Shown here: positions 1-64,000 of the stretch, in pieces | Layout of the letters: the number at the start of each line of letters is the position of its first letter | Numbering within the stretch: the first letter of the stretch is position 1 | NCBI RefSeq assembly: GCF_020687785.1 | Contig: NZ_JAJEWI010000010.1 | Location: forward strand, 1 to 64,000 | DNA: 64,000 nucleotides | Direction: 5' to 3' | Source of the DNA: Sphingopyxis yananensis | Lineage (GTDB): Bacteria > Pseudomonadota > Alphaproteobacteria > Sphingomonadales > Sphingomonadaceae | The notes under the pieces: model-generated | The model's database searches: none | What the model was told of the DNA's origin: nothing | What the model saw: only the letters and a program-made list of their open reading frames with translations | Position numbers and translations under genes: made by a program

Positions 1-660
1 CCCATTTACGGTTGGGAGCATCAGCGGCAAAATCCCCGTCCAGCCAGTTCGCCGCGACACCCAGGCGATGTTGGCTATCCGTCGTAACCTTGTGCTTGCG
101 CGTGCGGACCGGCTTGATCTCGTTGATCTTCATCAGCCGCCCGACCCAGTGCTCGCCAACGTCGAGCCCAACCTCCTTCAATTCCATCGTCATCCTCGGA
201 CGACCATAGCTGCCGAGGCTAAGGCTGTATTGTTCCCGGATATGGGCCAGCACTTTCATGTCCGCCCGCTCCCGCCGACTGATAGGTCGCGAGCGTCAGG
301 AACGATAACCGCGCTCGCTGACAAGCATGACACGGCAGAGTAGCTCAACAGGCCAGCGATGCCGCCAGCTATGTACGAAAGCAAACCTCACGGCTTTTGG
401 CTCGCAAAGAATTGCGTCGCCTTTTTAGAATTTTCTTCTCCTCCCGCAGCACATGGTTCTCAAGGCGAAGGCGCTCATGCTCACGCGCCAGGTCAGCCTG
501 CGGCGCTGAAGTCAGGTCGCCAGGCCGATATTGCGACAGCCATTTACCCAGCGTCTATTTGCCAATGCCCAAATCCCTGGCCACGCGCTCACGCGAAAGC
601 CCGCTGGTCAGCGCAATGCGAACCGCCTCCTGCTTAAACTCTTCACTATGCTTGGTCATC
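1..660 (-). mobile_element. IS3-family element remnant (orfA and orfB, both broken)
   Basis: Read on the minus strand from about 660, an orfA-like product begins MTKHSEEFKQEAVRIALTSG and continues through the helix-turn-helix typical of IS3-family OrfA (LSRERVARDLGIGK, then TLGKWLSQYRPGDL). A stop codon (TAG) interrupts that helix where the family usually has Ser. A later one-base loss in an A-run shifts the frame just before the usual KATQFFASQKP tail, which can be read in the next frame. Downstream an orfB-like frame follows (RWPVELLCRVMLVSERGYRS, a TGA, then RERADMKVLAHIREQYSLSL and YGRPRMTMELKEVGLDVGEH) and runs off the window at position 1. Three disabling lesions in 660 bases make it a dead element. 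The right terminal repeat was not located with confidence; it should lie between about 660 and 740. Confidence 0.8.
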
Positions 661-739
661 TCGCTGGTTTCCTGCTGCGAGCTCTAATCGCTCAGGTGAC
701 CGGCACAAAACCGGTACAAGTCCACCTACGGCGTTTCTC

Positions 740-2161
740 TCACGTGATGTCCCTCGAGAGTGTGGATGGATTGGCAAGCCGTTCGCGAAGTTCTGCCTTC
801 AATATCTTTCCATTGGCGTTTCTCGGCAGAGGCACGTGCTCGACAAATATCCGTTCTGGGACTTTATAATCCGATAGTAGCGTAGCGCAGCTCATGCGTA
901 AGTCCTCCTCTAGCGCGGTATCAGCGCCGACGGCGTAGACGAAGGCCTTGACGCGCTCGCCAAGAATTGGGCAGGGGTGCCCGACGACAGCAGCTTCGAT
1001 GACCTGGGGATCGGCCGCGAGGATATTCTCTACCTCGACGGAGTAGATCTTGAAGCCTCCGCGACTAATCATGTCCTTCTTGCGGTCGTGAAGCGTGAGA
1101 TAGCCAGCGGCATCGATGCTTCCGATATCCCCCGATTTCCAAAAGCCGCCGGAGAAGCTTGCAGTGGTCGCTGCATTATCGTTCCAATATCCAGGGATTA
1201 CCATCGGCCCAGCAATCCATATTTCACCAGTTTCACCTGCGGGAACCGGTGTGCCATCTTCTCCCACGACTCGGATATCAGCGCAAAGGACTGGCCTTCC
1301 GATGGCGTGATTATGAAGCGCCGCCTCTTCACTTGGCATGATCACCGCCGGGGAGCTGGTCTCGGTCGCGCCATAGGTATTGTGAAGTCTGAGGTTGGGA
1401 AGAAGCCCAGATAGTTCAGCGACCGTTGAGGCGGGCATGGGCGCGCCGCCAAATCCGCCAACGCGCCACGCATCGAGGCGACTGGGGTCGAAAGCAGGGC
1501 TCATCATCGCCAAGATATACATAGCCGGCACCATCAGGGTGTAGCCGATCGCTTCGCTCGCGGCGAGTTCGAGGAATGTCTCAGCCTTGAACTCGCGCAT
1601 GAGGATGAGGCATCCGGCGAGATCCACGCTTACTGCGATCAGCGCGACGAGTCCGGTTACATGGGAGGCGGGGACAGCGAGTAAGCTCCGCTCGCCGTAG
1701 CGCAGGTCATAATGGTAGCGATAATGCTGCACCGAATGGATGATGCTGAAATGAGTTAGCACTGCACCCTTCGGGCGCCCGGTTGTTCCAGACGTATAAA
1801 GAATTGCGGCGGTAGCTTTCTCGTCGACGGGGGCAAAAGTCCGCATCGCTGCTTCGGGCAATCCGCCACGATCGGTGATTTCGATGCGCAGGCCAAGCTT
1901 CGGCGTCGCTGTCGACTCGGGAAGCCGAGCGTCACTTTCATGGAAGAGAATGCGCGCGCCCGACTGATTGAGCGCGAACAGCGTCTCATCGGCCGACTGG
2001 CGAAGGTTCATCGGCACCGCAATTGCGCCGAGGATCGAGCAGGCGTAGAAGATGATCGGGAATTCCACCCTGTTTCGAAGTAAGATCGCAACGCGGTCGC
2101 CACTTCCGACCCCCATGCCCGCCAGCGCAGCCGCAACGCGTTCCGCTGAACCGAGAAGCAT
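740..2161 (-). CDS. AMP-binding acyl-CoA ligase (5' end uncertain)
   Basis: Member of the ANL superfamily: ATP-dependent formation of an acyl-CoA through an acyl-adenylate. Visible motifs are the P-loop ILYTSGTTGRPKGAVL, the NTYGATETSSP adenine-binding motif, the WKSGDIGSID hinge aspartate region and the C-terminal catalytic lysine in NANGKILKAELRER. The first ATG (2161) gives 473 residues but begins inside the first family helix. The same frame stays open upstream for about 80 codons and reads like a normal family N terminus (SLAASLRRAASSAADAEAFV, then EGERRITYR), yet no ATG, GTG or TTG was found in that extension. The true start is therefore unclear: rearranged 5' end, non-standard start, or truncation. 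The substrate is not predictable. Base composition of this gene and the SDR at 2865 looks more GC-rich than most of the window, consistent with separate origin. Confidence 0.75.
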   Translation of the reverse strand: MLLGSAERVAAALAGMGVGSGDRVAILLRNRVEFPIIFYACSILGAIAVPMNLRQSADETLFALNQSGARILFHESDARLPESTATPKLGLRIEITDRGGLPEAAMRTFAPVDEKATAAILYTSGTTGRPKGAVLTHFSIIHSVQHYRYHYDLRYGERSLLAVPASHVTGLVALIAVSVDLAGCLILMREFKAETFLELAASEAIGYTLMVPAMYILAMMSPAFDPSRLDAWRVGGFGGAPMPASTVAELSGLLPNLRLHNTYGATETSSPAVIMPSEEAALHNHAIGRPVLCADIRVVGEDGTPVPAGETGEIWIAGPMVIPGYWNDNAATTASFSGGFWKSGDIGSIDAAGYLTLHDRKKDMISRGGFKIYSVEVENILAADPQVIEAAVVGHPCPILGERVKAFVYAVGADTALEEDLRMSCATLLSDYKVPERIFVEHVPLPRNANGKILKAELRERLANPSTLSRDIT

Positions 2162-2435
2162 CCGATAGGTGATACGCCGTTCGCCTTCGACGAAGGCTTC
2201 GGCATCCGCCGCGCTGCTGGCTGCCCGACGTAAGGAAGCGGCGAGACTGGACGGCCTATTGGCAAAGCAGGGCGTTTCGCGGCCAAAATGATGCTCGCGC
2301 CGTAACTCAGGACGTGTAGGTGTTTCCGTGGTTGCAGGCGGACGGGATGTGGAATTGGTGATAGTGCGTCTCCCGAGTATCGATATTTGTCGCGCATGAA
2401 TGTGGTGTAGCGAGATTAAAGTGCTGATTCCGTGA

Positions 2436-2780
2436 CTAGGCGCAAGATTGGCGGAAGAAGGCGAGGCTGTTGGCCGCTACCTCCATCCGGACCGTGCTGA
2501 ACGGCAGCTTCTGTTCGAAATGGACATGGAGAACCCGAATCTGTTCCGTTGCCTGTAGGCCACTTGCTAGTGCAACATTCTTCAGATGACGTTGCCAGGC
2601 ACGGCCTTTCAGGCGTTCGGATATGTCGATCGGATCAAGAACCCTCATCGCGATACGGCCGATGACGGTCTGCGACGACGTTCCGAACTCGATATTGCGC
2701 ATGTGATAGCTATGCGCGATGCCGATACGTCTCATCGCGGCCACGCGTTTGACCGTCGCCGCGTCGATGCCTGTCGTCAC
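2436..2780 (-). CDS. small conserved-looking hypothetical protein (114 aa)
   Basis: I do not recognise this protein. The reading frame starts at a GTG with a strong ribosome-binding sequence (AGGAGAGGGAC immediately upstream), which is the main reason to believe it is real. No signal peptide or membrane segment is apparent. The middle (RIAMRVLDPIDISERLKGRA) and end (HVHFEQKLPFSTVRMEVAAN) look like an alternating strand/helix fold, and a hot-dog thioesterase-like fold is possible but unproven. It diverges from the SDR at 2865, and the 85-base gap between the starts contains an inverted repeat that could control either gene. Confidence 0.45.
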   Translation of the reverse strand: MTTGIDAATVKRVAAMRRIGIAHSYHMRNIEFGTSSQTVIGRIAMRVLDPIDISERLKGRAWQRHLKNVALASGLQATEQIRVLHVHFEQKLPFSTVRMEVAANSLAFFRQSCA

Positions 2781-2828
2781 GTCCCTCTCCTTGGTCCAGC
2801 GAAAGGCTCTTGCTCTGCTTGGATTTGA

Positions 2829-2848
2829 AAGTTAGCAGACACTTACTT
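2829..2848. promoter_or_regulatory. inverted-repeat operator candidate, site a (GTNAG-N6-CTTAC class)
   Basis: AAGTTAG, six bases, CTTACTT: half-sites match at six of seven positions. The site ends 16 bases before the SDR start codon and directly precedes its ribosome-binding sequence, so a bound repressor would block transcription of the SDR. The same geometry recurs at 5869, 9721, 30188 and 34123. Confidence 0.55.
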
Positions 2849-2864
2849 TAAGGAGAAGGGAAAA

Positions 2865-3626
2865 ATGACCAATCGGCTGGAGGGCAAGGGAATCTTGGTG
2901 ATCGGGGCTGCGTCGGGGATCGGCGCGGCGACGGTCAAACGCCTTGCGAACGAGGGGGCCCGCGTCTGTGCCGCCGACATCGACATCGACGGCGCGCGGA
3001 GGGTCGCGGCCGCCGTTGGTGGCGGAGCCTTCGCCGTGCCGATCGACATCTCCGACGAGACCTCGGTCGACGCGGCCTTTACTATGGTTTCGTCCAGCAT
3101 GCCCAAGCTAGACGGCGTGCATGTCAACGCAGCCGATCTGCGCACCATCTTTCAGGACACGAACGCGCTCGATGTCGATCTTGCCGTATTCGACCGCACG
3201 ATCGCAGTGAATCTGCGCGGTCATCTGATATGCACGCGAGCCGCGATCCCGCGCCTTCTTGCTTCGGGCGGAGGAGCTATCGTTTACACCAGCTCGGGAG
3301 CGTGCGACATGGGCGAGCCCGAACGACCAGCCTATGCGGCATCGAAGAGCGGAATCAACGCATTGATGCGCCACGTCGCCAGCAGATGGGGAAAGGACGG
3401 GATCACCGCGAATTGTATCGCGCCTGGGTTTGTCATGACCCCCGAGATGATCGCAGGCGGGCAGGTCCCTCAAGAATGGACTGATTCTAGCCTGAGCCAG
3501 ATGCGCAGCCCTCGTGTTGGTAGCGCCGATGATATCGCCGCTGTTGCGGCGATGTTGTTGTCGGCCGACGGCACGTGGATCAACGGCCAGGTTCTCCATA
3601 TCAATGGCGGCGCATTACTTCGTTAA
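2865..3626 (+). CDS. short-chain dehydrogenase/reductase (SDR)
   Basis: A 253-residue classical SDR, probably an NAD(P)-dependent alcohol/ketone oxidoreductase. The Rossmann motif GAASGIG lies near residues 14-20, an acidic D at the end of the second strand (AADIDIDG) favours NAD, and the catalytic YAASK motif lies near residue 157 with a Ser about 13 residues before it. The usual NNAG motif is changed to VNAAD, which is atypical but seen in some divergent members. The start is an ATG behind AAGGAGAAGGG. The gene ends exactly where an IS5-family remnant begins, so its last codons and terminator may have been reshaped by that insertion. Substrate unknown. Confidence 0.85.
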   Translation: MTNRLEGKGILVIGAASGIGAATVKRLANEGARVCAADIDIDGARRVAAAVGGGAFAVPIDISDETSVDAAFTMVSSSMPKLDGVHVNAADLRTIFQDTNALDVDLAVFDRTIAVNLRGHLICTRAAIPRLLASGGGAIVYTSSGACDMGEPERPAYAASKSGINALMRHVASRWGKDGITANCIAPGFVMTPEMIAGGQVPQEWTDSSLSQMRSPRVGSADDIAAVAAMLLSADGTWINGQVLHINGGALLR

Positions 3627-3900
3627 ATCGCGACGGTCGAACTTTGCACTCGTCCTTGGCGATCACGATCAAGAAGCAGCGTGACTTCGCGAATGGTCCG
3701 GAAAAGCAATTGGGGCATAAAATGGCGGAACCGCCAACATACCGTCTGCCAAGGCGGAACGTCGTTGGGCAGCATCCGCCATCCTCCCCTGCACAAACCA
3801 AATAGCGTAGCGCGTCGAGCTCATCGCGCAAATTTGTTTCGGATTGGTGGCAGCGTGAGGCAGTGAGCGGATGGCGCTTTGAGCACTTCTCAAATTTAGC
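3627..3900 (-). pseudogene. IS5-family transposase orfA remnant
   Basis: Minus-strand translation shows a run typical of IS5-group transposases: ETNLRDELDALRYLVCAG in one frame, then after a frameshift near 3775 GGWRMLPNDVPPWQTVCWRF and LLFRTIREVTLLLDRDRQGR in the next. The protein therefore cannot be made intact. The remnant ends at the stop codon of the neighbouring SDR. Both element ends are missing or unrecognised. From about 3900 to 4037 I see nothing coding. Confidence 0.7.
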
Positions 3901-4037
3901 CATCCGGCTACGGTTCGCACGGCCCACATGCAAAGCTTGAATCACAACGGACACAACCGATCAAAACATTCTCAAGCGGACTTTTAGGCGCAAAGAATGC
4001 GACTTTATTTTCATGTTTATTTTCATGTATGGAATGA

Positions 4038-4922
4038 TTATTGTTCGGGGGTCCATGGGTAAAAGGGCGGCATGCGCGATGCCTTTTCACCGAATTTTGG
4101 TGCTCGCTTTTCCAAAAATGCGGCCACGCCTTCCTTGCCGTCACCGATACTGGAATAGAACATGGCGAGTGATTCAATATCATGCGCTTAGCGCGGTGTA
4201 GGCAAGGCGCTGTTGTTCAGCAGCATTTGACGGATCAGGGCCATACTAACAGGCGATCGATTGGCGATCAGGCTGCGCGCAAAAGCTTCTGCTTTGGTCA
4301 GCAGTTCGTCCGCAGGTAGCACCTCGCGAACTAGGCCCTTTTCCATCGCTTCCTGTGCTGAAAGGATGTCGGCGCGGTAGAGCAGCTCTAGTGCCGTTTC
4401 CATTCCCACTAAACGAGGTAGGAACCAAGTAGAGCAAGCCTCTGGGGTGATGCCGATGCGACCAAAAACAAAACCGATGCGGGCGCGATCTGATGCAAAG
4501 CGGAAGTCCATAGGCAGCGTCATGGTTGCACCTATACCCACGGCGGGGCCATTGATCGCGCCAATGATTGGCTTGAGACAGCGGTGCATAGCGAGCGCCA
4601 CGCGGCCACCTGTATCGCGCACACCTTGTTCCATGGCTTCGGATACGGGGCGGGTCTGCATGTCCGCAACAGTTGGATTTTGGCTTTCATCAAGCCCAAA
4701 GACATTGCCGTCCACTGATAAATCCATGCCCGCACAAAAAGCTTTGCCGGCGCCCGTCACCAAAATCGCACCAACATTATCATCTTCGCTAGCGCGATCA
4801 TAAGCGGCCTCGAGTTCATAGGCCATTTTGACGGTGAAAGCGTTCATTTGTTCGGGGCGATTCAAGGTGAGGCGTAGTAGGCCATCCTTAACCTCATAGC
4901 GGATGGTGATATAATCGTGCAT
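4038..4922 (-). pseudogene. enoyl-CoA hydratase/isomerase with a single in-frame stop
   Basis: Crotonase-fold protein of 294 codons if read through. The start chosen is the ATG at 4922 (MHDYITIRYEV) behind AAGGAC. Oxyanion-hole segments are visible (AGKAFCAGMDLS and NGPAVGIGATMTL), with ITPEACSTWFLPRLVG in the position of the second active-site segment. Translation meets TAA at 4190-4188 right after NNSALPTPR. The same frame then continues with a perfectly plausible family C terminus (AHDIESLAMFYSSIGDGKEG, then VAAFLEKRAPKFGEKASRMP) up to a second TAA at 4040-4038. One base change, for example TTA to TAA, explains the break. The shortened product would lack the last 50 residues, which form the C-terminal helices needed for oligomerisation in this family, so function is doubtful. 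Sequencing error remains possible. Confidence 0.85.
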
Positions 4923-5158
4923 GAACAAGTCCTTAAGTTGTATTGTAATGGGCGCGGTAACAGGCAAAGGCACCCGCAATCTAATCAGCGCTTAAACCGA
5001 GGCGGTCCAAGTTGAGATCATGCACCGGCCGCTTTTCGCTTTTTGTTGCGTATTTTATATTCGTTGATCTCTATTGCACGCTCCTAGTTTCAGGATGCGA
5101 TAGGCGGCTTCGAAACGTTGGGCGGGGTTAGGGTCCGGTGGCTAATTTGATCGAAGCG

Positions 5159-5845
5159 TCAGCCGAATTCCACAACCGACAAAATATGGCTGTCGCTGTC
5201 GGGGAATACATAATCCAATTCGATTACCATCTTATCGCCCAATTGGCCGGAGCGCAAAATGTCGGTTTCAATAAAGGCCTGCACGCCGCGCCGGCCATAA
5301 GCAAAACGGGTTGCATCAGCATAAATGGGCGAGGCATCCAAACGCGCATCGACATCAGCATCGCCCTTCATCGCGCGGTTCAGCACGATATTGATGCGGT
5401 CTTTAAAATCGGGATCTGTTTCCGCTTTTTCGCGTAAATCCAGCACGATGGCTTCCAATTCTTCCAGCGAGTTCATCAGAAAGCCGAAATGGAAGCTGGC
5501 TTCGGGATCTTGCGACATCATATCGCGAAAGCCCTGAACGGCAGGGTCTTCCTCTGCCGTGCCGACGCCCAATTTGCTGGTGATAGCGTCGATCAAAATG
5601 CGCTGTGGTTCCAGCAGGGCGGATAGATAGATAATGCCATCGCCGCGCGCGAAATGATTTTCGCCCACGACGTAGCGATAAAAATTCCCCTGAGGCAGCG
5701 GCAGCATTTGGGTTTCGACAAGGCCGATGGCGCGCAGCAATTTTGCGGCGACTTCGGCGTCTGAGGCATCATAATAATGCACGGCCAAATGGCCCATGCT
5801 GAGGCCTGATGGCGCGGTAGCCGTTGCGGTAATGTTTTGAGTCAC
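5159..5845 (-). CDS. VOC/glyoxalase-like protein of unknown function
   Basis: A 228-residue soluble protein. The opening (MGHLAVHYYDASDAEVAAKL and LRAIGLVETQ) resembles the first beta-alpha-beta unit of a vicinal-oxygen-chelate fold, but I cannot identify a full metal-binding set, so this is a fold suggestion only. It starts at a GTG behind GGGAGGG. Upstream, in the gap to a SnoaL fragment, lies an inverted repeat of the class shared with several catabolic genes here, which ties it to the same regulon. VOC-type proteins also accompany the receptor at 26 kb and the BVMO operon at 47 kb. Confidence 0.6.
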   Translation of the reverse strand: MTQNITATATAPSGLSMGHLAVHYYDASDAEVAAKLLRAIGLVETQMLPLPQGNFYRYVVGENHFARGDGIIYLSALLEPQRILIDAITSKLGVGTAEEDPAVQGFRDMMSQDPEASFHFGFLMNSLEELEAIVLDLREKAETDPDFKDRINIVLNRAMKGDADVDARLDASPIYADATRFAYGRRGVQAFIETDILRSGQLGDKMVIELDYVFPDSDSHILSVVEFG

Positions 5846-5868
5846 TATGACTTTCCCTCCCTGAAATT

Positions 5869-5888
5869 ATGTTAGTGTTTGCTTACTA
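5869..5888. promoter_or_regulatory. inverted-repeat operator candidate, site b (GTNAG-N6-CTTAC class)
   Basis: ATGTTAG, six bases, CTTACTA, lying 24 bases upstream of the GTG start of the VOC-like gene. Spacing between half-sites is the same as at 2829, 9721, 30188 and 34123. Confidence 0.5.
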
Positions 5889-5904
5889 TCAACTGCGAAG
5901 GGCT

Positions 5905-6093
5905 TCAAGCAGGGACTGGCAATTTTAGATGCTGGCTGAGATCACCCGTGTAATCGAGCAGGCGACAGTCCCGAAAGGTGAAGCGCCATTGGCCGTCTAC
6001 GCGTTCAAAGCGATCATCGTAGCGCCCCGTGGCAATGATTTGCAGGGGCAGCGTGGGGGAGGCTTGCAGAATAAGCGATTGGCGCTGGATCAT
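5905..6093 (-). pseudogene. C-terminal fragment of a SnoaL-like protein
   Basis: About 60 codons encode the end of a SnoaL/NTF2-like protein: LQIIATGRYDDRFERVDGQW followed by RFTFRDCRLLDYTGDLSQHL is the characteristic final strand region. The first roughly 100-120 residues expected for the family are absent, because the sequence to the right belongs to a different gene on the opposite strand. A deletion or rearrangement therefore joined the two. An intact SnoaL-like gene occurs at 19858. Confidence 0.65.
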
Positions 6094-6893
6094 ATTACGG
6101 TGGTGGATGCAGGCCGGATGGAACTGGTTTCCGCTGCCGCTGAAGCGGGCTGCGCGGGCATATGTTTGTTTATGGAGCCGATGGCCGTTCTGCCGCAGAT
6201 GCCGCTGTTCGACGTTTATGGCGATGCGGCGCAGCGGCGGGCGTTACGGGCGCATTTGGCGGCGAGTGGCGCGACGCTGGACTTGGCCTATCCCTTCACC
6301 ATCGCGGGCCGCACTGATGTGTGCGAATTGGAGCCGGCCTTGATTTGCGCCGCAGAATTGGGAGCGAAGCTGGTCAATGGGCTGATCTATGATCGTGATG
6401 AGGAGCGCCGCTTGGACAAACTGGGCCGCTTTGGCGATCTGGCGGAAAAACATGGTCTGGGGGTGGCGCTGGGATTTTTTATCCGGTGTCGCAATGCCGT
6501 TCGTTGGCCGAAGCGCTGGAATTGGTGCAGGCGATTGATCGGCCAGGTCGTGTGGGAAACAATGCCGATTTCCTGCATCTGATGCGGTCGGGCGGAACGG
6601 TGACTGAGCTGGCGGCTGCACCGCCGGAATTTATTCTGTACGGCCAAGTCGCCGATGGTCCTGCGGAATGCACCGCTGACACACTGGACGAAGAAGCCTC
6701 GCAGGCGCGTCTGTTGGCAGGCGAAGGGGTGTTTGACGTGGCGGGCTTTGTAGCGGCCTTGCCCGAGCATTGCCATATTAGCGTTGGGATCCCGCGCAAT
6801 GGCGCGATTGCGCACGAAGATCGCAACGCTCGCGCCAACCGAGCGGTGCACAGCGTTCGCCATGCACTCGCTCAGCCTGCGGGCAGCGTTTAA
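6079..6893 (+). pseudogene. sugar phosphate isomerase/epimerase-like TIM barrel, frameshifted
   Basis: Xylose-isomerase-like TIM-barrel protein split over two frames. The first frame carries LALDHITVVDAGRMELVSAA through LEPALICAAELGAKLVNGLI and KHGLGVALGFF. Around a run of six T at 6475-6480 the frame changes, and the second frame carries YPVSQCRSLAEALELVQAID, NADFLHLMRSGGTVTELAAA, LYGQVADGPAEC and LLAGEGVFDVAGFVAALPEH to the stop. Together they form a normal-length member of about 270 residues. A likely start is the TTG at 6079, without a visible ribosome-binding site, directly at the junction with the SnoaL fragment, so the promoter region appears lost. A homopolymer slip or sequencing error would explain the shift. 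The stop overlaps the convergent aldo/keto reductase by four bases. Confidence 0.75.
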
Positions 6894-7858
6894 GCTGCCC
6901 GCAATTGCGCCAGTTCCTCTGCGGTCAACACGAGGTCAGCGGCTTTTAAGCTGGCCTCGACTTGGCTAACGCTAGAGCCGCCGAAGATAGGGATGGTTTG
7001 GTTGGGTTGGTTGATCAAATAAGCCAGCACCACTTCATTGACGGTGCGGCCATGCTTGACGGCCAGAGTCTTCACCGCTTCAAAACGCTTGCTATTGGCG
7101 GGGTTGGCGTAGCGAGCGGCCAATTGTTCGCCAACGGCGTCAGCGCCCTTTTCCAGCTTTGAGAAATAGCCGCCGCATTGCGCCGCATATGCGATGACCG
7201 GTAGGCCGCTTGCGTGCAGCGCTTCATATTCGCCTTCATAATGATGCTGATAGCCCTGGGCCACCGCCGCATTCACTTCCGGTAGGGCGAGGCCCCAGAA
7301 GGTTTCCGACGCGACAAAACCGGCTTTGCCGATGCTGGCGGCATAGGCATTGGCTTGCTGAATGCGCGCTGCCGACCAGTTGGATGCGGCGAAATGGCGG
7401 ATACGGCCCGCTTCACGGTGCTCAATCAGCGCGTCGATGATGGGCTGAACCGGTGTTTCTTCATTGTCCATATGCAGGAAGTAAAGATCAATGCTGTCCA
7501 CGCCCAAATGGTCGAGGCTTTGGTCCAAATCTTGCGCGACATCTTCGGGGGTTACGCGGTTGCGATAATCGCCAAGGCGCATGTCGAAAAAGCCGCCTTT
7601 GGTGGCGATCACAATATCTTCGCGCTTTTGGGTTTTCAGCCAAGCGCCCACGGCGCGTTCGCTGGCACCGGCAGGGGCATCCGGCATCCAATCGCCATAG
7701 CTGCGGGCGGTATCAATGAAATTGCCGCCATATGATACAAAGACGTCCAAGATCGCGTTGGATGCGCTTTCATCAAGCATCCAGCCTAGCATGTTGGTAC
7801 CATAGCAAAGATTGCTTACATTCAGATCGGTTCCGTTCAAGGTCTGCTTTTTGAGCAT
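6890..7858 (-). CDS. aldo/keto reductase
   Basis: NAD(P)H-dependent (alpha/beta)8-barrel oxidoreductase, 322 residues. The catalytic tetrad is visible as Asp and Tyr in FIDTARSYGDW, Lys in VIATKGGFF and His in YFLHMDN; the C-terminal cofactor-binding segment is IPIFGGSSVSQVEASLKA. The start chosen is the ATG at 7858 (MLKKQTLNG) because GGAGG lies ten bases upstream; an earlier in-frame ATG at 7876 would swallow that signal. Its 3' end converges on the frameshifted isomerase gene. Bases 7877-8216 hold no convincing gene. Substrate unknown; it probably reduces or oxidises a carbonyl/alcohol in the surrounding catabolic scheme. Confidence 0.88.
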   Translation of the reverse strand: MLKKQTLNGTDLNVSNLCYGTNMLGWMLDESASNAILDVFVSYGGNFIDTARSYGDWMPDAPAGASERAVGAWLKTQKREDIVIATKGGFFDMRLGDYRNRVTPEDVAQDLDQSLDHLGVDSIDLYFLHMDNEETPVQPIIDALIEHREAGRIRHFAASNWSAARIQQANAYAASIGKAGFVASETFWGLALPEVNAAVAQGYQHHYEGEYEALHASGLPVIAYAAQCGGYFSKLEKGADAVGEQLAARYANPANSKRFEAVKTLAVKHGRTVNEVVLAYLINQPNQTIPIFGGSSVSQVEASLKAADLVLTAEELAQLRAA

Positions 7859-8126
7859 TTGGTTGTAATCCTCCATACATCATTTGTGGTGGGGCTCGTT
7901 CAGCCAAGTTGGCGTTGGTTTTCCTGAAAGATTAGATGAGAATAATGGTACGCGGTTTTGAACTTATTCAATATTATCTGAGATATAGACTCTAGTGATC
8001 GTCGTATCCGTGCTTGGAAAGCCTATGCTGTCGAGACGTTCCCCAAGCGAAGCTGTCTTCATATGGCTTTCTTTTATTCCTGCTAGATAGTGTGCTGGCA
8101 TATGACGGGTTCAAACACTTAGGGAC

Positions 8127-8164
8127 TAACTTCGGGCATCATCCTAAGGTCATGCCCGAAGTTA
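8127..8164. repeat. 13-bp perfect inverted repeat
   Basis: TAACTTCGGGCAT and its exact reverse complement are separated by 12 bases, downstream of the alcohol dehydrogenase stop at 8217. It could form a strong hairpin, but no T-run follows on either strand, so a role as intrinsic terminator is uncertain. Confidence 0.5.
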
Positions 8165-8216
8165 TGATTGTTGAAATGAGACAAAGGAAGGTTCTGTCTT
8201 TCCTTGCTTCAATATT

Positions 8217-9251
8217 TTAGGGTCGGATCAAAACTTTAGCTTGATTGCTTGGTTGACTGAGACTTTCAAACATATCAGGCAGCTGAGTGAGCGACACCGT
8301 AGCGGTGTGCATAGGCTGTGCATCGATTTCGCGCTTCGCCAGCGCCGTTATGACAGCTTCGAAATCACCTACTTGATAAGCTTGGCTATATTGGATGGTC
8401 AGTTCCTTGCCTAAGGCGACGATGGGGGAAAGCCGATCATCGGTAAACAGTACGCCTGCTGCTACGATTTTACCGCGCGCTGCTGCTAAAGTAACGGCTT
8501 GTTGAAGCATTCCCTCGATGCCAACACATTCCAAAATAAAGCGTGGGCTATCTTCTCCTGTTGCGGCGGAATAAGCGGCTCTAACATCTTGATGACAGGG
8601 ATCGATGACCGCAGTTGCGCCCATGAGCTTGGCATGCGCGCGGCGACCCGCGGAAGGGTCACTAACAACGACATGCGATGCGCCGGCATGACGGGAGAAT
8701 AGAGCGGCTGCTGCGCCGATAGGACCGGCGCCAAGGATCAATACAGATGCCCCGCGTGGCATATTTGCTAAACTAACAACATGACGGCCCACCGCCAAAG
8801 GTTCGACAATCGCTCCTTCTTCATAGCTGATACCTTGTGGCAAAGGCTGGAGCATATCCGCGCGGACAGCCAAATATTGTGCATAAGCACCTTGGGCTTC
8901 TAGCGAGCAACCGAGAAAGAGATTCGATGGGCAAAGGGCTGGTAAATGCTTGTAGCAGGCATCACACTGTCGGCAGGGGGTGAGCGGCAACGCGGTGACC
9001 CGCTGGCCAGCCCCGTATTTTTTTACGCGCGAACCAAGGGAAACAATTTCTCCAGAGAACTCATGGCCAAAAATCAAACCGTGGGGCGTATATTCAGATT
9101 TAGCCATGTGCAGATCGGAACCGCAAATGCCAGCATAGGCAATCGCTAATATGACCTCGTCCGCAGCTGGTGTGGGGTCTGCGACTTCCTCGACGGTTAA
9201 TTTTCGGCCTACGCCTTGGAATGTTGCTGCACGCACCAGATTTTCCATCAT
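8217..9251 (-). CDS. zinc-dependent alcohol dehydrogenase (MDR family)
   Basis: Medium-chain dehydrogenase of 344 residues. The catalytic-zinc region is GICGSDLHM with GHEFSGEIVSLG downstream. The structural-zinc cysteines are in PCRQCDACYKHLPALC. The Rossmann motif GAGPIGAAAALFSRHAG precedes an acidic VSDPSAGRR, favouring NAD. The overall pattern is closest to the 2,3-butanediol/sorbitol-dehydrogenase-like branch. Two adjacent ATGs (9251 and 9248) lie inside a long perfect palindrome, and there is no recognisable ribosome-binding site before them, so initiation may be leaderless or controlled by the palindrome. It probably oxidises a secondary alcohol in the pathway; the substrate is not evident. 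Confidence 0.88.
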   Translation of the reverse strand: MMENLVRAATFQGVGRKLTVEEVADPTPAADEVILAIAYAGICGSDLHMAKSEYTPHGLIFGHEFSGEIVSLGSRVKKYGAGQRVTALPLTPCRQCDACYKHLPALCPSNLFLGCSLEAQGAYAQYLAVRADMLQPLPQGISYEEGAIVEPLAVGRHVVSLANMPRGASVLILGAGPIGAAAALFSRHAGASHVVVSDPSAGRRAHAKLMGATAVIDPCHQDVRAAYSAATGEDSPRFILECVGIEGMLQQAVTLAAARGKIVAAGVLFTDDRLSPIVALGKELTIQYSQAYQVGDFEAVITALAKREIDAQPMHTATVSLTQLPDMFESLSQPSNQAKVLIRP

Positions 9252-9291
9252 TATATTATAAGTAAATATTCACTTATAATATAATGATGGA
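9244..9291. promoter_or_regulatory. 20-bp perfect inverted repeat over the alcohol dehydrogenase start
   Basis: Arms 9244-9263 (TCCATCATTATATTATAAGT) and 9272-9291 are exact reverse complements around eight bases. The left arm contains the start codons of the minus-strand alcohol dehydrogenase; the right arm would put an ATG ATG at the mirror position on the plus strand. The centre (AAGTAAA, six bases, CTTATAA) is a weak match to the operator class seen at 30188. A TTGACA lies just upstream (9298-9293 on the minus strand). Confidence 0.6.
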
Positions 9292-9477
9292 TTGTCAAGG
9301 TTACGCCCACGAATTCGATGTGGCCGAAGAAACCCAATATAGTGGCGTGTTTGCGCATTGAAACCGACCTGTTTCGGAATATCCGCCACGCCCGAAGAAA
9401 GATAGTTGTACCCAAATCAGGACCAAAATCCATTGATAAGAGGGAGCTAATCTGATCCAGTCTCCGGAAGGCCGACC

Positions 9478-9591
9478 ATGGGCGAACCGTATTGGCTGTC
9501 GGATGAGCCGGCGATTTGGTTTAAGCCGATTGTTTCCATGAGTCATGGCGCACCGGAAGGGGCTCGACGGCATGGCATTCGCTCGTCCTGA
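9478..9591 (+). pseudogene. IS5-type transposase N-terminal stump
   Basis: A 37-codon frame begins MGEPYWLSDE, the usual opening of one group of IS5-family transposases, and ends shortly after GARRHGIRSS, where intact members read GARR followed by VDDRRV. The rest of the gene is missing. The fragment sits between the alcohol dehydrogenase and TBDR-2. The rest of 9292-9720 shows no gene. Confidence 0.4.
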
Positions 9592-9720
9592 GGGCCCCTC
9601 ATCCAGCCTGAATCGCAATTGAGCCGTCAGATCAATGGGGCCCGAGCCAAATTCTCGAAGGCCCATGTTCATCCCAAACAGGTGAATATTGAACGTGATT
9701 ATTGACTCATTGTCTGTGAT

Positions 9721-9740
9721 TAGTAAGTAGTAACTTACAT
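9721..9740. promoter_or_regulatory. inverted-repeat operator candidate, site c (GTNAG-N6-CTTAC class)
   Basis: TAGTAAG, six bases, CTTACAT, about 140 bases upstream of TBDR-2. Core half-sites AGTAAG and CTTAC match the sites at 2829 and 30188 with identical spacing. Confidence 0.55.
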
Positions 9741-9878
9741 TTGTTTTTCATGGAATGGACCAGTGGGCAGGGACAGGGTGAGTGCGCGTGTTTGCGCTGG
9801 AAATACCTTATCTCCGCTTACTGACTTTCTGGTGGGGGGCAGGATGATCACGATAAGAATTAAAAAAAGGGGAGGATT

Positions 9879-12284
9879 ATGGTAAATCGTAAACTCGAAT
9901 TGCGTGCGCTGCTTTTCGGTTGCGCCGCTACGATCTGCACGATGCCTGCTGCCGTTTCGGCTCAGCAAGCGGATGGCGTCAGTCCGGCCTCGGATAATCA
10001 CGAAATTATCGTGACTGCGACCCGCCGTAGTGAGTCTTTGAAAGATGTGGCCATGGCGATCAACGTTGCCACGGGCGAAATGCTGGAAAAGCTAGCAATA
10101 TTCGATGCAAAGGATATTCAGCAACTGTCGCCTGCATTGGAAATGACCAACACAACCGGGCGTAATAATACAACCACGTTACGCGGCATCGCATTTGATC
10201 CCGATCAAGGGACATCTCCTTCGGTGCAAATCTATTTCAACGAAGTGCCTGTCGATGCGCAAGTAGCCTATACTGCAATTTACGACATGCAGCAGGTAGA
10301 AGTTCTGCGCGGTCCTCAAGGATTATTGCGCGGATTGTCTGCGCCTGCTGGAGCCATCACGTTCACCGCGCGCCGTCCTAGCTTTGACGTGGTAGAAGGT
10401 TATGCTCAAGCTACGGTCACAGACCTTGCCGGTTATAACGTCCAAGGGGGCGTCAGCTTGCCATTTTCCGAGAGCGTGGCGCTGCGCCTTGCGGTTCTGG
10501 TCGACGGCAACCGTTTAAACCATGTACGCAATGTCAACCGTGGCGGTGAGCGTTCATACGGCAGCACGCAAAGCTTTCGCGCAACCGTGGGCCTTCGTCC
10601 AACTGATGCATCGGAAGCCTATTTCACTTACCAGTATCTGGTAGCCGATCGTAATCAATATCAACAAGTTATAGGTGCAGGAAATACCCCAGTCTATTTG
10701 GAGGATTTTTCGGGTAAAAACCCCGACCTTCTGTCTGGTCCGGCATTGACTGCGAATGACTATACTGCGGTTTCTGACGGTTTGTTTCGCAATCGCTTGA
10801 ATAGCCATTTGATCAACGCCAACATCAACTATGACTTTGGCGGTGCGACTCTTTCCTTTGTGGGCGCACATCAATATTCGACTCAGACTGTCCAGCGCGA
10901 TATGGATATGGCCAATGCTGTCCCTGGCTATATTAGTACATCCGACGTTTTCATCCCGATGCGCATCAATTCTGGTGAAGTGCGCTTGGCGTCGAACAAC
11001 GACGAAGGCTTGGCTTGGAACCTTGGTGCATTTTATCGCAAGCAATCAGGCGTGACCGTCGTGGATGAAGCGGCTGATAACTTCTTTGCGCCCGTAACGG
11101 TTTATGGTTCTTATCCTTATTTGCCGATCAACGCGTATATTGAAGTGCCCGTTTCCGACCGGACTTGGTCTTTCAATGCCGGTTTACGCTTTAAGTCCGG
11201 ACCGTTAAAAATCGAAGGCGGTTTGCGATATTCGTTGATCCACAATGTTTACACGGCCACCGTCACGGCGTCTTCGCCAGGGATCCCAGGTGTTCCGACA
11301 GCGCCGCCATTTAACTTTACAAGTCCGGGTGTGCCCGCACATCTTCAGCTAGTGAAGGAAAAGCCCTTCACCGGCGGCATCAACATCAGCTACGGGGTTA
11401 CGCCAGACATCAATATATATGCAGCCTATGGTCACAGCTTTCGAGCTGGTTCGGCTGGCGTAGGTTCGCAGCCTGGCTGGTCCGACGATTTGGTCCAAAC
11501 GAAACCTGAGAAGACAGACAGCTGGGAGATCGGTGTAAAGGGATCGAGCTTTGGTCGCCGCCTTAATTTCGGCCTGACCGGGTTTTATCAAAAGATCGAC
11601 GGCTATTTGTCGCGCTTCGATCAAATTTACTACAATTGCCCCGAGCTTAACGGAGCCTGTGTTCCAGTTGGTACCCCTAACGCGACCCCGCCATCATCGA
11701 CACCGGTTAGTTTTTTCCCATTCAATTATAATGCCGACGCCACCATTAAGGGTGTGGAGCTTGAATTGAATGGTCGCCCAACCAACAATTGGGATTTCGG
11801 TTTGAACGCTGCGTATATTAAGGCCCGCTTCAACAACGCGAACGTACCTTGCAACACATTAGTGGCAGGAGTGCCTGTGATACAGGGGACAAACAATGTC
11901 AGCTTCTGCCGCCGAAATGGTCGCTTGTCTGACACGCCAGATTTCTCACTGACAGCGAATACAGAAATTCGTGCCCCGATGGGATCGGTGACACCATATC
12001 TGCGCGCCTTATTGAATTATCGACCATCTTTCACCGCAACACGGTCGGATTATCGATATCGTCATCGTGAACTGCTGAACCTGTTTGTCGGCGTTCGCAG
12101 CGAGGACGCCGGCTGGGATATTAACGTCTTTGTCCGCAATGTGTTGGGTCAAGCACGGGTGACAAATATCGGTGATAACAACATGGTGGAAAACACCTTG
12201 GCTGGGCCTTTCGAAAGTGGTTATCGCACAGTGAATGTGATGGCACCGCGTGAATTTGGCCTTACCGCAGCCGTTAAATTTTAA
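9879..12284 (+). CDS. TonB-dependent outer-membrane receptor (TBDR-2)
   Basis: An 801-residue receptor for energy-dependent uptake of a large or scarce substrate across the outer membrane. It has a signal peptide (about residues 1-28, ending AAVSAQQ), a TonB box EIIVTATRR, a plug domain with TLRGIAFDPDQGTSPSVQIY and VEVLRGPQGLLRGLSAPAGA, and a beta-barrel ending in APREFGLTAAVKF with the aromatic last residue expected for BAM recognition. The ATG follows GGGGAGG. It has less similarity to TBDR-1 and TBDR-3 than they have to each other. An operator-like repeat lies upstream and a strong terminator follows. The neighbouring catabolic genes suggest an organic substrate rather than a siderophore (inference). 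Confidence 0.93.
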   Translation: MVNRKLELRALLFGCAATICTMPAAVSAQQADGVSPASDNHEIIVTATRRSESLKDVAMAINVATGEMLEKLAIFDAKDIQQLSPALEMTNTTGRNNTTTLRGIAFDPDQGTSPSVQIYFNEVPVDAQVAYTAIYDMQQVEVLRGPQGLLRGLSAPAGAITFTARRPSFDVVEGYAQATVTDLAGYNVQGGVSLPFSESVALRLAVLVDGNRLNHVRNVNRGGERSYGSTQSFRATVGLRPTDASEAYFTYQYLVADRNQYQQVIGAGNTPVYLEDFSGKNPDLLSGPALTANDYTAVSDGLFRNRLNSHLINANINYDFGGATLSFVGAHQYSTQTVQRDMDMANAVPGYISTSDVFIPMRINSGEVRLASNNDEGLAWNLGAFYRKQSGVTVVDEAADNFFAPVTVYGSYPYLPINAYIEVPVSDRTWSFNAGLRFKSGPLKIEGGLRYSLIHNVYTATVTASSPGIPGVPTAPPFNFTSPGVPAHLQLVKEKPFTGGINISYGVTPDINIYAAYGHSFRAGSAGVGSQPGWSDDLVQTKPEKTDSWEIGVKGSSFGRRLNFGLTGFYQKIDGYLSRFDQIYYNCPELNGACVPVGTPNATPPSSTPVSFFPFNYNADATIKGVELELNGRPTNNWDFGLNAAYIKARFNNANVPCNTLVAGVPVIQGTNNVSFCRRNGRLSDTPDFSLTANTEIRAPMGSVTPYLRALLNYRPSFTATRSDYRYRHRELLNLFVGVRSEDAGWDINVFVRNVLGQARVTNIGDNNMVENTLAGPFESGYRTVNVMAPREFGLTAAVKF

Positions 12285-12292
12285 ACTGATCA

Positions 12293-12315
12293 GGACCGGC
12301 CTTGAAGGCCGGTCC
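12293..12315 (+). terminator. hairpin terminator after TBDR-2
   Basis: GGACCGGCC and GGCCGGTCC pair around the loop TTGAA, nine bases after the receptor stop. The following tract is only moderately T-rich. Confidence 0.7.
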
Positions 12316-12450
12316 ATTTAGCTTTCGACAAAAAGAAGCGAAATCTAGCTGCCCAGCCTTAGAGGTAGAATGCATTGACTAAGGCCAGAATGCTATGGTG
12401 AGCCAACAAGATGGCCATTTCGACGCTGTAAGGGGAGCAGATGTCAAGGG

Positions 12451-12576
12451 ATGCTGCCGATGAAGCGCTTCGAAAAGTCGGAAGATATTGGCAAGGCAGC
12501 AGCATTCTTGGCTGCTGACGATGCCAGCAACATCGCCAGCCATAGGATTTCCGTCGTGGGCAGCTTCGGCGCCTGA
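12451..12576 (+). pseudogene. C-terminal stump of an SDR
   Basis: The frame reads MLPMKRFEKSEDIGKAAAFL then AADDASNIASHRISVVGSFG and a stop. This is the last 40 residues of a classical SDR, where the family reads (RxGxPEDIAKAAxFLASDDAS...G..) and ends GGFGA. No N-terminal part exists upstream. The rest of 12316-13002 shows no gene I can support. Confidence 0.6.
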
Positions 12577-13002
12577 AATTCTGAAAAGGGTCGGCTTGCT
12601 GCGTCGCCACTCTTTCTCTGCAGATTATGTGGCGTAGCTGGCCAACATTATGGCAACATGGGCGCTGATATCGCTCAGCATGTCGAACAAGATTGTCGTG
12701 GTGGATAGGGACCATGCTGAGGCGGAGCTTCGCCGGAGCTTTGCGTTTATCCGCTAATGGTGGGAATCCACTGCGTTTGGTGGCTATGCTGACGGCTATG
12801 CATAGGGCGAGCCTATTTGGCGCGTTTGTTACCGTGTCTTTATCGTGGAAAAAATCCGGAAACTGAAGGAAGGTTAAGCGGGGTATGTAAAAGGAGTAGA
12901 GCGTAGCCGCTCAAACCGCTCTCGATCCCCGCTTGGAACTATTCGTTTAAAGATCAGTCGCAGGTTAAATGCCTGTCGTCACGTGGTTAGTCGACACTGA
13001 TT

Positions 13003-14253
13003 TTAGGCCAGTACGTTTGCCGCCATTAAGGCGGAGAGACTGCTTGGGTCTAAAGCCAAACATTTTTGCAATACCGCTACCGTATCCTCGCCCGTGCGGG
13101 GCGGGGCGATGCGATAATTGACCTTGGTTTTGGAAAATTTCGCGGGAAAGCCGATGAATTTTACCGGTGTGCCATCGCTGCGATGGATATCCTGCACCAT
13201 CTCGCGCGCTGCGACATGGGGATCTGCCAAAATTTGCGGGATTTCATTCACCTTGCCGCAGGGTAATTTCACCTTTTCCATCGCCGCGATCAGTTCGTCG
13301 CTCTTCCATTTGCCGATTTCTTTACGCAATTCCACCTGCAGCGCAGGGCGGTTGGCGTTGCGGGCGGCATTGTCGAAAAAGCGTGGATCATCGGCAATAT
13401 CGGGGCGGCCAAGTATCTCGCAGAATTGGCGGAGTTGCTTGTCATTGCCCAAGGGAAGCAATATATCGCCGTCGCTGCACGAGAAATCTTGATACGGCAC
13501 GGTGTTGGGGTGTTCATTGCCCAAACGGCGCGGAATCATACCACCGTTCAAATAGTTACTACCCTGATTGGCGAGCAGTGACAATTGCGCGTCGAGCAGC
13601 GCCAGATCAATATGTTGTCCTTCGCCCGTTTCATCGCGGTGGCGCAGCGCCGCCAAGATCGAGATGGCGGAATAAAGGCCGGTCACCAAGTCACTGATCG
13701 GAATGCCAACTTTTATAGGTCCGCCGCCCGCTTCGTCATCAGGGCGGCCGGTGATCGACATCAATCCGCTCATCCCTTGGATTAGGAAATCATAGCCACC
13801 GCGATCTTTATAAGGCCCCGTTTGACCGAAACCTGTGATCGAGCAATAGACGAGGCGTGGGTTAATCGCTGCTAAGCTATCATAATCCAGACCATATTTT
13901 TTGAGGCCGCCGACACGGAAATTCTCCACGACAATATCGACATCTTTCGCCAAATCGCGGATCAAATCGGCCCCGCGTGGGTCAGCCAAATTGATGGCGA
14001 CCGAGCGCTTGTTGCGATTGGCACACAGATAATAAGCGCTATCCCGCGACCCGTCGTCCAAAAATGGTGGGCCCCAGCGCCGCGTGTCATCCCCTTGACC
14101 AGGTTGTTCGACTTTGATGACATCCGCGCCCAAATCCGCCAGAATTTGCGTGGAAAATGGCCCTGCCAATACACGGGAAAGGTCCAGCACCCTCACCCCT
14201 GCCAAGGGGCCAGTGGCGGCGGGTTCGGTGGTCGTGCCTGATGCGTCCACCAT
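13003..14253 (-). CDS. CaiB/BaiF-family (class III) CoA-transferase
   Basis: A 416-residue formyl-CoA/carnitine-type CoA-transferase that moves CoA between carboxylic acids through an enzyme-bound glutamyl/aspartyl thioester. Family motifs are the N-terminal LAGVRVLDLSRVLAGPFSTQ, LGADVIKVEQPGQGDDTRRW, the CANRNKRSVAINL segment and FGQTGPY. The catalytic aspartate is most likely D188 in VGIPISDLVTGLYS, aligned with Asp169 of formyl-CoA transferase. It starts three bases after the enoyl-CoA hydratase stop, so the two form an operon. It probably activates the acid that the hydratase and the dehydrogenase pair downstream of the LysR gene act on. Class III enzymes also include alpha-methylacyl-CoA racemases, but this one looks like a transferase. 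Confidence 0.88.
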   Translation of the reverse strand: MVDASGTTTEPAATGPLAGVRVLDLSRVLAGPFSTQILADLGADVIKVEQPGQGDDTRRWGPPFLDDGSRDSAYYLCANRNKRSVAINLADPRGADLIRDLAKDVDIVVENFRVGGLKKYGLDYDSLAAINPRLVYCSITGFGQTGPYKDRGGYDFLIQGMSGLMSITGRPDDEAGGGPIKVGIPISDLVTGLYSAISILAALRHRDETGEGQHIDLALLDAQLSLLANQGSNYLNGGMIPRRLGNEHPNTVPYQDFSCSDGDILLPLGNDKQLRQFCEILGRPDIADDPRFFDNAARNANRPALQVELRKEIGKWKSDELIAAMEKVKLPCGKVNEIPQILADPHVAAREMVQDIHRSDGTPVKFIGFPAKFSKTKVNYRIAPPRTGEDTVAVLQKCLALDPSSLSALMAANVLA

Positions 14254-14255
14254 CT

Positions 14256-15056
14256 TTAGCGATCCTGAAAATGGGGCGTGCGTTTGCTAAGCATCGCATC
14301 AACCGCTTCTTCATGATCTTGGGTGTGATGCGCCAAGGCCTGATACGCAGCAGAAAGTTCCAGCAACGGGCCGAGTTTCATGTCCTGCCCTTCGCGCAAT
14401 AGGCGTTTGGCCATCCGAGTGCTGTGGCCCGGATTGGCGGCGATACGCTGAGCGACTGCCTTGGCGGTGCCCAGCAATTCGTCATGCGGTACAACCTGCT
14501 GCACCAGACCATATTGCAGCGCCGTTTGCGCATCAATGGTGTCGCCCGTCAGCGTCATGAGCGATGCGAGCCCCATGCCGATGGTCCGTGGCAAAAACCA
14601 TGCGCCGCCGTCGCCGGGAATAATACCCAGCTTTACAAAGCTTTCGGCGAATGTGGCTTTGTCTGATGCGATGCGAATATCACACATACAGGCCAAATCT
14701 AGGCCCGCACCCACCGCTGGGCCATTGACTGCGGCCACAACAGGCACTTCCAATTCTTGCAGCGCCATCGGGATGGTTTGAATGCCGGTGCGATAATTGT
14801 TGCGCTGATCGAAGGGGGATCCTGCGAATGTGCCCTTCTTCGCTTGCATATCCTTCACATTGCCGCCGGCGCAAAAGGCTTTGCCAGTGCCCGTCAGCAC
14901 CACCGCGCGTACCGAGCGATCCGCCGCCATATCGCGGCAAAATTTCGTGATGCTGTCCATTTCTTCTTGGGTGGTGATGGCGTTGCGCATCTCGGGCCGG
15001 TCGAGTGTGGCGATCACAACTGCGCCATCGCGCTCAACTTGAAGGAAGGGCTCCAT
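14256..15056 (-). CDS. enoyl-CoA hydratase/isomerase family protein
   Basis: A 266-residue crotonase-fold enzyme. The oxyanion hole lies in GTGKAFCAGGNVKDMQ and NGPAVGAGLDLACMCDIRIA. In rat crotonase numbering Glu144 corresponds to Asp in GAGLDLA, while the second acid is kept in FAESFVKLGIIPGDGG, so hydration or isomerisation are both possible. It is the first gene of a two-gene minus-strand operon with the CoA-transferase and diverges from the LysR regulator, which is the classical arrangement for LysR control. Confidence 0.85.
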   Translation of the reverse strand: MEPFLQVERDGAVVIATLDRPEMRNAITTQEEMDSITKFCRDMAADRSVRAVVLTGTGKAFCAGGNVKDMQAKKGTFAGSPFDQRNNYRTGIQTIPMALQELEVPVVAAVNGPAVGAGLDLACMCDIRIASDKATFAESFVKLGIIPGDGGAWFLPRTIGMGLASLMTLTGDTIDAQTALQYGLVQQVVPHDELLGTAKAVAQRIAANPGHSTRMAKRLLREGQDMKLGPLLELSAAYQALAHHTQDHEEAVDAMLSKRTPHFQDR

Positions 15057-15112
15057 GAAATCTCTCCGCTTTTATTAGATTTACAAGGCTTAGAGTGGTG
15101 CGTAAGTTGATA

Positions 15113-15126
15113 CTAATATTGATTAG
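15113..15126. promoter_or_regulatory. candidate LysR-type operator
   Basis: CTAAT, four bases, ATTAG: an interrupted palindrome in the 113-base gap between the divergent enoyl-CoA hydratase and LysR starts. Its position suits a LysR site controlling both directions; the spacing is close to, but not exactly, the T-N11-A consensus. Confidence 0.4.
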
Positions 15127-15169
15127 CACCTAGGTGATACCCGTGGTGTATCGAAATTTGGGGGATGTC

Positions 15170-16042
15170 ATGGAGCTTCGGCACCTGCGCTATTTCGTCG
15201 CATTGGCGGAAACGTTGAATTTCCACCGGGCGGCAGAGAAGCTGCATATGGCGCAGCCGCCGTTGACGGTTGCCATTCGCAAGCTCGAACAGGAATTGGG
15301 CGCGCCGCTGTTTGTGCGTGGTACGCGGGGCGTTGCCTTGACTGATGCAGGACGCGGAGCGCTGAATTTGGCGCGGGAAACACTGGCAAGCGCAGAGAAA
15401 TTCAAAGCCGCTGTTAAGCAAAGTGTCGCGGGTGAAAGAGGGTGCTTGCGGGTTGGTTATATCGGCTCGGCGACCTTCGAGCTTATTCCGCGCATCATTC
15501 CCGAATATCGCAAAACATATCCGAACGTGGACTTGATTTTAGAAGAAGCAACCAGCACCGACATCGTTCGCGCTATTGCGCGCAAGGATTTGGATGTGGG
15601 CTTGGTGCGTGTGCCTTTGATGGAGGCGGCGGCGGTTGAAACGCATATTGTCGACAGCGATGAATTTCATGTCGCCGTCAATGAGAATAGCCCCATTGCG
15701 GCGCACGAGCAGATCGCGCTGGAACAATTGCGGGACCAAAATTTCATCACTCAATCGTCTGTCAGTGTGCTGCATCCCGCGACTTTGGCAGCTTGTCATG
15801 AGGCTGGTTTTATTCCGCATGTCGCCCAAGCAGCGACGCAATTGAGCGCCATTTTGGCCTTGGTGCGTAGTGGACTAGGCGTGGCGTTGGTGCCGGCTCG
15901 CGCCGCCCGCGCTGTGCCGCCCAGCGTGCGGCTGATCCCGTTGGAAAAGCCCGTGGTTATCGAAACGGCCTGTGTGACGGCCCGCGATAATAATGATGCG
16001 GTCGTGCGAAACTTTATAGAATTGGCCATTGATACTCAATAG
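15170..16042 (+). CDS. LysR-type transcriptional regulator
   Basis: A 290-residue regulator with an N-terminal winged helix-turn-helix (MELRHLRYFVALAETLNFHR, AAEKLHMAQPPLTVAIRKLE) and a periplasmic-binding-like effector domain (LRVGYIGSATFELIPRIIPE). The start at 15170 is preferred because GGGGGA precedes it; an earlier in-frame start at 15134 would add an unusual 12-residue leader. The subgroup resembles BenM/CatR-type activators that respond to pathway intermediates. It is divergent from the CoA-transferase operon and upstream of the acyl-CoA dehydrogenase pair, so it may govern both. Confidence 0.9.
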   Translation: MELRHLRYFVALAETLNFHRAAEKLHMAQPPLTVAIRKLEQELGAPLFVRGTRGVALTDAGRGALNLARETLASAEKFKAAVKQSVAGERGCLRVGYIGSATFELIPRIIPEYRKTYPNVDLILEEATSTDIVRAIARKDLDVGLVRVPLMEAAAVETHIVDSDEFHVAVNENSPIAAHEQIALEQLRDQNFITQSSVSVLHPATLAACHEAGFIPHVAQAATQLSAILALVRSGLGVALVPARAARAVPPSVRLIPLEKPVVIETACVTARDNNDAVVRNFIELAIDTQ

Positions 16043-16129
16043 CTATCGTGTTCGAAGAAACTGATATTGGACAAGCGAAAGCCTGCTTGGCAGAAAAAGA
16101 TCATCAAGGCATTTGTCGGAGACCCTCGC

Positions 16130-17278
16130 TTGTTCGATAGCTTAACCATATCCTCTCTGCCGTCCGTTGATGCGGCCCTTGCGGTGGATCTTCGCGCCCT
16201 GATCGCGGACACTGTGGCGGATATGCCAACCGACAAACGGGCGCGCACATGGGCGGGCCATAGTGCTGAATTCAGCCGTAAATTGGGGCAAGCAGGTTAT
16301 TTGGGTCTGACCTTGCCAAAAGCTTATGGTGGCCAGGAACGCGGACCTTTTGCTCGTTTTGTGGTGGTCGAAGAATTATTGAGCGCGGGCGCTCCGGTGG
16401 CGGCGCATTGGATTGCCGATCGCCAGAGCGGCCCGTTGATTCACCGTTTCGGCACGGAAGAGCAGCGTCAATTTTATTTGCCAAAAATTTGTAAGGGCGA
16501 GGCACTGTTCTGCATCGGCATGAGCGAGCCGGGCTCCGGTTCCGATCTCGCCAGCGTCCGAACGCGCGCGGAAAAGGATGGCGATCATTGGGTACTGAAC
16601 GGCCAGAAGATCTGGACCACCAATGCACCGCAAAGCCATTATATGATCGCGCTGGTCCGCACATCGGGCACAGCGGCAGACCGTCATGCGGGCCTATCGC
16701 AACTGATCGTCGATTTGAGCCTGCCTGGCATCACGATCAGGCCGATTGAGGATTTGACCGGCGACAGCCATTTTGCGGAAGTTTTCTTTGATAATGTGCG
16801 CTTGCCCGCCGATGCCTTGGTCGGATCGGAAGGCGAGGGTTGGAAACAAGTCAACGCCGAACTCGCCTTTGAACGCAGCGGGCCAGAGCGGATTTATTCG
16901 TCGGTTATTCTGCTCGACGCATGGGCCAGCCATCTGCGCGAAGTTGGCCGCAGCGAAGCGTCTGTACGCTTGCTTGGTGGTTTGACCGCGAAATTGGCTG
17001 TGCTGCGGGAAATGTCGATTGCTGTCACGGCGCAGCTTGCGGCGGGTGAAAGTCCGGTCGTGGAGGCCAGTCTGGTGAAGGATTTGGGTACCAGCTTGGA
17101 ACAGAGCATCCCCAGCCTGATCGCCGAGGATTTGGCGGCACATCCCGATGAGGCGGTAGACCCAATGCTGTTCAAAACGCTGAACTACCTGAGCCATATC
17201 GCGCCCAGCTTTTCGCTGCGCGGCGGAACACGTGAAATTTTGCGCGGCATCATCGCGCGCGGCCTTGGCCTTCGCTAG
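16130..17278 (+). CDS. acyl-CoA dehydrogenase, large (alpha) subunit of a likely heteromer
   Basis: A flavin-dependent acyl-CoA dehydrogenase of 382 residues counted from a TTG at 16130 behind GGAGA; a longer frame from a TTG at 16067 has no ribosome-binding site. FAD/acyl-binding signatures are GMSEPGSGSDLASVRTRAE and WVLNGQKIWTTNAPQSHYMI. The C-terminal catalytic Glu of ordinary short-chain enzymes (YEGT) is replaced by RGGTREI. Instead a Glu in NAELAFERSGPER (about residue 248) sits where isovaleryl-CoA dehydrogenase and the actinobacterial FadE26/FadE28 subunits carry their base. With the partner gene twelve bases downstream this points to an alpha2beta2 enzyme. Confidence 0.85.
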   Translation: MFDSLTISSLPSVDAALAVDLRALIADTVADMPTDKRARTWAGHSAEFSRKLGQAGYLGLTLPKAYGGQERGPFARFVVVEELLSAGAPVAAHWIADRQSGPLIHRFGTEEQRQFYLPKICKGEALFCIGMSEPGSGSDLASVRTRAEKDGDHWVLNGQKIWTTNAPQSHYMIALVRTSGTAADRHAGLSQLIVDLSLPGITIRPIEDLTGDSHFAEVFFDNVRLPADALVGSEGEGWKQVNAELAFERSGPERIYSSVILLDAWASHLREVGRSEASVRLLGGLTAKLAVLREMSIAVTAQLAAGESPVVEASLVKDLGTSLEQSIPSLIAEDLAAHPDEAVDPMLFKTLNYLSHIAPSFSLRGGTREILRGIIARGLGLR

Positions 17279-17290
17279 GATCTTTTGGCC

Positions 17291-18229
17291 ATGAGCATGT
17301 CGGAAATTTTCGAACCTTTCGCACGGCTTCTCAGCGATATAGCTACCCCCGCAGCAGTGCGGGCGCTGGAGGTCAGCGGCGATGTCGCGCCAATTTGGTC
17401 AGCGGTTGAAGCCTCTGGCTATTTGGATATTTTGGTCGGCGAGGAGTTTGGCGGGGCGGGATTGACTCTGTCGGATGCCGCGCCGATTTTTGAACTGTTG
17501 GGCCGTCATGCCCTGCCGCTGCCGATTGGCGATACGATGTTGGCGCGGGCCTTGCTGGCGCGGGCAGGCGTGGAATATGGTGCCGATTATGGCAGTGCGC
17601 CAATCGCCTTGGTAACCGGCGCGCAGCCATGCGTTGGCGCGGGCTTTGCTTCGGCATTTTTGACGGGTTCGCCGACGGCGCCTGTGTTGCAAGCTGCCGA
17701 AGTCAGCGCCACGGGTGTCCATGGCGATAGAAGCGCTGTGGTGTCATTATCAGGCAGTGCGGAATTGCGCCCGGTCGCGGCGATTCTTCGGGCTTTGACG
17801 ATTTCTGGCGCGGCGCATCAGTTGCTGGAAATGACCGTCGCTTACGCCAATGATCGGGCGCAATTTGGTAAGCCCATTGGCAAATTTCAGGCGGTGCAAC
17901 AGCAGTTGGCGGTACTTGCCGAACAAGCGGTTGCGGCCCGCATTGCCGCTGCCATGGGCGCGCGCGCCGGCCTGGATGCCAGCCCTTTGCAAGCCGCCTT
18001 AGCCAAACATAATGCGAGCGTTGCAGCAGCCCAAATTGCCCCCATTGCACATGGCGTACATGGCGCAATTGGCATTAGTGAAGAATATGATCTGCAACTT
18101 TTCACCCGCCGTTTAAATGAATGGCGCATGGCGGATGGGTCGGAAGCCTATTGGGCGGATGTGGTTGGCCATGCGCGGCTTGGTCAGCCGGACGTCCCGA
18201 CCACGCAGTTCATCCGTTCTGCAATATAA
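17291..18229 (+). CDS. acyl-CoA dehydrogenase, small (beta) subunit
   Basis: A 312-residue acyl-CoA dehydrogenase-like protein, shorter than usual because the central beta domain is reduced. The N-terminal helices (VEASGYLDILVGEEFGGAGL) and C-terminal domain (AYANDRAQFGKPIGKFQAVQ) are recognisable, but no Glu is found at either catalytic position that I could place. This matches the non-catalytic partner in the alpha2beta2 dehydrogenases described for steroid side-chain and ring degradation (FadE27/FadE29 type). The ATG at 17291 follows AGGATC; the alpha gene ends at 17278. Confidence 0.8.
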   Translation: MSMSEIFEPFARLLSDIATPAAVRALEVSGDVAPIWSAVEASGYLDILVGEEFGGAGLTLSDAAPIFELLGRHALPLPIGDTMLARALLARAGVEYGADYGSAPIALVTGAQPCVGAGFASAFLTGSPTAPVLQAAEVSATGVHGDRSAVVSLSGSAELRPVAAILRALTISGAAHQLLEMTVAYANDRAQFGKPIGKFQAVQQQLAVLAEQAVAARIAAAMGARAGLDASPLQAALAKHNASVAAAQIAPIAHGVHGAIGISEEYDLQLFTRRLNEWRMADGSEAYWADVVGHARLGQPDVPTTQFIRSAI

Positions 18230-18694
18230 GCTGTTTGCGAATAGACTGAGATTGGGCTGCCAGTGTCGATGACGCGGGGGAGGAGAGGCATCAGCGTAGG
18301 GATATGAAGTAGAAGGTCCTCAGCCTTGCGGGAGGGACGCTGCTTTTCTTGCGCTGATGCTTCTTTTTACTTCTCTGATGCGAGGCCGCGATTTGAAGCC
18401 ATTCTAGTATTGTTTACTCCTTAGCGCGCCCGCATTGGGGCGCGCAATTCGCTGATCTTGGGCTATGTGAAGATGGAGCAGGGCAAGCGCAGGGGCAAGA
18501 CGGCGCAGGAATTGGCCTTCACCGAAGAAACCGCGCGAGGCTACAGCAAGATGATATACATTTTAACGGGTGCGTGCGCCCACACAGAGTAGGCTCGTAA
18601 TTTTTAACCAGCGTTTTGATGAAGGGCTGACCTCTAGTTTGCAGTGTTGATCGGGCCGAAGAAATGACAAGGGGAAGATTGTGCTTGATCATAT
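18230..18694. other. non-coding stretch with a small hairpin
   Basis: No gene could be supported here. GCGCGCCC (18424-18431) and GGGCGCGC (18438-18445) form an 8-bp inverted repeat. A short open frame after it (LILGYVKMEQGKRRGKTAQE) is not recognised and lacks a start signal; it may be debris of a lost gene. Confidence 0.4.
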
Positions 18695-18714
18695 TTGTAA
18701 GTGTTTACTGGTAA
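18695..18714. promoter_or_regulatory. partial inverted-repeat operator, site d
   Basis: TTGTAAG, six bases, CTGGTAA. The left half fits the GTNAG-N6-CTTAC class exactly; the right half is degenerate. It lies about 110 bases upstream of the nitronate-monooxygenase-like gene. Confidence 0.3.
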
Positions 18715-18824
18715 AGTCATAAGCCGTCGCGGTAGGGGAGAGGATTTCGGCAGGCTTGGGCCAGCAACAGGCTTCCGATCGCGTACGGAGGGTTTCAGCC
18801 GCGAAGCAGAAAAGGGACGTAATC

Positions 18825-19805
18825 TTGGCATTTCAAACGCGCATCACCGAGATTTTGGGTATCGAGCATCCGATTGTGCAGGGCGGTATGCAGGGAGTGG
18901 GAACCGCCGACTTGGCGAGCGCCGTTTCCAATGCGGGGGGGCTTGGCATTATTACCGCGCTGACCCAGCCGAGCCCAGAGGCTTTGCGCACTGAAATTGA
19001 GCGTTGCCGGAGCCTGACGGACAAGCCCTTTGGCGTGAATATCACCGTACTTCCCACGATTAACGCGCCGGATTATGCCGCCTATGCGCAGGCGGTGATC
19101 GACAGCGGGGTGAAGATTTTGGAGACGGCAGGATCGCCCGCCGTTCGCCAAATTTGGGAAATGGTGAAGCCGCACGGCATTAAGATTTTGCACAAATGTA
19201 CCGCCGTTCGTCATGCGTTGTCGGCCGAGCGGGCGGACGTGGATATTATTTCCATCGACGGTTTTGAATGTGCGGGCCATCCAGGGGAAGATGATATTCC
19301 GAGCCTGATTCTCATCCCCGCTGCGGCCGATAAGGTGAAAATTCCGCTGCTGGCATCAGGTGGCTTTGGCGATGGACGCGGGTTGATTGCGGCGCTGAGC
19401 TTGGGGGCTGAAGGTATTAATATGGGCACACGCTTCTGTGCCACCCAAGAAGCGCCTATTCACCCCAATGTGAAGCAGGCCTATGTGGAAAATGACGAGC
19501 GTGGCAGCGTGATGATTTTCCGCCAATTCAAGAACACGGCCCGCGTCGGCAAAAATAGTGTCAGCGAAGAAGTGGCGCGGCGCTTGAGCAATCCTGCGGC
19601 GGAATTTTCCGATGTCGCCGAATTGGTGGCGGGCGCGGCAGGGCGCGAGATGCTGAAAAGCGGTGATATGGATCAGGGGATTTTCTGGGCCGGTATGGTA
19701 CAGGGTTTGATCCATGATGTGCCAAGCTGTGCCGAGCTTATTTCCCGCATCATCCGTGAAGCGGAAGCGATTTTGGATCAGCGTTTGCAGATTATGCGCC
19801 GCTGA
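18825..19805 (+). CDS. nitronate monooxygenase / 2-nitropropane dioxygenase-like flavoprotein
   Basis: A FMN-dependent TIM-barrel oxidoreductase of 326 residues. Start: TTG at 18825 (LAFQTRITEILGIEHPIVQG) behind AAGGGACG; the upstream GTG at 18756 would add an unlikely leader. Signatures are QGGMQGVGTADLASAVSNAG, GVNITVLP, the active-site His in FECAGHPGED, GGFGDGRGLIAALSLGAEGI and MGTRFCATQEAP for FMN phosphate binding. Family members oxidise alkyl nitronates, but many in catabolic clusters have other roles, including acyl-CoA or enoyl substrates in steroid degradation, so the substrate is left open. A T-tailed terminator follows. Confidence 0.85.
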   Translation: MAFQTRITEILGIEHPIVQGGMQGVGTADLASAVSNAGGLGIITALTQPSPEALRTEIERCRSLTDKPFGVNITVLPTINAPDYAAYAQAVIDSGVKILETAGSPAVRQIWEMVKPHGIKILHKCTAVRHALSAERADVDIISIDGFECAGHPGEDDIPSLILIPAAADKVKIPLLASGGFGDGRGLIAALSLGAEGINMGTRFCATQEAPIHPNVKQAYVENDERGSVMIFRQFKNTARVGKNSVSEEVARRLSNPAAEFSDVAELVAGAAGREMLKSGDMDQGIFWAGMVQGLIHDVPSCAELISRIIREAEAILDQRLQIMRR

Positions 19806-19822
19806 TCTGATTGGGGGGAAGG

Positions 19823-19853
19823 GGCGGTCCTTTTGATAGGGCCGCCTCTTTTT
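19823..19853 (+). terminator. Rho-independent terminator after the nitronate-monooxygenase-like gene
   Basis: GGCGGTCC pairs with GGGCCGCC (one G-T pair) around eight bases and is followed by TCTTTTTTT. It lies between convergent genes, so it mainly serves the plus strand. Confidence 0.8.
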
Positions 19854-19857
19854 TTAC

Positions 19858-20304
19858 CTAGCCTATTTCCACATGCAGGCGCGTCAGGCGTATCTTTTGG
19901 ATACGCCATTGCCCGTCTTGGCAGACATAGCTTTCATGATAATGGCCATAGCCATGCATAAAGCGGAATGGCAGGTCGCTGCCCGCTGCCACCCATAATT
20001 TATCCTCCATCGCCCAAATTCCATGCGCATGGCTTTCGCTTTCGACGGTGATGTCGGGCGTATGGCCGTGGTGAACGGTGGTGACGTCAACCAGCATCGG
20101 AGCTAAGGAGCCGACATAGGCGTCCGCCCCATGGATGAGCTGGCTTTCATCATATCCGCCCGCTGAGGCGCGCATATCGGCGACCAAATCATCGGTGAAC
20201 AGGGCGCGATAGCCATCCCAATCTTTTCCATCAATGGTCTGGAAATAACGGGATTTTAGATTTTTGATCGCCTCGATAGCGAGAAGTTTTTCAACGTCTG
20301 TCAC
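19858..20304 (-). CDS. SnoaL-like (NTF2-fold) protein
   Basis: A 148-residue small polyketide-cyclase-like protein. The start is the GTG at 20304 (MTDVEKLLAIEAIKNLKSRY), four bases after the SDR stop. The family pattern YFQTIDGKDWDGYRALFTDD is followed by a conserved His pair (TTVHHGHTPDI) and a C-terminal QWRIQKIRLTRLHVEIG strand. Such proteins act as dehydratases, isomerases or binding partners in aromatic and steroid catabolism. Last gene of a six-gene minus-strand run starting at 25778, so probably co-transcribed. Confidence 0.8.
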   Translation of the reverse strand: MTDVEKLLAIEAIKNLKSRYFQTIDGKDWDGYRALFTDDLVADMRASAGGYDESQLIHGADAYVGSLAPMLVDVTTVHHGHTPDITVESESHAHGIWAMEDKLWVAAGSDLPFRFMHGYGHYHESYVCQDGQWRIQKIRLTRLHVEIG

Positions 20305-20308
20305 CGCC

Positions 20309-21088
20309 TTATTGCACCGGGCCGTTGGGGAGGGCAGGTTCGAAAAGACCTGCCGTCCAACCGCCGTCCACGGCGATTTCCGCGCCATTGATGTAGCTGG
20401 CCTCATCGCTGGCGGCGAACAGAGTGGCGCGGGCGACTTCTTCGGGTTGGCCGATGCGCTGTAGTGGCACGCGGGTATAGCTGCGGTTCAAATCCTCTAG
20501 GCTTTGGCCCATCGGATTGCCCATTACCGTATCGACGCCGCCCGGATGGATGGAGATGGAGCGGATATTATATGGCCCGAATTCGTAAGCATAGCTTTTG
20601 GTGATGCCACGCACCGCCCATTTGCTGGCGGTATAGGCGGTCAGCCCATTGCAGCCGCGCAGCCCATCGACAGAAGATATATTGATAATCGCGCCCTTGC
20701 CGCTGGCCTTCAATGCCGGAACGGCATGTTTCACGCCCATCATCACGCCCAGCACATTGATCGACAGCACGCGCTCTGCATCGGCGCGCACCATTTGATC
20801 GGCGGCGGCGAAATGTACGACGGCGGCGTTATTCACCAATATGTCGAGCTTGCCAAATTGCGATTGCGCCAAGGCGACGACGGCTTGCCAATCGCTTTCT
20901 AACTGGACATCTAGTTTATGAAATACAGCGGCATCGCCGAGTTCGGCAGCCAAGGCTTGGCCTTCTGCTTCCAAAATATCTCCGATGACCACCTTCGCGC
21001 CTTCGGCGACAAACAGCCGAGCCGTCGCTTCGCCCATGCCCCGGGCTGCGCCGCTGATGATCGCGATTTTCCCCTCTAGGCGTTTCAT
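20309..21088 (-). CDS. SDR, 3-alpha/20-beta-hydroxysteroid-dehydrogenase-like
   Basis: A classical SDR of 259 residues. Rossmann motif [15 protein letters not shown], acidic IGDILEAEG suggesting [16 protein letters not shown] in place of NNAG, catalytic Ser in [11 protein letters not shown] and YTASK. The C-terminal region [11 protein letters not shown] is typical for the family. It sits between the ene-reductase and the SnoaL-like gene in the minus-strand run. The likely reaction is oxidation of a secondary alcohol to a ketone, or the reverse, on a cyclic substrate (inference from family resemblance only). Confidence 0.87.
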
Positions 21089-21118
21089 TTGTCTAATTCC
21101 TCTCGTTATTTTGCTATT

Positions 21119-22201
21119 TTAATCTTGGATGAAATTGGGCCAACCCGAGAGATAGCTTTGAAATTTCGGGGAGACGCCTTGCGCGGTCAAATGGCCCGAT
21201 GTCACTGGCAAAGCGGGCGCCGCATGATCGACATTGTTCTGTAATTTTTGCGGAAAATCATGCTCGATAATTGCCGCACGGCCTAGCAGGGCAAAGTCGC
21301 AACCTTGATCCAAAAGCCAGCGGGCGGTCTGGCCGTTCATGATTTTTCCCGCTGCGCCAAGACGCACCTTGCCGCGCGGAATCTCTGTGAAATGATGGAG
21401 CAGCAAGCGGCTGTCATCCTCTGCCGCGTCGATGGGCCGCTTGCGCACATCCCACAATGACATATCGACATAATCGACCCGCTCGGTCGCGCAAATACTT
21501 TGGGTCAGCGCCACGACTTCAGCCAAATTTTGTCCAAAGCGTTCGGGCGATAAGCGCACGCCCAACTGGAAATCGGGGTCGCAACTTTGGCGGATGCCAT
21601 CCAATATTTCGAGCAACAGGCGCGCGCGATTTTCCGCCGTGCCGCCATATTCATCGTCGCGGCGATTGAGTTCGGGTGATAAAAAGGCGCTGAGGATATA
21701 GCCGTGCGCGCCATGCACCTCGACCCCATCAAAGCCCGCTTGCTCGGCTCGCAAGGCGGCGGCGATGAAATCGTCGCGCAATTGATAGACTTCATCCAGG
21801 CTGAGCGCCCGTGCGCCGCTATCTGCATCCCCTGATGGTGAGACGATATCGTTCACCAAATTGGCAGGCGCGCGATATCCGGCATGATGCAATTGCACCG
21901 CCGAAAGCGCGCCCTTTTGGCGCAGATCATCGGCGAGCCGCGTGAGCGCAGGCAGATGTTGATCGCCAAATATGCCAAGCTGGCCTGGAAAGCCTTGGCC
22001 ATTGGCTTGCACATGGGCGGCGGCGGTCATCACCAAGCCATAGCCGCCCGCTGCGCGCATCGCCAACCAATGATGCTCTTCATCCGACAAAAGGCCATCG
22101 GCGTGGCTTTGCTGGTTGGTGAGCGGGGCTAGCATTAGCCGATTGTTCATGGCTTTCCCGTGGTGGAACTCCAAGGGCTGAAACAAATCGGCTGATGACA
22201 T
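21119..22201 (-). CDS. NADH:flavin oxidoreductase of the Old Yellow Enzyme family
   Basis: A 360-residue single-domain FMN enzyme; the iron-sulfur and second Rossmann domains of 2,4-dienoyl-CoA reductases are absent. Typical segments are [32 protein letters not shown], the signature [20 protein letters not shown] with [15 protein letters not shown], and the FMN-phosphate region [12 protein letters not shown]. The HGAHGY motif provides substrate-anion ligands in the family. Ene-reductases of this kind reduce an activated C=C bond next to a carbonyl. It lies 30 bases upstream of the SDR gene in the same run. Confidence 0.9.
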
Positions 22202-22237
22202 AGCTTGGTCCTGTTTTGATGGTATGAATCGCGAAGG

Positions 22238-23134
22238 TTATAGACGGGGTGGCTTCACGCCCGCATTGTCGCAAGCAAAATCAAGCAGGCTGCTATAATC
22301 TTGGATCGCGCGCGGGGTGGCGCGGGCGGCGCTGTAAACCGCATGGGCAGCAGAGCCGACGGGCAAGCCCAAACGCTGTTCATTGGCGGCGGTCATGGCG
22401 AGGGTGAGGTCTTTATGCGCCAAATCAATGGTGAAACCTGGGGTCACATCGCCCTTCAGTACCTTATTCACCATCAGCGTGTGCAACTGGCCATTTTGCG
22501 CGGTGGTGGCTCCGGTGACGTTGAGGATGGTTTCCAGATCGAGGCCCAATTTCGTACCCAAGGCGACCGCTTCGGCGCTGACTTCGGCGATAGTGAGAAG
22601 GAGGAAATTGTTCACCAATTTCATGCGACTGCCCATGCCTTCTGCGCCGCAGCGGAAGATGGTGTTGCCCATGGCGTTGAGCAAAGGCTCGACACGGGCG
22701 AAATTCTCGTCTGACGCGCCGACCATGAACAGGGATTCGCCGCGCTCGGCATGCAGGACCAAGCGGCCAATGGGGCTATCGACAAAAGCGATATTTTTGG
22801 CGGCGCAGGCCTTGGCCACGCGGTCTGTTGCATTGGCGTCGATGGTCGACATTTCCAGCAGTAACGCGCCGTCGTTAATATGAGCTAGCACGCCGTCTGC
22901 GCCCAAAACCACCGTTTCCACATGCACGGTGGCGGGCAGGCAGGTGATGACGATATCCGCGCTGCTGACCGCTTCTTGGATAGAGGCTGTCGCCACCGCA
23001 CCCAATTCCGCGAGCGCGCTCATGCGGGCGGCATCAATATCAAACGCATGAAGGGCAAAGCCCTTGCGCTGCAAATTTTTCGCAAGCGGCAGGCCCATGG
23101 CGCCAAGACCGATGAAAGCGATTTTCTGTGTCAT
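22238..23134 (-). CDS. beta-hydroxyacid dehydrogenase (3-hydroxyisobutyrate dehydrogenase-like)
   Basis: A 298-residue NAD(P)-dependent dehydrogenase. The N-terminal Rossmann fold begins KIAFIGLGAMGLPLAKNLQR. The substrate-binding segment FVDSPIGRLVLHAERGESLF departs slightly from the family DAPVSGG pattern. The catalytic Lys is in GSRMKLVNNFLLLTIAEVSA. Family members interconvert a hydroxy acid and its semialdehyde. Its placement directly downstream of an aldehyde dehydrogenase suggests a hydroxy acid/semialdehyde step in the same pathway (inference). Confidence 0.86.
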   Translation of the reverse strand: MTQKIAFIGLGAMGLPLAKNLQRKGFALHAFDIDAARMSALAELGAVATASIQEAVSSADIVITCLPATVHVETVVLGADGVLAHINDGALLLEMSTIDANATDRVAKACAAKNIAFVDSPIGRLVLHAERGESLFMVGASDENFARVEPLLNAMGNTIFRCGAEGMGSRMKLVNNFLLLTIAEVSAEAVALGTKLGLDLETILNVTGATTAQNGQLHTLMVNKVLKGDVTPGFTIDLAHKDLTLAMTAANEQRLGLPVGSAAHAVYSAARATPRAIQDYSSLLDFACDNAGVKPPRL

Positions 23135-23167
23135 AACTATCCTATCCCTGAATTTTTATGCCGCCTG

Positions 23168-24622
23168 TCAGATCACACCATGGTTGATATAGGCGGTTTT
23201 CATTTCGGTGAAGAAAGCGGCGCTGGCCGTTCCCGTTTCGCGGGGGCCAAAGCCCGATGGCGCGCGGCCACCCAAGGGGACGTGATATTCCAGACCCGCC
23301 GTGGGGGCGTTGACCATCACCATTCCGGCCTTGCTGCTGCTGCGGAATTGCTCGGCAGCGCGCAGATTTTGCGTGGCGATACCAGCGGACAGCGCAAAGT
23401 CGCAGTCATTGGCAACCGATATGGCTTCATCCAAATCTTGCACTTTAATCACCGCTGCAATCGGTCCAAAGCTTTCATGCCGGTTAAGCTGCATATCATT
23501 GCGCGTGTTGGCAAACAGCGTGGGCGCGAGATAGAGTCCGCGCGTGCGGCACTCCACTTCGCAGCCACCAGCGATGAGGTCCGCACCTTCCGCCTTGGCG
23601 CTGGCGATGAATTCCAAATTGGCGCGAAATTGCGGGGCCGTGGCGACGGGGCCGATTTGCGTATCGGCATCCAACGCATGGCCCACCCGATAGGCTTTGG
23701 CTTCTTTTGCGACCCGTTCAACAAACTCATCATGAACCTTGTCGCCCACGATGAAGCGTTCGGTGCCGGTGCAGCGTTGGCCGGTTTGGATCCATGCCCC
23801 ATTGGCAGCGATACTGACCGCCAAATCCATATCGGCGTCATCCAGCACGATCAGCGGGTTTTTGCCGCCCAGTTCCAATTGCACTTTGGTCATGCTCAGT
23901 GCGGAGCGCTGCAGTACGGCGCGACCCGTTTCGGTGCCGCCGGTAAAGGTCAGCGCGTCGGCGCTATCGATCATGATATCGCCCGCGATGCGGCCATCGC
24001 CCAGCACCAGATTAACCACGCCCTTGGGCACGCCTATTTCGTCGAGCAAGCGCACCAGCATTATGGCGGCGGCAGGCACAAAGCTGGACGGTTTCAGCAC
24101 CACGCTATTGCCATAGGCCAGCGCGGCGGCCAATTTCCATGCGGGCAAAGCGATGGGGAAATTCCACGGTGTAATCGTCGCAACCACGCCAACCGGTTCA
24201 TGGCTGACGATGATATTATGACCATCGCGCATACTATCATGCCATTGGCCCGGATTGCGGAGCACTTCGCCGGCGTAAAAATGGAAACATTGCGCGGCGC
24301 GGATCGTTTCGCCGATTGCATCGGGCAGGGTCTTGCCTTCTTCGCGGGCCAATAAGCGCCCGATGCTGGCCGATCGTTCGATCAGCAAATCGCCCACTTT
24401 GCGCAGCAGATCGGCGCGGGCCTGCATATTATAGCCGCGCCATGCGGGCAGCGCCCGATGGGCGGCATCCATCGCCTGTTCGATGTCGGCGGGGCTGGCT
24501 TTGCTATAGCGGCCGACCTGCTCGTCCAAATCGGAAGGGTTAAATGTTTCCAAAAGCGTATCGCCATCGCGCCACGCGCCGTCGATATAATTTTGCCCGA
24601 TGAAAAGCGTGTCGTTCGTCAT
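23168..24622 (-). CDS. NAD(P)-dependent aldehyde dehydrogenase
   Basis: A 484-residue ALDH. The ATG at 24622 (MTNDTLFIGQNYIDGAWRDG) is chosen over an upstream start at 24784 that would add 54 poorly conserved residues and overlap the hairpin and the previous gene. Catalytic Glu lies in KVQLELGGKNPLIVLDDADM and the nucleophile Cys in WIQTGQRCTGTERF. The NAD-site region is TPWNFPIALPAWKLAAALAYGN, given here only in part as ITPWNFPIALPAWKL. It oxidises an aldehyde to an acid. It follows HxD...H protein A, separated by a hairpin that may reduce read-through. Confidence 0.92.
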   Translation of the reverse strand: MTNDTLFIGQNYIDGAWRDGDTLLETFNPSDLDEQVGRYSKASPADIEQAMDAAHRALPAWRGYNMQARADLLRKVGDLLIERSASIGRLLAREEGKTLPDAIGETIRAAQCFHFYAGEVLRNPGQWHDSMRDGHNIIVSHEPVGVVATITPWNFPIALPAWKLAAALAYGNSVVLKPSSFVPAAAIMLVRLLDEIGVPKGVVNLVLGDGRIAGDIMIDSADALTFTGGTETGRAVLQRSALSMTKVQLELGGKNPLIVLDDADMDLAVSIAANGAWIQTGQRCTGTERFIVGDKVHDEFVERVAKEAKAYRVGHALDADTQIGPVATAPQFRANLEFIASAKAEGADLIAGGCEVECRTRGLYLAPTLFANTRNDMQLNRHESFGPIAAVIKVQDLDEAISVANDCDFALSAGIATQNLRAAEQFRSSSKAGMVMVNAPTAGLEYHVPLGGRAPSGFGPRETGTASAAFFTEMKTAYINHGVI

Positions 24623-24662
24623 AAAAATCCCGCCATAGGATAGGGATGGAAAGGTGGATGCG

Positions 24663-24705
24663 CCGCTGACGGCGAGAGGCTTTGCAATGGCCCCGCCGTC
24701 AGCGG
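24663..24705. terminator. 11-bp perfect inverted repeat between HxD...H A and the aldehyde dehydrogenase
   Basis: CCGCTGACGGC and GCCGTCAGCGG flank a 21-base loop. No T-run follows on the minus strand, so it may be a partial terminator or a processing/stability element that sets different expression of HxD...H A and the genes after it. Confidence 0.5.
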
Positions 24706-24725
24706 TTGTATCTGTGCTAAGCCAA

Positions 24726-25778
24726 TTAGGCGGCAAGCTGTTCTGTGGGTTCCGGCGGGAAGATGCTGGGCACACCCGGATCATAGATGCGGGTCAGCAG
24801 GCCGATGAAGGCCTTGTCCGTCAACGGGTCAGTGGGGACGTCGAATTGCAAACCGCGTGCGCGCAAATCTTTGACAAAAATATCAAACACCTGCTCATGC
24901 GTGATATCGTCGCTATGATCGAGGGCGCGCTTCAATTCGGCATAGTCCATATAAATATCCGCGCCCCAGTGGATAAGGAAGCGGAACTCATCTTCTGGAA
25001 TATTTTGAACGACTTGGCCATCGGTGGTAATCTGCCACGCGCCCTTTTCAGCGGTGTTGGCCTGCATCATCGAATTGATCGCCAAACCTTGGGGGCGGCG
25101 CATATGGCTGGGGCCATTGGATTCTGCCGAATGGTACATCATTTCATTTTCGACGACCACGGCGCGGCCCCACATGGGCGCGTTAATCTGCTTGGGCTGG
25201 CCGTGCGGGCCTTCGGGCCAATAGTTAAAGCCGCCGCCAATCTGGCCCTTGTAATACCAGCTAATCACTTGCGCTTTGCGGGCTTGCCAATGTTTGAACA
25301 GGCCGGATTTCACCATCGTGTTCATCAGCCAGATTGGGCTATTATGCATCGTCACGCCGCGAAAACGTGTGGCGTCGACATGCGGGCTGCCGCCAGCGCC
25401 GCAGGGGCCTTGGATATTGAACAGCATATTTTCTGGGGTCGCATAGGCTGCGCCCCAATAACCCCGCACCAAATCCAAGAATTTGCTGTTTAAAAAGCAA
25501 TCTTCGATTTCGGGGTAGAGCATGGTGGAAGCTTGGGCGAAATAACCACGAAACACGGGCGATAGGAACATGTCCCAAGTGGGCGTAAAGCCTTCGGGGA
25601 TGCTGCCGGATGTAGTGGCAATCACTTCTTCGGGTGATTTGAAATGCTGCGCCAAGATCAGCGACCAAGGGCCGTTTTCGCGTACCACATTGAGCATGCG
25701 TTCATGCTGATCAGGGGTGAAGGCGTTTTCGATGACACGGGGTTCCGCAACAGGGCGGAAAATGGAAGGCTGACTCAT
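24726..25778 (-). CDS. HxD...H protein A, putative non-haem iron oxygenase-like
   Basis: A 350-residue soluble protein without a signal peptide. I do not recognise a named family, but it has two strong paralogs in this window (43409 and 45747). All three keep a His-x-Asp (H133/D135 in SPHVDATRFRG) and, 81 residues after the Asp, a His in VVVENEMMYHSAE (H216), plus R228 and LIHW (H270). HxD...H with this spacing is the iron facial triad of the 2-oxoglutarate/phytanoyl-CoA-type double-stranded beta-helix. Other blocks conserved in all three are ENGPWSLILAQHF, LDLVRGYW, WYYKGQIGGGFNYWP and APMWGRAVVVENEMM. It diverges from TBDR-1 and heads the aldehyde dehydrogenase run. The oxygenase role is inference. 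Confidence 0.7.
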   Translation of the reverse strand: MSQPSIFRPVAEPRVIENAFTPDQHERMLNVVRENGPWSLILAQHFKSPEEVIATTSGSIPEGFTPTWDMFLSPVFRGYFAQASTMLYPEIEDCFLNSKFLDLVRGYWGAAYATPENMLFNIQGPCGAGGSPHVDATRFRGVTMHNSPIWLMNTMVKSGLFKHWQARKAQVISWYYKGQIGGGFNYWPEGPHGQPKQINAPMWGRAVVVENEMMYHSAESNGPSHMRRPQGLAINSMMQANTAEKGAWQITTDGQVVQNIPEDEFRFLIHWGADIYMDYAELKRALDHSDDITHEQVFDIFVKDLRARGLQFDVPTDPLTDKAFIGLLTRIYDPGVPSIFPPEPTEQLAA

Positions 25779-25903
25779 CCCAAAAGGCTCCTTTTCATAT
25801 CTTATCGGGGAACGGCTGACGGGCCAGTGAGGGCCTGATCGCCATATCGTCTCCCTTTTTGATTCGGTCGCAATGATAGGCGTGTTGCTCTTGATCGAAA
25901 AGA

Positions 25904-25923
25904 TAGTATGTACTTACTTATAC
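25904..25923. promoter_or_regulatory. degenerate inverted-repeat operator, site e
   Basis: TAGTATG, six bases, CTTATAC: a weaker relative of the GTNAG-N6-CTTAC class. TAGTAT and ATACTA also form outer arms around ten bases. It lies 126 bases upstream of HxD...H A in the gap shared with TBDR-1. Confidence 0.35.
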
Positions 25924-25980
25924 TAAAATTCGAATCGAGCAGGGCGTCCGCCTGTGGGAAAAATATCACCATCTTACGAA

Positions 25981-25999
25981 TTTTCGAATTCGTTTCGAA
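25981..25999. promoter_or_regulatory. TTTTCGAA-type inverted repeat upstream of TBDR-1
   Basis: TTTTCGAA and TTCGAA are arranged as an inverted pair around five bases, in an AT-rich 400-base gap between HxD...H A and TBDR-1. Related TTTTCGA repeats lie near TetR-1 (37776), TBDR-3 (38841) and HxD...H B (44545). I see no gene in the rest of the gap. Confidence 0.4.
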
Positions 26000-26185
26000 T
26001 TTATCTTTAAAATACGCAAATCATATGCATTATGTATAAATTAAGAATTTTTCGTAAAAAAATGTGATTTAAAAGCTGAAAATGAAAATATTGATGTGTT
26101 TGACGCATCAGTAGAAAAACCGAGTGACATAAAGTGAGCGGCACGTGGATGTCGCCGAAAATTTGACGGGGAGAGTGTGTTGCCT

Positions 26186-28747
26186 ATGACGAATTATTTT
26201 GAACGGGCGCGTGCCAAGCGCCCTTCCGTCCTGCTGCTGAGCAGCGTTGCCGTCACGGGCTTATCCCCGATGGCTCAAGCACAAGATGTTACGGCGACCA
26301 GGGAAATCGCATCTGAGCATAGCGGCCTTTCCGAAATCATTGTGACCGCCAACCGCCGTGCCGAGCGCAGCCAAGATGTACCGATTATGATTACCGCTTT
26401 GTCGCCGCAGCGGATGGAGCAGCAAGGCATCGCGAAAGAGCAAGATTTGCAAGCCAGCGTGCCCGGTCTTGTGGTTGGTCCCAATGGCAATGGCTCACGC
26501 GAGGCGCAAAGCTTCACCATTCGCGGCCAAGGCGCGACCTTCCAAGCGTCGCCCGGCGTGGTGGTTTATCAAAATGAAGTGCCCTTGGCGTCTGCCGTGA
26601 CGATCAGTCAGCAAGGCGGCCCTGGTGCCTTTGTTGATTTGGAAAATCTGCAAGTTTTGTCCGGTCCGCAAGGCACGCTATTTGGCCGTAACACCACGGG
26701 CGGCGCCGTATTGCTGACCGCGAAAAAGCCGACCAATGAATTTGGTGGTTGGTTCAAGGCGGAAACCGGCAATTATAAGCGCGCCTATATGGAAGGTGCG
26801 GTCAATATTCCGGTGATTGACGACAAATTGCTGGTCCGCGCTGTCGCCGCTTATCACAGCCGCCGTGGTTTCACCGAAGATGTGGTGTGGAACAAATATC
26901 GCGACAATGAAAATTGGTATTCGGGCCGTTTGGGCGTCACGCTGCGTCCCTTTGAAGGCGTGGAAAATTATACCATGGCTTATATTGGCGACAGCGACAC
27001 CAATGGCGCGGGTCTTGTCCATCGCGGCTTTAATATTGATGGGCTGAAGGCCGTGGGCTTCTGTTCTGATGGTGCGCCAGTCCCAAATTTGGGTGTGCCA
27101 TGCGATCTTTACCGCGAAATCACGAACAATGCCGAAGATATGGGGCCGCGCAAAACGGCCTTTTCGACCGATGTGTATCAGAAAACCAAGCATTGGGGCG
27201 TCAACAACAGCACCGAAATTGAGCTGAGCGAAACGCTTACCCTGCGCAATATTTTCAGCTGGCAACGCCTGCGCATCGGCTATCGCTATGATGGTGATGC
27301 GACGCCGCTGCAACAGCATGATGTGGATGCGGGCCGCTTGCCACCAGCAGGCGTGGTGACACTGCCTGTTTGGAATATTCCGGTTACTTATAATAATAAT
27401 ACGGGCGGAACCGAACGGTATCGCGACGATCAAGAGCAGTTCACCGAAGAATTGCAACTGCAAGGTCAATCGTTCAACAATGCGTTGGATTGGACTGTCG
27501 GTGGCTTTTATTTCCGTCATAAGCCCGTTGGCCCACAAGGTTCACGTGCGGTGATTTATTGCCCGGCGCTCTACACCGGAAATTGCGAAGCCAGCTTCAA
27601 CCGCTATGGCAATGCGAGCAAATCCAAGGCGCTTTATGCGCAGGCCACGCTCGATTTCGGTGCGATAACGCCGAGCTTGGAAGGGCTGCGTTTGACCGGT
27701 GGCTATCGTTATACTTGGGATCATGTCACGGGATTTGCTCGTCAATTCAGCCGCGTGTCGTCCATTCCGGGTGATGTTGGCTTTGGCCAAGCCAAATGTT
27801 CGAAGGATGGCTCGATTGTCGATTTTGATCGCGCCGACGAGCTGTGCAACTTCAGCGGAGATTTAAAAACAAAATCGCCGACATGGACCGTCGGGGTCGA
27901 TTATAAAGTTGATCCTAATGTGATGCTGTTCGCCAAAGTCAGTCGTGGATATAAGGCTGGCGGATTCAACAGCTATTCCGTGCGCTCATCCACCCAAACA
28001 TTTTTGCCAGAATATTTAACCTCTTATGAGGCAGGTATCAAATCCGACTTCTATTTGGGGAAAATTCCATTCCGCTTCAATATGGCCGCTTATTCACTGG
28101 ATTATACAGATATTCAGCGCGCGGTTGCCGATTATAATCCGGAAAATGGAGCGAGCGGTTCCCGCATTTTCAATGCCGATGCCCGCATTCGGGGTTTGGA
28201 AATTGAAGCTTCAGCCCGTCCTGTTCAAGGTTTAACCTTGTCGGGCAACTTTGGTCTGACCGACGGGAAGTATAAGGATTATAACTATACCACTGTGACG
28301 GGCGGTCTTGGCTGTAACGGCGTCGTTGCTCCGGGCGGCGTCATTGATATGTCGTGCATCGACATGCAATATACGGCAAAGTATATTTGGAGTGCGAATG
28401 CTGCTTATGATCTGCCGTTGGCCGATAATAATGGCACGCTATCCTTCTTCCTTAGCTATTCGCACACATCGAAGCAAAATACGGAAGCTGCTAATCTGCC
28501 TACGGTGCAACCAGGTTCAATTTTGCAACCATTTGGTTTGATGAATGCTTCGATTGATTGGCGCAATGTTGGTGGTTCCAATTTGGACATGGGCGTATTC
28601 GCTACCAACCTGACCAATAAGCTGTATCGCATCAGCAATACCAATGTTTATGATCAAGCGAGCCTCCTTTATTGGAGCAACATGTATGGCGAGCCGCGTA
28701 TGTATGGTTTGCGCGCAACCATCCGATTTGGAGGTGAAAAGCATTAA
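26186..28747 (+). CDS. TonB-dependent outer-membrane receptor (TBDR-1)
   Basis: About 853 residues. ATG at 26186 is the safest start; GTG at 26177 and TTG at 26180 lie nearer the GGGGAGAG signal and are possible. It has a signal peptide ending near MAQAQD, a TonB box EIIVTANRRAERSQDVPIMI, a plug with QSFTIRGQGATFQASPGVVV and LSGPQGTLFGRNTTGGAVLL, and a barrel ending MYGLRATIRFGGEKH. It is strikingly similar to TBDR-3 (39088) through the plug and early barrel, including QGGPGAFVDLENLQVLSGPQ, so the two arose by duplication. It diverges from HxD...H A and is followed by a VOC gene. Likely imports the pathway substrate. Confidence 0.92.
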   Translation: MTNYFERARAKRPSVLLLSSVAVTGLSPMAQAQDVTATREIASEHSGLSEIIVTANRRAERSQDVPIMITALSPQRMEQQGIAKEQDLQASVPGLVVGPNGNGSREAQSFTIRGQGATFQASPGVVVYQNEVPLASAVTISQQGGPGAFVDLENLQVLSGPQGTLFGRNTTGGAVLLTAKKPTNEFGGWFKAETGNYKRAYMEGAVNIPVIDDKLLVRAVAAYHSRRGFTEDVVWNKYRDNENWYSGRLGVTLRPFEGVENYTMAYIGDSDTNGAGLVHRGFNIDGLKAVGFCSDGAPVPNLGVPCDLYREITNNAEDMGPRKTAFSTDVYQKTKHWGVNNSTEIELSETLTLRNIFSWQRLRIGYRYDGDATPLQQHDVDAGRLPPAGVVTLPVWNIPVTYNNNTGGTERYRDDQEQFTEELQLQGQSFNNALDWTVGGFYFRHKPVGPQGSRAVIYCPALYTGNCEASFNRYGNASKSKALYAQATLDFGAITPSLEGLRLTGGYRYTWDHVTGFARQFSRVSSIPGDVGFGQAKCSKDGSIVDFDRADELCNFSGDLKTKSPTWTVGVDYKVDPNVMLFAKVSRGYKAGGFNSYSVRSSTQTFLPEYLTSYEAGIKSDFYLGKIPFRFNMAAYSLDYTDIQRAVADYNPENGASGSRIFNADARIRGLEIEASARPVQGLTLSGNFGLTDGKYKDYNYTTVTGGLGCNGVVAPGGVIDMSCIDMQYTAKYIWSANAAYDLPLADNNGTLSFFLSYSHTSKQNTEAANLPTVQPGSILQPFGLMNASIDWRNVGGSNLDMGVFATNLTNKLYRISNTNVYDQASLLYWSNMYGEPRMYGLRATIRFGGEKH

Positions 28748-28752
28748 TTAAT

Positions 28753-28780
28753 AACAGGGGGGGGATTATGCGCCCCCCTG
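28753..28780 (+). terminator. hairpin after TBDR-1
   Basis: ACAGGGGGG pairs with CCCCCCTGT around ten bases, followed by CGTCATTTTC. It lies between the receptor and the VOC gene, so it may lower, not abolish, read-through into that gene. Confidence 0.6.
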
Positions 28781-28817
28781 TCGTCATTTTCTTATCTCTA
28801 CTATAGAAAGATGCGTA

Positions 28818-29225
28818 ATGTCGAACCCAACACCGGGCATGTTTACCAAATTGATTGTCGATGACGAAGAAAAGATGACCGATTATTACACCTCGGTCTA
28901 TCGGTTAAATGCGGCTGTTCGCGTGGACGGCAATAGCGTGGGGACAGGCGAATCCTTTCGTGAGGTGATTTTGACCCAGGGCGCGGATATGAGCAGTGGT
29001 ACATTGGTGATGTTCAAATTCACCGATCGTCCGGCTCCTCGGGATCAGCAGGTCATATTGGGCTTTGTCACCGATGATATGGATGCGCTGAAAGCGCGTA
29101 TCGTCGCCAATGGCGGCGCATTGGTTGGCTCAACCCGCGATGAAGTTAGCCACGGAGTGCGTGTGCAATTTTCACAAGACCCTGAAGGGGCCTTGGCCGA
29201 AAATGTGCAGATGCTCGCGCATTAA
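28818..29225 (+). CDS. VOC-family (glyoxalase/dioxygenase-fold) protein (VOC-1)
   Basis: A 135-residue single VOC module: MFTKLIVDDEEKMTDYYTSV opens the first beta-alpha-beta unit, and VQFSQDPEGALAENVQML is the typical closing strand with a metal-ligand-like Glu. Family members include glyoxalases, extradiol dioxygenases, epimerases and binding proteins, so no reaction can be assigned. It starts about 70 bases after TBDR-1. A similar-size VOC gene lies in the BVMO-3 operon at 46814, so a VOC protein accompanies two of the three modules. Confidence 0.8.
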   Translation: MSNPTPGMFTKLIVDDEEKMTDYYTSVYRLNAAVRVDGNSVGTGESFREVILTQGADMSSGTLVMFKFTDRPAPRDQQVILGFVTDDMDALKARIVANGGALVGSTRDEVSHGVRVQFSQDPEGALAENVQMLAH

Positions 29226-29249
29226 TTTAGAATTTCGGGACGTTATATT

Positions 29250-29281
29250 GGGGTATGCGGCCATGCCCCATACCCCTTTTT
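29250..29281 (+). terminator. Rho-independent terminator after VOC-1
   Basis: GGGGTATG pairs with CATACCCC around eleven bases (itself containing GGC...GCC) and is followed by five T. It separates the gene from the convergent TetR gene. Confidence 0.8.
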
Positions 29282-29301
29282 CTTGGAGAAATAGTGCGGT
29301 T

Positions 29302-29994
29302 TTAGGCTTTGATTTCGGCCGCTGTGACCTGTGCTAATTCTTCTTCTGCCAAATAGCGCTGGAATACCTCGTCTCTAATTCCCAGCCCACGCGCACAAAA
29401 TATCGTGGCATCGCGAGCGAGCGCTTTCCTGTCACCATCATAGGGCGTCGAGCGGAAGGGCAGGCGCAGGATGGCGTTCATCATCGAACCGATATGTTCG
29501 TTAAACATGGTTAGGTTGCGCACGCTCATCGGCTCGCCGATCAGATCTCCATCGGCCCGCGCTTCGTCATAATTTTTCTGCAGCACCTTTGCATATAGAC
29601 GCTGGGACCGACGATAAACCAAGCTTGCCAAATATCCATCGCTCGCGAGGCTGGCCATATTCAGGCGATAACCAATTTGTGCTGGACCATCAGGATCGGC
29701 CAAAATACCGCTGAAATAGGCGAACAGCGAATGGACGATGCCCTTTGCACCAGAGTGGGCGTGTCGCAGTTGGGTCCAATTTTCGTCTTGTTCGCGGAAC
29801 GCTTGTCGTAAAACGGCGCGGTAGAGTGCGAGTTTTGATGGGAAATGGCGATAGACCAAGGCTTCGGAAACCTGCGCCGCCTTTGCAATATCCAAAGTTT
29901 TGGCGCCTTCATAGCCTTGGCTGGCGAAGACCTGCCTTGCGGCAGCTAAGATAATCGTCCGCCGTTCGGCTCCGGTAATGCGCTTCTTCGTCAT
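29302..29994 (-). CDS. TetR-family transcriptional regulator
   Basis: A 230-residue regulator. The N-terminal helix-turn-helix is AGERR-type: RTIILAAARQVFASQGYEGA followed by KTLDIAKAAQVSEALVYRHF, with a helical ligand domain behind it. It diverges from the HSL esterase, and the 257-base gap holds the best-formed operator of the GTNAG-N6-CTTAC class (30188). TetR repressors usually bind in their own divergent promoter, so this protein is the prime candidate for controlling all the sites of that class in the window (inference). Confidence 0.88.
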   Translation of the reverse strand: MTKKRITGAERRTIILAAARQVFASQGYEGAKTLDIAKAAQVSEALVYRHFPSKLALYRAVLRQAFREQDENWTQLRHAHSGAKGIVHSLFAYFSGILADPDGPAQIGYRLNMASLASDGYLASLVYRRSQRLYAKVLQKNYDEARADGDLIGEPMSVRNLTMFNEHIGSMMNAILRLPFRSTPYDGDRKALARDATIFCARGLGIRDEVFQRYLAEEELAQVTAAEIKA

Positions 29995-30187
29995 GCTGAC
30001 TGGAAATGGGCAGATTTGCGGCGGCTGTCAATCATTGCGTCCGGACCGAGTTTGATTTGCAGAGCCATGCTGTTTGGCTGACGGTTTGAAAAAAATGGCG
30101 GCTTGGAGAGAAACGCTCGCGTAAGAGGTGATAAAAGGCAGAAAATATTCCTTCGCATCGGTTGACACTGACATAGGGTCAGTAAAT

Positions 30188-30207
30188 AAGTAAGCACATG
30201 CTTACTT
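30188..30207. promoter_or_regulatory. inverted-repeat operator candidate, site f (best copy)
   Basis: AAGTAAG, six bases (CACATG, itself ending the symmetrical CA/TG), CTTACTT: nine-base arms AAGTAAGCA and TGCTTACTT are exact complements around two bases. It sits between the divergent TetR and HSL esterase genes, 45 bases before the esterase start. Confidence 0.7.
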
Positions 30208-30251
30208 TAGTGGGCAATCAAAATATCACAAGAGTTTGAGGGGGTGCCCTA

Positions 30252-31184
30252 ATGCCTTTAGATCCACAGATAGAGCAAATGCTCGCCGCTATGCCGGAAT
30301 GGCCGGGCGTTCGTGGTGTGCCATTGGATATGTTGCGCCAATCAGTGCATGATTCATCGGTCAACATTCCGCCTGCCGCCGATGCGATTGTCGCGCGCAC
30401 GGAAGATCGCGCTATCGCAGGTCCAGACGGTGATTTGCCCGTTCGCATTTATTGGCCCCAAGCCGAAGGCATCCGCCCCATTGTCATTTACTTCCACGGT
30501 GGTGGCTATGTGATGGGCGATTTGGATACGCAGGATATGATTGCGCGGGCCTTTTGTGCATGGTCTGACGCCATTGTTGTTTCGGTCGATTATCGCCTGG
30601 CTCCCGAGCATCGCTTCCCTGCGGGGATCGATGATGGCTATGCCGCCTTAAATTGGGCGGCGGCTCATGGCGCCGAAATCGGCGGCGATAACAGCCGTTT
30701 GGGCCTTGCCGGCGATAGCGCGGGTGGCAATATCGCCACAGCGTTGGCGCTGCGTGCCCGTGATCAAAATGGACCAAAGGTCAAGGCCTTGGTGAATATT
30801 TATGGATCGGCCAATGCACCGACCAATCCCACGCCTTCGGCGATTGAATTTGCCGACGGTCCGATTTTGCGTTCCGATGACATTCAATGGTTTTGGGAAA
30901 ATTACCTAACCCATCCAGAGGTTGAGCAAAACCACCAAGAAGCTTCGCCGCTGCGCGCGGAAAGCTTGGCGAACTTGCCTGCCGCCTTCATCGGCACGGC
31001 GGAATATGACCCCTCGCGTGATGACAGCGAAGCCTTCGCCGCCCGACTTGCCGATGAAGGCAATGAGGTGGTGATGAAACGTTACGACGGCATGGTGCAT
31101 GGATTTGCGTCATGGGTTGGATTTTTGCCCGGCGCACGCGCTGTGATGCAGGAAAGCAGCCAGTTCCTTAGAGATCATTTATAA
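30252..31184 (+). CDS. alpha/beta-hydrolase, hormone-sensitive-lipase (HSL) family esterase
   Basis: A 310-residue cytoplasmic esterase. Oxyanion-hole motif HGGG (residues 82-85 in YFHGGGYVMGD), nucleophile S156 in GDSAGGN, acid D253 in TAEYDPSRDD and catalytic H283 in DGMVHGFASW. HSL-type enzymes cut carboxylic esters, often of bulky or lactone substrates. Because BVMOs make esters or lactones from ketones, this gene, placed next to BVMO-1 with an SDR in between, fits the hydrolysis step that follows (inference). The start follows GAGGGGG. It is three bases from the next frame, so likely an operon with the SDR. Confidence 0.9.
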   Translation: MPLDPQIEQMLAAMPEWPGVRGVPLDMLRQSVHDSSVNIPPAADAIVARTEDRAIAGPDGDLPVRIYWPQAEGIRPIVIYFHGGGYVMGDLDTQDMIARAFCAWSDAIVVSVDYRLAPEHRFPAGIDDGYAALNWAAAHGAEIGGDNSRLGLAGDSAGGNIATALALRARDQNGPKVKALVNIYGSANAPTNPTPSAIEFADGPILRSDDIQWFWENYLTHPEVEQNHQEASPLRAESLANLPAAFIGTAEYDPSRDDSEAFAARLADEGNEVVMKRYDGMVHGFASWVGFLPGARAVMQESSQFLRDHL

Positions 31185-31199
31185 GTTTTGGTGAGAGTT

Positions 31200-32054
31200 A
31201 TGGGTAAAGATACAGACGTATTTAGCAGCGGCATCGCCGTGGTGACGGGCGCAGGCGCGGGCATTGGTTCCGGCCTTGCTCGCCGTTTGGGCGCGCTGGG
31301 GATGACGGTGATCGTCGCCGACATCAATATGGACAAGGCGGAGCAAGTGGCTGCCAGCATCATCGCAGGCGGCGGAAAAGCCGAAGCCGTGCGGGTGGAT
31401 GTGTCGGTTCCAGCAGAACTGGACGCGCTGGCCGATCATGTGATTAAACATCATGGTCCGGTGAAGCTGCTGATTAACAATGCCGGCATTGAAACGCTGG
31501 GTTATGTGTGGGAAATTCCGGCAGATCGCTGGGAAAAAACGTTGGATATCAATATCCACGGCGTGGTGCATGGGGTACGCGCCTTTGCGCCGCATATGAT
31601 CGCCCATGGCGCAGAAGCCTATATCGCCAATCTCGCATCGGTGGGGTCGTTCGGCATTATGCCAACGCAGACCTCCTATATGATGTCGAAACATGCCATC
31701 CAGTCGTTCAGCGAATGCCTCTATCTGGAAATGCAAGTGGCCGGTGCGCCGATCCACGTGTCGTCGATCATTCCAGGCATGTTGAAGACCGAGATTTTCA
31801 ACGCCGAAGCGGGCGAGGGGGAACCTGCAGCCGCCGCTGCCCATCGCCGCAAAATGTTTGAAATGATGCGCGATTATGGCATGGATTTGGACGAAGGCTG
31901 CCGCTTGTTTGTCGAGCAAATTGCCGAAAAGAAATTCTGGGTTCACAGCCAGCCGGATATGAGCCGTGACATGATTGCCGCGCGTGCCGCGTTCATTCAA
32001 AGTCAAGAAGCACCAGCGCTGTCGCCGGAAGTGGAGCATCTGCTTCAACATTAA
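31200..32054 (+). CDS. SDR
   Basis: A 284-residue SDR. ATG at 31200 (MGKDTDVFSSG) is preferred over an earlier GTG at 31188. Motifs: VVTGAGAGIGSGLARRLGAL, acidic VADINMDKA for NAD, INNAGIETLGYVW, Ser in NLASVGSFGIM and YMMSK. The C terminus carries an extra helical region (AEAGEGEPAAAAAHRRKMFE) typical of the larger classical SDRs that act on hydrophobic alcohols. Fifteen bases after the esterase gene, so co-transcribed. It may oxidise the alcohol freed by ester cleavage. Confidence 0.87.
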   Translation: MGKDTDVFSSGIAVVTGAGAGIGSGLARRLGALGMTVIVADINMDKAEQVAASIIAGGGKAEAVRVDVSVPAELDALADHVIKHHGPVKLLINNAGIETLGYVWEIPADRWEKTLDINIHGVVHGVRAFAPHMIAHGAEAYIANLASVGSFGIMPTQTSYMMSKHAIQSFSECLYLEMQVAGAPIHVSSIIPGMLKTEIFNAEAGEGEPAAAAAHRRKMFEMMRDYGMDLDEGCRLFVEQIAEKKFWVHSQPDMSRDMIAARAAFIQSQEAPALSPEVEHLLQH

Positions 32055-32103
32055 ACGACACATTCTGGCGCGCTGCGGCCGGATTTGAAATGACCAAAAA
32101 AAG

Positions 32104-32132
32104 AAGCCCGCTAAGTCTTGCTTAGCGGGCTT
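32104..32132. terminator. bidirectional Rho-independent terminator
   Basis: AAGCCCGCTAAG and CTTAGCGGGCTT pair perfectly around TCTTG. An A-run lies on the left and T-rich sequence on the right, so it can serve both the SDR (plus) and the convergent BVMO-1 (minus). Confidence 0.9.
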
Positions 32133-32173
32133 TCTAGTTGGCTGGGAGAGGCTCCAGCAAGAGATTTCAAAAC

Positions 32174-34105
32174 TTATTTGTGAAGGATGTAGCTGCCATC
32201 CTTGGGCCCACGTGTGGCGTTGAAGAAATCGACCAAGCGCCATGGCCAAGACAGGAACACGCGGCCCTTGCTATTGTTATAATAGCTGTTGGCCTTGGGA
32301 TGGGACCAGATCATCTGCTTCATCCGTTCGTCGACTTCTTCGTTCCAATCCCAAAACGCCTTTTCGGTCACTTCAAAGCTTTTCGCATCCCCTTCATTGA
32401 TGCGGTCCAAAGCTTCGATTATCCAATTGACTTGGCATTCCGAAATGAGATTTTGACCGGCGGCATGGTTGGGCGCGCTGTTGGGACCAACGGTATGGAA
32501 ATAATTGGGGAAATCGGGGATGCACATGCCTAGATAGCTGCGCGCATCTTCTTCGCCCCAAAGCTCGCCCAAATTTTTCCCATTGCGGCCAATGATCTGC
32601 AAATCGCCGGTCATTTTCGCGACCGCAAAGCCCGTGGCGCAGATGATGACATCGGCTTCGAAAACGCTGCCATCTTTTGCTTCGATGCCATTGGGAAGAA
32701 TGCGCGCTATCCCTTGATCTATCAATTCCACATTGGGGCGTAGCAGCGCGTCATACCAGCCGTTGTCGAGAATAATGCGTTTGGAAAAAATCGGGAAATC
32801 TGGAGTCAATTTCGCAATCAAATCCGGACGATCGGCGAAGCGTTGATGCATATACATCAGGGCATATTGTCGGATCGCATCATTATGCGCCGAAACGGCC
32901 AGATCATTGCCCGCATAGGCAGGGTCCATCACGACGTTTGCGAACAACCCATCGGCTGCGGACCAATAGACGCGGAAACGGAACCATTGTTTGAAATGGG
33001 GGATATTTTCCAACGCCCATTTCATCCCCTCTTCGACCTCATTGGCGATTTCAGGGTTAAACAAGGTCCAATGCTTGGAACGTTGATAAACCGCCAGTGC
33101 GCCAACTTGCGGAGCAATCGCACCGACCAATTGCGCAGAGCTTGCCCCCGTACCGATCACGGCAACGCGCTTGCCTTTTAGATCCAAATCGCGCGGCCAA
33201 TCGGCGGTGTGAACCACTGGGCCATTAAAGCTATTCAGGCCTTCAATGTCAGGGAATTTATAGCGGTTTACAGGACCGTGGCCGTTAATCACGGCGTTGG
33301 CAGTTATCACTTCCGTCTGGCCATCGGCCTTGCGAATGGTGACCGCCCAAGTGGCGTTGGCTTCGTCATAAACAAGGCGTTCCACCTTGCTGTTAAAGCG
33401 AATATTTTCACGAATGCCTGATTTGTCAGCCACTTCCAGCATATAGTGCTGCATATCCGCGCCTTGCGGATGATAATGCTGCCACTGGGTCCAAATTTCC
33501 CAGCTAAAGCTATAGAAATGGCTTGGTGTATCAACGCCGACACCGGGGTAGCGATTTTCATACCATGTGCCGCCGACTTCGGCATTCTTCTCAATTACGA
33601 CATAGTCATAGCCCGCTTCGCCTAATTTGATGGCGGCGGCCATTCCCGTCATGCCTGCGCCGATAACAAGCACTTTGAAATCTTTGCCATTTTGTGGGCG
33701 CGTAGCTTGGGCCGAACGATCAATCCAAGGTTTGAATCCGCATTGGTCGAATACCAAAGGCACAAATTCATGTGAGACGTCTTCTCCTGCGGTCACGGTC
33801 ATGATGCGTTGCAGAAGAGCGGACTCAATTGGCTCGTCGGTGTAGCCGACGCCGGTGGTCAGTAATTTATGCATTTTTGCGCGCAGATCGGCGATCAGCG
33901 CTTCGGGAATTTCGACGACGTCCGGCGAAAATGCTGGGCGGATGAAGGGAGCAAATTGCTCCAAAGTGGCCGAGTCATGCGATAAATGCACATAGGCGGC
34001 CAGCACCGTGTGAATATTGGCTTGCTGAAGGGCCGACTGCAATTCGGAGCTATCGGGCAGCAAGGGCGCAGATGTGATATTATAAGGCGCTGTCGCGACG
34101 GTCAT
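32174..34105 (-). CDS. Baeyer-Villiger monooxygenase, HAPMO-like (BVMO-1)
   Basis: A 643-residue class B flavoprotein monooxygenase that would use FAD, NADPH and O2 to insert oxygen next to a carbonyl. FAD motif VIGAGMTGMAAAIKLGEAGY (near residues 148-167), EVGGTWYENRYPGVGVDTPS, the BVMO fingerprint FNGPVVHTADWP (residues 293-304) and a second Rossmann motif VIGTGASSAQLVGAI for NADPH. About 140 extra N-terminal residues place it with 4-hydroxyacetophenone monooxygenase (about 640 residues) rather than cyclohexanone monooxygenase (about 540). An operator-like repeat lies 18 bases upstream of the start. The substrate could be an aryl, steroid-like or terpenoid ketone. Confidence 0.92.
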   Translation of the reverse strand: MTVATAPYNITSAPLLPDSSELQSALQQANIHTVLAAYVHLSHDSATLEQFAPFIRPAFSPDVVEIPEALIADLRAKMHKLLTTGVGYTDEPIESALLQRIMTVTAGEDVSHEFVPLVFDQCGFKPWIDRSAQATRPQNGKDFKVLVIGAGMTGMAAAIKLGEAGYDYVVIEKNAEVGGTWYENRYPGVGVDTPSHFYSFSWEIWTQWQHYHPQGADMQHYMLEVADKSGIRENIRFNSKVERLVYDEANATWAVTIRKADGQTEVITANAVINGHGPVNRYKFPDIEGLNSFNGPVVHTADWPRDLDLKGKRVAVIGTGASSAQLVGAIAPQVGALAVYQRSKHWTLFNPEIANEVEEGMKWALENIPHFKQWFRFRVYWSAADGLFANVVMDPAYAGNDLAVSAHNDAIRQYALMYMHQRFADRPDLIAKLTPDFPIFSKRIILDNGWYDALLRPNVELIDQGIARILPNGIEAKDGSVFEADVIICATGFAVAKMTGDLQIIGRNGKNLGELWGEEDARSYLGMCIPDFPNYFHTVGPNSAPNHAAGQNLISECQVNWIIEALDRINEGDAKSFEVTEKAFWDWNEEVDERMKQMIWSHPKANSYYNNSKGRVFLSWPWRLVDFFNATRGPKDGSYILHK

Positions 34106-34122
34106 GGATATTCTTTCTCCAT

Positions 34123-34142
34123 TTGTGAGTATTTACTTACAT
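34123..34142. promoter_or_regulatory. inverted-repeat operator candidate, site g (GTNAG-N6-CTTAC class)
   Basis: TTGTGAG, six bases, CTTACAT, just upstream of BVMO-1 and overlapping where its promoter should lie. It has the same six-base spacing as site f. Confidence 0.55.
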
Positions 34143-34262
34143 ATTGTTTGACACGTTTAAAGGCAATAAGAAAATGCTGATTTTCTAGGTTTAACTCGGT
34201 GGTTATAGGCGGCCGATGGCCGAGCCTCTATCGTGGATAAACTGGATGGACATAGAGAATGG

Positions 34263-34285
34263 GGAGCGGGGCAAACTGCCGCTCC
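34263..34285 (-). terminator. possible terminator after the MFS gene
   Basis: GGAGCGG and CCGCTCC pair around nine bases, 16 bases beyond the stop of the minus-strand transporter. There is no clear T-run, so confidence is modest. Confidence 0.45.
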
Positions 34286-34300
34286 GCACGAATTTACCAC

Positions 34301-35671
34301 TTAGCCTTGGGCCGTGCTGGCTGCATGAATGCGGGCCGTATCGCGTTGATAATGGGTTGATGCGCGCAAGAATAAAGCACCGCCCACCAAGGTTAGGCCG
34401 CTCATCCCTAGCAGGCTGACCCGCAGCGCATCTTCGCCAAAGTGCATGCCTAAAGCGTCACTGACCAAACCAGCCAGCACGGGGCCTAAAGCGCTGCCGA
34501 CCACATTGATGACAACGATCAATACAGCCGCTGCTTGGGTGCGTCGTTCAGGCGCGAAAAGTTGGGCGACACTTGCAAAACCCGGCCCCATCCATGCAGC
34601 GCTCAAAAAGCCACTGATCAGCATATAAATGCCCACGACCGGAATGGAAAAGCCGCCAACCTTCAAGGCTTGGCCCGCAGGCATCGTAAACATTAGCCAA
34701 AAGATGGGGAAGGACATCATAAAGAATAATGCGGGCAGGCGTAATTGCCATGCTGGGTTGCGGCGCACGAGCCGGTCCACCATGGCCCCGCTGGAAAAGC
34801 TGCCCAATACACCGCCGATAGTTGAGCAAATGCCCAATAATATTCCAGCCTCCGCCGCAGACATTTCATGCGATCGCATCAGAAAAGTGGGCATCCAGAT
34901 GGAGCCAGCATAGCCGAAAATATTGAAGATGCCGATCGCCAAAGCCATTAGGCGCAACGATTTTATACTCCAGAATTCCTTCATCACGGCCCACGAACTG
35001 GCCGAATTTTTCTTTTCCGCCATTTGCGCAGAAAAGGCTGCCGTGCGCTTGGGGCCTGTTAACCAGATCAGCAGCGCCAAAGGCAGTCCCGCGAAAGCCA
35101 TAGCATAAAAGGCCCAGCGCCAACCAAAGGTGGACGCTAGATAGCCGCCCCCCGCAAGGCCCACGACCAAGCCGAAATAGGGTGCCGCGCCTAAAAAGCC
35201 CAAGGCCGTTGATCGGCGATGCGGAGGGAAAAGCTGCGATACCATCGATTGCGAAGGCGGCATTGCCCCAGCCTCACCCGCGCCCACGATAAAGCGGGAA
35301 ATGGTAAGTTGCAGGGCGTTGCTCGCTGCGCCGCAGGCGCTCGTTGCAAGGCTCCATGTCGTAATAGAGGCCGCCAAAATCCTGCGCCGTGACCAACGAT
35401 CCGCCAGACCAGCCAAGGGCATGGCGAATAGCAGATAGCTGATGGTGAAGGCTGGCCCTGCTATCAGCCCCAAGCTGCTGTCGCTGATCTGAAATTCCTT
35501 TTGAATGGCGGGCATCGCAATGGAGAAAATATAGCGATCAGCATAGCTCATCACATTGGCGGCGGTGAGCAAGATCAAGATATAAATCGCATAAGCGGTG
35601 CTGCTGGGGCCGGTAGGCTCTTGCGCGCTGGGCTGCGTGGTGTCGGTTCTGTTTTCTTCTGTTAACGACAT
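34301..35671 (-). CDS. major facilitator superfamily transporter
   Basis: A 456-residue, 12-segment inner-membrane transporter. The start is the ATG at 35671 behind GGGGGAGAA. Typical MFS signatures are PAIQKEFQISDSSLGLIAGP in the first helices, GLADRWSRRRILAASITTWS in the loop between helices 2 and 3, and GAGEAGAMPPSQSMVSQLFP. The subgroup resembles the anion:cation symporter/aromatic-acid type often called spinster-like. It lies 23 bases after BVMO-2, so the two are an operon and the protein may carry the BVMO substrate or its product. Confidence 0.9.
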   Translation of the reverse strand: MSLTEENRTDTTQPSAQEPTGPSSTAYAIYILILLTAANVMSYADRYIFSIAMPAIQKEFQISDSSLGLIAGPAFTISYLLFAMPLAGLADRWSRRRILAASITTWSLATSACGAASNALQLTISRFIVGAGEAGAMPPSQSMVSQLFPPHRRSTALGFLGAAPYFGLVVGLAGGGYLASTFGWRWAFYAMAFAGLPLALLIWLTGPKRTAAFSAQMAEKKNSASSWAVMKEFWSIKSLRLMALAIGIFNIFGYAGSIWMPTFLMRSHEMSAAEAGILLGICSTIGGVLGSFSSGAMVDRLVRRNPAWQLRLPALFFMMSFPIFWLMFTMPAGQALKVGGFSIPVVGIYMLISGFLSAAWMGPGFASVAQLFAPERRTQAAAVLIVVINVVGSALGPVLAGLVSDALGMHFGEDALRVSLLGMSGLTLVGGALFLRASTHYQRDTARIHAASTAQG

Positions 35672-35694
35672 AAAATTCTCCCCCAATTGCGGGA

Positions 35695-37689
35695 TTAAGC
35701 AGCGTTAGCTCCGGCCACGGGCTGTACAGCGAGCGGCGTAAAGTCGCCCTGTTGCAATGCGAAATCCGGCCAATGAGGGGCTCGGGTTTCCGACCAATAA
35801 TCAAGTAAACGAAATGGCCAAGACCCAATCACACGGCCTTTGCTGTTGCGATAATAGCTATTGGCCAGCGGGTGGGTCCAAATCATCTTGGGCATTTGCG
35901 ATTGGACGCGGTCTTGGAACGCGTCGTGGGCAGCTTGTGTGGGGGCCATGGCCTTCGCGCCATTCTCCAGCAGGTAATCGAGGGATTCCACGATATAATT
36001 GATCTGCGTTTCAGCGACCAGATTTACGCCCGCGCCATGATTGGGTGCGCTATTTGGACCCAATATATGAAAATAATTAGGGAAGTTTGGGATCATGAGG
36101 CCCAAATAAGCCTGTGGATCTTCCTCGCCCCATTCATCCTGAATATTGCGTTCACCTTCGCCGATCACATCCATAAAGCCGGCCATGCGCGAGACATTAT
36201 ATCCCGTGGCAAAGATGATGACGTCGACCGCGTGAAAGTTGCCATCGGCCATTTTTATGCCATCGGCGGTAATTTCCGCAATCGCGCTCGTTTCTAGTGC
36301 GACATTGTCTTTCATGAACATCCTGAGCCAATCCGTATCCATCACGATGCGTTTGGAAAATACAGGGCTGTTGGGTGTCAATTTTTCGATCAAATCTGGA
36401 CGGCCCGCCAATTTATTGTTCATATTGCAGAGGCAATATTGGCGCAGATATTCATTTTCTTGCGATACCGATGGGCTATCGGCGGGCCACTCTGGATCTT
36501 TGATAAGGTTGGAATAAAGGCCATCCGAACCCGTCCAATAAATGCCAAATCGGAACCATTCGAGATAATAAGGGATATTCTGCATCGCCCATTGCACCGC
36601 TGGGGCAACTGGCGCGCCTGCGGTGGCGTTGGGCACAACCCAGTGGCCAGAGCGTTGAAATACCGTCAGACTAGCGACCTGACCGGCAATGGCTGGGCCG
36701 CATTGTGCTGCGCTGGCACCCGTTCCGATCATGGCAACCCGCTTGCCGCGCAAATCCAGTTCGTCATCCCAATCGGCGGTGTGCAGCATTTGACCCGAAA
36801 AACTATCGCGGCCCATAATGTCGGGGAATTGCCAGCGGCTTAGGCGGCCATGTGCGTTAATCACCGCATGGGCTGATATAGTCTGCTCTGTACCGTCTGG
36901 GCGGATCACACTGGCGTGCCACAAGCCGCGAACGGCATCCCAGCGCAACGATTCTACGCGATGATTGAAACGGATGCGATCGCGCAGTCCAAATTGATGT
37001 GATACGGCGATCAAATAGTCGCGCATTTCCGGTCCCTTGGGCGTATAAGTTGACCAATTGGGATTTTGCGCAAAGGAAAAGCTGTAAAAGTGGCTGGGCG
37101 TGTCAACGCCTGCGCCAGGGTAGCGAGCGGTAAACCATGTACCGCCAACCTCTGGTAATTTTTCGATGATTTCGAAATCATAGCCCGTCTCAGCGAGCTT
37201 AATGCCGGCCGCCAACCCGGAAATCCCCGCGCCTATAACGAGCACTTTTACTTGGGAAGGCTGTTTTTGCCGCGCGGCCCGTTTGCTGCGGTCCACTTGA
37301 CCACCCAGACCGCTTTGTTCGAGCAGCAACGGAATAAATTCCGCAGCAACGGGTTCGCCCATGCCGGTCGTCATAATATTTTGTAAATGCTGTGTCGGCG
37401 GTATGGGCGGCAATTGGTCATCGGACTGGGTTAGAAAGAGGCGCATTTTCTCGCGTAGTTCATCCGCCAGCTCCGAGGGAATATCTGTCATTTGGCCAGA
37501 GGTGATGCTGTGAATATGGGGCTGGAAGCGTGCCAATATTTCTTGGTCACCGCTTAGATGGGCATAGGTCATCAATAAGCTTGGCAAGTCAGACTGCGTC
37601 AGTGCATCGCGCAAATTTTCGTTGTCTTCTAGTGGTAAATGACGCGCTTCACCGCCGCTACGCGACCAGCCCTGATTAGAGCTTTGCAT
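35695..37689 (-). CDS. Baeyer-Villiger monooxygenase, HAPMO-like (BVMO-2)
   Basis: A 664-residue paralog of BVMO-1. The ATG at 37689 is chosen because GGGAGAAG lies four bases upstream; an earlier in-frame start at 37710 would contain that signal. Motifs: VLVIGAGISGLAAGIKLAET, EVGGTWFTARYPGAGVDTPS, fingerprint FSGQMLHTADWD (Asp replaces Pro at the last position, as in many HAPMO relatives), and VAMIGTGASAAQCGPAIAG. The N-terminal extension of about 150 residues is kept. It forms an operon with the MFS gene and diverges from TetR-1, with a perfect palindromic operator in the gap. Confidence 0.92.
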   Translation of the reverse strand: MQSSNQGWSRSGGEARHLPLEDNENLRDALTQSDLPSLLMTYAHLSGDQEILARFQPHIHSITSGQMTDIPSELADELREKMRLFLTQSDDQLPPIPPTQHLQNIMTTGMGEPVAAEFIPLLLEQSGLGGQVDRSKRAARQKQPSQVKVLVIGAGISGLAAGIKLAETGYDFEIIEKLPEVGGTWFTARYPGAGVDTPSHFYSFSFAQNPNWSTYTPKGPEMRDYLIAVSHQFGLRDRIRFNHRVESLRWDAVRGLWHASVIRPDGTEQTISAHAVINAHGRLSRWQFPDIMGRDSFSGQMLHTADWDDELDLRGKRVAMIGTGASAAQCGPAIAGQVASLTVFQRSGHWVVPNATAGAPVAPAVQWAMQNIPYYLEWFRFGIYWTGSDGLYSNLIKDPEWPADSPSVSQENEYLRQYCLCNMNNKLAGRPDLIEKLTPNSPVFSKRIVMDTDWLRMFMKDNVALETSAIAEITADGIKMADGNFHAVDVIIFATGYNVSRMAGFMDVIGEGERNIQDEWGEEDPQAYLGLMIPNFPNYFHILGPNSAPNHGAGVNLVAETQINYIVESLDYLLENGAKAMAPTQAAHDAFQDRVQSQMPKMIWTHPLANSYYRNSKGRVIGSWPFRLLDYWSETRAPHWPDFALQQGDFTPLAVQPVAGANAA

Positions 37690-37775
37690 ATATCTTCTCC
37701 CAAATTTCAAGCGCCGACACGCGTTCGCGGTGGCCGCCTTATGGGGCAGCTATTGCCAAAGCTGGGCGTAAGCGC

Positions 37776-37807
37776 AATATTTTTCGAACGAATGGTCGAA
37801 AAATATT
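37776..37807. promoter_or_regulatory. palindromic operator between BVMO-2 and TetR-1
   Basis: AATATTTTTCGA and TCGAAAAATATT are exact reverse complements around eight bases. It lies in the divergent promoter of BVMO-2 and TetR-1, 79 bases before the TetR-1 start. A nearly identical left arm with the same spacing appears upstream of TBDR-3 at 38841. Confidence 0.75.
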
Positions 37808-37886
37808 TATGGGCCGAACCAATGCACCGCCATGGCTTTTCGTCCGCGCTTGTTTCGGGCATGAAGGAGGTAGTGCCAATGGCAGC

Positions 37887-38669
37887 ATGAGCAGGAAATT
37901 GACGAAAAGCGTGACCGATTACATTGAAAACAACCCGCCTAAGGCCCGAGCACGGGGGCGTCCGCGCCGGTTGGAGCTGGATAAGATTATTGATGCTGCG
38001 CTGCATATCGGTTTGAACAAATTGACCATGGCGTCGGTCGCAGAGCATTTGGGCGTCGGTAAGGCGGTGCTTTATGGCTATGTTGCCAATCGGGAAGAAT
38101 TGGTACGAATCGCCGCATCGCGCGCCTCAAGCCGTTATGCCTTTCCGCAGGATGAGCATGATCATTGGGCCATTTGGACGCTTCGTTACTGCCAAGCTTT
38201 GTTTGATGTATTGAGCCAAGATGGCGATATGTTGGAGTTCTGGCTGAACGGCCAGCAGTCGATGACCATTGAGATTGACTCGACGGAAATGTGGCTTCGC
38301 ATTTTGAGCCGGGCTGGCATCCGGCCCTTAACTGTGCTGCAAGTGCGGCGAGGGGCGTCGCACTTGGTGATCGGTGCGGCGGGTGCTGCCAAACGGGCAA
38401 GGGCGCTATGTGATTTGGGGCGCAGCCGCTCGCAAGTGATGCCGAAAATTATTGCAGGTCGATCTAAAAGGGTCGCGCCCTTGATCCATGAGTTAAAGGG
38501 TGAGATCGGCCGCGACGATCAGCATGATGGGTGGGAGAATCATCTGTTCTGGCTGCTCTGCGGTGCAATTGGTCATGCCGCTGGACCGATATTTGAAGCC
38601 CATGCTCACGGCCCCGCCGCCGGTGATTATGATGCGCTGTTTCGTCTGTTACCCGCAGCACTAAATTGA
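37887..38669 (+). CDS. TetR-family regulator (TetR-1)
   Basis: A 260-residue regulator. ATG at 37887 (MSRKLTKSVTDYIENN) is the first start giving a usual N terminus; AAGGAGG lies about 17 bases upstream, further than ideal. DNA-binding region: ARGRPRRLELDKIIDAALHI, LNKLTMASVAEHLGVGKAVL, YGYVANREELVRIAASRASS. It is a clear paralog of TetR-2 (42634), sharing GRPRRL, LTM..VA..LGV, VLYGYVAN and ELVR. The adjacent palindrome and its copy before TBDR-3 suggest that it controls BVMO-2/MFS, itself and TBDR-3. Confidence 0.87.
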   Translation: MSRKLTKSVTDYIENNPPKARARGRPRRLELDKIIDAALHIGLNKLTMASVAEHLGVGKAVLYGYVANREELVRIAASRASSRYAFPQDEHDHWAIWTLRYCQALFDVLSQDGDMLEFWLNGQQSMTIEIDSTEMWLRILSRAGIRPLTVLQVRRGASHLVIGAAGAAKRARALCDLGRSRSQVMPKIIAGRSKRVAPLIHELKGEIGRDDQHDGWENHLFWLLCGAIGHAAGPIFEAHAHGPAAGDYDALFRLLPAALN

Positions 38670-38840
38670 TTGTTTCGCGATAGTGTTGCGGCATGTGGAT
38701 TGACTGTATCCGCTTATCCATATGAAACTAAGATGTAAAAAATCCGTCTGTGTGAATGGCGGGTGGATTTGCCAACCATGATGGTGTGACATTTCCTGCC
38801 CTTGCGAAAAGGTGAAATTGATACGAAAAAAGTATCGGTT

Positions 38841-38873
38841 AATATTTTTCGAATCGTCGGTCGTAAAATAATT
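38841..38873. promoter_or_regulatory. copy of the AATATTTTTCGA operator upstream of TBDR-3
   Basis: AATATTTTTCGA is identical to the left arm at 37776, followed by eight bases and the imperfect right arm TCGTAAAATAATT. It lies about 215 bases before TBDR-3. Apart from this and a CCGCCAAT hairpin at 39024-39042 the 418-base gap shows no gene. Confidence 0.65.
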
Positions 38874-39087
38874 GTATTCGTCGAAAGCCTAGCTTAGCCC
38901 TCTCCAAAATCAAGACAATGAAGGGCCAGCTAAAGCGCGTGGCCCATGGGCAAGAGGATGGGGCGAAATCGCAAGCCAGATCAAAAAATGTCTGTGGTGC
39001 AAGGCGCTGTTTTGCGCGCGGGGCCGCCAATCCGATTGGCGGTTTGGCGGCTGTTTTACGATGGATTCGACGGGGAGAGATTGAGTT

Positions 39088-41601
39088 ATGAATAAGGATT
39101 TGTGCGCAATTTTGTTGGCTGGAGCGGCGTCTGTTGCCATGCTGATGCCAGCGGCAGCCGATGCGTCAGAAGCAGATACGGCGGCCACTAGCGGGAGCCA
39201 TGGCTTAGAAGATATTGTGGTTACGGCCAACCGCCGCGCTGAGCGCAGCCAAGATGTGCCAATCATGATTAGCGCCTTTTCGAGCCAAGATCTTGAGAAG
39301 ATGAATATCAGCGAAGCCCAAGATCTTTATGGTACGGTGCCTTCTTTGGTTGTTGGTACGCAAGGCACCTCCAGCCGCGATGTTCAGTCATTCTCTATTC
39401 GTGGGCAATCTACCGGATTTTTGGCGCTGCCATCCGTAGCGACCTATTTCAGCGAAGTCCCGCTGGTCGCTACGATCAGCTTGCCGTTGCAAGGCGGCCC
39501 AGGCAATTTTGTTGATCTGGAAAATTTGCAGGTGCTGTCGGGTCCGCAGGGTACGCTATTTGGACGTAACACGACGGGCGGCGCGGTCTTGTTGACGCCC
39601 AAGCGCCCAACCAACGACCTGGAAGGTTATGTTCAAGGCTCTATTGGGTCATATGATCTTCAGAATATTGAAGGTGCCATCAACCTGCCCATCGTCGAAG
39701 ATAAGCTGATGGTTCGCGTGACTGGTGCTTATTATGACCGCCGTGGTTTCACCAAGGATTTGGTTTGGGACAAATGGCGTGACGACCAGCATTGGTATAT
39801 GGGCCGTGTGGGTATCCAATTTAACCCCACCGAAACCATTTCGAATAATCTAACGGTGTTTGGTGCGCGTACGCGTAATAATGGTGCTGGTTACATCCAT
39901 AAAGGATTTAACTATAATGCGCGGGCTGTCGCGGCTTGCGGTTATTTTGGCAATTGTGACGTTTACGAACGACAAACAGAAATCGCCAACCAAATTGGCC
40001 CCCGCAAGACGCGCTTAAGCCATGACGTTTACACCAATATCGACAGTTTCGGAGCCGTTAACAGCACGGATATCGAACTGGGCGCCAATTTGACCCTGCG
40101 GAACATCATCAGTTATCAAAACATCAAGGTTGATTATGCCGGTGATACCGATGGTACGCCGTTGCAATTCTATCAATTGACGCAAAATGCGAAGTTCCCT
40201 GACTTCCCGATCAAGGGATTGTCGGACGAATTTGGGATTGCGCCAAATGGTTTCGTCAATGGCGGGAAAACGACCCACCCCCGTGACCATGTGAAGCAAT
40301 TCAGTGAAGAATTGCAGCTACAAGGCAAATTGCTTGACGGTAATTTGGACTTCGCTATCGGCGCATTTTATCTGGACGCTACGCCCGTTGGCGATTGGGA
40401 ATCCTATACCGTACAATTCTGCTCCGCTGGTGCGACAGGGCAGGCATATACTGGGGGAGCGGATTGCCGCCCGAGCCGCGGTATTGGCGGCGTATCCAAT
40501 AAATCGCGCGCTGTTTATGCGCAGGGGACGTTGAATTTCGCAGCGCTTTCAGAAGCTCTGACGGATCTGCGATTTACCGCTGGTTATCGCTATACGTGGG
40601 ACCGTATCGAAGGCTTTAGCCGCACGTGGACAGACCTGCCCGGTGGCCTTGTGGATTGCACGCTGAAAGGTGGCGCACCGACCGATAATGTCGAGGATTG
40701 CACCTTTACCGCTCATTTGAAGTCTAAGGCTCCAACATGGACGGCTATTTTGGACTATAAGCCCACACGTGGCCTGATGCTCTATGCCAAGGCTACGCGC
40801 GGCTATAAGGCTGGCGGTTTCAACAATGTGGCCGTGTCCGAACAATATCGCACGTTCGAGCCAGAGCGTTTGACCAGCTATGAAGCGGGCTTCAAATCGG
40901 ACTGGCGCCTAGCTGGTGCTCCGGGTCGTTTAAACATGACCTATCACTATGCAGACTATTCGAATATTCAGCGTCCAGGTGCTGATTTTAATCCAACGAC
41001 TGGGGCGGGCGGTGCGAGCATTTTGGCTGCTGCGGCGACCATTCAAGGACTGGAAGCGGAAGCGTCGATCAGCCCTTGGCCTGGTTTGACCATCGGTGGT
41101 ACGCTGACCCACACGGACGCCGAATATACGGATTATAGTTTCCGGACCCTTGGCGGAGATATTGGTTGTAAAGCGGGTGGTGGTTTCGAGCAGGTAGCGG
41201 CTGGGGGTATGGTCGACGCAAGCTGTATGCCATTCCAATATGTCATGCCTTGGATGTATAATATCCATGCGGATGCGAATCTGCCCTTGGGTAATGGTTT
41301 GGGCGATTTGAACTTCTATGTCGGTTATTCGCACTTTTCTGGTCAACCAACCGCGCCGGCAAGTGATCCTAGCTTCCAGCCTGGTTCGACTTTGGAGGCT
41401 TATGGCTTGCTGAATGCGTCGGTGGATTGGCGTAATGTGGCACAATCAGGCTTCGACTTGGGCCTGTTTGTGACCAACGCGACCAACAAGCTTTATCGCG
41501 TCACCAACACCAATATTTACAATGATATCGGTGTGTGGGGCGTGCTGTATGGCGAACCGCGGATGTTTGGTATGAAGCTGCGCTATAGCTTTGGCCGTTA
41601 A
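39088..41601 (+). CDS. TonB-dependent outer-membrane receptor (TBDR-3)
   Basis: An 837-residue paralog of TBDR-1. Signal peptide of about 26 residues (MNKDLCAILLAGAASVAMLM to AAADA), TonB box DIVVTANRRAERSQDVPIMI, plug with QSFSIRGQSTGFLALPSVAT and LSGPQGTLFGRNTTGGAVLL, and a barrel ending GEPRMFGMKLRYSFGR. Differences from TBDR-1 are concentrated in the extracellular-loop regions, as expected when paralogs take different ligands. GGGGAGAG precedes the ATG. It is followed by a strong terminator. Lies next to TetR-1 and shares its operator. Confidence 0.92.
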   Translation: MNKDLCAILLAGAASVAMLMPAAADASEADTAATSGSHGLEDIVVTANRRAERSQDVPIMISAFSSQDLEKMNISEAQDLYGTVPSLVVGTQGTSSRDVQSFSIRGQSTGFLALPSVATYFSEVPLVATISLPLQGGPGNFVDLENLQVLSGPQGTLFGRNTTGGAVLLTPKRPTNDLEGYVQGSIGSYDLQNIEGAINLPIVEDKLMVRVTGAYYDRRGFTKDLVWDKWRDDQHWYMGRVGIQFNPTETISNNLTVFGARTRNNGAGYIHKGFNYNARAVAACGYFGNCDVYERQTEIANQIGPRKTRLSHDVYTNIDSFGAVNSTDIELGANLTLRNIISYQNIKVDYAGDTDGTPLQFYQLTQNAKFPDFPIKGLSDEFGIAPNGFVNGGKTTHPRDHVKQFSEELQLQGKLLDGNLDFAIGAFYLDATPVGDWESYTVQFCSAGATGQAYTGGADCRPSRGIGGVSNKSRAVYAQGTLNFAALSEALTDLRFTAGYRYTWDRIEGFSRTWTDLPGGLVDCTLKGGAPTDNVEDCTFTAHLKSKAPTWTAILDYKPTRGLMLYAKATRGYKAGGFNNVAVSEQYRTFEPERLTSYEAGFKSDWRLAGAPGRLNMTYHYADYSNIQRPGADFNPTTGAGGASILAAAATIQGLEAEASISPWPGLTIGGTLTHTDAEYTDYSFRTLGGDIGCKAGGGFEQVAAGGMVDASCMPFQYVMPWMYNIHADANLPLGNGLGDLNFYVGYSHFSGQPTAPASDPSFQPGSTLEAYGLLNASVDWRNVAQSGFDLGLFVTNATNKLYRVTNTNIYNDIGVWGVLYGEPRMFGMKLRYSFGR

Positions 41602-41609
41602 GTCAATTG

Positions 41610-41646
41610 GGGTCGCAGGGAGAAATATTCCTGCGGCCCATTTTTT
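41610..41646 (+). terminator. Rho-independent terminator after TBDR-3
   Basis: GGGTCGCAGG pairs with CCTGCGGCCC (one mismatch) around ten bases and is followed by six T. Confidence 0.85.
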
Positions 41647-41674
41647 ATGCTCTCCCCCTTATAGTTTAACTGGA

Positions 41675-42637
41675 ATGCAGCGCATGAGACAGCGGGTTCA
41701 GCCCCATGCGGTGACGCCGCTGGCCAGTATCAGCGCCAACCCTCTCTTGGGAATCTGGCTTCGTCTCAGTGGAGTGGCCGCATTTGCCGCAATGATGGCT
41801 TTGCTGAAATTCGGCATGTCTCATGGCGCTGCGATGAGCGATGTTTTATTCTATCGTAATGCTTTTGCCATACCGGTTATTCTACTGTGGGTATGGCAAT
41901 TGGGCGGAATTTCTGTGGTGCGCACGCCACGCGTGAAGGCGCATATGCTGCGCGGCGGATTGGGCTTTATGGTCATGTGCTGCACTTTTGCAGCGCTCGA
42001 CTTGTTACCTTTGGCGCAGGCAACCGCGATTGGATTTTTGGCGCCGATTTTCGCCACATTGATGGCGGCGTTTTTGCTGAAAGAAGCTGTGCGGCCGATT
42101 CAGGGCGCTGCTTTGCTGGTCGGTTTTGCAGGGATTTTGACCATAGTTCAGCCCAGCGCGGCGACGGCCCAAGGCCTAGGGCTCGTCATTGCGTTGATAG
42201 CGGCCTTTGGAACGGCGGGGGTGTCACTTTTGCTTCGGGAAATTGGCAAAGTGGAAAGTGCGATTACCACCGTTTTCTGGTTCACGATTTTTTCCACCGC
42301 TGTCACGACCATCCCCTATTTTCTGTGGCGAAGCCCTTTGAGCGATCTGGCTCTTTCTGCTTTGATATTGTCCGGTATTTTGGGCGGAGCCGCACAAATT
42401 TGCATCACCGCTTCGCTGCGCTATGCCCCGCTGGCCCTCTTGTCGCCTTTTGATTATGGGCAAATTTTATGGGCCGCTGCTTGGGCCTATCTGTTGTTTT
42501 CTCAGCCGATCACATCAGCCATGCTGTGGGGGGCGGCGTTGATTATTGTATCGGGTGCGATCAGCTTTCATCTGGGAAAAATCGCCGCGCTTCGCCCTTG
42601 TGCTGAACCAAAATTGCCGCCATCTCATGGTGTATGA
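41675..42637 (+). CDS. DMT-superfamily (EamA-domain) transporter
   Basis: About 320 residues in ten hydrophobic segments with two EamA repeats: LSGVAAFAAMMALLKFGMSH to LGFMVMCCTFAALDLLPLAQ in the first, and FGTAGVSLLLREIGKVESAI to LRYAPLALLSPFDYGQILWA in the second. Members export or import small metabolites. The start is uncertain between ATG at 41675 and 41684; the frame is open back to 41591 but overlaps the terminator of TBDR-3. The stop overlaps the ATG of TetR-2 (ATGA), so the two are translationally coupled. Confidence 0.85.
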   Translation: MQRMRQRVQPHAVTPLASISANPLLGIWLRLSGVAAFAAMMALLKFGMSHGAAMSDVLFYRNAFAIPVILLWVWQLGGISVVRTPRVKAHMLRGGLGFMVMCCTFAALDLLPLAQATAIGFLAPIFATLMAAFLLKEAVRPIQGAALLVGFAGILTIVQPSAATAQGLGLVIALIAAFGTAGVSLLLREIGKVESAITTVFWFTIFSTAVTTIPYFLWRSPLSDLALSALILSGILGGAAQICITASLRYAPLALLSPFDYGQILWAAAWAYLLFSQPITSAMLWGAALIIVSGAISFHLGKIAALRPCAEPKLPPSHGV

Positions 42638-43353
42638 ACCCCGCGCACGATAATATTCCCGCCCCAATCGCAAAGAAACGCAGCGGTCGGCCAAGGCGCT
42701 TGACCATTGATCAAGTGCTGGAGGCTGGCATGGCGCTGGGCCTTGAAAATTTGACGATGGGGGGCGTCGCAGCGAAGTTGGGCGTGCGGATTACGGTGCT
42801 GTATGGCTATGTGGCCAATAAGGATGAATTGGTGCGATTGGTGGCGATGCGCGCATCCCGTGATGTGGTTTTTCCAAAGGATCAGCAGCAAGATTGGCAG
42901 ACCTATGCTGTGCAGCACGGGCAAAGCCTTTTTTCGCTCCTGACGGGTTCGGGTCAGCTGATTTCCCAATATTTTTCAGGCGGATTGGGTCCGGAGCTTG
43001 AAATGGATCGGATGGAAGCTTGGCTGGAATTTATGACGGGCAGGGGCTTTTGTGCGGAGGAGGCGCTGCGGCTCTATCGCCAGTTGGGGGGGGTTGTTGT
43101 CGGCGGCGCGGTAACCCATTTACACTTGGCAGCGCTAAGCAAAGGCGGCACATCTTTTGCCCAAGCCGCCGCGCGGACGCTGGCGAAACGAGGAGCCAAT
43201 CAGGTGCCGCATTTGGCGTCTGTATATGACGATTTTGCTAGGCATGCGCCGGTGTGGGAAAGCAGTTTTTTAGCACTGCTGAAACAGGTGAGCGCAGAAC
43301 GGGGCGAAGCCAAAGATACGGATTATTGGAATGATCTTAGCGCCGCTTTTTAG
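42634..43353 (+). CDS. TetR-family regulator (TetR-2)
   Basis: A 239-residue paralog of TetR-1: GRPRRLTIDQVLEAGMALGL, ENLTMGGVAAKLGVRITVLY, GYVANKDELVRLVAMRASRD. The helix-turn-helix recognition region differs at several residues (RITVLYGY against GKAVLYGY), so its operator may be similar but not identical. The start codon overlaps the transporter stop. It converges on HxD...H B, whose upstream region holds a TTTTCGA-type repeat, a candidate target. Confidence 0.86.
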   Translation: MNPAHDNIPAPIAKKRSGRPRRLTIDQVLEAGMALGLENLTMGGVAAKLGVRITVLYGYVANKDELVRLVAMRASRDVVFPKDQQQDWQTYAVQHGQSLFSLLTGSGQLISQYFSGGLGPELEMDRMEAWLEFMTGRGFCAEEALRLYRQLGGVVVGGAVTHLHLAALSKGGTSFAQAAARTLAKRGANQVPHLASVYDDFARHAPVWESSFLALLKQVSAERGEAKDTDYWNDLSAAF

Positions 43354-43369
43354 CGTTGATACGGAATAG

Positions 43370-43404
43370 TGGAGGAGGTGTGATGACGCCTCCTCCAAGT
43401 TTTT
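43370..43404 (+). terminator. Rho-independent terminator after TetR-2
   Basis: TGGAGGAGG and CCTCCTCCA pair around ten bases and are followed by AGTTTTT. Symmetrical enough to serve also the convergent HxD...H B. Confidence 0.85.
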
Positions 43405-43408
43405 ATCT

Positions 43409-44473
43409 TTAGGCCGCGCGGTGCAAGGGGCCTGGCGCTTCCTTCGGATAGATACGCGGCGCGCCCACATCATAAGCGGCGGTCAATACGCGGATAAAGT
43501 CCACGTCATGGGCAGGGTCGCTGGGCACTGCAAAGGTGATGCCGCGCTGACGCAGGTCGGCGATGAACATATCAAACACCTGATCGAGGCTGATATCATC
43601 CTTATGCTCCATGACGGTGCGGAGTTCATCCATATCCATGAAGATATTCGCCGACCAATGGACGAGCAGACGCATTTCATGCGCCGGCACATTTTGGATC
43701 ACTTGACCATCGGTGGTGATCTGCCAACCGTCGGCGACATCGGGATCTGCGCGGAACATGGAGTTAAACGCCAAGCCAGCGGGCATCCGCAATTCTTCTG
43801 GGCCATTTGGCTCTGCGCGGTGGTACATCATTTCATTTTCGACCACGACCGCGCGGTTCCACATTGGCGCGGCAATGCGGGCTGGTTCAGCCTGCGGGCC
43901 ATTGGGCCAATATGTGAAGCCGCCGCCGATATTGCCCTTGTAAAACCAGCCGATCACTTGCGATTTTTTCTTTTGCCAATGCCGGAACAGGCCGGATTTG
44001 GTCATGGTGTTCATCAGCCAAATTGGTGCATTGCGCTGGCTGATGCCGCGAAATTCGGTGGCGTCAATATGGGCTGGATCTTGGCTGGTGCAGGCGCCGT
44101 TGATGTTGAACAGCATATTGTCGGGGATGGCATATTCCGCGCCCCAATAGCCGCGCACCAAATTGATGAATTTCCTATTGTAAAACAGATCATCAATTTC
44201 GGGATGCAGCGAAGCGCCATATTTCGCCAGATAGCCTCGGAAATTCGGCGTTAAAAACATATCGAACGTGGGCGTTACGCCTTCCGGCATAGAGCCGGAC
44301 ATCGTTGCCACCACTTCATCGGCTGATGCAAAATGTTGTGCCAAAATAAGCTTCCATGGACCTTTGTCTCGTACCAACTGAACCAACCGCGCGTGCTGGT
44401 CGTCGCTATAGGTCCCGTCGATCACCTGTGGGGGAGCGACAGGTTTGATGATGAATGGGGATGTGTCGGCCAT
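43409..44473 (-). CDS. HxD...H protein B, putative non-haem iron oxygenase-like
   Basis: A 354-residue paralog of protein A. The start is the ATG at 44473 (MADTSPFIIKPVAPPQVIDG); an upstream TTG at 44491 is less likely. The putative metal residues are H135 and D137 in PAHIDATEFRG and H218 in VVVENEMMYHRAE. GFTYWPNGP, LVRGYWGAEYA and LLVHWSA blocks match A and C. The N-terminal KPVAPPQVIDGTYSDDQH is almost the same as in C (PVAPPQIIENSYSDDQH). It is a single minus-strand gene with a large palindrome just upstream. Role is inferred; no signal peptide or membrane segment. Confidence 0.7.
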   Translation of the reverse strand: MADTSPFIIKPVAPPQVIDGTYSDDQHARLVQLVRDKGPWKLILAQHFASADEVVATMSGSMPEGVTPTFDMFLTPNFRGYLAKYGASLHPEIDDLFYNRKFINLVRGYWGAEYAIPDNMLFNINGACTSQDPAHIDATEFRGISQRNAPIWLMNTMTKSGLFRHWQKKKSQVIGWFYKGNIGGGFTYWPNGPQAEPARIAAPMWNRAVVVENEMMYHRAEPNGPEELRMPAGLAFNSMFRADPDVADGWQITTDGQVIQNVPAHEMRLLVHWSANIFMDMDELRTVMEHKDDISLDQVFDMFIADLRQRGITFAVPSDPAHDVDFIRVLTAAYDVGAPRIYPKEAPGPLHRAA

Positions 44474-44521
44474 GATAATATCTGCTCCCAAGAATTTATG
44501 CTGGATCCGAAATTATCAGCT

Positions 44522-44582
44522 TTTTACACTATCACAACATATTTTCGAATATGTTTCGGAAATATGTTGTGATAGTGTAAAA
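44522..44582. repeat. 23-bp perfect inverted repeat with TTTTCGA core upstream of HxD...H B
   Basis: Arms 44522-44544 and 44560-44582 are exact reverse complements (TTTTACACTATCAC... on the left) around the 15-base centre TCGAATATGTTTCGG. The centre and inner arms resemble the TTTTCGA operator class of 37776 and 38841. It begins 49 bases before the HxD...H B start and abuts an IS3 remnant on the other side. Confidence 0.8.
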
Positions 44583-44736
44583 TGTCGCCCTTCCACAATC
44601 TTGGCTTGGTAGAAGTCGAGCAGCGTGGACTTGCCAATCCCTATATTTGATGCAACGCGGCAGCACGGTAATCCGCTGACCATCGCATCCTCATGGCTTC
44701 TTACGTGAAATCATTGATGAAATTAGCCTTACTCAT
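44583..44736 (-). pseudogene. IS3-family orfA remnant
   Basis: From the ATG at 44736, behind AGGAGG, the minus strand reads MSKANFINDFT, a stop, EAMRM, and then in another frame VSGLPCCRVASNIGIGKSTL followed by LDFYQAK. This is the helix-turn-helix of an IS3-type OrfA (compare the LSRERVARDLGIGK region of the element at 1-660). It is short, interrupted and frameshifted. It ends at the edge of the 23-bp palindrome. Bases 44737-44829 show nothing else. Confidence 0.55.
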
Positions 44737-44829
44737 CTTCGCCTCCTAGACTCAAAATTCGTATCGAAGGCGTCTAGAACTATACGGGCTATTCAATCCG
44801 AGCTATTTTTTGCATCCCCCTTTCTATGG

Positions 44830-45747
44830 TTAATTTCCCGATGCATTAATCATGGGGTGGGACCATGCCGGTGGTTCCTGCAAGGAAAGCCTCGTCTGGC
44901 CGTCGAGGCTGTGAACGTCCAGATGATAATGCCATGGAAAATGAAGGCTGGATGCAATGAGGCCGGTGCGCTGGGCTGCTGGCAAATGGACCATGGCGCA
45001 AACAGTTTCTGCCAAATAGGCGGGGTCTTCGGTTGGGAAGTCGGCGGGAATAAGGCTGTCCGTGCTGGGCGTTCGAATGGCGGTTGATGGCCCAACGGCA
45101 TTGACCGCAATATTATCATCCAACAATTCCGCCGCCATGCCTTGTGTCAGCCGGTTGAGCGCCGCCTTGGCCGCTGCATAGACCGCATAGCCGCGAAATT
45201 TTTCAAACGCTGGATACGGCCGAATGGGGGGGAGCGCATCTTGTGACGTGATGTTCACAATCCAACCGGCCCCCGCCTGCCGCATCAAGGGAATGGCGCC
45301 TTGGCTGATCGCCAAAGGCGCGCGCAGATAGTGGCTGATCGTCCGATCAAAAATCTCGATCGGCATATCGGCGACGGGCAGGAAATCGGCCAAGCCCGCA
45401 TTATTCACCAAAATGTCCAACCGCCCGCCTGCGACTTCGGTCGCCCGCTGGGGAAGGCGTGCGCAATCCTCGGCGCTTTCAATATCGGCGGCCAAGGCGA
45501 ATGCCGTCCCGCCTTGTGCCGCGATCATGGCCAGTGTTTCTTGAAGCGTGCCCGCCATAATAGCGGGCGCGCCGCCGCGTGTGCCTTGGATCGACGCATC
45601 CAGCGAGCGCGCCGTGACGACCACCGTTGCGCCCGCCGCGGCCAGCCGCTGGGCAATGGCGCGGCCAATGCCGCGGCTGGCCCCCGTCACCAGCGCGACT
45701 TTGCCGCTGAGATTGGGGGGGGAGGGAGCCAGTTTATCCATCATCAT
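44830..45747 (-). CDS. SDR
   Basis: A 305-residue SDR, last gene of the BVMO-3 operon. VALVTGASRGIGRAIAQRLA is followed by VVVTARSLDAS, where Arg after the second strand favours NADP(H). ILVNNAGLADFLP, Ser in VNITSQDALPP and YAAAK complete the active site. A 20-residue insertion (QGTRGGAPAIMAGTLQE) after the second strand and a C-terminal tail (HYHLDVHSLDGQTRLS) are unusual. Its first ATG overlaps the stop of HxD...H C by one base (TAATG); two more ATGs follow at once. Confidence 0.86.
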   Translation of the reverse strand: MMMDKLAPSPPNLSGKVALVTGASRGIGRAIAQRLAAAGATVVVTARSLDASIQGTRGGAPAIMAGTLQETLAMIAAQGGTAFALAADIESAEDCARLPQRATEVAGGRLDILVNNAGLADFLPVADMPIEIFDRTISHYLRAPLAISQGAIPLMRQAGAGWIVNITSQDALPPIRPYPAFEKFRGYAVYAAAKAALNRLTQGMAAELLDDNIAVNAVGPSTAIRTPSTDSLIPADFPTEDPAYLAETVCAMVHLPAAQRTGLIASSLHFPWHYHLDVHSLDGQTRLSLQEPPAWSHPMINASGN

Positions 45748-46796
45748 TAATCCACCGCATCCGCTGGAATATTTTGTGGTCCGCCAATGTCATAAACGCG
45801 GGCGAGCAGGCCGACGAAATTATTGTCATTCAGCGGATCAGTGGGCACTTCAAATTGCACCCCGCGCGTTTGCATATCGCCAATCAGCATGTTGATCGCC
45901 TGATCGGCGCTGATATCGTCGCTATGATCATAGGTGCGTTTGAAATCGCCCAAATCCTTGAACAGACGCGCGCCCCAATGGACAAGGAACCGCATTTCCT
46001 CGGCAGGAATATGCTGGTTTATTTGGCCGAAGGTTTCAATCTGCCAGCCTGTGGGGTCATTGGGGTCTGCCCCGAAAGTGGAGCTGATATCCATGCCTGC
46101 GGGTTTGCGCAGGCTCTGCGGACCGGTAGCTTGGCCATGGTGGAACATCATTTCATTTTCCACCACCACCGCGCGGCCCCACATGGGCGCTTGAATTTGC
46201 AACGGTGCGCCTGCCGGACCATCAGGCCAGCAGTTAAAACCTCCGCCAATTTGCCCTTTATAATACCAGCTAATCACCTGCGCTTTTTTGGAGCGCCAAT
46301 GGTTGAACAGGCAGGATTTCGCCATGGTCAGCAACAGCCACAAGGGCGTGTTTTCCATCGTCATGCCGCGAAAAACGGTGCCGTCCAAATGGGGCGGCCC
46401 GCCAATCGGGGTGGGGCCTTGAATATTGAACAAAAAGGTTTCCGGTTCGGCATATTGGCAATCCCAATAGCCCCGCACCAGATCGAGATAGCGGCTGTTA
46501 TAATAGCAATCCTCTATTTCTGGATAAAAGCAGGTTCCGCCCCGTGCCAAATAGCCACGGAAGACGGGATTAAGGCCGATCATGTCCCATGTCAGCGTCA
46601 CGCCTTCGGGCAGGGTGCCGGATGTGGTGGCGATGACCTCTTCGGGTGTTTTGAAATTTTCTGCCAAGATCAACGGCCAAGGGCCATTTTCGCGCACCAC
46701 CTTCAGCAAGCGGCTATGTTGATCGTCGCTATAGCTATTTTCGATAATTTGCGGGGGCGCGACCGGCGTGAAATTTTTGGCAAGTTCATGCATCAC
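45747..46796 (-). CDS. HxD...H protein C, putative non-haem iron oxygenase-like
   Basis: A 349-residue paralog of A and B. Candidate metal ligands H136 and D138 in PPHLDGTVFRG and H219 in VVVENEMMFHHGQ; LVHWGA is kept. It is embedded in a compact operon: VOC-2 ends 17 bases upstream and the SDR start overlaps its stop. That arrangement puts this family in the same transcript as a Baeyer-Villiger monooxygenase, so the two probably act on the same compound. Alternative reading: a cupin-like protein without oxygenase activity. Confidence 0.7.
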   Translation of the reverse strand: MMHELAKNFTPVAPPQIIENSYSDDQHSRLLKVVRENGPWPLILAENFKTPEEVIATTSGTLPEGVTLTWDMIGLNPVFRGYLARGGTCFYPEIEDCYYNSRYLDLVRGYWDCQYAEPETFLFNIQGPTPIGGPPHLDGTVFRGMTMENTPLWLLLTMAKSCLFNHWRSKKAQVISWYYKGQIGGGFNCWPDGPAGAPLQIQAPMWGRAVVVENEMMFHHGQATGPQSLRKPAGMDISSTFGADPNDPTGWQIETFGQINQHIPAEEMRFLVHWGARLFKDLGDFKRTYDHSDDISADQAINMLIGDMQTRGVQFEVPTDPLNDNNFVGLLARVYDIGGPQNIPADAVD

Positions 46797-46813
46797 GGTG
46801 AAGGCCTTTTCGT

Positions 46814-47242
46814 TTAGGCTGCTGCGCCGGTCATTTGAATTACTTCGTTGATATGGCCTTCTGGGTCGATGATGAAGGCGACTTTCAGGCCAAATTCCGG
46901 GATTTCCCGAATAGGCTCGGGCACGCTGCCGCCATGGGCCAAGGTGCGTTCCACTACGGCTTCCAGATCATCGGTCATAAAGCCTTGCACCGCTTCACCC
47001 GCCAAGGGCCCTTCAGAATCCATATATTTGATCAGCGTTAAGGATGGGCCGCCTGCATAGCTGGCTTGATAGGTGATCTCGTCAATCGGCCGGCCGAACA
47101 TCGCATCTTGGTGGCGGTTAAACGGGATGAGCCCCAGCACATTCTCATAGAAGCGTGCCATGGCGTCCAAATCATGGACGAAGGTCTTGGCGAAAATATA
47201 GGTCATGCCAAAGTTAGAACCGGCAGTGCGGGGATCGCTCAT
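46814..47242 (-). CDS. VOC-family (glyoxalase I-like) protein (VOC-2)
   Basis: A 142-residue VOC protein: MTYIFAKTFVHDLDAMARFY with ENVLGLIPFNRHQ forms the first module strand-helix, and GLKVAFIIDPEGHINEVIQM is the closing metal-site strand, with His/Glu in the usual places (EGHINEVI). This is nearer to true glyoxalase I/lactoylglutathione lyase-like enzymes than VOC-1. It lies 40 bases after BVMO-3 and 17 before HxD...H C, so belongs to the operon. The reaction cannot be assigned. Confidence 0.85.
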   Translation of the reverse strand: MSDPRTAGSNFGMTYIFAKTFVHDLDAMARFYENVLGLIPFNRHQDAMFGRPIDEITYQASYAGGPSLTLIKYMDSEGPLAGEAVQGFMTDDLEAVVERTLAHGGSVPEPIREIPEFGLKVAFIIDPEGHINEVIQMTGAAA

Positions 47243-47282
47243 AAAAATATCCTCTTGTTATAATTTTGTCAGTTGGCGCGGC

Positions 47283-49283
47283 TTAGATCGTCAGCATTTC
47301 CATTTCGCGCGGTGCGGCGGGGCTGGCCCCTTCGGCCCGGGTGGTTTGGAAATCCTCGGTGCGCGGGCTGCGCAGATCGTGCCAAATGCGGCTATTGTGA
47401 CGCGGAATGGCCAAAATCACCTTCTTCGCTCCGGCCTTGCCCTTATCGCGATAATAGCCATGGGCTTCACCGCATTGGACCCAAGCGGTCTTTTGCAATT
47501 CGGTGTCGACTTCGCTGACAAAGGCATCGCTTGCGGCCTTGGTCACATCGAAGGAGGAGAGTTGCTCATCGACCATCCATTGGAGCAGTTCGATGATATA
47601 ATGCACCTGCTGTTCGCTCACCACCGCGTGATTGGCGACCAAATAGCTGTAGGGCGCGCCCATGAAGACGAAATTGGGGAAGCCGGTGACTAGCATTCCT
47701 TCATAAGAAAAGGGGTGTGGTTCAAAGGCTTGCTGAAGGGTGGTGCCACCCGTGCCGCGAATGTCGAATTGTCTGCCAAAATGCAGATCATATCCGGTGG
47801 CAAGCAGCAGCACATCGCATTCAATGCGCGTGCCGTCCGCCAAAATCACAGCCTTTTCATCCGCCTCTGCCAAGGCGCCGCGAATGATCGAAACATTGTC
47901 TTTCTTTAGCGTGTCATAGAAACCGCAATCCAAAATCGGGCGCTTGGCAAAGACGGGATAGCTTGGTGTCAGCAATGTCACCATGTCGGGATCATTGGGG
48001 AAGTGGCTTTGCAAATAGCCTTCCGCAAACATCCGCATGCCATCATTGATTGGACCGAAACCGCCTGTTTTCGCGGCATGATCTTCGTCCTTTATCACCA
48101 TGCCGTGCATATTGCCAAGCTGGCTTTCTAGGCTTTGCAGGCGCCTCCAGTTGACGACAAAAGGTATAGTTTCCATCGCGATGCGTTCTGCGGGGTCTAC
48201 ATCGGCGTGGGCCTGCTGATTGGGGATGATATGTTCTGGCTGGCGCTGAACGATCACCAATTCGCCGACCTTGTCCGCAATCGCAGTCGCTACCTGCACG
48301 CCAGAGCAACCGGTGCCAACCAGCACCACTTTTTTGCCCGTCAAATCCACATCATGGTCCCATTGCGCCGAATGGATGACGGGGCCTTGGAATGCGTTCA
48401 GATTTTTCACATTTGGATAGTTAGGATTGTTATTCGGGCCAACCGCCATAATCAGCGCGTTGCAGACATGGTCTTCCTTCACCCCGTTGCGAACGGCGTG
48501 AACGGTCCATAATTTCCGTCCCTCATCCCAAGTCGCGCCCTCGACCCGTGTGCCGAAGCGAATATGATCGCGTAGGCTATACTGGTCGGCGACCTTATCA
48601 AGATAGGAAAGAAACTCTGGGCCGCGTGGGTAGAATTTCGTCCAAGACGCATTGGGTTCAAAGGAGAAGGAATAGACGCGGCTGGGCGTATCCACCGCAG
48701 CCCCGGGATAGGTGTTGGTCAGCCAATTGCCGCCCACCTGATCGAGCGTCTCCAGCACCTCATAGGCAAAGCCGGCCTGCTGCAATTTAATCGCCGCATT
48801 AATGCCCATCATGCCCGCGCCGACAACGATGACTTTGAAATCGGCGGGCGGCAATTGCTGAGGTTGGCGGACGCGGGTGTCCTGGGTGAAGCCAGCGTGT
48901 TGGAAAGCCACTTCCATCGACATTTCCGGAATATCTTGGCCCAACAGCAGGCGCGACATTTTGCGGAACATCGGCAGATCAATCTGCGCCATAACGGATG
49001 CTTTGCCTGATTTTAATGCGGTCAACAGCTTTGTGCGAATATCGGCGGCAATGGCAGGGTCTACAGGTTCACGCGCTTCGTGGGCATTGATATCGCGAAA
49101 CGCCTCGACAACGCTTTCCTGCTTGCCATCCAGCGCATCCCAATAGCGCTGCAATAATGTGCGGTCGCCAGTGATTTGCACCAGCGACATCAAGGCCATC
49201 ACTGGATCCAGTCCGCCAACCAAAGCCTCTAAATCAGGGGTGTCGGCCGCTACATTTGCCGAACCGAAACTCTGCGCTGTCAT
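47283..49283 (-). CDS. Baeyer-Villiger monooxygenase, HAPMO-like (BVMO-3)
   Basis: A 666-residue class B flavoprotein monooxygenase, first gene of the operon BVMO-3, VOC-2, HxD...H C, SDR. VIVVGAGMMGINAAIKLQQA, QVGGNWLTNTYPGAAVDTPS (Asn where the other two have Thr), fingerprint FQGPVIHSAQWD with Ser for Thr after the His, and VVLVGTGCSGVQVATAIADK for NADPH. The N-terminal extension typical of HAPMO is present. The departures in both motifs suggest a different substrate from BVMO-1 and -2. It diverges from the TetR gene at 49424. Confidence 0.9.
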   Translation of the reverse strand: MTAQSFGSANVAADTPDLEALVGGLDPVMALMSLVQITGDRTLLQRYWDALDGKQESVVEAFRDINAHEAREPVDPAIAADIRTKLLTALKSGKASVMAQIDLPMFRKMSRLLLGQDIPEMSMEVAFQHAGFTQDTRVRQPQQLPPADFKVIVVGAGMMGINAAIKLQQAGFAYEVLETLDQVGGNWLTNTYPGAAVDTPSRVYSFSFEPNASWTKFYPRGPEFLSYLDKVADQYSLRDHIRFGTRVEGATWDEGRKLWTVHAVRNGVKEDHVCNALIMAVGPNNNPNYPNVKNLNAFQGPVIHSAQWDHDVDLTGKKVVLVGTGCSGVQVATAIADKVGELVIVQRQPEHIIPNQQAHADVDPAERIAMETIPFVVNWRRLQSLESQLGNMHGMVIKDEDHAAKTGGFGPINDGMRMFAEGYLQSHFPNDPDMVTLLTPSYPVFAKRPILDCGFYDTLKKDNVSIIRGALAEADEKAVILADGTRIECDVLLLATGYDLHFGRQFDIRGTGGTTLQQAFEPHPFSYEGMLVTGFPNFVFMGAPYSYLVANHAVVSEQQVHYIIELLQWMVDEQLSSFDVTKAASDAFVSEVDTELQKTAWVQCGEAHGYYRDKGKAGAKKVILAIPRHNSRIWHDLRSPRTEDFQTTRAEGASPAAPREMEMLTI

Positions 49284-49423
49284 CCAAATATCCTTCCCAT
49301 TGCCGCGCCCGTTTCAAACTCGGGCCGACTCATTCATGCATTTAAATTGCACATGAGTGTGTAATTAGTCAAAAGGGAATTTAGACTTGCCTTGCAAGGC
49401 GAACTTAGGGACATGGGGAGACC

Positions 49424-50074
49424 ATGGATGCGAAGAAACCGATCAGCCGCGCAGGCCGCCCAAGCGCTGAGGAAGCTCAGAAGAAAAAGGCGGCGCTGCT
49501 GACCGTGGCGATGGAAGAATTTGCCAATGTCGGTTTTGAGGCGGCATCCCTGCGCGATATCGCCCGAAAAGCAGATATCTCGAGCCGGACGCTTTATAAT
49601 TATTTCGCCGACAAAGTTGCTCTGTTTGATGCGTGCATCAGCCAATCGGGGCAGTTGATGATATTGGATATAGGGGAATATCAAGGCACGCTGTTGGAAC
49701 GATTGACGCATCATACGCAGGTTGTAATGGCCCAACTTGCGAAGCCAGATAGTATCAAAACAGCGCGGATTATCTATCGGGAAAGCGGTCGCTTTCCGGA
49801 ATTGACCGCAATTTTTAAACGGCAATTTGAACAAAATCAAATTAACCCAGTTGCGGATTTATTGGTCGAAGCCGGATTTGACGCAGAAAATAGCCGCAAA
49901 TTTGCCGCGCATTATGTCGCTATGGCCTTCGGTGAATGGCAGAGGCGTGTATTATTTGGCGGCGCAACACTGACTGACACCGAAATCGCAGCACAATCGC
50001 AGCAAGCATCAGAAATTTTTGTGAAAGGCATCGGTGCTAATCAAGATCAGGACTTCTGTGGTTGCCGCCCGTAA
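49424..50074 (+). CDS. TetR-family transcriptional regulator
   Basis: A 216-residue regulator: AGRPSAEEAQKKKAALLTVA, EEFANVGFEAASLRDIARKA and DISSRTLYNYFADKVALFDA form the DNA-binding domain; the ligand domain follows. The 140-base gap to BVMO-3 holds an imperfect palindrome around TGCATTTAAATTGCA (near 49335-49350), a plausible binding site. The simplest reading is a local repressor of the BVMO-3 operon. It is not closely related to TetR-1/TetR-2. Confidence 0.87.
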   Translation: MDAKKPISRAGRPSAEEAQKKKAALLTVAMEEFANVGFEAASLRDIARKADISSRTLYNYFADKVALFDACISQSGQLMILDIGEYQGTLLERLTHHTQVVMAQLAKPDSIKTARIIYRESGRFPELTAIFKRQFEQNQINPVADLLVEAGFDAENSRKFAAHYVAMAFGEWQRRVLFGGATLTDTEIAAQSQQASEIFVKGIGANQDQDFCGCRP

Positions 50075-50928
50075 GGCAAGGGGGATTCAGAATTTCTGAA
50101 CGGCTGGTCAAGAGCGGTCTGCTGATAGGCTCCTTAGATACGTATAGGCCTCTCCTTCCCACGTGAGAAATATTGTTGTGGCTCTAATTCAAGGCAGCGC
50201 GTAAAACCTAATCTATCGGCATGGTCAGGACCCAGTAATTGGATGTGTTGGCTGTGATTCGGGCGCGGGTTGAAGATCAAAGATAAATAAGTGCTATGTA
50301 TTGGCGGACGTGAAAGCAGATGACGCGGGGCCAGTCCTTTTCCGAAGAACTGCCACGGTCGGACGCGAGTTGATGATCGCCGCGTTGTGAGCAACATGCT
50401 CTTCGTGACTTCGTCACTACGACGAAGTCCAACCGCTCCGCAATCGAAGGGGGCGCAGTGTTCATCGTGACTCGTTCGGTCAATTTTTTCGCTATCATGG
50501 GACATTCAGACTTCGTATGCGCCATGCAAAGTTTATGGCGCTCGAAATTAGTTGGAAGTGTCACCGGCTGCCATCCAAGCAGTGCTATGCAAACTTTAGA
50601 ACGCTGACAGTCTCGTGATTAGCTAATTCTAGACGAGCAGTATCATAATGCTGTAAGCTTATCTTGTTTATGTAACGTTCTGTCTAAACTGGGCACCTAA
50701 CCCGCGCCGAAAGGCAAGTGGTTGTGAAAGAATGACGGTATCGGAAATCCATTGTTCCTATTTTAAGAGTGTATTCAATATATTGTGTAGCCGTTTGGTT
50801 CCGTCCTCGGGCACCACTTGTTTTGATCAGAAAATATCAAATGGTTACAGCTTAAAAGCAACTTCGCCAGCCTTCAGACGTAATTGCTTTGTGATCTCGG
50901 AATAGCGCCTGACAAAACTTCGTACCTC
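50075..50928. other. non-coding or unrecognised stretch
   Basis: No gene could be supported in these 850 bases. GACTTCGTC and GACGAAGTC form a 9-bp inverted repeat near 50407-50429. Short frames on the minus strand have no start signals and match nothing I recognise. The stretch precedes IS3 debris and may be a junction region left by past insertions. Confidence 0.4.
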
Positions 50929-51400
50929 AAGGTTAGACTGCCGAGATAGAGCTGGATTACAGCGAACTTTCGCCGCGCGAACTGGCGGTGAGGTTCACCG
51001 CCAGTTCGCGCGAATTCGTGTCCGACGCCACGGTTTACCGGCTTCCGAAGTCCCATGATCTGATCACCAGCCCTACCTATCTTGTGATCAAGGCCGCCGA
51101 TCAGTTCCACACCAAGATGACGCGGGTGAATGAGATGTGGCAGGCCGACTTCACCTACTTCAAAATCATCGGGTGGGGCTGGACGTACCTGTCGATCGTG
51201 CTTGACGACTTCTCGCTCGACATCATTGCCTGGAAGTGGTGCGCCGACATGCGGGTCGAGGAACCATTGATACGCTGGACCTCGCCTCGATGGCTTTTGG
51301 ATGTGCCAGCGCCGCGGTGCTGGCAAGCCCAAGCTGCTCAGCGTTAATGGCCCGAGCTGCAGCGCAAGCTCGCCGCTTAATATCAACCCCAAGACGAGGG
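50929..51400 (+). pseudogene. IS3-family orfB (integrase core) remnant
   Basis: The frame from about 50946 reads ELDYSELSPRELAVRF, VSDATVYRLPKSHDLITSPT and NEMWQADFTYFKIIGWGWTY with VLDDFSLDIIAWKW, the start of the rve integrase core including its first catalytic Asp (QADFTY). After about 51260 the frame shifts at least twice: DTLDLA in one frame and GKPKLLSVNGPS in another. In the latter the second catalytic Asp (family LLSDNG) has become Val. The rest is missing and the sequence runs into an alcohol dehydrogenase fragment. Confidence 0.8.
50974..51012. repeat. 16-bp perfect inverted repeat inside the IS3 remnant
   Basis: CGCGCGAACTGGCGGT and its exact reverse complement flank seven bases (GAGGTTC). 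The right arm replaces the residues that IS3 orfB normally has after LAVRFT, so it seems to be a templated inverted duplication within the gene. Confidence 0.75.
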
Positions 51401-51428
51401 CGCACTCGGCTCATTTAGGCCACCAGTT

Positions 51429-51890
51429 GTGCCAAATGTTCTGACGGCGGACAGGCGCGACATGGCGCTGGAATTGGGCGCAACCCATGTGATCAATCCG
51501 GCATTGGGGAATGTGGCGGAGCAAGTGAGGGGCATCGTGCCGGAAGGGGTGGATTTTGCGTTTGAAACCAGTGGCCGCGAAGCGGTGGTCGAAGCCGCGC
51601 TGGCCTGTCTGACTAGCCATGGCTTATTGGGCTTGGTCGGTGTTTCGCCAACGCCGGACGCCAGCCTGACGATTAATTTGGCGGCGCTGATCACTTATGG
51701 TCACCGTATCCATGCTATCATCGAAGGCGACAGCGATTTGGACGGCTTCATTCCCGAACTGGTCGACCATTTCCGCGCCGGACGTTTCCCGATTGACCGG
51801 CTGACGAAAAGCTATCCCTTGGCCCAGATTAATGAAGCGGTCGCGGCACAGGCCCGTGGGGATTGTATCAAGGCGGTCTTGATCCCTTAA
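51429..51890 (+). pseudogene. C-terminal half of a zinc-type alcohol dehydrogenase
   Basis: 153 codons encode only the second half of a medium-chain dehydrogenase: ADRRDMALELGATHVINPAL, FAFETSGREAVVEAALACLT, GLLGLVGVSPTPDA and INEAVAAQARGDCIKAVLIP. The catalytic domain with the zinc ligands and the glycine-rich start of the Rossmann fold are missing, replaced by IS3 debris at about 51420. The intact ancestor was probably an aryl/benzyl-alcohol-dehydrogenase-like enzyme that belonged to the beta-oxidation cassette that follows. Its stop overlaps the convergent TetR gene. Confidence 0.75.
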
Positions 51891-52507
51891 CGGGGGGCGC
51901 AGCCTTGGATCAGCACATCCGCCATTTTGCGTGCCATATCTACGGCTCGATCGGTGCCTTCTGGGTCAAACCAGCGGGCGGGCCAATTCAGGGCACCGGC
52001 AAAGGTCAGCGCCGTGACATGTTCATCCGCGACGCTGATCGACCCATCCGCTACCGCATCGCGAATGAAGGAGCGCAGCGCATTGTCGATGTCGCGCTTG
52101 CGATCGCGGACTTGGCGCGCGCTGTATGGCGACAACATCTCATCGCCAGTACGCACCACGCATCGTCCGAAATCACTCATTGTTACAAGGGCATAGCTTT
52201 CCAAAAAGCTGCGCAATTGGTCCAGCCCTGTGCCAGAGCGTTGGCGCGCATCCTCGGATGCTTCCAACAATTGGTTCAGCCCGATGGTCACGCATTCCAG
52301 CAAGACACCGTCTTTGCTGCCCAGATAATGATAGATGGTTGGCTTGGAAATTCCAAGGCTGGCCGCGACATCATCCAGCGATGTGGAATGAAATCCCCGC
52401 GTGTTGAACATGCGTACGGCGGCGCGCAGCACGGCGTCCCGCTTGGCGCGCCGTGTCGCCGCGCGTTCGCTGCTGGTGGGGAAGGGTGAGCCGTCGATCT
52501 GAGTCAT
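51887..52507 (-). CDS. TetR-family regulator of the beta-oxidation cassette
   Basis: A 206-residue regulator with DNA-binding region KRDAVLRAAVRMFNTRGFHS and TSLDDVAASLGISKPTIYHY followed by a ligand domain. It diverges from an acyl-CoA dehydrogenase, and a perfect 16-bp palindrome lies in the 69-base gap. By position and fold it resembles fatty-acid or phenylacetate-type TetR repressors that sense an acyl-CoA, but the ligand is not known. Confidence 0.88.
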   Translation of the reverse strand: MTQIDGSPFPTSSERAATRRAKRDAVLRAAVRMFNTRGFHSTSLDDVAASLGISKPTIYHYLGSKDGVLLECVTIGLNQLLEASEDARQRSGTGLDQLRSFLESYALVTMSDFGRCVVRTGDEMLSPYSARQVRDRKRDIDNALRSFIRDAVADGSISVADEHVTALTFAGALNWPARWFDPEGTDRAVDMARKMADVLIQGCAPR

Positions 52508-52542
52508 GCGCTATGATTGACATTTTGCGCGTGAGAACGCAA

Positions 52543-52558
52543 TTTACTCATGAGTAAA
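52543..52558. promoter_or_regulatory. perfect 16-bp palindrome, likely TetR operator
   Basis: TTTACTCATGAGTAAA is its own reverse complement and sits midway between the divergent TetR and acyl-CoA dehydrogenase genes. It ends 18 bases before the dehydrogenase start, so would block its ribosome-binding region and promoter. Confidence 0.75.
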
Positions 52559-52576
52559 ATTTAGGCGAGTTGGTAT

Positions 52577-53704
52577 ATGATTCTGAATGAGACGCAGTCT
52601 GCCATTGTCGATGCGGTTCGCGCCTTTGCGCAGGACCGCATTCGTCCCTTCTCGCTGAATTTCGAAACGGCGGGGGCCTATCCACCCGAATTATTTCAGG
52701 AAATCGCCGCTTTGGGCCTGATGGGTATGACCATTTCCGAAGATTTGGGGGGCGCAGGCGCGGATTATGTGTCCTATGCTTTGGCATTGATGGAAATTGC
52801 GGCGGCGGATGGCGCGCTGTCGACGATCATCAGCATTCAGAACAGCCTGATTGTCGGGTCACTGGCCCGTACTGGTACCGAAGAACAAAAGGCTCGCTTT
52901 CTGCCGGACTTGATTGCGGGGCGTATGCTGGGTGCCTTTGCCTTGACCGAAGCAGATGCGGGATCGGATGCGTCTGCCATTCGTACGCGGGCGACGCGTG
53001 TCGATGGCGGTTGGCGTTTGAACGGGGCCAAGCAATTCATCACGTCAGGTAAGATTGCCGGTCTGACCATTGTCTATGCCGTCACCGATCCGGATGCGGG
53101 CAAGCGCGGCATCACCGGATTTTTGGTTCCCACCGACCGCCAGGGCTATATTGTGGACAAGGTGGAGCATAAATTGGGGCAGGCTGCATCGGATACTTGC
53201 GCCATTCGCTTTGATGATCTGTTTTTGGAAGATGATCTGCGCTTTGGTACAGAAGGCGGCGGATATTCGCTGGCCTTATCCAATTTGGAAGTCGGGCGTA
53301 TTGGCATCGCTGCGCAGGCCATTGGCATGGCGCAGGCCGCGCTGGATATCGCCGTCGGCTATGCGCGCGACCGTATGTCGATGGGGAAAGCGATTATCGA
53401 ACATCAAGCGGTCGGGTTTCGCTTGGCCGATTTGGCAGCCAAGCTGGAAGCCGCGCGCCAGTTGGTCCTGCATGCCGCCAGCGCCAAAGATGCCGGTCTG
53501 CCCTGCCTGAAAGAAGCGTCGATGGCCAAATTGGTCGCTTCTGAAACGGCGGAAACTGTCGTCTCTGGCGCAATCCAAACCCTTGGTGGATATGGATATT
53601 TAGAAGAATTTGGCTTGGCCAAAATCTATCGCGACGTGCGCGTCTGCCAAATCTACGAAGGCACATCCGATATCCAACGCATGGTGATTGCCCGCGCTTT
53701 ATAA
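52577..53704 (+). CDS. acyl-CoA dehydrogenase
   Basis: A 375-residue FAD-dependent dehydrogenase that makes the trans-2-enoyl-CoA. FAD/substrate segments are FALTEADAGSDASAIRTRAT and WRLNGAKQFITSGKIAGLTI. The catalytic Glu is E361 in QIYEGTSDIQRMVIARAL, as in short/medium-chain enzymes, so this one can act alone, unlike the heteromeric pair at 16-18 kb. The start is an ATG 18 bases beyond the palindromic operator. The next gene begins eight bases after the stop. Confidence 0.92.
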   Translation: MILNETQSAIVDAVRAFAQDRIRPFSLNFETAGAYPPELFQEIAALGLMGMTISEDLGGAGADYVSYALALMEIAAADGALSTIISIQNSLIVGSLARTGTEEQKARFLPDLIAGRMLGAFALTEADAGSDASAIRTRATRVDGGWRLNGAKQFITSGKIAGLTIVYAVTDPDAGKRGITGFLVPTDRQGYIVDKVEHKLGQAASDTCAIRFDDLFLEDDLRFGTEGGGYSLALSNLEVGRIGIAAQAIGMAQAALDIAVGYARDRMSMGKAIIEHQAVGFRLADLAAKLEAARQLVLHAASAKDAGLPCLKEASMAKLVASETAETVVSGAIQTLGGYGYLEEFGLAKIYRDVRVCQIYEGTSDIQRMVIARAL

Positions 53705-53712
53705 GGTGAACC

Positions 53713-54498
53713 ATGGCCAAATCTGTAATTTTTGACGTCCAAGACGGCGTCGCCACCATCACGCTCAATCGCCCCGATGTTGGCAATGCCATTAATTTGG
53801 ATATGGCGCGTGCGCTGGTCGATGTCGCCATTCGCTGCGAAACGGATCGCTCCATTCGCTGTGTTGTGCTGACGGGCGCTGGGCGTTTATTCTGCGCTGG
53901 TGGCGACGTGAGCAGCTTTGCGGATGCGGGCGACGGTGCGTCGGCCTTGTTGAGCGAATTGGCGGGCACGCTGCATATGGCAGTTGCGCGTTTCTCGCGC
54001 ATGGCTTGTCCGCTGTTGACCTTGGTCAATGGGCCTGCGGCGGGCGCTGGGCTGAGCTTGGCGATTGCCGGCGATGTGGTGCTGAGCGCACGCTCGGCCC
54101 ATTTTACGGCGGCGTATAGCGCGATTGGCTTAACGCCCGATGGCGGGATGAGCTGGCTGTTGCCGCGCTTGGTCGGCTTGCGCAAGGCGCAGGAGATTAT
54201 TCTGACCAACCGCCGGATCAAAGGTGAGGAAGCCGAAGCCATTGGGTTGATCACGCGCTTGGTGGATGATGCGGCCTTGACCGCAGAGGGGCAAGCGGCC
54301 GCCAACCAACTGGCGGCATCGGCGGTTGGCGCGGTCAGCGCGGCGCGGCGTTTGTTACAAAGATCCTTCCAAAATGGGCTGGAAGGCCAGTTGGAAGATG
54401 AAGCGGCATCCATCGCTTCGGCTGGCGCTCGCCCCGAATATCAGGAAGGGCTGGCGGCCTTTCTGGCGAAGCGTCCCGCCAATTTTCTGGGGCTGTAG
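53713..54498 (+). CDS. enoyl-CoA hydratase/isomerase, PaaG-like
   Basis: A 261-residue crotonase-fold enzyme. Oxyanion-hole segments are LTGAGRLFCAGGDVSSFADA and NGPAAGAGLSLAIAGDVVLS. Both hydratase glutamates appear replaced (GAGLSLA and HFTAAYSAIG), while an Asp is kept in LTPDGGMSWLLPRLVG. That combination is seen in isomerases of the PaaG type, so this may shift a double bond instead of adding water. Second gene of the cassette, with GGTGAACC spacing after the dehydrogenase. Confidence 0.85.
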   Translation: MAKSVIFDVQDGVATITLNRPDVGNAINLDMARALVDVAIRCETDRSIRCVVLTGAGRLFCAGGDVSSFADAGDGASALLSELAGTLHMAVARFSRMACPLLTLVNGPAAGAGLSLAIAGDVVLSARSAHFTAAYSAIGLTPDGGMSWLLPRLVGLRKAQEIILTNRRIKGEEAEAIGLITRLVDDAALTAEGQAAANQLAASAVGAVSAARRLLQRSFQNGLEGQLEDEAASIASAGARPEYQEGLAAFLAKRPANFLGL

Positions 54499-54626
54499 CC
54501 AGCGTTTACGGCGCATCCCCCCGCCATGATTTTCGCACACCGCCGGATATCTTCAGCGCAGCCGCAACGACGGCCAAGAGGCGCTGACCGGTCGGTGATA
54601 TATTTCCAATGTAGAGAGGGTATTTC

Positions 54627-55391
54627 ATGCAAATTGACGGCGTAAGCGCCATCGTCACAGGCGGTGCATCTGGTTTGGGCGGTGCAACCGCAGCCCGTTT
54701 GGCCGCTGCTGGCGCGAAGGTGACGATTTTTGATCTGAACGCGGAATTGGGTGCGACCCATGCAGCGGCGATTGGCGGCCATTTTCAGCGTGTGGACGTC
54801 ACTGACGCCGACGCCGTAGACGCGGCCCTGACCGAAGCCGAAGCAGTGAATGGCAAGGCGCGCATCTTGGTCAATTGCGCGGGCATTGGCCCCCCGGCCA
54901 AAGTGGTGGGCCGCGATGGCAACGCCATTCCGCTGACCGACTTTACCAAAATCGTGTCGATCAATCTGTTCGGGACATTCAATGTTTTGTCGAAATTCGC
55001 GGCGCGCATCCATGATGCCGATGTGATTGGCAAGGAAGAGCGCGGCGTGATCATCAACACCGCTTCGGTTGCGGCGTTTGATGGCCAAATCGGCCAAGCC
55101 GCCTATGCCGCCTCCAAGGCTGGCGTTTCGGGGATGACCCTGCCTATCGCACGGGAATTTGCACGATATGGCATCCGCGTGATGACAGTGGCGCCCGGCC
55201 TATTCCTCACCCCTTTGTTGGCATCCTTGCCACAAGAAGCGCGGGATAGTTTGGGCGGTCAGGTGCCATTCCCCGCGCGACTGGGCGACCCCGACGAATA
55301 TGCGATGATGGTCGAATCCATCGTGCGCAACCCGATGCTGAACGGCGAGACTATTCGCTTGGACGGCGCCATTCGGATGGCCCCGCGCTAA
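54627..55391 (+). CDS. SDR, 3-hydroxyacyl-CoA dehydrogenase type II (HSD10)-like
   Basis: A 254-residue SDR whose pattern matches the 17-beta-HSD type 10 / 2-methyl-3-hydroxybutyryl-CoA dehydrogenase group: AIVTGGASGLGGATAARLAA, ILVNCAGIGPPAKVVGRDGN, INTASVAAFDGQIGQAAYAA with YAASK, and LDGAIRMAPR at the end. These enzymes oxidise 3-hydroxyacyl-CoAs with NAD and also accept hydroxysteroids. It closes a dehydrogenase, hydratase/isomerase, dehydrogenase cassette that lacks a thiolase. GAGAGGG precedes the ATG. Confidence 0.9.
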   Translation: MQIDGVSAIVTGGASGLGGATAARLAAAGAKVTIFDLNAELGATHAAAIGGHFQRVDVTDADAVDAALTEAEAVNGKARILVNCAGIGPPAKVVGRDGNAIPLTDFTKIVSINLFGTFNVLSKFAARIHDADVIGKEERGVIINTASVAAFDGQIGQAAYAASKAGVSGMTLPIAREFARYGIRVMTVAPGLFLTPLLASLPQEARDSLGGQVPFPARLGDPDEYAMMVESIVRNPMLNGETIRLDGAIRMAPR

Positions 55392-55406
55392 GCACAGCTT
55401 CAAAAG

Positions 55407-55431
55407 GGCGCGGTCCATTGGCGACCGCGCC
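55407..55431 (+). terminator. hairpin terminator after the beta-oxidation cassette
   Basis: GGCGCGGTC and GACCGCGCC pair perfectly around seven bases, 15 bases after the SDR stop; no T-run. Bases 55432-55898 carry no recognisable gene; a 63-codon minus-strand frame at 55514-55705 lacks start signals. Confidence 0.6.
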
Positions 55432-55898
55432 AAAGCGTTTGTGCGCGATGTTATGGCCTCATATAGGCCATCATGGCCTGCCAGCCGATGCGCTGATTGC
55501 ATCGTCACGGTGCTTAGTAGGTGGCGGCGCGATCAGCATTTCTGTTGCGCAGACCAAGTTGTAATTTGCATCTTATCAACTGTGCGACGGTCGCGAGCGT
55601 CATATGTGTGCGGTGCTGAAAGCCGCGCTCTGTTGGCGCTTCGATGCTAGGCATAAGGGCAAATGCCGTAGCATCTCGTTTGGTTTCTATCCCAAGATGA
55701 TTCACGTCGATATGCGTGCAAAGCGAGCAGTAGCCTACCGAGTGATCGCGAGCGGAGGAAAAGGCGCGAAGTCAGTCGGTGGATGCCGAAAATAGCCGCC
55801 GATCCCGCCTGAATGTCGAAATCATCCACTCAGGGGTCGCAGAGCTGGCCCCCAATTATATGTGATACATATAGTCGATCGCTAAATCCTAGGCGAAA

Positions 55899-57443
55899 CT
55901 AGTTTTTATCGGCAAATTGAACTGCAATTTCACGCAATTCTCGTTTCAGGATTTTGCCAATTGGACTACGAGGAAGCTGCTCAATCACATGGATAGCCGA
56001 AAGCCGCTGCCCTTTACCCAACTGCTTGTTGACGCTTGTTAAAAGTGATGGGACGTCCAATTGTTGGCCGCGCGGTTCAACAAATGCAACTGGTGTTTCC
56101 CCCCATCTTTCGTCTGGGACACCGACCACCGCGGCTTCCCGCACAGATTGCGACTGCATGATTATGTCTTCGAGGTCGCTTGCATAGATATTAAAGCCGC
56201 CCGAAATGATCACATCTTTTTTTCGGTCTAGAAGGAAGAGAAAGCCTTCGTCATCCATCCACCCGATGTCACCACTTTTTTGGAACCTTCGACCATCAGG
56301 GGCGATCCAGATTGTTTCTTCTGTGGCGTCGGCTTGGTTATGATAGCCGCGCATCATTTTCGGCGACCATCCTGCAATTTCGCCCTTCGCGCCTGTTGGC
56401 AGAATCTGTCCCTGATCGTCCAAGATCACAACGTCGCTCCCTGCCGTTGGTTGTCCCACGGACGCCAGATGATTGGGATGTTCATGGGCTAGCAGGATGA
56501 AGGAGACGCCTCCTTCCGTCATGCCATAGAATTCGACCAAACCGCCTGCGGGCCAACGATCTAAGATTTCGCGTTTTTTAGCGGCAGCTAGCGGAGCGCT
56601 TGTGCAAAATTTCACATGGAAGGACGAGAGGTCTGTGGTGTCAAATTGTGGCGAGGATAATATTCTATCATATTGAACTGGAACTAATATTTGGTGGGTT
56701 GGGCGGAATTCACCCGCAATTTTCAAGAACCGATCCGCATCAAATTTGGGCATAATATAGGCCGCCCCGCCTGCAGCCATGACCGATAATAAGCAGAATA
56801 AGGTGGTGTTGCTGTAAAGCGGTGTCGAAATGATCGTCCGGCTGCGCTGATCCATGAGAAAGCCGCCGCACATGTCTGCAATTTCCCGCGAACGATAACG
56901 GCGATCATGCATGATGCCCTTGGGGACGCCTGTTGTTCCAGAGGAGTAAATAAGATTAAAACCATGATCGGGTTCGATATTTACCTTGGGATGAACGGCG
57001 GGATATTCCGCCATGAAAGCGGTAAGGGATGCCGGATTGAGCCGGACAATATGATAGTCAGGCCTGTTTTCCCAATTTTCAAAATGACGTCCGAATTGAG
57101 CGGCATAGTCATCCGACAGGAATAAAATTTTCGCTCCGCTATCTTCCACCATGGCTAGGGTCGCGGCAGGAGATGCCAAGGTTGATAAGGGCACGCACGT
57201 TGCTCCCGCCCGCAAGGAGCCGAAGAAAACTAACATATATTCAATGCTATTAGCAGAAAGAGCGGCCACTTTCGGGTCGGGTCCAATGGATTTGGCGATA
57301 AGCGCTTGGGCGATTTGATTGACATAGGCGTCCATTTCGACCCAGCTCAGCGATGTGATGCCGTCCGTTAAGGCCAGCCGATCCGAATTTGTCGTTGCAC
57401 CTTCGACCAAATATTGATCGAAATCTTTGAATATATTCGTCAT
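55899..57443 (-). CDS. AMP-binding acyl-CoA synthetase
   Basis: A 514-residue ANL enzyme. P-loop NLIYSSGTTGVPKGIMHDRR, VEFYGMTEGGVS, KSGDIGWMDDEGFLFLLDRK with the hinge Asp, KDVIISGGFNIYASDLEDII, and catalytic Lys in PIGKILKRELRE. It would activate an organic acid to its CoA thioester at the expense of ATP. Last gene in the minus-strand series receptor, carboxylesterase, double-TetR, MFS, synthetase: a logical ester-uptake, hydrolysis and acid-activation pathway (inference). It starts 15 bases after the MFS stop. Confidence 0.9.
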   Translation of the reverse strand: MTNIFKDFDQYLVEGATTNSDRLALTDGITSLSWVEMDAYVNQIAQALIAKSIGPDPKVAALSANSIEYMLVFFGSLRAGATCVPLSTLASPAATLAMVEDSGAKILFLSDDYAAQFGRHFENWENRPDYHIVRLNPASLTAFMAEYPAVHPKVNIEPDHGFNLIYSSGTTGVPKGIMHDRRYRSREIADMCGGFLMDQRSRTIISTPLYSNTTLFCLLSVMAAGGAAYIMPKFDADRFLKIAGEFRPTHQILVPVQYDRILSSPQFDTTDLSSFHVKFCTSAPLAAAKKREILDRWPAGGLVEFYGMTEGGVSFILLAHEHPNHLASVGQPTAGSDVVILDDQGQILPTGAKGEIAGWSPKMMRGYHNQADATEETIWIAPDGRRFQKSGDIGWMDDEGFLFLLDRKKDVIISGGFNIYASDLEDIIMQSQSVREAAVVGVPDERWGETPVAFVEPRGQQLDVPSLLTSVNKQLGKGQRLSAIHVIEQLPRSPIGKILKRELREIAVQFADKN

Positions 57444-57458
57444 AGCAATTGTTCCGCC

Positions 57459-58826
57459 CTAAGGTTGAAGGTCATCGGCCATATGGGCCGCAAGAGCGCG
57501 CCGGCCCCATAGGAGAGCGGCAAGCATGATAAATGTGGCAACGCTTGCTACAATGGCGATGCTCGTTCCGACGGCCTGTTCGTCTTGCAAAATCTGATTG
57601 GTCACCAAGGCAACGATCGTTGCACCGCATGCCAAGCCGACAAGGTTGATGATGAAGAGGAAAATCGCGGATACCTGCCCACGCACTTCTGCAGGGGTAA
57701 TCTGTTGCAAGATAGCCGGATATACAGCGACTGGAACCATCCCAAAGAAATTGGTGAGCATTAGGCCGCTGACCTTGGCCCAAAAGATTGGCGGGCCGAA
57801 GATTGTTATATGTAATGCCAGAACCGACGCTGCTCCGCCCAATGCCATGACCCAAAGTGCGCCATGCGCTATGCCGCGTGCTCGTAAAGCATCGGCGGAC
57901 CAACCAGCCAGCAATCCGCCGGCAATCGCTGAAGGGATATAGACCAAGCCCATCAGCACGCCGGTTTGACTGGCGCTCCAACCGACAACGCGCACAAAAT
58001 AGGTCGGCAGCCAAGCGCCCACCCCATAGCCTGTTAACAGTAAAAAGGCCGTCGCAATGGTGAACGGTCCATAGATGGGGCGGTTGCTCCAAAGTAGCTT
58101 TAATACATCCGAGAAGCTTGAGGTCGAAAGGCTGTTGCCATGAGTTGATAGGGAGGATTTCTGCCTTATGGGTTCGGGCGTGAAGGCCAGCGGAATGAGC
58201 ATGGCAAGGCTTAGGCCACCCACGGCCAATAGCACCAATTGCCAAATTTTCAGTGCCCCCAATAACGGAAGATTGATCGCCGATATGCCTTGGAAGACGC
58301 CGATCACCAAACCGCCTAGCAGCAAGGCCGCGCCGCTGCCGCCGACGACGCCCACGACCATGAAGATGCTCATCACGCGGTTCAGGCGCTCTGGCGGGAA
58401 TAGGTCAGGGATCATTGAATAGGCAGCCGGCGTCAGGGCTGCTTCGCCCAAACCTACGCCCGTACGTGCGACGAAAAGCTGAAGGAAGCTTTGTGCCAAG
58501 CCGCATGCCATGGTCAACAAACTCCACAGAGCAACGCCCAGCATGATTACATATTTTCGCACCCATAGATCGGCAAAGCGGCCCATAAATAAGCCGCTGA
58601 CCGTGTAGACCAAGCCAAAGGCCGCGCCGCTCAATAGGCTTATTTCTGTATCACTAAGCTGAAGATCCGCTTTGATCGGCTCAATCAAAAGCACCAATAT
58701 CTGCCGATCCAAAAAGCTGATCATATAGGTGATGGCGAGCACGAACAAACTGCTCCAGGCGACCATTGGCGTTGGATATCGGTATGTGTTGCCCATTGTG
58801 TCGGATCTCGTTTTTGCTGTTATCAC
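57459..58826 (-). CDS. major facilitator superfamily transporter
   Basis: A 455-residue MFS protein with about 12 membrane helices: LFVLAITYMISFLDRQILVL opens helix 1, GRFADLWVRKYVIMLGVALW is the loop 2-3 signature, and GLGEAALTPAAYSMIPDLFP follows. The GTG at 58826 has GAGGA at a good distance; the ATG at 58796 is an alternative. It is similar in style to the MFS next to BVMO-2 (FLDRQIL.. against YADRYIF..), so from the same subfamily. Likely moves the acid or ester released by the neighbouring carboxylesterase across the inner membrane. Confidence 0.9.
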   Translation of the reverse strand: MITAKTRSDTMGNTYRYPTPMVAWSSLFVLAITYMISFLDRQILVLLIEPIKADLQLSDTEISLLSGAAFGLVYTVSGLFMGRFADLWVRKYVIMLGVALWSLLTMACGLAQSFLQLFVARTGVGLGEAALTPAAYSMIPDLFPPERLNRVMSIFMVVGVVGGSGAALLLGGLVIGVFQGISAINLPLLGALKIWQLVLLAVGGLSLAMLIPLAFTPEPIRQKSSLSTHGNSLSTSSFSDVLKLLWSNRPIYGPFTIATAFLLLTGYGVGAWLPTYFVRVVGWSASQTGVLMGLVYIPSAIAGGLLAGWSADALRARGIAHGALWVMALGGAASVLALHITIFGPPIFWAKVSGLMLTNFFGMVPVAVYPAILQQITPAEVRGQVSAIFLFIINLVGLACGATIVALVTNQILQDEQAVGTSIAIVASVATFIMLAALLWGRRALAAHMADDLQP

Positions 58827-58922
58827 AGCTATTTCCTCACCCAGAAGTGGGCAACGCCCGCAACCTTGGCTCTCCCATGCCGTTGCAGACATCGGACCTT
58901 AGGCGGGTTGATTGCGCCAAAA

Positions 58923-60113
58923 TTAGCTAAAAATTCCTGTAAAACAGGGTTTTACATAATATGATGTTGCATCATTTGCGGTGATTGATGGAACGAAGCT
59001 GGGCAGTTCATCGGCGCTGTTAATCATGCCCAAAATCAATTGTGCCGACAGCATGGCATCCACCGGTCGCAACGAACCATCGCCGATACCGTCACTGATG
59101 ATAGATGCGAGCAAGTGAACAATTTGCTGGTATTTTTCGATGACTACAGCCTGCAAATTTTCCGGCAATGTTGTCAGCGCTGACATTCGAAGCAGGGCTT
59201 CACCGTCCTGCAATTGCAATGAGACAAGATGCGCGGCCAGCGTTGCGAGGGCTTGATATCCATTTGCCGAAACAGCTTCGGCTGCCAATAATGATTCTCG
59301 CATGATCGATAGGCTGCGATCAAAGCAGGCAAGGATCATCTCATCTTTGCTGCCCATATGATGATAAAATCCGCCCTTTGTTGTCGCCACTTCCGCTGAA
59401 ATTTTGTCCACCGATGCGCCATGATAACCTTGACGGTTCATAAGCTTGGTTGCGGCGCACAGAATTGTCCCGCGCAGATCGGAAGGGGCTTGCTCCGACG
59501 TGATGAGCTTGATCGGGTCCCAAGGCACGCCTGTTGCGGCGACGCCATGGATTATGATGTCAGCTAGACGCTCGCAAACCTTTGGATATCGATCGGGTAA
59601 CACGCCTATCAGCCAAAAGGCTGACCAGTGGCAATGGGCAAGGAGCAAATGGGCTTGGCTAGATAAAGCGAGGCGATTTACGTCATCTTGCGCATCGGAA
59701 ATGAGCGCCCTCATATCGCGAAACAGAGCGACAAAGGCTGCATTGACCACTGGAGAATTCAGCGCGCGAACATCATTGAGGGCGGTTAATTCGTCTATCT
59801 CCCCCAATTTTGCGCGTCGGCGCAGGTCGAAAAAATGGGTGAGGAATTCTGAGGTGCGTTGGTCCGCCTGCGCAGCGTTGGAGGCCTCCGCTATCAAATG
59901 TTGAATGCGCTGGATTGCATCCAAAAAGCAGGCGGTGGCTAAATCCTCTTTACGGCGGAAATAATATGCCGACGCTTTGGGAGCCAAGCCCAGATCTGCT
60001 GCCACATCAGCTAGCACCATCCCACTGACGCCGCGTCGATTGATAATGCTGATCGCGGCAGAGACAAATTCGGCGCTCCGCCGTGCTTGTTTCGGTGTTT
60101 TTTGGTCACTCAT
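58923..60113 (-). CDS. double-domain TetR-family regulator
   Basis: A 396-residue protein that holds two complete TetR units in one chain. The first helix-turn-helix is at about residues 15-60 (SAAISIINRRGVSGMVLADV, AADLGLAPKASAYYFRRKED). The second is at about 213-258 (TILCAATKLMNRQGYHGASV, DKISAEVATTKGGFYHHMGS). Each is followed by its own helical domain. Ordinary TetR proteins are about 200 residues and bind as dimers, so this tandem form may act as a built-in pseudo-dimer. The ATG at 60113 overlaps the esterase stop (ATGA), which fixes the start and shows translational coupling. Confidence 0.88.
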   Translation of the reverse strand: MSDQKTPKQARRSAEFVSAAISIINRRGVSGMVLADVAADLGLAPKASAYYFRRKEDLATACFLDAIQRIQHLIAEASNAAQADQRTSEFLTHFFDLRRRAKLGEIDELTALNDVRALNSPVVNAAFVALFRDMRALISDAQDDVNRLALSSQAHLLLAHCHWSAFWLIGVLPDRYPKVCERLADIIIHGVAATGVPWDPIKLITSEQAPSDLRGTILCAATKLMNRQGYHGASVDKISAEVATTKGGFYHHMGSKDEMILACFDRSLSIMRESLLAAEAVSANGYQALATLAAHLVSLQLQDGEALLRMSALTTLPENLQAVVIEKYQQIVHLLASIISDGIGDGSLRPVDAMLSAQLILGMINSADELPSFVPSITANDATSYYVKPCFTGIFS

Positions 60114-61849
60114 GGCGTCGCGCGGCCCAATAGCCCAGCAGAGCCACCATTCCATGGGATATTGGCGGCTGCGCGGCGGATATCAATTTCATGATGGATT
60201 GACCATATTTCTGCGTTGGTATCACGTTCCAGTCGGGCACCATCGCTGAAAACCATGCGATGGCGTGATGATGCGGAAAAGCGTTTCCATTCATCGCCCC
60301 CGCGCGCCACGGGTTTACCCGTTGTGGCGAAGCTGACCCAATAATCACCAATGATGTTGGACATCGAACGATCTGCATCCCGAACCGCCATGCCTTGCGG
60401 GAAATTATCAAAGACATAAGCAATTTCAGCGGCGTGATGTGCGCCCAATCGCCGCATACCATGGCCTAAGGGCATGGCCCGTACCATATCTCCTTGCGGC
60501 GGATTTTGGGCGAAATAATAAAGATAGGCTGGCTGCCCTGCGCGATCCGAAGCACGTGCCCATTGCTCCATTCTCCAGCCAAATTCGCTATCGCGAAAGG
60601 CATTAAAGGTGGCTGCGGTTAAATCTGTATCAGGATATAATTTCAGCCAGCGTTGGGCCAAATCCCCAAAGCGTGCCTTTACATCGGCCCGATAAGCGGC
60701 GCTATTTTCAGCTGTCGGAGCGACGACATAATAATCGGACAGGCCAGACCCTTCATCTGCATTATACCCGACGATCGTGGGGATTTTATGCTGTTTTCCT
60801 TGTTCGAAAATATCTCGCACGGATTGCTGTATATAATGTCCGTCGATAATGGCCAAAGAGCCGTTGCTAGCGAAAGGAATTTCCGCCGATTTTGCCTGTA
60901 CCTCCTCGGCGGTCATCGCGCGAAGCCTGCTAATATCCCCCTGCGCGACGGATTTCACAAAGCTTTGACCAACCTCATGGGCCGAGGGCATGCCGCCGAT
61001 TGATTGGCTGCGATGGGGCATGGAATATAGATAGGCCCCACTTTGCGCTATGGCTTTGTGAAAAAGACCCTCTGCCTTGGGGCTGCTCATCAGCAAGCTG
61101 ATCGCCCATGCGCCCGCAGATTCCCCGAAAATCGTCACATTATTCGGGTCGCCGCCATAGCTTGCGATATTCGCCTTCACCCAGCGCAGCGCCTCTATCT
61201 GGTCGCTTAAAGCATAATTGCCCGATGTTCCGTTGGGCGATTCCGCGCTCAGCGCAGGATGGGACAGAAAGCCAAAAATTCCCAAACGATAGTTGATGGA
61301 AACGACGACAACGTCTTTTAATGCCAAAGATGTCCCATCATAAATGGGCGCACTGCCGGTGCCACCGACAAAGGCTCCGCCGTGGATCCACAGCATCACC
61401 GGCTTTTTGGGGCCATCCTTCTTTGCTTGCGGTGCCCATATATCCAAATAGAGGCAATCCTCGCTTGATAAGCGGTTCGGTTCCCAAAAGAAGAAGGGCT
61501 GCTTCTGCCCGCTTTGGGTGATATATTCTGCTGGGGCTTCACCTTGGACACAGGCCGGCGCAGCTCGATCAGCCAGCCTTGGTTGTGTCCAACTTGCAGC
61601 GGGGTAGGCATCCCGCCAGCGCCGATCCCCCACAGGTGGTAAAGCATAAGGCAATCCGCGAAAGCGCTGGACTCGTCCGTCCGCGACAATATCGCCAATA
61701 ACAGGCCCTTGGGGCGTGCTGATGGTGATATTTTGCGGCGCTTGTTGCGGTGCCGTTACGGCTTGTGGCGACTGCGCTGATGCTGCTGCGTGAACCATAT
61801 TCCAGACGACCGGTACCAATAGAGCTAATTTGATTTTCGACGCCTGCAT
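60110..61849 (-). CDS. type-B carboxylesterase, exported
   Basis: A 579-residue carboxylesterase/lipase of the esterase B family. N-terminal signal peptide of about 26 residues (KIKLALLVPVVWNMVHAAAS then AQS). Family motifs SSEDCLYLDIWAP, LWIHGGAFVGG for the oxyanion hole and the nucleophile S244 in TIFGESAGAWAI. The acid and His lie further on (YNADEGSG and LGAHHAAEI). Probably a periplasmic or cell-surface esterase that cuts an ester brought in by the upstream receptor; it starts 60 bases after that gene. Not a lipase-specific sequence, so substrate open. Confidence 0.9.
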   Translation of the reverse strand: MQASKIKLALLVPVVWNMVHAAASAQSPQAVTAPQQAPQNITISTPQGPVIGDIVADGRVQRFRGLPYALPPVGDRRWRDAYPAASWTQPRLADRAAPACVQGEAPAEYITQSGQKQPFFFWEPNRLSSEDCLYLDIWAPQAKKDGPKKPVMLWIHGGAFVGGTGSAPIYDGTSLALKDVVVVSINYRLGIFGFLSHPALSAESPNGTSGNYALSDQIEALRWVKANIASYGGDPNNVTIFGESAGAWAISLLMSSPKAEGLFHKAIAQSGAYLYSMPHRSQSIGGMPSAHEVGQSFVKSVAQGDISRLRAMTAEEVQAKSAEIPFASNGSLAIIDGHYIQQSVRDIFEQGKQHKIPTIVGYNADEGSGLSDYYVVAPTAENSAAYRADVKARFGDLAQRWLKLYPDTDLTAATFNAFRDSEFGWRMEQWARASDRAGQPAYLYYFAQNPPQGDMVRAMPLGHGMRRLGAHHAAEIAYVFDNFPQGMAVRDADRSMSNIIGDYWVSFATTGKPVARGGDEWKRFSASSRHRMVFSDGARLERDTNAEIWSIHHEIDIRRAAANIPWNGGSAGLLGRATP

Positions 61850-61908
61850 GGGCTTGATCCTTCTTGCAGGGCGCTGTGAAAGGGATATGCCCTTCCACAG
61901 CCCAATAA

Positions 61909-64000
61909 TTATTGATAGCGGTAGCTTAAGCGCAGGCCGATGACGCGCGGGCGCAATGTGCCAAAGCGGTTGTAGCTGTAATTGGCGGGGTTAATGAAAT
62001 TGATTGCCTTACTGTCGAGTAAATTCTCGGCATAAAGCGTTGCCCCCAATTGACCTTTGCTCCACCCAAAGCTGGCATCCACAACCTCATGTGACGGGAT
62101 GATGTTATAAGTGGGGCTGGGGGTACTGGTTCCCGGCGTGTTGGGGAAGCTATTGGCAAAAGAGCCATTATGTTGAAGATCAATACGCGCCGAAAGCTCT
62201 CCACCATCAGCCAAGGCCCAAATGTGGCGGGCGTAGGCGTTGATCTTAAATTTGGGTGACGCCAATGGGCTGTGGAGCAACGCGCCAGAAATTAAAGATT
62301 GTTCTTCGGTGATTTTGGTGACTTTGGCATTTTGGATTTGGAAATTCACGCCCAAATCCAATCCGCCGGAAAGCTGCGCGGTTAGTTCGGCTTCTAGCCC
62401 GATCGAGCGGGATTTTCCGATATTGCCGACATATGGCGCGGTATCAGAGCTGCGGACGAGCGGAATCTGCATGTTCGACCAGTCGATATAAAAGGCCGCA
62501 AAATTGGCCTGAACGCGCCGATCGAACATACGAAGCTTGGCGCCCAGTTCATAGTTCCAAATGCTATCCCCAGCGGCGCTTTCCGGCACGATAGCAGGGT
62601 CGTCCGGATTAATCAGGCTGCGGCCATTATTTCCAGCGACAGTGCCATTGGGTTGCCCACGTCGAAAGCCTTTGGAGGCGGAGATATAATAGGTTTGATT
62701 TGCGTTGGGCAGGAAGGTCGCGACAAATTTGGGTGATACGCTCAGCTTATGACCGGTGCTGAATTTTTGGCGCAATTGCGGCGTCAGCGTGACATCGCTG
62801 GGATTGCCCATCAGGGCGCCGATCAACGCACTAAAGAAGTCGGGAGCGGTCTCGCCTTCGCCCGTCACTAAGGCTGAAAATTCGCTGTCTGTGATACGGA
62901 CACCGCCCGTCAATTTCAAACGATCGCTGACATAAATATTGGCCTCACCAAATGCTGCCAATTCCACATTTTTCTTAATTTGAATGTCGTTGGAAAAGGT
63001 TGCTCCGGGCGCAAAGTTTGTTGGCAGGCCTGTTAAGCCGATGAAATCTGTGAAATCTTGGCTTAAATATTGGGCGTCGCGTTGCCGCGTTTTCTGGCGG
63101 AGAAAATAGCCGCCAATAACCCAGTCGAATTTCTCAGACGCTTTGGAGACGAGCCTAATCTCTTGGACTAAGCTTTTGGTGTTCACCTCTTCACGCAGGT
63201 GCAGGGGGACGCCAGGAACAATGGCTTCTAAATATAAATTCCAATCTGAGGGGGCGCTGGCCACGCTGGTGGACGAAACCAAATTGGCAAAGCCCAGATC
63301 ATAATCGAGCCCCAAATTAGCCGTGCTCAGTTTGCTGTCGACGGCAAAGGGTTCGTCTTCAAATGATTTGCGGAAACCGCGATCAGGATCAAAAAAGGGC
63401 ACATCGCCGTTAAAGCTTTTATTGATGCTGCCACTTAAATTGGCCGAAAAAGCATCGCTGGGTGTCCAGCGCAGCATTGCACGCAGACCCCAATCCTTGA
63501 TCAAATTGCTATTTTTTACGCCGGTTCCAACATTGTCGATATAGCCATCGTCTTTCTTATATGTGCCAACGACGCGGGCGGCCAATCTATCTGAAATGAT
63601 GGGCAGGTTGACCATGGCGGCTGCACGGCGACGATAGGCATCACCTTTTTGCACGCCACCATCCAAATCAACCCGTGCGTCGAACCCAGTGGCATCAGGC
63701 TTTTTGCTGATAAAACGAACCGCGCCAGCGAGGGAGCCAGAGCCGAACAAAGTCCCTTGCGGTCCACGGAGAATCTCGACGCGTTCAATATCATATGGTG
63801 TGATATCTGGCGTCACCACAGCAAAGCTGGTTAGCGGCAAATCATCGAAATAAATGGAAACGGAACGCTGGGCACCGACGCTGCTGGTCGTTTGTGAGGT
63901 CTCGATGCCGCGCATCGTTAATTTGCTGAAATTGCTACCGCCCGTCGCAATGACGCCTGGGACAGAGGCGACCAGGCTGTCATAATCAGAAACCCCTGTT
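61909..64000 (-). CDS. TonB-dependent receptor (TBDR-4), 5' end beyond the window
   Basis: Partial receptor. The frame is open to the window edge: upstream of the first ATG it reads TGVSDYDSLVASVPGVIATG and GSNFSKLTMRGIETSQTTSS, a plug domain, so the true start with signal peptide and TonB box lies outside. Further plug and barrel signatures are YDIERVEILRGPQGTLFGSG and SLAGAVRFISKKPDATG. The C terminus is GTLRPRVIGLRLSYRYQ. First gene of the operon with the exported carboxylesterase, so probably takes up an ester-containing compound. It belongs to a different TBDR branch from TBDR-1 and TBDR-3. Confidence 0.9.
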   Translation of the reverse strand, partial: TGVSDYDSLVASVPGVIATGGSNFSKLTMRGIETSQTTSSVGAQRSVSIYFDDLPLTSFAVVTPDITPYDIERVEILRGPQGTLFGSGSLAGAVRFISKKPDATGFDARVDLDGGVQKGDAYRRRAAAMVNLPIISDRLAARVVGTYKKDDGYIDNVGTGVKNSNLIKDWGLRAMLRWTPSDAFSANLSGSINKSFNGDVPFFDPDRGFRKSFEDEPFAVDSKLSTANLGLDYDLGFANLVSSTSVASAPSDWNLYLEAIVPGVPLHLREEVNTKSLVQEIRLVSKASEKFDWVIGGYFLRQKTRQRDAQYLSQDFTDFIGLTGLPTNFAPGATFSNDIQIKKNVELAAFGEANIYVSDRLKLTGGVRITDSEFSALVTGEGETAPDFFSALIGALMGNPSDVTLTPQLRQKFSTGHKLSVSPKFVATFLPNANQTYYISASKGFRRGQPNGTVAGNNGRSLINPDDPAIVPESAAGDSIWNYELGAKLRMFDRRVQANFAAFYIDWSNMQIPLVRSSDTAPYVGNIGKSRSIGLEAELTAQLSGGLDLGVNFQIQNAKVTKITEEQSLISGALLHSPLASPKFKINAYARHIWALADGGELSARIDLQHNGSFANSFPNTPGTSTPSPTYNIIPSHEVVDASFGWSKGQLGATLYAENLLDSKAINFINPANYSYNRFGTLRPRVIGLRLSYRYQ

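Follow-up and report, generated by a model that had tools for sequence, protein, structure and literature searches.

Fe(II)/2-oxoglutarate (2OG) oxygenases carry an arginine or lysine about 10-14 residues past the distal histidine. They include the phytanoyl-CoA dioxygenases (PhyH, PF05721), to which AsqJ, SptF and AndA belong, as well as HIF prolyl hydroxylase 2, AlkB and others, which act on other substrates. Here we describe a protein family that has so far gone unnoticed and seems to consist of iron-using oxygenases, with genes that often adjoin the gene of a second oxygenase. In profile comparisons, it appears to share with PhyH the order and register of the HxD...H...R residues. It differs in its greater length (about 350 aa, with C-terminal helices), in the additional invariant residues R140, N211, R266 and H270 (protein A numbering), and in its linkage to N-extended Baeyer-Villiger monooxygenases (BVMOs), which ordinary PhyH genes do not show.

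The BVMOs of the locus resemble the HAPMO-type N-extended BVMOs described in PMC10028610: they have the fingerprint FxGxxxHxxxW, and the first FAD motif lies at residues 149-160. However, this likeness covers the partner genes only, and the BVMOs considered here are paired with the new family. A sphingomonad BVMO proved active on a steroid is known from the pdc cluster of Caenibius tardaugens, involved in progesterone degradation; according to PMC12239570, this cluster is made up of the BVMO, a luciferase-like monooxygenase and two regulators. Unlike the loci described below, it is presented, in the main text of PMC12239570, without the words dioxygenase or 2-oxoglutarate.

Three paralogous genes in Sphingopyxis yananensis

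The window is the whole analysed stretch of 64,000 nucleotides (contig NZ_JAJEWI010000010.1). It was originally predicted to encode three related proteins of an unrecognised kind, A, B and C. Indeed, all three open reading frames are present on the minus strand, with the proteins encoded at 24729-25778, 43412-44473 and 45750-46796, and the products are similar over their whole length, with mutual identity of 53-60% over 337-342 residues in pairwise alignments, far above chance. The source assembly contains three family copies. None of the three proteins matched any Pfam or NCBIfam family; a match to a non-oxygenase family, sought in the same collections as possible counter-evidence, did not appear. 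Searches of PDB sequences with protein A alone and then with the family profile A1 yielded chance-level matches only. In plasmid records, members are labelled "hypothetical protein" in 18 of 22 cases; two have no feature at that place, and two records have no annotation. To our knowledge, none of the family copies has been studied biochemically.

Table 1. Genes of the window considered in this study
Gene	Coordinates	Strand	Length	Remarks
Protein A, predicted family oxygenase	24726..25778	minus	350 aa	H133, D135, H216, R227
Protein B, predicted family oxygenase	43409..44473	minus	354 aa	H135, D137, H218; start at ATG 44473, mechanical ORF extends to TTG at 44491
Protein C, predicted family oxygenase	45747..46796	minus	349 aa	H136, D138, H219
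BVMO1, N-extended	32174..34105	minus	643 aa	
BVMO2, N-extended	35695..37710	minus	671 aa	from TTG; first Met is residue 8
BVMO3, N-extended, type I	47283..49283	minus	666 aa	likely operon partner of C
VOC (glyoxalase superfamily) protein	46814..47242	minus		between BVMO3 and C
SDR	44830..45747	minus		1 bp overlap with the end of C
TonB-dependent receptor	26177..28747	plus		divergent from A
Second TonB-dependent receptor	39088..41601	plus		
MFS transporter	34301..35686	minus		between BVMO1 and BVMO2
Abhydrolase_3 esterase	30252..31184	plus		3 bp upstream of the next SDR
SDR	31188..32054	plus		taken as a real gene
Aldehyde dehydrogenase	23168..24622	minus		103 bp past A; internal ATG start chosen, mechanical ORF to 24784
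3-Hydroxyisobutyrate-dehydrogenase-like, OYE-type ene-reductase, SDR and SnoaL genes	19858..23134	minus		after A

The gene settings were also as predicted (Table 1). Gene C belongs to the run BVMO3-VOC-C-SDR with gaps of 40, 17 and -1 bp, A diverges from a TonB-dependent receptor, and 55 bp separate the end of B from a TetR-type gene. The three BVMOs noted in the window all have the fingerprint. Gene A is likely the first gene of an operon with the aldehyde dehydrogenase, 3-hydroxyisobutyrate dehydrogenase-like, OYE, SDR and SnoaL genes. A minus-strand ORF at 31179-32249 had no family match, and the overlapping plus-strand SDR was taken instead.

Conserved residues and fold

The family alignment has 81 rows representing 80 different sequences, with added members shorter than 280 or longer than 460 aa left out; it covers some members with only about 37% identity to A, and members of another phylum as well. 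Alignment A1 omits an interrupted copy from Haliea, which is in two pieces. The HxD...H residues named in the original prediction agreed exactly with the translations of A, B and C, and loss of these residues in homologs, which could have spoken against it, was nowhere seen: H133, D135 and H216 are kept in 81 of 81 rows. The spacing from Asp to the distal His is 81 residues in 64 rows and 80 in 17. The LxHW motif, starting at position 268, 270 and 271 in A, B and C, respectively, was confirmed in these proteins, whereas across the 81 rows only its His (H270) is invariant, Trp being replaced by Tyr in part of the family. R140, N211 and R266 are conserved in all rows as well. R227 is Arg in 69 rows, Gln in 10 and Trp in two; some Arg or Lys at positions +9 to +14 past the distal His is present in 80 rows, and one row has none.

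AlphaFold models of two family members, 37% identical to each other, were compared with PDB by Foldseek. For both, the first matches are Fe(II)/2OG oxygenases, in agreement with the oxygenase fold suggested originally, with low query-normalised TM scores (0.29-0.38 among the 2OG matches of both models). For model 1, each of the best 50 among the 74 PDB matches with E<=1e-3 is an Fe/2OG-type oxygenase; for model 2, the same holds for all 21 matches with E<=1e-3, and other folds appear from rank 32 on. The best matches, HIF prolyl hydroxylase 2, AlkB and other Fe(II)/2OG oxygenases, have probability 1.00, with 8-14% identity and query TM of 0.29-0.37 for model 1; AsqJ, SptF and AndA are also among the matches of the family models. 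By this computation on predicted models, the family adopts the double-stranded beta-helix fold of Fe(II)/2OG oxygenases.

The sequence link to PhyH is weak. Comparison of the family profile with that of 30 PhyH proteins gave E 3.9e-4, score 36.6 and probability 35%, whereas 12 decoy clusters scored at most 25.5. In subsamples, the probability varied from 1 to 39%, and one subsample scored 21.9, below the best decoy. The HxD residues fell on those of PhyH in 10 of 10 subsamples, and the complete set H133, D135, H216 and R227 fell on H-x-D...H...R in nine of 10. The PhyH model of Pfam (PF05721) reported no match to the window proteins at E up to 10. Kinship with 2OG-FeII_Oxy_3 (PF13640) was rejected, the profile comparison scoring 16.5, at the decoy level.

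Association with N-extended BVMOs

We considered 26 genomes or records, each picked for holding a family gene and none for a BVMO. After merging by coordinate of split matches at one place, they contain 86 family and 125 BVMO places. The N-extended set comprises 73 of these BVMOs, with the match starting at or before position 110 of the query, including five BVMOs with later starts that were assigned to it manually because of their long open frames. In the BVMO cluster, 37 proteins of at least 590 aa have the start of the first FAD motif at a median position of 153 (range 16-210, with starts uncertain).

An N-extended BVMO lies within 5 kb of 39 of the 86 family copies (1.69 expected) and within 1 kb of 18 (0.65 expected), whereas BVMOs without the extension lie within 5 kb of three copies (0.81 expected) and within 1 kb of none (0.29 expected); the expected counts assume random placement within a genome or record, and related genomes are not independent. 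The 18 pairs within 1 kb are on the same strand in 13 cases, divergent in five and never convergent. Ordinary PhyH genes served as another control: in a set of 15 genomes or records, an N-extended BVMO occurs within 5 kb of 29 of 57 family copies versus one of 61 PhyH genes (Fisher test, 1.2e-10). Three of these 61 PhyH genes, all in strain Chol11, have a family gene within 5 kb. For the remaining 47 of the 86 family copies, the nearest 5 kb contain no N-extended BVMO; 15 of them lack one on the whole contig or record, which in some cases is long, and several have none within 50 kb. The family gene and the N-extended BVMO co-diverge by computation (Mantel r 0.78, reached in none of 5000 shuffles). 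In the orthologue group of C, nine of nine distinct members have a same-strand BVMO within 2.2 kb. Such pairs occur in sphingomonads, in Halieaceae and on two actinomycete plasmids.

Further neighbours were collected from 73 stretches (72 loci longer than 9 kb and positions 17001-52000 of the window), most of which were retrieved on account of the family gene and some of which overlap. SDR, TetR, TonB receptor and transport genes abound in them. Of the recurrent partners expected from the window, TonB receptors are frequent neighbours as well, and BVMOs are both recurrent and specific against the two controls. The neighbour cluster of the Abhydrolase_3 esterase occurs in 11 of the 73 stretches, RHA1 and Embleya among them, and that of the SDR at 31188..32054 in 15, RHA1 pRHL1 among them. 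In RHA1 pRHL1, where seven neighbour proteins were scanned with Pfam, Abhydrolase_3 and SDR genes precede the BVMO; in Embleya, a gene of the Abhydrolase_3 cluster is one gene beyond the BVMO. A steroid cluster of pRHL1 is described in PMC4810484.

Candidate pathway and steroid context

With somewhat more belief than doubt, we take the family to be unnamed divergent PhyH-like oxygenases, whose Fe(II)/2OG-dependent hydroxylation of a polycyclic substrate would prime the action of SDR, BVMO and esterase. Fe(II) bound to H133, D135 and H216 would activate O2 with 2OG, R227 being the candidate anchor of the 2OG carboxylate. Hydroxylation would take place at an unactivated C-H of the substrate, for which steroids or steroidal sapogenins are the likeliest candidates. 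The SDR would then make a ketone of the alcohol, after which the N-extended BVMO would put an oxygen next to the carbonyl, and the Abhydrolase_3 esterase would open the resulting ester or lactone, with completion by dehydrogenases, CoA ligases and beta-oxidation. Each paralogue would have its own BVMO, and the paralogues may differ in substrate or position.

One alternative is a metal-dependent non-oxygenase of the same fold (an isomerase, a lyase, or a lactone or ketal hydrolase) acting after the BVMO without 2OG. In its favour, R227 is not universal, and the invariant R140, N211, R266 and H270 have no assigned role; moreover, esterase, VOC and SnoaL/NTF2 genes recur in the clusters, which therefore include several non-redox steps. 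However, the best Foldseek matches are 2OG oxygenases rather than cupin isomerases or hydrolases, and the family Arg coincides with that of PhyH in nine of 10 subsamples; we consider this alternative unlikely. A catalytically dead or binding protein with the fold retained, such as a chaperone or sensor for the BVMO, is far less probable still: no activity is known to us and the genes often stand beside catalytic partners, but the triad is invariant over 80 different sequences, divergent ones and those from another phylum included.

It is also improbable that the family, as Fe(II)/2OG oxygenases, serves general terpenoid or xenobiotic catabolism and meets BVMOs in shared catabolic islands and not in one pathway. 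The abundance of SDR, TetR, TonB receptor and transport genes and the copies lacking an N-extended BVMO within 50 kb are consistent with such islands. On the other hand, the distances, the strand bias, the co-divergence, the two controls and the constant arrangement in the orthologue group of C argue against this view.

In a phylum-wide search of 398 genomes, only noise of 12-13 bits was observed outside the window genome. Within the taxonomic family, nine of 298 genomes, the window genome included, have a family gene, and all nine contain KshA_C, compared to 73 of 298 overall. In N. aromaticivorans, one family copy lies near HsaA- and HsaD-like genes. Strain Chol11, with 13 family matches, is a model for bile-salt degradation, and a table in a review (PMC8399759, section 6) gives several of its side-chain enzymes as absent. 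Family members are also present in Sphingobium strains named as alpha-tomatine degraders, and the genes of sapogenin catabolism were, according to the abstract of PMC10653915, largely unknown before that study of alpha-tomatine. It is by context that steroids or steroidal saponins are suggested as the substrate class, and the family probably helps bacteria to degrade steroid-like molecules.

A broader and rather doubtful proposal is that the family and the co-diverging N-extended BVMO may form a portable two-oxygenase cassette of Pseudomonadota and Actinomycetota, in which hydroxylation, oxidation, oxygen insertion and hydrolysis together open the rings or the side chains of steroids and of saponin aglycones. 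If so, the cassette would take the place of P450 or aldolase routes, and it could supply those steps that are given as absent for bile salts in sphingomonads and those that are unknown for sapogenins. Both gaps would gain an enzyme family open to experiment, and steroid biocatalysis a new hydroxylase/BVMO pair.

The Chol11 locus L005 was not equated with the published HIP cluster, because the gene order differs.

Proteins A, B and C and their relatives

All three reading frames of the original prediction are present (see the table). Proteins A, B and C are paralogous, with 53-60% identity to each other, and the HxD...H positions and the LxHW motif downstream are exactly as had been described. 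The three proteins form separate branches of the tree, although the nearest partner of B has weak support (99/39). Each has closer relatives in other genomes than within the window; thus, as judged by the tree, A, B and C are old paralogues and do not stem from a recent duplication.

No match to A, B or C was found in Pfam or NCBIfam at E up to 10, and PDB sequence searches produced only chance-level matches. Relatives are present in 22 of 72,556 plasmid records, annotated as 'hypothetical protein' in 18 of them; two have no feature at the site, and two are unannotated. Among the PMC papers listed by literature searches, no description of the family was found in the titles, abstract openings and passages covered.

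The family was observed in nine of 298 genomes drawn from Sphingomonadaceae, the window's own genome among them, and only in the latter in a phylum-wide draw of 398 genomes. A contig scan yielded 21 loci, from Sphingomonadales, Haliea/Parahaliea, other Pseudomonadota, one Myxococcota assembly and one assembly labelled Klebsiella. The family is also present on plasmid pRHL1 of Rhodococcus jostii RHA1 and on an Embleya plasmid, and the Chol11 genome has 13 matches. The family gene of the assembly labelled Klebsiella pneumoniae (L017) groups with Pseudomonadales in the tree; this assembly is probably a mislabelled metagenome bin.

Coordinates of family genes and neighbouring features
Feature	Location	Coordinates	Strand
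Protein A	window	24726-25778	minus
Protein B	window	43409-44473	minus
Protein C	window	45747-46796	minus
CaiB-type CoA transferase, enoyl-CoA hydratase, two acyl-CoA dehydrogenases	window	13003-18229	
Aldehyde dehydrogenase and A	window	22238-25778	
135-aa protein	window	28818-29225	plus
Abhydrolase_3 cluster gene	window	30252-31184	
SDR cluster gene	window	31188-32054	
Phosphotransferase and acyl-CoA dehydrogenase	S. herbicidovorans, L064	7917-10174	
Conventional PhyH and family genes	Chol11, G678	C10:2034698-2036645	
Conventional PhyH and family genes	Chol11, G678	C6:99490-101330	
Interrupted family copy	Haliea, G681	C4:286715-287748	
Interrupted family copy	RHA1, W05	955404-956422	
Interrupted family copy	P6W, W07	396140-396735	

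Predicted fold and catalytic signature

For A, an AlphaFold model built from 30 aligned sequences reached a mean pLDDT of 90.8 and a pTM of 0.89. It has 74 PDB matches with E<=1e-3; the best 50 of these 74 are all Fe(II)/2OG-type oxygenases, with PHD2 at the top (3.1e-6). For a second model, that of a Chol11 paralogue with 37% identity to A (pLDDT 90.5), all 21 matches with E<=1e-3 are 2OG oxygenases, other folds appearing from rank 32. The fold comparison proposed originally places 2OG oxygenases on top for both models. The TM-scores of the top 2OG matches are low, 0.29-0.38 by query length and up to 0.59 by target length, and therefore point to a divergent version of the fold with additions.

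We compared a profile of 81 family rows (80 different) with that of 30 PhyH proteins from 15 genomes or records. The profiles match with E 3.9e-4 and score 36.6 over 188 columns, whereas 12 decoy clusters of neighbour genes score at most 25.5; 2OG-FeII_Oxy_3, at 16.5, is below the best decoy. The alignment, made without motif input and with protein C as the query row, pairs the HxD motifs of the two groups, likewise their distal His residues, and matches R227 to the PhyH Arg. When the rows were subsampled at random ten times, the HxD motifs stayed in register every time and all four residues in nine, although the lowest score, 21.9, is under the best decoy; the highest is 37.5, and the probability is 1-39%. 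The predicted HxD...H triad, H133, D135 and H216, is retained in 81/81 rows, and R140, G141, N211, R266 and H270 are among the other invariant positions. A motif of the HxD type, rather than HxG/HxA, speaks for a hydroxylase and against a halogenase. By modelled fold and signature, the family very probably belongs to the superfamily, and it is probably a working Fe/2OG oxygenase.

Association with Baeyer-Villiger monooxygenases

The positions of family genes and BVMO matches in 26 genomes or records were compared with random placement. An N-extended BVMO lies within 1 kb of 18 of the 86 family copies (0.65 expected) and within 5 kb of 39 (1.69 expected), so that the BVMO is the recurrent partner that had been anticipated. 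BVMOs without the extension are found within 1 kb of no copies and within 5 kb of three (expected 0.29 and 0.81). As a second control, we considered conventional PhyH genes in 15 of the 26 genomes or records: 1/61 have an N-extended BVMO within 5 kb and 5/61 within 10 kb, against 29/57 and 36/57 family genes. On the other hand, for 47 of the 86 copies the nearest 5 kb contain no N-extended BVMO, and for 15 there is none anywhere on the contig or record.

After deduplication, 38 family genes had within 6 kb a BVMO of at least 590 aa and entered the strand analysis. The 18 pairs within 1 kb are same-strand (13) or divergent (5), never convergent; the 20 more distant pairs are same-strand in 13, divergent in three and convergent in four cases. 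In the orthologue group of C, all nine distinct tree members have a same-strand BVMO within 2.2 kb. The distance matrices of the oxygenases and BVMOs correlate with r 0.78 for the 18 pairs within 1 kb and r 0.56 for 31 pairs with a unique BVMO (0/5000 shuffles in both cases), a sequence-level pattern that fits joint inheritance. Functional coupling of the family to the BVMO is quite likely.

Other neighbours and candidate substrates

Neighbour clusters were counted in 73 stretches (72 loci longer than 9 kb and window positions 17001-52000), mostly chosen for the family gene and some overlapping. The BVMO cluster occurs in 43, the SDR cluster in 15, the aldehyde dehydrogenase cluster in 12 and the Abhydrolase_3 cluster in 11; TonB receptors recur too, two clusters being found in 28 and 10 stretches. 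In RHA1 the gene order is Abhydrolase_3, a 214-aa ORF, SDR, BVMO, with the family gene 4 kb further on the opposite strand. In Embleya the BVMO is 3 kb from the family gene, with two opposite-strand ORFs in between; beyond that pair are genes of the acyl-CoA ligase and Abhydrolase_3 clusters, both assigned by clustering only. These neighbours are consistent with a route in which an alcohol would be oxidized to a ketone, the BVMO would insert oxygen and the resulting ester would be cleaved; the hydroxylation that yields the alcohol would be the contribution of the new family. Passages of PMC5395668 propose a similar alcohol-to-ketone-to-BVMO logic in SAR202.

Matches to the KshA_C profile, of the steroid 9-alpha-hydroxylase type, occur in 73 of the 298 Sphingomonadaceae genomes and in all nine holders of the family (hypergeometric 2.1e-6, the related genomes not being independent). 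On plasmid pNL2 of N. aromaticivorans, the second and third genes beside one copy are HsaA-like (373 bits, cut-off 450) and HsaD-like (145 bits, cut-off 400); since the scores are below the cut-offs and BphD is close behind HsaD at 133, they are not assigned to these equivalogs. Glycosidase and rhamnose genes near the copies of ES2-1 and P6W are consistent with saponins. Of 15 Sphingobium records with the family (plasmids only), one is from S. herbicidovorans, whereas the other 14 bear strain names of the RC1 or Tom series; PMC10653915 uses such names for alpha-tomatine-degrading isolates. The survey PMC4810484 describes a steroid cluster of unknown function on pRHL1, the plasmid on which the family occurs in RHA1, and mentions that two Novosphingobium species have steroid clusters on plasmids. 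In Caenibius tardaugens, according to PMC12239570, a BVMO forms testosterone acetate from progesterone. We lean towards a steroid or related polycyclic substrate.

The acyl-CoA genes of the window, together with the aldehyde dehydrogenase and A, resemble by annotation the surroundings of the family in ES2-1 (L027) and P6W (L125), the latter including an HIBDH-cluster gene. As the clusters of the aldehyde dehydrogenase, HIBDH and the dehydrogenase at 17285 are common to the window and P6W, the family may be accompanied by an acyl-CoA module as it spreads. The 135-aa protein has a VOC-like end and no Pfam match at E 1e-5; its cluster occurs in six of the 73 stretches. The L064 phosphotransferase, which is APH-like, adjoins the acyl-CoA dehydrogenase near family genes. 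Kinase/acyl-CoA dehydrogenase pairs handle 4-hydroxyacyl-CoA, and by analogy the BVMO/esterase product might need such handling. In Chol11, conventional PhyH genes lie at most 330 bp from family genes at two sites, forming pairs of adjoining oxygenases.
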